Assembly (NCBI GenBank): GCA_934216155.1
Contig: CAKQBK010000060.1
Span: forward strand, 1-17,226
Length of the DNA: 17,226 nt
Direction: 5' to 3'
DNA from: an uncultured Dialister sp.
Lineage (GTDB): Bacteria; Bacillota; Negativicutes; Veillonellales; Dialisteraceae
Positions 1 through 17,226 of the stretch are shown here, in pieces. The stretch's first letter is position 1. Every line of letters begins with the position of its first letter. Under the pieces are notes generated by a model, which saw only the letters and a list, made by a program, of their open reading frames with translations, was not told the DNA's origin and ran no database searches. The position numbers and the translations under genes were made by a program.

Positions 1-77
1 TAAAGAACCGCCGTGTACCGAACGGTACGCACGGTGGTGTGAGAGGTCGGTAGGGGAAACCCTACCTCCTACTCGAT
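1..77 (+). ncRNA. 3' end of a group II intron (domains V and VI)
   Basis: Positions 5-38 fold as a 34-nt domain V. Bases 7-15 pair with 30-38, bases 16-19 pair with 24-27, the loop is GAAC (20-23), and the two-base CG bulge at 28-29 is diagnostic. The catalytic triad is CGC (9-11), as in class IIC introns, with a G10-U35 wobble. Domain VI follows: 49-55 pairs with 60-66 around a GAAA loop (56-59), and 43-46 pairs with 68-72 leaving A71 as a bulged branch-point candidate. The intron probably ends at T77 (CGAT), seven bases from A71 counting A71. The TAA at 1-3 could be the stop codon of the intron-encoded reverse transcriptase, which would lie upstream of the window; this is a guess. The fold is clear from the sequence. 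The exact 3' boundary and class are inference. Confidence 0.88.
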
Positions 78-216
78 ACCGAAATTCTATAAAAAGTCAT
101 AGGCTCTTCCAAAATCCTGTATTTTACTACAGTGTTTTCAGATTTTGAATTTAGTAGGATATAGGTAAAGGTGGCATAGAAAGTGAAAGAGGTTTGTTGG
201 TAGCTAGGAAGACAAG
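78..216. other. Non-coding DNA after the intron, nothing firmly recognised
   Basis: This AT-rich stretch is the 3' exon side of the group II intron. No credible reading frame or terminator with a U-tract is visible. The GGCTCTTCC at 102-110 followed by AAAATC resembles the outer end of some ISL3-type insertion sequences, but no partner end or transposase is present. The modular repeat block begins near 217. Confidence 0.3.
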
Positions 217-513
217 TAGCTAGGGATTGGGGATTAGGGATTAGAAACCTGAAACCGTGATGCGCTAAAAGGTTTATAGATTCATAGGTTCGAAGGTTCG
301 GGTTAGTGGCGCTAAGGTTCTGAAGTGGCTGATGTTTCTCGAATGTGCCTCTTGTGGTAAGTCCTCATGATTCGTAGGCCGAACCTGAGAACCTTGTTCA
401 ACCTGTCAATGAGGCTATCGGAAAATTCAGAGAACCTTCAGCACCTTCAGTCCCCTCAGAACCCTTTCACCACTAGCCCGAACCTTTGAACCTTCGAACC
501 CATGAACCTTTCT
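217..513. repeat. Modular palindromic intergenic repeat, block 1
   Basis: The block opens with the telomere-like word GGGATTGGGGATTAGGG (222-238), then GAAACC words. A left arm at about 269-333 (GGTTCGAAGGTTCGGG, then GTGGCGCTAAGG, then GTTCTGAAGTGGCTGA) is mirrored by a right arm at about 443-513 (CACCTTCAG, CCACTAGCCCGAACC, CCTTCGAACCCATGAACC). The block is therefore one large imperfect palindrome. Its centre (314-393) holds a core that recurs at 4647-4727 with one substitution and one inserted base. It fills the gap before the SPFH gene, and no coding frame in it is convincing. Its role is unknown. Confidence 0.85.
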
Positions 514-562
514 AAATTTTTCTATTTCATAAACATTTTCATTTATAAAAGGAGGAAATCCT

Positions 563-2065
563 ATGGGTCTCATCAAAGCAGCAATCGGTTCGGTCGGCGG
601 GGTATTGGCCGACCAGTGGAAAGAATTTATCTTCTGCGACCAGCTCGACATGAATACACTGGTAGCCAAGGGGCAGAAGAAGACCAGTTCTTTCGGACGG
701 AGTTCAAATACCACGGCAGAAGACAATATCATTTCCAATGGCTCCCGCATTGCGGTCGGTGTCGGTCAGTGCATGATGATCGTGGAGCAGGGGAAAGTGG
801 TGGAAATGTGTAATGAGCCTGGGGAATTTGTCTATGACAAATCTTCGGAACCTTCCATTTTCACTGGTGATTTGAAAACCGGCGTGAAGGATATGTTCAA
901 GAAGATGGGCGAACGCTTTACCTTCGGCGGAGACACCGGAAAGGACCAGCGGGTGTACTATTTCAACATGAAGGAAATCATGGGAAATAAGTACGGGACT
1001 CCTGGGGAAGTGCCTTTCAAATCCTTTGATAATGTGACAGGACAGGTGCTCTTAATTCGCCTCCGCTGTTTCGGGGAGTATAGCTATCGCATTACGAATC
1101 CCCTTCTTTTCTATACCAATGTGGCCGCAGGCAATGGGGAGGACCATTTCGACCGGAGCACCTTGGATAGTCAACTCCGTTCCGAACTCCGCACCGCACT
1201 GCAGCCGGCTTTTGCCAAGATTTCCGCCATGCGTATCGACTATACCGAGCTGGTGGGCCATACCATGGAAATCGCCGATAGTCTGAATGAAATTCTCTCG
1301 AAGAAATGGAGAGACCTGCGTGGTATCGAAATCGTATCTTTCGGTGTCGACAGCATCAAAGCCAATGAAGATGATGAAGCAAAGATTCAGAAAGCCCAGA
1401 TGGGGATGACTATGTCGAACCCCATGATGGCCCAAGGCATTATCGCTGATGCCACCGCCGATGCTATGAGAACAGCTGCTGGAAATCAAGGCGGTATGGG
1501 CGCTATGATGGGATTCATGGGCATGAATATGGCCGGCAATGTAGGCGCCAATATGTACGGACAGGCAGGAAATCAGGCACAGCAGATGGGAATGCAGCCA
1601 CCCATGGGGATGGCACCCCAGCCCATGCAACCCCAGGTAGGCGCCATGGCAGCCGCTCCGGCTCCGACGCCGCAGACACCGCAACCTGCGGGCTGGACTT
1701 GCAGCTGTGGACAGACGGGAAATACAGGAAAGTTCTGTATGAGCTGCGGCAGTCCGAAACCCGAGCCGAAACCGCCGGAAGGTGCGTGGGACTGCGAATG
1801 CGGACAGAAAGGAAATACAGGAAAATTCTGCATGGGTTGCGGAAAACCTAAACCCGCTGCTACTGCTACGGAGCCCGAAGGCTGGACCTGCAGCTGCGGC
1901 ACTGTAAACCAAGGAAAATTCTGTATGAATTGTGGGAATAAGAAGCCTGAAGATGCGCCGCTCTATAAATGTGATAAATGCGGCTGGCGTCCGGCGGATC
2001 CCCATCATCCCCCAAAATTCTGCCCCCAGTGCGGCGATCCCTTCGATGAGAAGGATAGGGAATAG
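563..2065 (+). CDS. SPFH/Band 7 protein with C-terminal zinc-ribbon array (YdjI-like)
   Basis: This 500-residue protein begins with an SPFH/Band 7 region (about residues 20-290) of the type found in Bacillus YdjI and 'virion core protein' annotations. No signal peptide is visible. A flexible linker (about 280-375) is rich in Met, Gly, Gln, Ala and Pro, with 19 Met in about 80 residues. Four zinc ribbons follow. Three are short CxC...CxxC modules (C380/C382/C392/C395, C411/C413/C423/C426, C443/C445/C454/C457). The last is a CxxC...CxxC ribbon (C470/C473/C487/C490). The ATG is preceded by AAAAGGAGG at 548-556. In Bacillus, YdjI helps target PspA to the membrane together with YdjG and YdjH. The next two genes here resemble those partners, so a membrane scaffold or stress role is a reasonable inference. 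SPFH plus ribbons is clear; the function is not. Confidence 0.9.
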   Translation: MGLIKAAIGSVGGVLADQWKEFIFCDQLDMNTLVAKGQKKTSSFGRSSNTTAEDNIISNGSRIAVGVGQCMMIVEQGKVVEMCNEPGEFVYDKSSEPSIFTGDLKTGVKDMFKKMGERFTFGGDTGKDQRVYYFNMKEIMGNKYGTPGEVPFKSFDNVTGQVLLIRLRCFGEYSYRITNPLLFYTNVAAGNGEDHFDRSTLDSQLRSELRTALQPAFAKISAMRIDYTELVGHTMEIADSLNEILSKKWRDLRGIEIVSFGVDSIKANEDDEAKIQKAQMGMTMSNPMMAQGIIADATADAMRTAAGNQGGMGAMMGFMGMNMAGNVGANMYGQAGNQAQQMGMQPPMGMAPQPMQPQVGAMAAAPAPTPQTPQPAGWTCSCGQTGNTGKFCMSCGSPKPEPKPPEGAWDCECGQKGNTGKFCMGCGKPKPAATATEPEGWTCSCGTVNQGKFCMNCGNKKPEDAPLYKCDKCGWRPADPHHPPKFCPQCGDPFDEKDRE

Positions 2066-2090
2066 GTAGCGGTTAGTAGTAGGCGGTAAA

Positions 2091-2670
2091 AGCGTCGGCT
2101 AACTGCATGCTGCCACCTCAGAACCTTCAGAAACTTTTCCAACCTATAGCTAGGAGTAATTAGGGATTGGGGATTAGAAACCCGAAGCCGTAAAGCTTAT
2201 TTCTAACAAAGAAATATTACCGCTAGAGATAAAAGGTTCATGGGTTCGAAGGTTCAAAGGTTCATCCTACGGATATTGAAGATTTACCGTAATAGGCACA
2301 TTTGAAAAGACTGAGTAACTGGAGAACCCTGAGCGTCTTGTCAAACCTGTAGCCAGTGGCCAGTAGCTAGGTCTTAGGCAGTGCATAGTGGCGATAAACA
2401 GCGCCCCTCCTTGGAGAAAGGGCGACAGCTTTTAGGGAAAGTGACAACTGGTAAAAATATACCCTATCCCCCAGCGAGGCTATGCTTGCCGGCCTCTTCC
2501 TGGGGAAGGGGCTTACTCCCCCTAAACCCATTCTGCACATTCAATGCACCTAAGCCACTTCAGAACCCTCAGAACCCTTTGCCGCCAAGCGGTATTATCG
2601 CAATTGCTTTTTGCCTAAACGGTTCCCTACAACCTGAGAACCCTAAGAACCCTTTCCAACCTGTAATAAA
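2091..2670. repeat. Modular intergenic repeat, block 2, with GC-rich cassette
   Basis: About 620 bases separate the SPFH gene from the next true start. The block contains the word GGGATTGGGGATTAG at 2163-2177 and then GGTTCATGGGTTCGAAGG (about 2235-2252). A segment at 2266-2308 matches the reverse complement of the core repeat at 14690-14715. A GC-rich cassette at 2464-2515 (CTATCCCCCAGCGAGGCTA, then a CTTCCTGGGGAAGGGG hairpin) recurs at 6711-6760. At 2556-2664 is a module also found before the genes at 4851 and 6900. An open frame runs through from 2381, but its upstream part is repeat sequence and is not protein-like. Confidence 0.8.
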
Positions 2671-2686
2671 AAATGAGGTGATTATT

Positions 2687-3787
2687 ATGGCTGATACATC
2701 GGTCAGTTACTCTTGTCCGAACTGCGGCGGGCCTTTGGAATTTGCGCCGGGCAGTACAAAAGTGACTTGTCCGTACTGTGATACGGAGTTTGAGACTGCC
2801 ACCATTGAAAATTTATTTGCAAAGAAACAAGAGCAGGCCATCGAGGCGGAGAAAGCGAAGGCGGCCAAGTGGGATACCGCATCTGCTGGTGATGAATGGA
2901 GCCAGGAAGAAGCAGCCCATATGCGGGCAGTGACTTGTTCATCCTGTGGGGCAGAAATCGTGAGTGATGAAAATACCATGGCTACAGAATGTTGTTATTG
3001 TGGCAATCCTACCATGCTTCCGTCCAAGTTTGATGGCATGCTGAAGCCGGATTTCGTTATTCCGTTCAAAAAGACGAAGGAAGATGCGGTGGCGGCATTG
3101 AAAGATTTCTACAAAGGGAAACGATTGCTTCCTGCTGCCTTCACGGCTAATAACCGGGTGGAAAGCATCCAGCCCATGTATGTGCCTTTCTGGCTTTTCG
3201 ATTCGAAAGTCCATGCCACGGCAGAATATCGGGCAGAAAATGACAATATCATCGATACGGAAGATGAAACCATCACGGAGACCAGTGTGTATCGCTGCGA
3301 TCGCAGTGGGGACATGAGTTTCTCGAAAATTCCGGTAGACGGCTCGGAGAAGATGGATGATACCTACATGGAAAGTATCGAGCCTTTTGATTACAATGAC
3401 ATGGTGCCCTTTAATCCAGCCTACTTGACAGGATGCTTGGCAGATAAATATGATGTAGATGCCGAAGCTTCCGTACCGAGAGCCGACGCTCGTATCGAGC
3501 AAAGTGCTATGGATGTACTGCAGGATACGGTTTCAGACTATAGCCGGACGGAATGTCAGGAACATTTTATTACCAAGGAAGGAGACACCGTGTCTTATGC
3601 CATGGCACCCGTATGGATTCTGACCACTAAGTACCAAGGAAAGCCCTATACTTTCATGATGAATGGGCAGACAGGGAAGATGGTGGGCCGCCTTCCTTAT
3701 GACAATACAAAATCCTACATCTATATGTTGGCAGTCACTGTGGTACTGACGCCAATTCTATTTTTCCTCATCCAGTGGATGAGTTAA
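2687..3787 (+). CDS. Membrane-anchored protein with two TFIIB-type zinc ribbons (YdjG-like)
   Basis: The start is ATG at 2687, after GAGGTG at 2674-2679. The open frame extends 102 codons further upstream, but that part reads through repeats and is rejected. The 366-residue product has a first zinc ribbon (C10, C13, C28, C31), a Lys/Glu-rich linker (about 45-65) and a second ribbon (C84, C87, C102, C105). A long uncharacterised domain follows (about 115-335), with one membrane helix near the C-terminus (about 345-364). The ribbons would face the cytoplasm if this is a tail-anchored protein. The layout resembles Bacillus YdjG, a partner of the SPFH protein YdjI. A TPM-like gene begins 13 bases after the stop with its own strong ribosome binding site, so the two are very likely co-transcribed. 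Confidence 0.88.
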   Translation: MADTSVSYSCPNCGGPLEFAPGSTKVTCPYCDTEFETATIENLFAKKQEQAIEAEKAKAAKWDTASAGDEWSQEEAAHMRAVTCSSCGAEIVSDENTMATECCYCGNPTMLPSKFDGMLKPDFVIPFKKTKEDAVAALKDFYKGKRLLPAAFTANNRVESIQPMYVPFWLFDSKVHATAEYRAENDNIIDTEDETITETSVYRCDRSGDMSFSKIPVDGSEKMDDTYMESIEPFDYNDMVPFNPAYLTGCLADKYDVDAEASVPRADARIEQSAMDVLQDTVSDYSRTECQEHFITKEGDTVSYAMAPVWILTTKYQGKPYTFMMNGQTGKMVGRLPYDNTKSYIYMLAVTVVLTPILFFLIQWMS

Positions 3788-3800
3788 AAAGGAGGAAAAG

Positions 3801-4580
3801 ATGATGAAAAAGATACTGACAATGGTCATGGCCCTCATCGCTTGCCTCCTTCTGGTCTTCGGTATGACGACAAAAAGCCAGGCAGCGACCTATCTGACTG
3901 ATAAGAATGGCATCTTAACGAAAGAAGAAAGTCAGGAAATCATTTTTTCTTTACAGGAAATCGAAAAGCACTACGGCATACGGGCTTCAGTCTACATCAC
4001 GGATAAAGTGGATGGTGATGCCCTGAAGATTTCCCAAGCTATGATGGACAAAATTCATGAGAAAGAAAAAGATATCGGTCATATCCAACTCTTCATAGCG
4101 ACCGAAAGCCGGGATTGGTCCCTCATGACCGATGCCATCGCAGGAGAAAGAATCACCGATAATGAAGGATTACCTACTATTCGCGACCAAGTGGTCCCAT
4201 CATTAAAAGACAATCATTGGGCTGGCGCGGTAAAAGGCTATGTGGCTGGCACGAATGACATGCTTTCCTACTATGAAAAAGAAGGAAAGGCCTATACGGG
4301 AGATGAGGAAGGTTTCCTGGGGAGCCTAGGCATTGCATTCTTGGTCGCTTTGGCTATGGGCTTCATTGTGCGGCATCAACTCATCGCTAGCATGAGCAAT
4401 GTCATTCCGGCAGCCAACGCGAAAGTCTATCTCGACGAAGGTAGCTTCCAATTGACAAGAAAAGAGGATACCTTCCTCTTCATGAATGTGACAAGAACCA
4501 AAAAAGAGAAAAAAGCAGAAGCCAGCGAAAGTACCGATCGGTCCTCTTCCGGATCCGGAGGAATTGGGGGAAAGTTCTAA
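3801..4580 (+). CDS. Secreted, membrane-anchored TPM-like domain protein (YdjH/YgcG-like)
   Basis: This 259-residue protein has an N-terminal signal peptide (about 1-28, ending KSQAA). An extracytoplasmic domain at about 33-160 resembles the TPM family (TLP18.3/Psb32/MOLO-1), including a 'YLTDKNGILT' opening and a 'YGIRASVYITDK' strand. A membrane helix spans about 172-191. The C-terminal tail is charged and then Ser/Gly-rich (SSSGSGGIGGKF), like the Gly-rich tails of YgcG-type proteins. Two in-frame ATGs, 3801 and 3804, follow GGAGG at 3791-3795; 3801 is 5 bases and 3804 is 8 bases from it, so either could be used. It sits 13 bases behind the double zinc-ribbon gene and completes a trio like Bacillus YdjI/YdjG/YdjH. 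The TPM call rests on pattern, not on a profile search. Confidence 0.82.
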   Translation: MMKKILTMVMALIACLLLVFGMTTKSQAATYLTDKNGILTKEESQEIIFSLQEIEKHYGIRASVYITDKVDGDALKISQAMMDKIHEKEKDIGHIQLFIATESRDWSLMTDAIAGERITDNEGLPTIRDQVVPSLKDNHWAGAVKGYVAGTNDMLSYYEKEGKAYTGDEEGFLGSLGIAFLVALAMGFIVRHQLIASMSNVIPAANAKVYLDEGSFQLTRKEDTFLFMNVTRTKKEKKAEASESTDRSSSGSGGIGGKF

Positions 4581-4619
4581 TCAAGCGTGAAACCGGTAGA
4601 GTCCCTTGGTCGTATTTCG

Positions 4620-4830
4620 CTAGTAAGGAAAGGTTCTGAAGGTGCTAAGGGTTCTGAAGTGGCTGATGTTTCTCGAACGTGCCTCTTGTGGTAAGTCCTC
4701 ATGATTCGTAGGCCGAACCTGAGAACCCTCAGAACCCTTTCTAACGAAGCGGGATTCATCGCAATTGTCTCTTTCCCCAAAACGGCTCTCTACACCCTGA
4801 GCACCCTGAGAAACCTGTCTAACCTGTCGT
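4620..4830. repeat. Modular intergenic repeat, block 3
   Basis: The core at 4647-4727 (GTTCTGAAGTGGCTGATG through GTAGGCCGAACC) is almost identical to 314-393. It is followed at about 4732-4827 by the module containing AAGCGG, ATCGCAATTG, AACGGCTC, and CACCCTGAG. That module ends in CTAACCTGT ten bases before the AAGGAG of the 5'-nucleotidase gene. Related copies of this second module lie at 2556-2664 and 6778-6880. No coding frame is supported. Confidence 0.85.
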
Positions 4831-4850
4831 CATTATAAGGAGAGTCCATT

Positions 4851-6452
4851 ATGAAATTATCCATCAGAAAACTCGCCGCATCCGTCGTATTGGCCTTGGC
4901 CATGCCGCTGTGCTCTTATGCCGATGTGGTCATTCTTCATACCAATGATACCCACTGCGGGATTGATAGAAATTTAGGATTTGCGAAAGTGGCAGAGTAC
5001 AAGAAAGAAATGGCCAAAGACCATGGCGCCGTGATTCTAGCCGATGCCGGCGATGCTATCCAGGGGGAACCGGTGGGAAAATTATCCCAAGGGGCCTCGA
5101 TCATTTCTATCTTGAATGCCGTAGGCTATGATTTTGCCATTCCTGGCAATCATGAATTCGATTATGGCATGGAACGATTTCTCGCCTTAGCACCGACCTT
5201 GCAATGCGGCTACTACAGTTCCAATTTCACAGACCTTCGGACCGGAAAATTGGTGCTTCCCCCCTACAAACTCTTCACACTGGATGGAAAGAAAATCGCC
5301 CTTGTAGGAGTCACCACGCCAGAAAGTCTGGTCTCTTCTACACCAGCCTATTTCAAAGATAAAGCAGGCACATGGATTTATGGTTTCGCGGAAGATGAAA
5401 AAGGGGATGCTCTCTATGGGGCTGTGCAAAAAGCCGTAGACAGTGCACGCAAAGAAGGAGCGGAGTATGTCATCTTAGTCGGGCATTTAGGCACCAATGG
5501 TTCTATCGATGTCTGGTCTTCAGGCGCCGTCATCGCTCATACCTCTGGCATCGATGCAGTGATTGACGGTCATTCTCATGAAGTGTATTCTAAAGTTCTG
5601 ACCAATAAAGATGGAAAGCCCGTGGTCCTGGCACAGACTGGGACGAAACTAGAAACCCTAGGGAAACTCACGATTTCTGATGCTGGAGAGATTACTTCTG
5701 AACTGGTGAAAGAAATTTCCGCAGCAGATCCGAAGGTGGAAGCCTTAGTGAAAAAAGAAAATGAAGCAGTAGAAAAAGAGCTGTCCCAGAAAGTCGGCAC
5801 AGCGACAATTCACTTCGTGACAGATATCGATGGTGTCCGTCGCGTACGGTCGGGAGAAACGAACTTGGGTGACTTTGCTGCCGATGCCATTCGAGAAACT
5901 TTCCATACCGATGTGGCCATTCTGAATGGCGGTGCTCTTCGTGGAGACATTTTGCCCGGTGACCTAACTTACAAAACTTTGATGACCGTCTATCCCTTTG
6001 GAAATATGATGGCCGTCTACCAAGTGACAGGGCAGCAGATCTTGGATGCCCTGGAAGTGGGCGCTATGAATTGTCCCGAAGAAAATGGCGGTTTCCTGCA
6101 AGTATCGGGTATGACCTATGACATCCATACCGGCATCAAGAGCGGTGTGAAACTGGATGAAAAAGGCGATTTCCTAGGTATCGAAGGAGAGCGGCGTGTA
6201 GCGAATGTATACATCGGCGGCGAGCCCCTGGATCCCATGGAAGACTACACCGTAGCTGGCAATGCGTATCTTCTAAAATATGGCGGCAATAGCATGACCA
6301 TGTTCCAGAGCGGCTATCTCTTGCAAGATACCGATGTGGCTGATATCGAAACACTGGTCAACTTCGTTAAAGCCAAAGGCGGCATAGTAGGAGAAGGCTA
6401 TAAAAATCCGGAAGGAGAAGGACGGATACGGATTATTTCGGTGACGGAGTAG
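4851..6452 (+). CDS. Secreted 5'-nucleotidase / UshA-family metallophosphoesterase
   Basis: The 533-residue product should hydrolyse nucleotides or related phosphate esters outside the cytoplasm. A signal peptide covers about 1-24. The metallophosphoesterase motifs are complete: HTNDTH (30-35), DAGDAIQG (65-72), GNHEFD (99-104), GHLG (211-214) and DGHSHE (239-244), giving the two-metal site. The C-terminal substrate-binding domain (about 315-533) shows ETNLGDFAADA (336-346), NGGALRGDI (359-367) and PFGN (382-385). No sortase signal, SLH domain or lipobox is seen, so a periplasmic product is likely in a diderm cell. AAGGAG at 4837-4842 supports the ATG. The length is normal for the family. Substrate preference (AMP, UDP-sugar, NAD) cannot be read from sequence. 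Repeat blocks isolate it from both neighbours. Confidence 0.95.
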   Translation: MKLSIRKLAASVVLALAMPLCSYADVVILHTNDTHCGIDRNLGFAKVAEYKKEMAKDHGAVILADAGDAIQGEPVGKLSQGASIISILNAVGYDFAIPGNHEFDYGMERFLALAPTLQCGYYSSNFTDLRTGKLVLPPYKLFTLDGKKIALVGVTTPESLVSSTPAYFKDKAGTWIYGFAEDEKGDALYGAVQKAVDSARKEGAEYVILVGHLGTNGSIDVWSSGAVIAHTSGIDAVIDGHSHEVYSKVLTNKDGKPVVLAQTGTKLETLGKLTISDAGEITSELVKEISAADPKVEALVKKENEAVEKELSQKVGTATIHFVTDIDGVRRVRSGETNLGDFAADAIRETFHTDVAILNGGALRGDILPGDLTYKTLMTVYPFGNMMAVYQVTGQQILDALEVGAMNCPEENGGFLQVSGMTYDIHTGIKSGVKLDEKGDFLGIEGERRVANVYIGGEPLDPMEDYTVAGNAYLLKYGGNSMTMFQSGYLLQDTDVADIETLVNFVKAKGGIVGEGYKNPEGEGRIRIISVTE

Positions 6453-6454
6453 TC

Positions 6455-6880
6455 TAGGGATTGGTAGCTAGGCCTTAGGAAGTATAGTAGCCAGGATAAT
6501 AGTGAGGAATTAGGAATGAGGAGTGAGGAATGGAGGTACGGCGCACAACTTATGAAGCGCCGCGAGTTTTAGATAGGCTATAAGAGGTAGTAGAGGTAGC
6601 CCCTTTCCACAGGAAGGGGGTAGGGGGATAGGAAGAAATTCCGCGATATGTAAGACTAGCGGAAAGTCAGTAGTCAATTCTGAATTTCTGTCAGAGGTCA
6701 AGAACACGCTCTATCCCCCGGCGAGGCTACGCCCGCCGGCCCCTTCCTAGGGAAGGGGCTCTGGCGTGAAGCCCTCAGCCACTTCAGAACCCTTTCTAAC
6801 TAAGCGGTATGATCGCAATTGCCTCTTTCCTCAAACGGCTCCCTACACCCTGAGAACCTTGAGAACCCTGTCTAACCTGT
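6455..6880. repeat. Modular intergenic repeat, block 4, with inverted GC-rich cassettes
   Basis: This gap of about 447 bases holds the words TAGGGATTGGTAGCTAGG and GGAATGAGGAGTGAGGAATG near its start. Next come two inverted GC-rich cassettes: 6598-6632 (CCCCTTTCC, ACA, GGAAGGGGG, then TAGGGGGATAGG) and 6711-6760 (CTATCCCCC, then CCCCTTCC/GGAAGGGG). The second matches the cassette at 2464-2515. The last 100 bases (6778-6880) are the module shared with 2556-2664 and 4732-4827, including the palindrome GCAATTGC (6815-6822), and end with CTAACCTGT. No credible gene is present on either strand. Confidence 0.82.
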
Positions 6881-6899
6881 ATAAAAGGAGGACCCCACT

Positions 6900-7613
6900 A
6901 TGAGACACAAAAAATTATACGCTCTCTGTCTAGCAGTCACTATGTATGGCAGCATGGCAGCAGAGGCTCATATACCGCCGCTTTTGATTTCATCCCAGGC
7001 AGGGGATTTTATTTCTCAGATGGAGGTATGGGATGAGGAAGTAACAGGAGATACGATTTCCCTGGCGGCGGTCGACCTAGACATGGATGGGAAGATGGAG
7101 CTTCTGGTAAGTCAGTTTGCTGGGACGGCGGTGTCTTCTCGGACGAAGGTCTATACCTTTGATGAAGATGGCTATGTGGTGCCTGTACAGGAAGCTGGGG
7201 ACCAAGATAGGCCGCTTCCAGTAGATTTCTATTTCATGGAAACAGTTCCTTGTTTGCACAATATAGAAGAGGATCACTATATTTACGGTGGTGTGAATCC
7301 AGCTCGCTTTGGCAATCAGACCCAGGTGCTTTTCGGCTATAATCATGGCGTCTTTTGGTGGCGGGACATTGCTAGGTGTGAGCCCGATGGGCTGTACTAC
7401 AGTGGCGATAGTCTGATTTCTGAAGAGGAATATGAAAAGGCCATAGATACCTATTTTGAGACCTATGGCACCGATGGAATGCGAAAAGAAGCCCATTTCC
7501 AGTGGCTGACTTTCACACCGAGTGAGTACGAAGCCTGGAAACAAGGGGACTTTTATGAAAAGCGCAGTGGGCTCTATGATAGTTATGTGGCGTTTGAAAA
7601 TTCGATGGAATAA
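6900..7613 (+). CDS. Secreted protein of unknown function with DxDxDG motif (paralogue 1)
   Basis: I do not recognise this 237-residue protein. It has a signal peptide (about 1-23, ending AEA). A calcium-loop-like motif at 59-67 (DLDMDGKME) is followed by LLVSQFAGT, the pattern seen in FG-GAP/VCBS or dockerin-like loops. The rest is rich in aromatic and acidic residues, with no membrane helix or lipobox. The gene at 8483 encodes a protein with the same plan and an aligned segment (VDLDMDGKMELLVSQ here, TDLDSNGRLEIMVSQ there), so the two are paralogues. AAAAGGAGG at 6883-6891 gives a strong, well-spaced start. A role as an extracytoplasmic, possibly calcium-binding, protein is inference. Confidence 0.82.
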   Translation: MRHKKLYALCLAVTMYGSMAAEAHIPPLLISSQAGDFISQMEVWDEEVTGDTISLAAVDLDMDGKMELLVSQFAGTAVSSRTKVYTFDEDGYVVPVQEAGDQDRPLPVDFYFMETVPCLHNIEEDHYIYGGVNPARFGNQTQVLFGYNHGVFWWRDIARCEPDGLYYSGDSLISEEEYEKAIDTYFETYGTDGMRKEAHFQWLTFTPSEYEAWKQGDFYEKRSGLYDSYVAFENSME

Positions 7614-7650
7614 AAAAGGTCCGGTAAAAAAAAGTCCATTTTAAACACGC

Positions 7651-7803
7651 AAAAAATCCGGATGTTCCATACCTTTACCTATGTCGGCGCACCCTGAATC
7701 GGCGCAGGTGCCGTGCAGTGTACATGAAAGTACCACGTCTTTGCTGTCGTCAGAACGCCACGCGTACATTCAGCAGGGAAGTGATGGAACATTTCCGGAT
7801 TTT
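7651..7803. repeat. 153-bp inverted-repeat element, possible structured RNA or small mobile element
   Basis: A 20-base arm at 7651-7670 (AAAAAATCCGGATGTTCCAT) pairs with 7784-7803 with only a two-base bulge. The interior holds smaller pairings: CTGAAT near 7693 with ATTCAG near 7768, GGCGCAGGTGCC, and GTAC-ATGAAA-GTAC at 7720-7733. The interior is more GC-rich than its AT-rich flanks, and the right arm runs into TTTCAATTTTTT. It could be a folded RNA with a terminator-like end, or a MITE-like element. No clear target duplication is seen. None of its words match the other intergenic repeats. Confidence 0.55.
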
Positions 7804-7864
7804 CAATTTTTTAAATATATCGTGAACATCAATTGACCCAAAGCACTGACTTTGAAACGGGTCT

Positions 7865-8070
7865 ACATTTCGTTTTCAGTACCCGATGGACCCGACGACC
7901 TACCAGATCTGCCCTTTCATCAGTACTTCTTCCGTCTGGTCTTTTGCGCAATTAGATATCAGAGACCGGAAAAAGGACCTAGTAAAGGATGCACGCATAA
8001 GTGCGTCGGATTTCATGTCTATAGTATACATGATACTGGCAAAAAAAGAAAGAGGACGCATGGGGATACG
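7865..8070 (+). pseudogene. Possible N-terminal transposase relic
   Basis: The frame beginning with ATG at 7886 reads DIRDRKKDLVKDARIS, then ASDFMSIVYMILAKK. This loosely resembles the N-terminal part of some IS4-type transposases. No ribosome binding site precedes it. Just upstream, 7834-7863 can form an imperfect GACCC...GGGTC hairpin. After about 8070 the frame runs straight into the core of the modular repeat (GSEGSEVAEV), so any original gene is cut there. The opposite strand is also open but is no more convincing. This is a weak call based on residue pattern alone. Confidence 0.25.
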
Positions 8071-8071
8071 A

Positions 8072-8461
8072 GGGTCTGAAGGTTCTGAAGTGGCTGAGGT
8101 TTCTCGAATGTGCCTCTTGTGATAAATCCTCATGATCTGTAGGCCGAATCCGAAAACACTCAGAACCCTTTCTAACCTGTTTGTCGTATCGTCATGCTTC
8201 GGCACGACCTACGGCCGGCTCCGCATGATGGCTTACGGTTAGTGGCACATTCGAGGAACCTGAGGATCTTGAGAACTCTGTCAAACCTGTCAGTGAGGCT
8301 AGCGGAAAATGCGTAACACTTCAGCCACTTCAGAACCCTCAGAACCTTAGCGCCACTAGCCCGAACCTTCGAACCCTTGAACCTTTTTATCTCTAGCGGA
8401 AGCGTCTCTATGTTTCGTTAAGGTCTACAGTTTCAGGTTCCTAATCCCAAATCCCTAGCTA
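8072..8461. repeat. Modular palindromic intergenic repeat, block 5
   Basis: The block starts with CTGAAGGTTCTGAAGTGGCTGAG (8076-8098), which pairs with CTTCAGCCACTTCAGAACC (from 8319). Between them are the core (to about 8150), a diverged inverted core (about 8227-8262) and the word AACCTGTCAGTGAGGCTAGCGG (about 8284-8305). The right arm continues with CCACTAGCCCGAACCTTCGAACC (about 8353-8375), TCTCTAGCGG and CCTAATCCCAAATCCC (about 8441-8456). The left arm lacks its outer part because the possible transposase relic abuts it. It ends about 10 bases before the next ribosome binding site. Confidence 0.83.
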
Positions 8462-8482
8462 CTAAACAAAAAGGAGGCTTTT

Positions 8483-9238
8483 ATGAGAAACTGGAAAAAT
8501 GGATTAACCGTCGCTTTACTGGCATGCATGGCTTGTGTGCCGATTTCTAGTCATGCTTATGTGGTACAGGATGCGGAGGAGCAGGTGGCACTCATCGCTT
8601 CCCTTAGAAGTGTATGGGATGTACCGTCTGAACCAGTGGGAACCATGGGATACATGGTGACTGATTTGGACAGTAACGGCCGATTGGAAATCATGGTATC
8701 CCAGCTGGTAGGCACTGGAAATTTCACGTATACCGATGTCTATGAAGTGACCCCGGACAAACAAGGGCTGTCTCTTTGTGAGAAGGAATGGAATGAAGAA
8801 AAGCCAGAGGCCGACTGGCTTTCGCAGAATGAGGTCCCCATGTACTTTGATTGGCTCGATGGCACAGAATGGTATGTGGTGGGAGATTTCCAGAAAGACA
8901 ATTATGGAGAAACCCATTGGAATCTTCGCGGAATATCTCTACAAGATGGTATACTAAAGGAGAAGCCCATTTGCCAGTCTGATACCTATTATGATGATCG
9001 AGGAAATTCGCACACCGTATATTACAATGCCGAGGGGGCTGTGATTTCTTCTACCGGATTTGAAGCCCAAGAAAAAGCCGTTTTTGCCGGGAAGGAAAAG
9101 CGCATCCGTTCTTTCCCCTGGCTCATGTACTATGGCGGTCAATGGGAGGACTGGCAAAGTAAGAGTGAAGAGGATATCCGCTTCATGTTATTGGATACCT
9201 ATTTGAACTTTGCTGGAGAAAAGGAAGGCATGGGCTGA
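8483..9238 (+). CDS. Secreted protein of unknown function with DxDxNG motif (paralogue 2)
   Basis: This 251-residue protein has a signal peptide (about 1-25, ending SSHA). A loop DLDSNGRLE at 61-69 is followed by IMVSQLVGTG, matching the equivalent part of the protein encoded at 6900. The paralogues share the N-terminal third most clearly. Later parts share mainly a Tyr/Trp/Asp-rich composition and a penultimate 'F.W' segment (HFQWLTF there, SFPWLMY here). No membrane helix or lipobox follows the signal. AAAAAGGAGG at 8468-8477 fixes the start. It lies upstream of the two-component locus in the same direction, but a link to it is only speculation. Function is unknown. Confidence 0.82.
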   Translation: MRNWKNGLTVALLACMACVPISSHAYVVQDAEEQVALIASLRSVWDVPSEPVGTMGYMVTDLDSNGRLEIMVSQLVGTGNFTYTDVYEVTPDKQGLSLCEKEWNEEKPEADWLSQNEVPMYFDWLDGTEWYVVGDFQKDNYGETHWNLRGISLQDGILKEKPICQSDTYYDDRGNSHTVYYNAEGAVISSTGFEAQEKAVFAGKEKRIRSFPWLMYYGGQWEDWQSKSEEDIRFMLLDTYLNFAGEKEGMG

Positions 9239-9284
9239 GAATAAGCCATGCTGTTAAGGTAAGCGAAAATTTCGATGATTACTA

Positions 9285-9380
9285 TGGTATCAAGGTTCAT
9301 AGGTCCTTTTCGCGCCATATGACAGGCTACGCTTTCTCGGAACATTCGGTGTACTTTCGAACCCTTAGAACCTTGTCTCG
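9285..9380. repeat. Degenerate copy of the modular repeat, block 6
   Basis: Within the 199-base gap, AAGGTTCATAGGTCC (9292-9306), CGGAACATTCGG (9339-9350) and TTTCGAACCCTTAGAACC (9355-9372) match words of the other blocks, but the palindrome has decayed. It is the most diverged block in the window. Confidence 0.5.
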
Positions 9381-9437
9381 CTATCTAAGCCATATCGAAT
9401 GACTCCCAACTAACATGACTGGAAATGAGGAAAGTAG

Positions 9438-11840
9438 GTGAGCAGAATGAGAAGAGTGATGGATTTTGTGTTTCATATTCTTCTTGTTCTGCTTTTATGT
9501 TGCCCTTTTTCGGCGAAAGCGGGACTCGTTCTTTATGATAGTCGCTTTGGAAATCCGGTGGGGATGGCACTAGAAGACGCATTGCCTGCGTCCTATACCG
9601 TAGAAGGGCGAGAGGAGGAGCTTTCTCGTTTTTGGGGCGATAGAGAGGTATCGGCGGTGGAGCTCTATGATTTCCAAGCCGATGTATTCCGCCGGAATCG
9701 GATGATTTCTAGTACGTGGTATCCTTTGTATATGGTAGATATTGTACTGGCTGTAAGAAATGAAAATCAAGACATGTATTCTTGGCAGGATTTGCTCAGA
9801 AAACCGGTGACCGTTTGTATCCCTGCCGATTCCCCTCGGATGCAGATGGTGGTCATGGCCGTTTCCTATGGCATGAGCGGAGAGTTTGACCCGGCGGTAG
9901 GAATTCATTATTTCCAGAAGCTCGAAAGAGAAGGACGGCTTCGGACGGATACCAGCTATCAAGAAGCCCATTATTTGCATAAAGTGGTCCGGGAAAAGGC
10001 CGATGTGTATATTCTTCCTGATATAGAAGCTGCCCATTGGATAGAGCAGGGAGAAAAATTTCATCTGGTACATCCGGCGGAAGGGACTTTATCGTTTCAG
10101 CGAGGAATTCTTTCTAAAGAAATCTTACCTCTGTCTAAGGACATCAGTAGTGAAAAATTGGATGAAAAAGGATACCATGTCTCTCCGGGGGAAAAGGCCT
10201 ATCCAGTGCAAGACCTCTTATCTTTTGCTCAGGATATAGAGCCTATCCCTGGACAAATGAAAGAGAAAGTTTTCGGTATCACTTCCATGGTGTCTCTCTT
10301 CCGCGTGCCTCATCTAGTGTACTATAGCGGATTTCTATTTCTTTTCATTTTATGGGGTGGCCATATCCGGCGGCGGATGGCGTCGCCGCGGTTGAAACGA
10401 CTAGCTCTTGTGCTGACCGTGGTTTCTGTTCTGTGGATTGGACAGCGCATTTTCAAATTGACTGTACCATCAGAAAATGAGACCTTGCTTCGCTATTTAT
10501 GGTATAGCTATTATATTTTTTTCAGCCTCTTTGTGACCATTTGCATGGATTTGGGCTATAGCCAGCGGCGTCGCGGGGCAAATTATGTTTCTGTGCCTTG
10601 GATACTAGGCCTGGGAAATCTATGGCTATCCCTTTTGGTGCTGACCAATGATTTCCATCAATGGGTCTTCACTTTTCCAGAAGGACTCTCAGTGGCCGAC
10701 GCTATCCATGGGTATGGCCCTGGATATTACTTGATTCTCGGAGCCTATGGGCTGCAATTTCTATGGGTTAATGGACTCCTTTTTACAGAGGCGAAGAAAC
10801 AGAAACTCCTGGGCTTTCGTCAACTCTTGCCTTTAGGCGTGAGCGTCCTCTATGGCCTCTATGTGGTGGCCTATATCCAAGGCAGTTCGCTGGTTTCCTA
10901 TACAGAGCTGGTATGGGTGACCATTTTATGGGCCTTTTTATGGTTAGAGCTCATGCTTGATACCGGGCTCATCTTGTCCAATGACGGCTATGCTAATTTC
11001 TGCACCTATTCCAACTTAGCCATGGAAATCCAAGACGCTGCGGGCCATGTACAGTATCGTTCTCAGCGCATTCCGAAAGAACCATCGGAGTATATCGAAC
11101 GAATGACCATGCCCATACAAGGCGGCCAAGTGGTATGGTATCGCGATGTCAGGCAGCTCCGCGAAAAACAACGAGAACTCAAACTAGCGAGAGATGCGAT
11201 GCAGCGGGCCTATGACTTGGATAAGAAAGAAGAAATGATCCGGCGGTCCTATATCAAACTTTTGATGGAAAGAAAAATTTACGATGAATTGCAAGAGGTA
11301 TTGCGGACAAAAGGGGCTTTAATTTTGCAGTATACGAAATTTCTAGAAACCGCAGTCCCTGGCAATGCCGCCGATGAAGCCGTGAGTCGCCTCAATGTGC
11401 TGGCCTCCTACATCAAGAAACGCTGTGTCATGATGCTGCGGGGCAAAGAGGACCATAGCCTTCAAGGAAAAGAACTGTACCTGGCCTTACAAGAACTTTT
11501 CCGCTATTTGGAACGGACAGGGCTGAAAGTGCTGCTGGAGTTTCAAGTGGAAGGAAATCTACCAACAGAAAAAGCACTGGCCCTCTATGACTTCATAGAG
11601 CAACTTTGCGAAAGTGCCGTGGTAGGTGGAGAAAATCACATGGTCTGCCATGTGAAAGAAGAAGAAACTAGCTATACCGTAAAAGTCCTCCTGGACCATC
11701 GGCTGTGGATACTGGGATTCATGCGGCAGATCCGAGACGATACCCGCCTAAAAGACCCCACCATTCGCATCCACTGTAGAGACTTGGAATATGCCTATAG
11801 TGTGGAGATACAGGTTAGAAAAGGTTCTGAAGGTTCTTAG
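9438..11840 (+). CDS. Sensor protein: solute-binding-like domain, 7TM region, degenerate kinase end
   Basis: The product has 800 residues from GTG 9438 (GAGG at 9427-9430), or 797 from ATG 9447 (AGGTG just upstream). A signal peptide (about 1-28) precedes an extracytoplasmic domain (about 29-285) that resembles a type 2 solute-binding fold, with the hinge-like segment SWQDLLRKPVTVCIP. Seven membrane helices follow (about 294-507). The TNDFHQWVF segment (403-411) is typical of histidine-kinase N-terminal 7TM regions. A short PAS-like linker (about 515-570) and a helical region (about 572-670) come next. The last part looks like a decayed HATPase: the expected N-box reads LCESAVVGG and no DxGxG follows. 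No phospho-accepting His motif is evident. It probably senses a ligand and acts with the downstream kinase. The last residues, RKGSEGS, and the stop are encoded by repeat sequence. Confidence 0.85.
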   Translation: MSRMRRVMDFVFHILLVLLLCCPFSAKAGLVLYDSRFGNPVGMALEDALPASYTVEGREEELSRFWGDREVSAVELYDFQADVFRRNRMISSTWYPLYMVDIVLAVRNENQDMYSWQDLLRKPVTVCIPADSPRMQMVVMAVSYGMSGEFDPAVGIHYFQKLEREGRLRTDTSYQEAHYLHKVVREKADVYILPDIEAAHWIEQGEKFHLVHPAEGTLSFQRGILSKEILPLSKDISSEKLDEKGYHVSPGEKAYPVQDLLSFAQDIEPIPGQMKEKVFGITSMVSLFRVPHLVYYSGFLFLFILWGGHIRRRMASPRLKRLALVLTVVSVLWIGQRIFKLTVPSENETLLRYLWYSYYIFFSLFVTICMDLGYSQRRRGANYVSVPWILGLGNLWLSLLVLTNDFHQWVFTFPEGLSVADAIHGYGPGYYLILGAYGLQFLWVNGLLFTEAKKQKLLGFRQLLPLGVSVLYGLYVVAYIQGSSLVSYTELVWVTILWAFLWLELMLDTGLILSNDGYANFCTYSNLAMEIQDAAGHVQYRSQRIPKEPSEYIERMTMPIQGGQVVWYRDVRQLREKQRELKLARDAMQRAYDLDKKEEMIRRSYIKLLMERKIYDELQEVLRTKGALILQYTKFLETAVPGNAADEAVSRLNVLASYIKKRCVMMLRGKEDHSLQGKELYLALQELFRYLERTGLKVLLEFQVEGNLPTEKALALYDFIEQLCESAVVGGENHMVCHVKEEETSYTVKVLLDHRLWILGFMRQIRDDTRLKDPTIRIHCRDLEYAYSVEIQVRKGSEGS

Positions 11841-12157
11841 GGTTCTGAGGTTCGCCGAATGTGCCTCAAAACCAGGAATTAGGGATTAGAAACCCAAAGC
11901 CGTAGGCCCTCCATCTAACATTGAACTTTTTCCCGCTAGTGCTGCCCCCCTGCCTACGGCATATCTTCCCCAAAAAAGGGGCGACGAGACGCTAGAGGTA
12001 AAAAGGCTAGCGCCTTGGTTTCCCCCATTTTGGGGAAAAGGTGGTGCAAAGCACCAAAAGGGGAATGCCAGGCCGAAAATGGGATATGTTGGACTGGCCG
12101 TAAGATGCGTTGAACCTCAGAACCTTCAGTCCCCTCAGAACCCTGCCCAACCTGTAA
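11821..12157. repeat. Modular intergenic repeat, block 7, with GC-rich hairpins
   Basis: The block begins inside the sensor gene with AAGGTTCTGAAGGTTCTTAG, giving its stop codon, and continues to CGCCGAATGTGCCTC. It then has ATTAGGGATTAGAAACCC (11879-11896). Two hairpins follow: CTTCCCC-AAAAAA-GGGGCG (about 11965-11983), and TTTCCCCC-ATTTT-GGGGAAA (12019-12038) next to GTGC-AAA-GCAC (12043-12053). CTTCAGTCCCCTCAGAACC and CCAACCTGT end the block just before the AAGGAG of the kinase gene. No U-tract makes either hairpin a clear terminator. Confidence 0.8.
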
Positions 12158-12174
12158 ATAAGGAGATGAATCCA

Positions 12175-13587
12175 GTGGCCAATATGTATATTTTGCCAGA
12201 CAGTCTGCTAGTCGGCCTAGTCATAGTCGGCGTGGGGCTGGTGATAGCAGAAAGCTTTCTCTATTATCACTTGCTGCCCCTTCGCAGCTTTCGGGAGTGG
12301 AAACGGGCTTTTTTAGAAGTGATGAGTCTAGTCTTACTGATTGGTTCTCTATACTTTCCTTACGAAGTCTTAACACTGCGAGGTGATGGCATCCCGGCTT
12401 TGCACTTTCTAGATACGAGCCGATATATCATAGCCATCAGCGGCATCGTAAATGGATGCTACTGGCTTAGCCGTGGAGCGGGGAGTGTGTATATCTTAGG
12501 GGCTGCCGTTTTAACTATACCACTATGGGATGATTTCTTACCCTATACCTTGTGCGGAGCCATGTTCCTCCTTGGATGGCGCATTCGGGTATTACTGCCA
12601 CAAGCCTATGTCCAATACCATCAGCAAATCACCTATTACTCCATCCAGCATGCCATAGACAGTCTCGATGAAGGTATCTTGGTTTGTAAGGAAAAAGGAG
12701 AACCGGTCCTAGTGAATCGTTGCATGGAAGTAGTAATGGAGAAACTTTTGGGAACAACGCTCAGGAATGGCAATATTTTCTGGCATATTCTGCAACAGGG
12801 GGCCACCAAAGGGGTACGGTGGGAACGCTTAGGGGCGAAAATGCTTTTTCGCCTCCCCTCTGGGGAGAGCTGGATCCTTTCTAGAGAACCTATAGACAGG
12901 GTAGATACCACCATTTGGCAGATTACGGCCGCCAATGTAACGGACTTAGAACGTATCAATGAAGAGCTAGCAGCCAGCAATGAAATGTGGCAGGAAAGAA
13001 ATCAGAAAATGAAAGATCTACTTCTGCATCTGGTGGATATCCAAAGTAAAGAAACCATCCGGGACATTCGGATGAAAGTGCATGACCTCATGGGCCAGCG
13101 TATCAGCTTATTGCAGCAGATATTAAACAATAAAGATGTGAGCCAATACAAGACCATTACGCCGCTGCTAGATAACTTATTGAGAGATATGGAAAAGGAT
13201 ATTTCCATCGACCCGGCGAAACTTTTGTCAGAAATGATTCACACCTATCAGGATTTGGGAATCACTGTCCATGTAGAAGGGATTCTTCCGTCACAGCCTC
13301 AAGTGAGCCGCATTTTGGTAGAAATCATCCGGGAAGCCATGACCAATGCCATTTGCCATGGAAAGGCCAATGAAATATCTATTTCCTTTACAGGGAAAGA
13401 CCGACAATGCGTGCAAATTTCCGACAATGGCATGGGCTGCCAAATTCCGATCCAAGAAGGCGGCGGCCTCTCCGGGGCTAGACGAAAGATGAAAGCCTTG
13501 GGCGGTACCGTACGTTTTAAGAATCAACCGCACTTTACTTTGATTTTGGAAACAGGAAATCTGAGAGATATGCCGCATACATCGTAG
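12175..13587 (+). CDS. Membrane sensor histidine kinase, HisKA_3 (NarX/LiaS-like) family
   Basis: The start is GTG 12175, nine bases after AAGGAG (12160-12165). ATG 12166 is too close to the site and ATG 12184 too far. The open frame extends upstream only through repeats. The 470-residue protein has about five membrane helices (about 11-137), a PAS-like region (about 155-255) and a coiled helix. The dimerisation/phosphoacceptor region carries H303 in RMKVHDLMGQRIS. The HATPase has an N-box (EIIREAMTNAICHG, 383-396), SDNGMG (416-421) and GGGLSGARRKMKALGG (429-444). All residues expected for an active kinase are present. It should phosphorylate the NarL-type regulator encoded at 14008 and may take its signal from the degenerate 7TM sensor encoded upstream. 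Confidence 0.92.
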   Translation: MANMYILPDSLLVGLVIVGVGLVIAESFLYYHLLPLRSFREWKRAFLEVMSLVLLIGSLYFPYEVLTLRGDGIPALHFLDTSRYIIAISGIVNGCYWLSRGAGSVYILGAAVLTIPLWDDFLPYTLCGAMFLLGWRIRVLLPQAYVQYHQQITYYSIQHAIDSLDEGILVCKEKGEPVLVNRCMEVVMEKLLGTTLRNGNIFWHILQQGATKGVRWERLGAKMLFRLPSGESWILSREPIDRVDTTIWQITAANVTDLERINEELAASNEMWQERNQKMKDLLLHLVDIQSKETIRDIRMKVHDLMGQRISLLQQILNNKDVSQYKTITPLLDNLLRDMEKDISIDPAKLLSEMIHTYQDLGITVHVEGILPSQPQVSRILVEIIREAMTNAICHGKANEISISFTGKDRQCVQISDNGMGCQIPIQEGGGLSGARRKMKALGGTVRFKNQPHFTLILETGNLRDMPHTS

Positions 13588-13604
13588 CTATGATAAAATG
13601 AAAA

Positions 13605-13980
13605 GGAATAGGAAAAGGGATTAGTGGCTAGGCCTTAAGAAAAGCGAAACCGTAAAGCTTACATTATACAAAGAGTATTACCCGTTAGAGATACCCGAGC
13701 TAAAAGGCTCCTGGGTTCGGGATGATTAGCGTATATGGATAGAGTCATATTCGAGAAACCTGAGTAGCCTGAGAACCTCGTCTAACCTGTCAGTGAGACT
13801 AGCGGAAATTGCGTAGAACCTCGGAACCTTCAGAACCTTTTCACTACTAGCCCGAACCTATGAACCTTTGAGCCCTTTATAACCGTGTTGTACATGAAAC
13901 ATGACGCTAGTGGTTTACGGTTTCGGGCCACCGGCTACTATATTCTGTCAACTGCCTACGGCCAACTGCTAACTGCTAAC
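13605..13980. repeat. Modular palindromic intergenic repeat, block 8
   Basis: The left half contains GGGATTAGTGGCTAGGCC (13618-13635), GAAACCGTAAAGCTTA and GGCTCCTGGGTTCGGG. The right half mirrors these with CTAGCCCGAACCTATGAACC (about 13847-13866), GTTTACGGTTTCGGGCC and CCGGCTACTA. In the middle is AACCTGTCAGTGAGACTAGC (about 13784-13803), as in block 5. The end is GCCAACTGCTAACTGCTAAC (13961-13980). An open frame from 13885 runs through this right half into the response regulator but is not its true start. Confidence 0.82.
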
Positions 13981-14007
13981 ATTTATTTATTCTATGGGGG
14001 AAAGCCT

Positions 14008-14628
14008 ATGATTCGTCTTATGATTGTAGATGACCAGAAAATTTTGCTCGATGGGCTAGTGAAGCTCTTTGAACATTCCGACACCGTCCAGGTGGTGAAA
14101 CAGCTTTCCTTTTCAGAAATAGCAGAAGTGGCCGCCGATGTGGTGCAGCCAGATATCATTCTGATGGATATCTGCATGGAAGGTCGGACCAGCGGCATCG
14201 AGACCACACGTCGTATCAAACAACGACGACCAAACCAGAAAATCGTTATCATGACAGGCTTCCCTGATGTCCACTTCGTAGAAATGGCGAAAGAAGCGGG
14301 AGCTGATGGATTTATTTACAAAGAAAGCTCTGCGAAAGATTTCATCGATCACCTGGCACGAACCATGCAAGGGGAGCGCATCTTTCCGAATGTAAAAGAA
14401 AAAACAACCTTCGGCTTCTATCATGCCCAGCTGACAGAGCGGGAACTGGAAATCCTGAAATACATCTGTAAAAATATGTCCTACCAAGAAATCGCTGATG
14501 TGCTCCATATCACAAAACGGACCGTCAGCTTCCATGTGAGCAACATGCTGGCTAAGACAGGTCATAAAAGCATCGTAGGCCTGGCCGTGGAAGCCGCTGA
14601 AAAAGGATATGCTACGGGAAGTGAGTGA
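14008..14628 (+). CDS. NarL/LuxR-family response regulator
   Basis: The true start is most likely ATG 14008, after GGGGGAAA at 13996-14003. The longer frame from 13885 is made of repeat sequence. The 206-residue protein has a receiver domain (about 1-120) with D8/D9, the phosphorylation site D54, T83 and K105. A LuxR-type helix-turn-helix follows (about 141-205: LTERELEILKYICK, then SYQEIADVLHITKRTVSFHVSN). It is the likely partner of the HisKA_3 kinase encoded upstream, binding DNA when phosphorylated. Target genes are not evident; the adjacent porin and small secreted genes are candidates only by proximity. The modular repeat begins within a few bases of the TGA stop. Confidence 0.94.
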   Translation: MIRLMIVDDQKILLDGLVKLFEHSDTVQVVKQLSFSEIAEVAADVVQPDIILMDICMEGRTSGIETTRRIKQRRPNQKIVIMTGFPDVHFVEMAKEAGADGFIYKESSAKDFIDHLARTMQGERIFPNVKEKTTFGFYHAQLTERELEILKYICKNMSYQEIADVLHITKRTVSFHVSNMLAKTGHKSIVGLAVEAAEKGYATGSE

Positions 14629-14633
14629 GGGGG

Positions 14634-14806
14634 CTGAAGGTTCTGAAGTGGCTGAGAGATTCTCAGGTTCGCCGAACATGCCTCTTACGGTAAATCTTCA
14701 GTATCCGTAGGCCGAACCTATGAACCTTCGAACCCATGAACCTTTTCTAATCCCTAATCCCTAGCTACTGGCCACCAGCTACTGCATTCCGCCAACTGCT
14801 AACTAC
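14634..14806. repeat. Modular intergenic repeat, block 9
   Basis: The core is at 14636-14720 (CTGAAGGTTCTGAAGTGGCTGAG, GCCTCTTACGGTAAATC, GTAGGCCGAACC). It is followed by CCTTCGAACCCATGAACC (about 14725-14742), CTAATCCCTAATCCCTAGC (14747-14765), GCTACTGGCCACCAGC and GCCAACTGCTAACT. It ends where the bidirectional terminator begins. Its core in reverse orientation matches 2266-2308. Confidence 0.85.
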
Positions 14807-14811
14807 AATAT

Positions 14812-14852
14812 AAAAAACGGCATGGACTATCCAAGTCTTCATGCCGTTTTTT
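14812..14852. terminator. Bidirectional rho-independent terminator
   Basis: AAAAAACGGCATG (14812-14824) pairs exactly with CATGCCGTTTTTT (14840-14852) around a 15-base loop. The A-tract and T-tract make it work on both strands. It lies between the convergent response regulator and porin genes, 5 bases from the porin stop. Confidence 0.93.
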
Positions 14853-14857
14853 GCTTA

Positions 14858-16036
14858 TCAAAAGTACGCTGTCACACTGGTGCCTAGCACATATTCATGG
14901 AAATTGTCGGTCAAAGGACCATCGGATTTATTTTTCAGGGAGAAACCTTCCACAGCCCATACCAGGCCTGGGGTCAGGACATAATCGATACGAGCGCCCC
15001 AGCCTTTGAAGCTCATGCGCTGGAAGAAGGCGGTATCACCATCCATAGTATGGGCGATGATGGAAGCCTGCGGTTGGTTGTAGTAGCGGACCCAGATTTC
15101 ATAAGTTCCCCCTTTTTCTGGTTTCGCATCGCCATAGGTGATAGACGCTACATAGCCTCCTTCGTGGGCGGTGTAATTATCGGCTTTGTGCCGGCCGTGG
15201 GCATAGAGGAAATCCATGCCGAAAGTCCAGTCTTCATTCGGTGAGTAAGCTACATTCCATTCCCCGATACGCTGCCTATCGAATTTACTTCCTGACCGTC
15301 CGGCAGAGAGGCCTAAGAAATGCAAGTATTGTGCTGTAGAACCATCGAAACTCTTGGAATGGTTGGTCTTACTTTTCAAATCCAGATAGGCCAGGTGGGA
15401 TAGCCACTTGCCGGTTTCACGGCGATTTTCAAGAATAAATCCTTCTTTCTTCTCTGGTCCTTTAGATACCGTATTTCCATAGAAGAACGCAAAGCGCCCG
15501 GTGGAGGAGTCGGAGTCACCATAGCGCAAGCGCAGTCCGTCTACTTTTTTATCGATTACATTACCATCGGCCAAGTAATAATTGAAGCGTCCAGCTTCTG
15601 CTTTGAAAGAGTTTTTCACATATTCCAGGTAGAGGCGGCCCATGTACAAATGGTGATTGGATTTCACAGTATCTTGTCCCAGCTTGTCCGACCGATTGTC
15701 CTCCCACTGGGTCTTGATAGCCAGCTCCGGTGTCACATGGATGACAGGAAATAATCGGAAGCGGCGGGTTTCCATGATGATTTTATGATCCTTCCGCTGA
15801 CCTACTTGATGATACCGAAAGCGGCCCTCTCCAAAGAGCCAACGATAATCTCCATGGATTTCAAACCACGAGGGCTTTTTTCTTGCATCTTCTGCGTCAG
15901 CTAAGGCCGTAGGCATCTCAGAGAGACTTTCTGTTTTTTCCACATCCATAGTTGGATGGTTAGAGGCGCCGAGCACTGCAGAGGGGAGACAAAGCAGGCA
16001 GAATGTGATGAGTCGGTATAGATGGGAATATTTCAT
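14858..16036 (-). CDS. Outer-membrane porin (Porin_5-like beta-barrel)
   Basis: The 392-residue product has a signal peptide (about 1-24). A variable acidic segment (about 25-55) precedes a barrel of alternating amphipathic strands starting at WFEIHGDYRWLFG. The sequence ends in TAYF, the C-terminal aromatic signal read by the BAM machinery. Conserved-looking barrel segments include METRRFRLFP, GRLYLEYVKNSFKAEAGRFNY and KKVDGLRLRYG, typical of 'putative porin' proteins in Negativicutes. No SLH domain is present, so it is not an OmpM-type tethering porin. AAGGAG eight bases upstream of the ATG, and an extended -10 promoter further up, support the start. It should allow diffusion of small solutes. 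It is strong evidence for a two-membrane organism. Confidence 0.87.
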   Translation of the reverse strand: MKYSHLYRLITFCLLCLPSAVLGASNHPTMDVEKTESLSEMPTALADAEDARKKPSWFEIHGDYRWLFGEGRFRYHQVGQRKDHKIIMETRRFRLFPVIHVTPELAIKTQWEDNRSDKLGQDTVKSNHHLYMGRLYLEYVKNSFKAEAGRFNYYLADGNVIDKKVDGLRLRYGDSDSSTGRFAFFYGNTVSKGPEKKEGFILENRRETGKWLSHLAYLDLKSKTNHSKSFDGSTAQYLHFLGLSAGRSGSKFDRQRIGEWNVAYSPNEDWTFGMDFLYAHGRHKADNYTAHEGGYVASITYGDAKPEKGGTYEIWVRYYNQPQASIIAHTMDGDTAFFQRMSFKGWGARIDYVLTPGLVWAVEGFSLKNKSDGPLTDNFHEYVLGTSVTAYF

Positions 16037-16126
16037 GACTTTTTCTCCTTGGAATTTTTTGTTGGTTGTTTGGGGGATTTCCGCAAACCGCTAATTGCCA
16101 ACTGCTAATTAGTCATACTTTCCTTT

Positions 16127-16155
16127 ATCATAGCATACCTTAGGGCGGAAAAAAC
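16127..16155 (-). promoter_or_regulatory. Extended -10 promoter for the porin
   Basis: Read on the minus strand, TGCTATGAT (16135-16127) is a TGn-extended -10 box. The -35 side, about 16150-16155, is poor (GTTTTT), as is usual for extended -10 promoters. It would give a 5' leader of roughly 85 bases that contains a GCCAACTGCTAATT-type repeat word (about 16097-16110). Confidence 0.5.
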
Positions 16156-16192
16156 TGTATTTCATGACAGTGTGGAGAAGTTTTATTTTCTA

Positions 16193-16198
16193 TATAAT
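16193..16198 (+). promoter_or_regulatory. Possible -10 box for the small secreted protein gene
   Basis: A perfect TATAAT lies 46 bases before the start codon. No good -35 box sits at normal spacing; ATGACA at 16164-16169 is 23 bases away. The call is tentative. Confidence 0.35.
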
Positions 16199-16244
16199 AA
16201 AAAGTGATAGAGCTGGATACTGTTAGAAGGGAGGTGGCAGAACA

Positions 16245-16742
16245 ATGAAGAAAAAGTGGCTAACATGGCAAGCGTTACTGATAGGCATCTTCTTACTCAG
16301 TGGTATGGTAGAAAGCATGGCGGTATCAGGGCCCTGCAGTCCGCGAAATCCTATTTTCGGATGGGTAGAGCAGGAAGAAGAGTATCATCTTGCCACGGAG
16401 CAATCAGGAGAATATGAGTATATCCATATCCCTACGGTAAGAAAGATGGAAGAAATCGACCATGTGTTGTATGAGGCGGAAGGATTACGCTGGATAGAAG
16501 CAGAAACATATGAAGAAACCCGCTGTGTTCCCCGTTCTTGGTCATTTGCATGGTATCCGACCAAAGGACTTTTCTATCTGTACTCTGCAGGGAGAAGGGT
16601 AGAAATTCCACTTCTATCAAATGAAGAAATATATCAGATCATACAGGAAAAAGGGGAGGCAGCGTACTATACAGAGTACCAAGGGCGACTCTATGATATT
16701 TTTAAAGAAATCTACAATTTGGTGGAAGGAAAAGCCTTTTAA
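16245..16742 (+). CDS. Small secreted protein of unknown function
   Basis: I do not recognise this 165-residue protein. An N-terminal signal or anchor helix (about 8-27) is followed by an acidic, aromatic-rich domain with two cysteines (C31 and C93). Blocks such as WSFAWYPTKGLFYLYSAG and YYTEYQGRLYDIFKEIY are visible. GGGAGGTG (16229-16236) with 8-base spacing supports the ATG. It is divergent from the porin and followed after 30 bases by an IS256-type element, with no terminator seen. It lacks the DxDxDG motif of the two other secreted proteins, though its size class and composition are similar. Function unknown. Confidence 0.75.
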   Translation: MKKKWLTWQALLIGIFLLSGMVESMAVSGPCSPRNPIFGWVEQEEEYHLATEQSGEYEYIHIPTVRKMEEIDHVLYEAEGLRWIEAETYEETRCVPRSWSFAWYPTKGLFYLYSAGRRVEIPLLSNEEIYQIIQEKGEAAYYTEYQGRLYDIFKEIYNLVEGKAF

Positions 16743-16843
16743 GCTGATTGGTTGTTAGCTATTTACTCTAACCGACAGTGTACAATATTTTGTGTAAATG
16801 CAAAGATTAGAATTTAATGAAATTCATATATCTGACATGAAAA

Positions 16844-16904
16844 AAGAATCATCTCCTTGTAGAATTTAAGGTACCAACTAAAACACACAAAGGAGACGAT
16901 TCTT
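16844..16904 (+). promoter_or_regulatory. Hairpin sequestering the transposase ribosome binding site
   Basis: AAGAATCATCTCCTTGT (16844-16860) is nearly the reverse complement of ACAAAGGAGACGATTCTT (16887-16904), with one extra base and one G-U or mismatch position. The 3' arm contains the AAAGGAGA site directly before the transposase ATG (16905). Any transcript entering from outside the element would fold and hide the site. This fits the known way several insertion sequences prevent translation from impinging transcripts. The loop is 26 bases. Confidence 0.75.
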
Positions 16905-17226
16905 ATGACTAATTTTATCACATCTGGATGTTCTTTTGAAGATATTCAAGCATATATGAAAGAAGGGATTCGCAAGCAGATTGAAGACACTGTAAAATTG
17001 AAGACACTGTAAATAAGCTGATTCAAACAGAGCTCATCGAATTTTTAGGCTATGAAAAAAGCGATCCGTCGGGCTACAACAGTGGTAACTCCAGAAATGG
17101 CTCCTATGTACGTACATTCCAGTCTGACTACGGCCCATTGCATATTACTATACCGCGTGACCGCAATGGTGAGTTCCAGCAGCATACAATCCCCAAGTAT
17201 GCGAGACGTGCGGATACCTTAGCGGA
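16905..17226 (+). pseudogene. IS256-family (Mutator) transposase, frameshifted and partial
   Basis: From ATG 16905 the frame reads MTNFITSGCSFEDIQAYMKE and on to QIEDTV, then shifts and stops at TAA 17010-17012 after 35 codons. The correct frame resumes at about 17009 (VNKLIQTELIEFLGYEKSD, then NSGNSRNGSYVRTF and ITIPRDRNGEF), which is the classic IS256 N-terminal region. The cause is visible: 17 bases (ATTGAAGACACTGTAAA, 16980-16996) are repeated exactly at 16997-17013. Removing one copy restores an uninterrupted frame. The window ends about 100 residues into a protein usually near 400 residues long. It is probably inactive, unless the duplication is an assembly error. Confidence 0.9.

What the first reader, a model, noticed from the sequence alone, without database searches (positions are those of the whole stretch)
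217..16110. A shared vocabulary of palindromic repeats fills almost every gene gap
At least nine intergenic blocks (starting at 217, 2091, 4620, 6455, 8072, 9285, 11821, 13605 and 14634) are built from the same few words in a largely conserved order, mirrored around a centre. A typical full block reads outer GATTAGGGATTAG, GAAACCGTAAAGC, GAGATAAAAGGTTC, GGTTCGAAGGTTCGGGCTAGTGG, a core, then the reverse. Unlike ordinary REP or MITE sequences, these differ in which words they keep, as if spread by recombination or template switching. Such density (about one per gene) is striking and I know of no named family that matches.
Basis: seen in the sequence. Interest (0 to 1): 0.8.

Follow-up and report, generated by a model that had tools for sequence, protein, structure and literature searches.

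The report
Mirrored mosaic repeats between bacterial genes
In this stretch of a bacterial genome the gaps between genes are largely built from one shared set of short repeated DNA words set out in mirror order, and two sampled relatives do much the same with mostly different words, so such gaps seem to be rewritten quickly by a process not yet pinned down.

Summary
The 11 intergenic stretches (4,319 bp, 25% of the window) share 71 between-block matches, against 0 in 20 shuffles and a mean of 0.1 in coding DNA. GAACC pairs at 8- and 9-nt pitch occur 18 and 9 times, 0.04 expected each. Of 60 module hits, 57 lie wholly outside genes; 3 overlap one gene's 3' end. The order A-B-C-D-E-F-G-D'-C'-B'-A' holds in blocks not used to set it (29:7, p=0.0015), and GGTTC lies left of GAACC in 8 of 8 blocks.

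No block keeps both outer ends; several words are micro-tandem arrays of 7, 8 or 9 nt. The host genome is not held. Related genomes G325 and G327 carry a cousin system with covarying hairpins; the mirror polarity is significant in G327 only. At one orthologous gene pair the gap is 55-58 nt in two relatives and 448-563 nt, in different words, in two others.

Best reading: a BIME/NIME-like mosaic element reshuffled module by module (mechanism inferred). The Y1 transposase domain was not found in G325 or G327, nor in four of six further genomes. A new variant of a known kind.

The parts
217..510 (.). Block 1: A C D E F G D' C' (most complete left half)
   Evidence: fold z -5.3
2067..2350 (.). Block 2a: J' D' A B C E' F
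   Evidence: fold z -2.1
2464..2664 (.). Block 2b: I D' H F, second composite; F ends 22 nt before ATG 2687
4640..4828 (.). Block 3: D E F H F; last F ends 22 nt before ATG 4851
6711..6880 (.). Block 4: I D' H F, same composite as block 2b; F ends 19 nt before ATG 6900
   Evidence: fold z -2.7 over the spacer
8071..8461 (.). Block 5: D E F (insert) E' F G D' C' B' A' (most complete right half)
   Evidence: fold z -6.0
9294..9373 (.). Block 6: weak, one GGTTC, one GAACC 9-nt pair, one D' hit; no blastn match to other blocks
   Evidence: fold z +0.1
11810..12155 (.). Block 7: F' (D) C ... D' F; begins inside the last codons of the upstream gene; F ends 19 nt before GTG 12175 (start inferred)
   Evidence: fold z -5.7
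13616..13980. Block 8: B F G D' C' J, with a word at its left end shared with other spacers (repeat D13)
   Evidence: fold z +0.1
14634..14804 (.). Block 9: D E C' A' J
   Evidence: fold z -4.4

Best explanation
An interspersed intergenic mosaic element family, similar in organisation to BIMEs and NIMEs. Each copy is a set of modules; some module types are degenerate tandem arrays of 7-nt (GGGATTA), 8-nt (GAACCNNN) and 9-nt (GAACCCTCA) units, set out with dyad polarity (GGTTC on the left, GAACC on the right) around an asymmetric core (E-F-G). Shown: the family in the window, its near-restriction to intergenic DNA, module order, mirror polarity, micro-periodicity, and differences in module content among blocks and, for a cousin family, between orthologous spacers of related genomes. 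Inferred: arrays grow and shrink by replication slippage, and modules are copied between spacers by short-homology recombination, gene conversion or template switching, with insertion tolerated mainly between genes. A dyad-symmetric ancestral element later deleted piecemeal would give the mirror order. In the window the modules lie in spacers between mostly co-directional genes, so they may be transcribed, but no specific function is shown.
For: Window statistics. Genomes G325 and G327: 0.31 and 0.42 of sampled intergenic bp repeated between spacers, 21 of 52 and 77 of 139 spacers; G328, G329, G333 and G335 0.00-0.03. These samples differ in size and the G325 one was mostly picked by matches; size-matched, twelve random 80-kb sets from the eight G327 stretches not picked by a match give 0.18-0.37, against 0.000 and 0.004 in 80 kb of G328 and G329. 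GAACCYTSAGAACC 8 and 5 times in G325 and G327 with 0 reversed-control hits. Polarity in G327 16:2 spacers and, with another word pair, 11:0. Orthologous spacer: 55 nt in G328, 58 in G329, 563 in G327, 448 in G326 in other words. G325 against G327 there: the two hairpins nearest the gene are alike, the next cassette differs, and one stem differs on both sides. Of three full-length close homologues of the 800-aa protein, P0001 (99%) ends like the window at block 7 (VRKGSEGS, word D); P0003 ends VRKGLGIRD, which the heptamer word A would encode in frame; P0002 ends at VRK.
Against: The host genome is not held, so copy number and strain variation there are unknown. Modules and order were built from the same blocks (partly met by the held-out test). 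Insertion of a mobile element is not excluded. Exchange among loci rests in the window on one block's arms. G326 shows repeats (17 of 41 spacers) but no polarity (4:3), and G325 polarity is not significant (6:2, p=0.29). In divergent G327 spacers GAACC is not biased to the right half (12 left, 11 right). Repeat load in G327 is uneven: three of eight 20-kb stretches show no within-stretch match. No step of the copying process was observed.
Confidence: 0.55

Rival explanations
1. A MITE-like non-autonomous palindromic transposon, inserted once per spacer by a transposase elsewhere in the genome, with the copies seen here decayed.
For: Dyad order with matching outer words TAGCTAGGGATT / AATCCCTAGCTA; spacer about eight to ten times longer in G326 and G327 than in G328 and G329 at one orthologous pair.
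Against: No block keeps both ends, so no terminal-repeat pair or target duplication can be seen. The same spacer is filled with different words in G326 and G327, which would need independent insertions or later turnover. The cassette next to two like hairpins differs between G325 and G327.
Confidence: 0.2
2. RNA-level regulatory elements: module F ends 19-22 nt before four start codons, and paired GGTTC/GAACC arms or hairpins control translation or mRNA stability.
For: F position in the four spacers where it is the last module; fold z -4.4 to -6.0 in four of ten blocks; in G325/G327 hairpin stems covary: 0.887 of inner stem pairs Watson-Crick against 0.521 (sd 0.019) when partners are re-dealt, 90 distinct units.
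Against: Blocks 6 and 8 do not fold below shuffles and four others only mildly. In block 1 the arms match another block's arm better than each other. No terminator-like (16 against 16.9) or promoter-like (27 against 23.1, sd 5.1) excess in the window. By eye at least one G327 array (L108:6209-6964) lies between a terminator-like hairpin and a promoter-like site, so would not be in the downstream mRNA.
Confidence: 0.15
3. REPINs/REPs spread by a REP-associated tyrosine transposase (RAYT).
For: Extragenic, high density, inverted arrangement.
Against: Pfam Y1_Tnp (PF01797) has 0 matches in G325 and G327, the repeat-rich relatives, but matches in G326 and G333; it is missing from 6 of the 8 genomes searched, so absence is common, and G325 is a draft of many contigs. 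Short perfect hairpins are not enriched in the window: 1.39/kb against 1.6-2.4/kb in G328, G329, G333 and G335.
Confidence: 0.05
4. Ordinary heptamer-type simple-sequence repeats grown locally by slippage, with the apparent order and mirror arising by chance.
For: Periods 7-9 in the arrays and in the lag profile (0.315, 0.287, 0.304 against base 0.264).
Against: Modules without a short period (B, E, G, H) are shared between blocks; order p=0.0015 and polarity 8:0.
Confidence: 0.05

Closest known systems
BIMEs (bacterial interspersed mosaic elements)
   Same: Composite extragenic arrays of short units in alternating orientation, with extensive differences in length and distribution between strains (passages of PMC2817692). 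The G325/G327 arrays of hairpin plus linker look closest.
   Different: In the window the units are largely 7-9-nt tandem arrays, not REP palindromes; hairpins not enriched; the Y1 transposase domain was not found in the two repeat-rich relatives.
NIMEs (neisserial intergenic mosaic elements: dRS3 plus RS)
   Same: Intergenic mosaics combining repeat families; PMC3898611 (passages) gives arrays of 200-2700 bp.
   Different: dRS3 pattern ATTCCC(N8)GGGAAT: 0 hits in the window with up to 1 mismatch. Mirror polarity of GGTTC/GAACC-type words is not mentioned in the passages I saw.
Intergenic heptamer repeats (TAACTGA of Beggiatoaceae/Cyanobacteria; GGGNATC of Xanthomonas/Nostoc)
   Same: Short tandem units of 7 nt mostly between genes; TAACTGA mostly just upstream of start codons in one genome (abstracts; introduction of the second paper).
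   Different: TAACTGA pairs 0 and GGGNATC pairs at chance in the window; here 7-, 8- and 9-nt arrays are combined with unique modules in a mirrored order.
REPINs
   Same: Inverted doublets in extragenic space predicted to form hairpins (abstract of PMC3116915).
   Different: No excess of short perfect hairpins in the window; Y1 transposase domain not found in the repeat-rich relatives.

Membership tests
REP/REPIN | RAYT (Y1 transposase) in the same genome | tested here: inconclusive
   PF01797: 0 matches in G325 and G327, the relatives with the cousin system; the host genome itself is not held
REP/REPIN | short palindromes or palindrome doublets as the repeating unit | tested here: not met
   window hairpins (stem 6, loop 3-5) 1.39/kb intergenic, below four non-carrier samples (1.59-2.40/kb)
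BIME | extragenic mosaic of several module types | tested here: met
   57 of 60 module hits wholly outside genes, the other 3 at one gene's 3' end; ten module types in varied subsets
BIME | alternating palindromic units as backbone | tested here: not met
   hairpin units are frequent in G325/G327 (4.67 and 5.79/kb), not in the window (1.39/kb)
NIME | dRS3 ATTCCC(N8)GGGAAT repeats | tested here: not met
   0 hits in the window, up to 1 mismatch
MITE | terminal inverted repeats and target-site duplication on the same copy | tested here: not met
   A and A' never hit in the same block
Heptamer SSR families | tandem heptamer TAACTGA or GGGNATC | tested here: not met
   0 hits, and 1 hit against 1.66 expected, up to 2 mismatches; a different heptamer, GGGATTA, 6 against 0.26
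Known RNA families | Rfam match in the blocks | tested here: not met
   whole window at gathering: 0 (that scan also missed the group II intron end later found at 6-77); block 1 only hits far below gathering
Any of these | copy number and filled/empty sites in host strains | not testable with these tools
   no genome held for the window

The most novel reading that the evidence does not exclude
A lineage-wide process writes dyad-symmetric arrays into many intergenic spacers: each species has its own fast-changing vocabulary of 7-9-nt units and hairpins, but obeys one grammar (GGTTC-type words on the left and GAACC-type on the right, largely whatever the gene directions). This would be a spacer-rewriting system that does not need a tyrosine transposase.
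Probability: 0.25. Interest if true: 0.8.

Novelty: new variant of a known kind. Interest (0 to 1): 0.6.

Why it matters
If the grammar is general, it gives a case where intergenic DNA grows several-fold (55-58 nt against 448-563 nt at one orthologous pair) and turns over its sequence between related species while keeping polarity and hairpin pairing. That would make the question of how mosaic intergenic elements arise without a RAYT testable by comparing sister genomes. It also affects gene calling, since words run into the last codons of one gene and give a probably false N-terminal extension in another.

Tried and rejected
Viral contigs: three pattern scans gave 2, 6 and 0 stretches; the 8 loci carry the searched word and at most one stray short word besides, so chance. 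Plasmid and phage records: no match to 8060-8480. The word GAACCTTCGAACC in 380 genomes of the class: 5 single hits, against 13 genomes with a reversed-control hit by my reading of the listing, so no sign of it; none in the 80 loci. A blastn search of block 8060-8480 in 61 genomes found only two short matches (25 and 22 bp), both in G325. A false ORF of the repeat as protein query found nothing. tRNA origin suggested by GGTTCGAA: no tRNA in the window. Intrinsic terminators or promoters: no excess. RAYT. RNA families. Polarity was not shown in G326 (4:3), G325 (6:2) or control genomes (3:0, p=0.25). Pairwise alignment of G325 with G327 stretches was noisy because ORFs inside arrays are called as coding; I used it only as a guide. 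Literature: combinations of Dialister, Veillonellaceae or Negativicutes with intergenic repeats found no paper on this (1, 0, 0 and 1 papers listed, the two listed being on other subjects by their titles); the genus name was my guess, and this is one open-access library.
Full report
What was checked. The window holds about eleven genes and a broken transposase-like ORF, all on the + strand but one, with wide gaps: 4,319 of 17,226 bp (25%) by my gene map. Pfam names an SPFH/band-7 protein, a TPM-domain protein, a 5'-nucleotidase, a histidine kinase and a response regulator. Its genome is not held. Among 380 held genomes of that class, the nearest for the histidine kinase are G333, G327, G325 and G335 at 42-44%.

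The repeats are real. Between-block matches: 71, covering 52% of intergenic bases; 0 in 20 shuffles; mean 0.1 in 20 coding samples. GAACC pairs at 8-nt pitch 18 against 0.04, at 9-nt pitch 9 against 0.04; the GGGATTA pair 6 against 0.26. Tandem Repeats Finder gives period 7 for A and J, 8 for C, and 9 for D and F; the lag profile peaks at 7, 8 and 9 (0.315, 0.287, 0.304 against 0.264). GGTTC+GAACC: 61 intergenic, 16 in genes.

Anatomy. Ten modules hit 60 times; 57 hits lie wholly outside genes and 3 at the 3' end of the 800-aa gene. With overlaps removed the blocks read: 1: A C D E F G D' C'; 2a: J' D' A B C E' F; 2b: I D' H F; 3: D E F H F; 4: I D' H F; 5: D E F E' F G D' C' B' A'; 6: D'; 7: F' C D' F; 8: B F G D' C' J; 9: D E C' A' J. 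Taking the order from blocks 1 and 5 and dropping unranked modules, the others agree 29:7 (p=0.0015). GGTTC lies to the left of GAACC in 8 of 8 stretches that have both (p=0.008). No block has both A and A'. Module F ends 19-22 nt before the start codon in four spacers (ATG 2687, 4851, 6900; GTG 12175, the last inferred from homologues P0038 and P0039). Fold z is -4.4 to -6.0 in blocks 1, 5, 7 and 9, -1.3 to -2.7 in 2a, 2b, 3 and 4, and +0.1 in 6 and 8. In block 1, the one block with both C arms, each arm matches block 5's right arm better than its partner.

Relatives. GAACCYTSAGAACC is found in 25 of 380 genomes of the class, more than three times only in G325 (8) and G327 (5), both with 0 reversed-control hits; G059 has 3, and one genome has 3 control hits. 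Of sampled intergenic DNA, 0.31 (G325), 0.42 (G327) and 0.16 (G326) is repeated between spacers, against 0.00-0.03 in G328, G329, G333 and G335, 0.00 in a 7-kb piece of G331, and 0.04-0.09 in 20-kb samples of G330, G332 and G322. Sizes differ, and most of the G325 sample and 4 of 14 G327 stretches were picked by matches. Size-matched, 80-kb sets of the eight G327 stretches that were placed arbitrarily give 0.18-0.37 against 0.000 (G328) and 0.004 (G329); single 20-kb stretches of G327 give 0.00-0.33, all below the window's 0.50-0.52 in 17 kb. In those eight stretches 38 of 78 spacers carry at least 30 bp matching another sampled G327 spacer. Two G327 pieces matched G325 at 80 and 63 places at E<=1e-10, with only 40 of 436 and of 433 candidates scored. 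Vocabulary overlap with the window is small: of its 77 8-mers present in at least 4 spacers, 12 are among G327's 1,154 commonest and 2 among G325's 78.

Shared grammar. In G327 the mirror polarity holds for GGTTC/GAACC (16:2 spacers, p=0.0013) and for GGGTTG/CAACCC (11:0, p=0.001), not in coding ORFs (41:30, p=0.24); G325 is 6:2 (p=0.29), G326 4:3. Half-spacer counts in G327 show the tilt in tandem spacers of both directions and in convergent ones; in divergent ones GGTTC is 7:1 to the left but GAACC is unbiased (12:11). G325/G327 arrays are rich in short hairpins whose stems change on both sides: choosing 159 units (90 distinct) by flanks alone, 0.887 of inner stem pairs are Watson-Crick against 0.521 (sd 0.019, largest of 2,000 re-deals 0.593). 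The window lacks such hairpins (1.39/kb against 4.67 and 5.79).

Filled and empty sites. Upstream of an ABC-ATPase gene (identified by eye from its sequence), the spacer to the preceding gene is 55 nt in G328, 58 in G329, 563 in G327 and 448, in other words, in G326. G325 at that gene keeps the two hairpins nearest the start, has another cassette before them, and one further stem differs on both sides. In another shared spacer G325 has CTAGT-type octamer arrays where G327 has hairpin arrays. At block 7, homologue P0001 (99%) ends like the window, P0003's GLGIRD-stop is what GGATTAGGGATTAGGGATTAG encodes, and P0002 ends at VRK (their DNA was not seen).

Mechanism. Most likely: slippage of micro-arrays plus module exchange among spacers by short-homology recombination or template switching (0.55, inferred). 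Transposition of a dyad element (0.20) and RNA-level function (0.15) remain open. RAYT spread is unlikely (0.05): Y1_Tnp was not found in G325 and G327, though it is also missing from four of the six other genomes searched.

Place among known things. It works like BIMEs and NIMEs; it is not shown to be a member of either. I found no description of it in the open-access library, which does not rule out one elsewhere.

Noticed in passing
window 6-77: 3' end of a group II intron (Rfam Intron_gpII, 44.8 bits against gathering 40); the whole-window scan missed it. G327 carries one too (L108:11768-11829).
   Followed up: partly
window 16906-17226: Start of what I recall as an IS256-type transposase, interrupted, with a perfect 17-bp tandem duplication inside (16980-17013). 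Family not tested.
   Followed up: no
window 7645-7815: By eye, two inverted stretches around TCCGGATGTTCCAT with a long loop, in the part of spacer 7614-8482 without modules; could be a small relic element.
   Followed up: no
window 2464-2513 and 6711-6760: Module I, a GC-rich repeat unlike the other words; G327 has partly matching DNA for the 6453-6899 spacer (L137:11333-11815, 73% over 62 bp at this module and 96% over 24 bp elsewhere in the spacer).
   Followed up: partly
window 12079-12174: The histidine-kinase ORF as called from 12079 begins in repeat DNA; homologues P0038 and P0039 start at the residue encoded at 12175, so the first 32 residues are probably not real, although P0037 (98%) is also called with them.
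   Followed up: yes
window 9438-11840: An 800-aa protein with no Pfam match; distant homologues in the database table carry PF16927, one named as histidine kinase N-terminal 7TM.
   Followed up: no
L101, L121 (G325): CTAGT-type octamer arrays (period 8 by eye) in spacers, at one place where G327 has hairpin arrays.
   Followed up: partly
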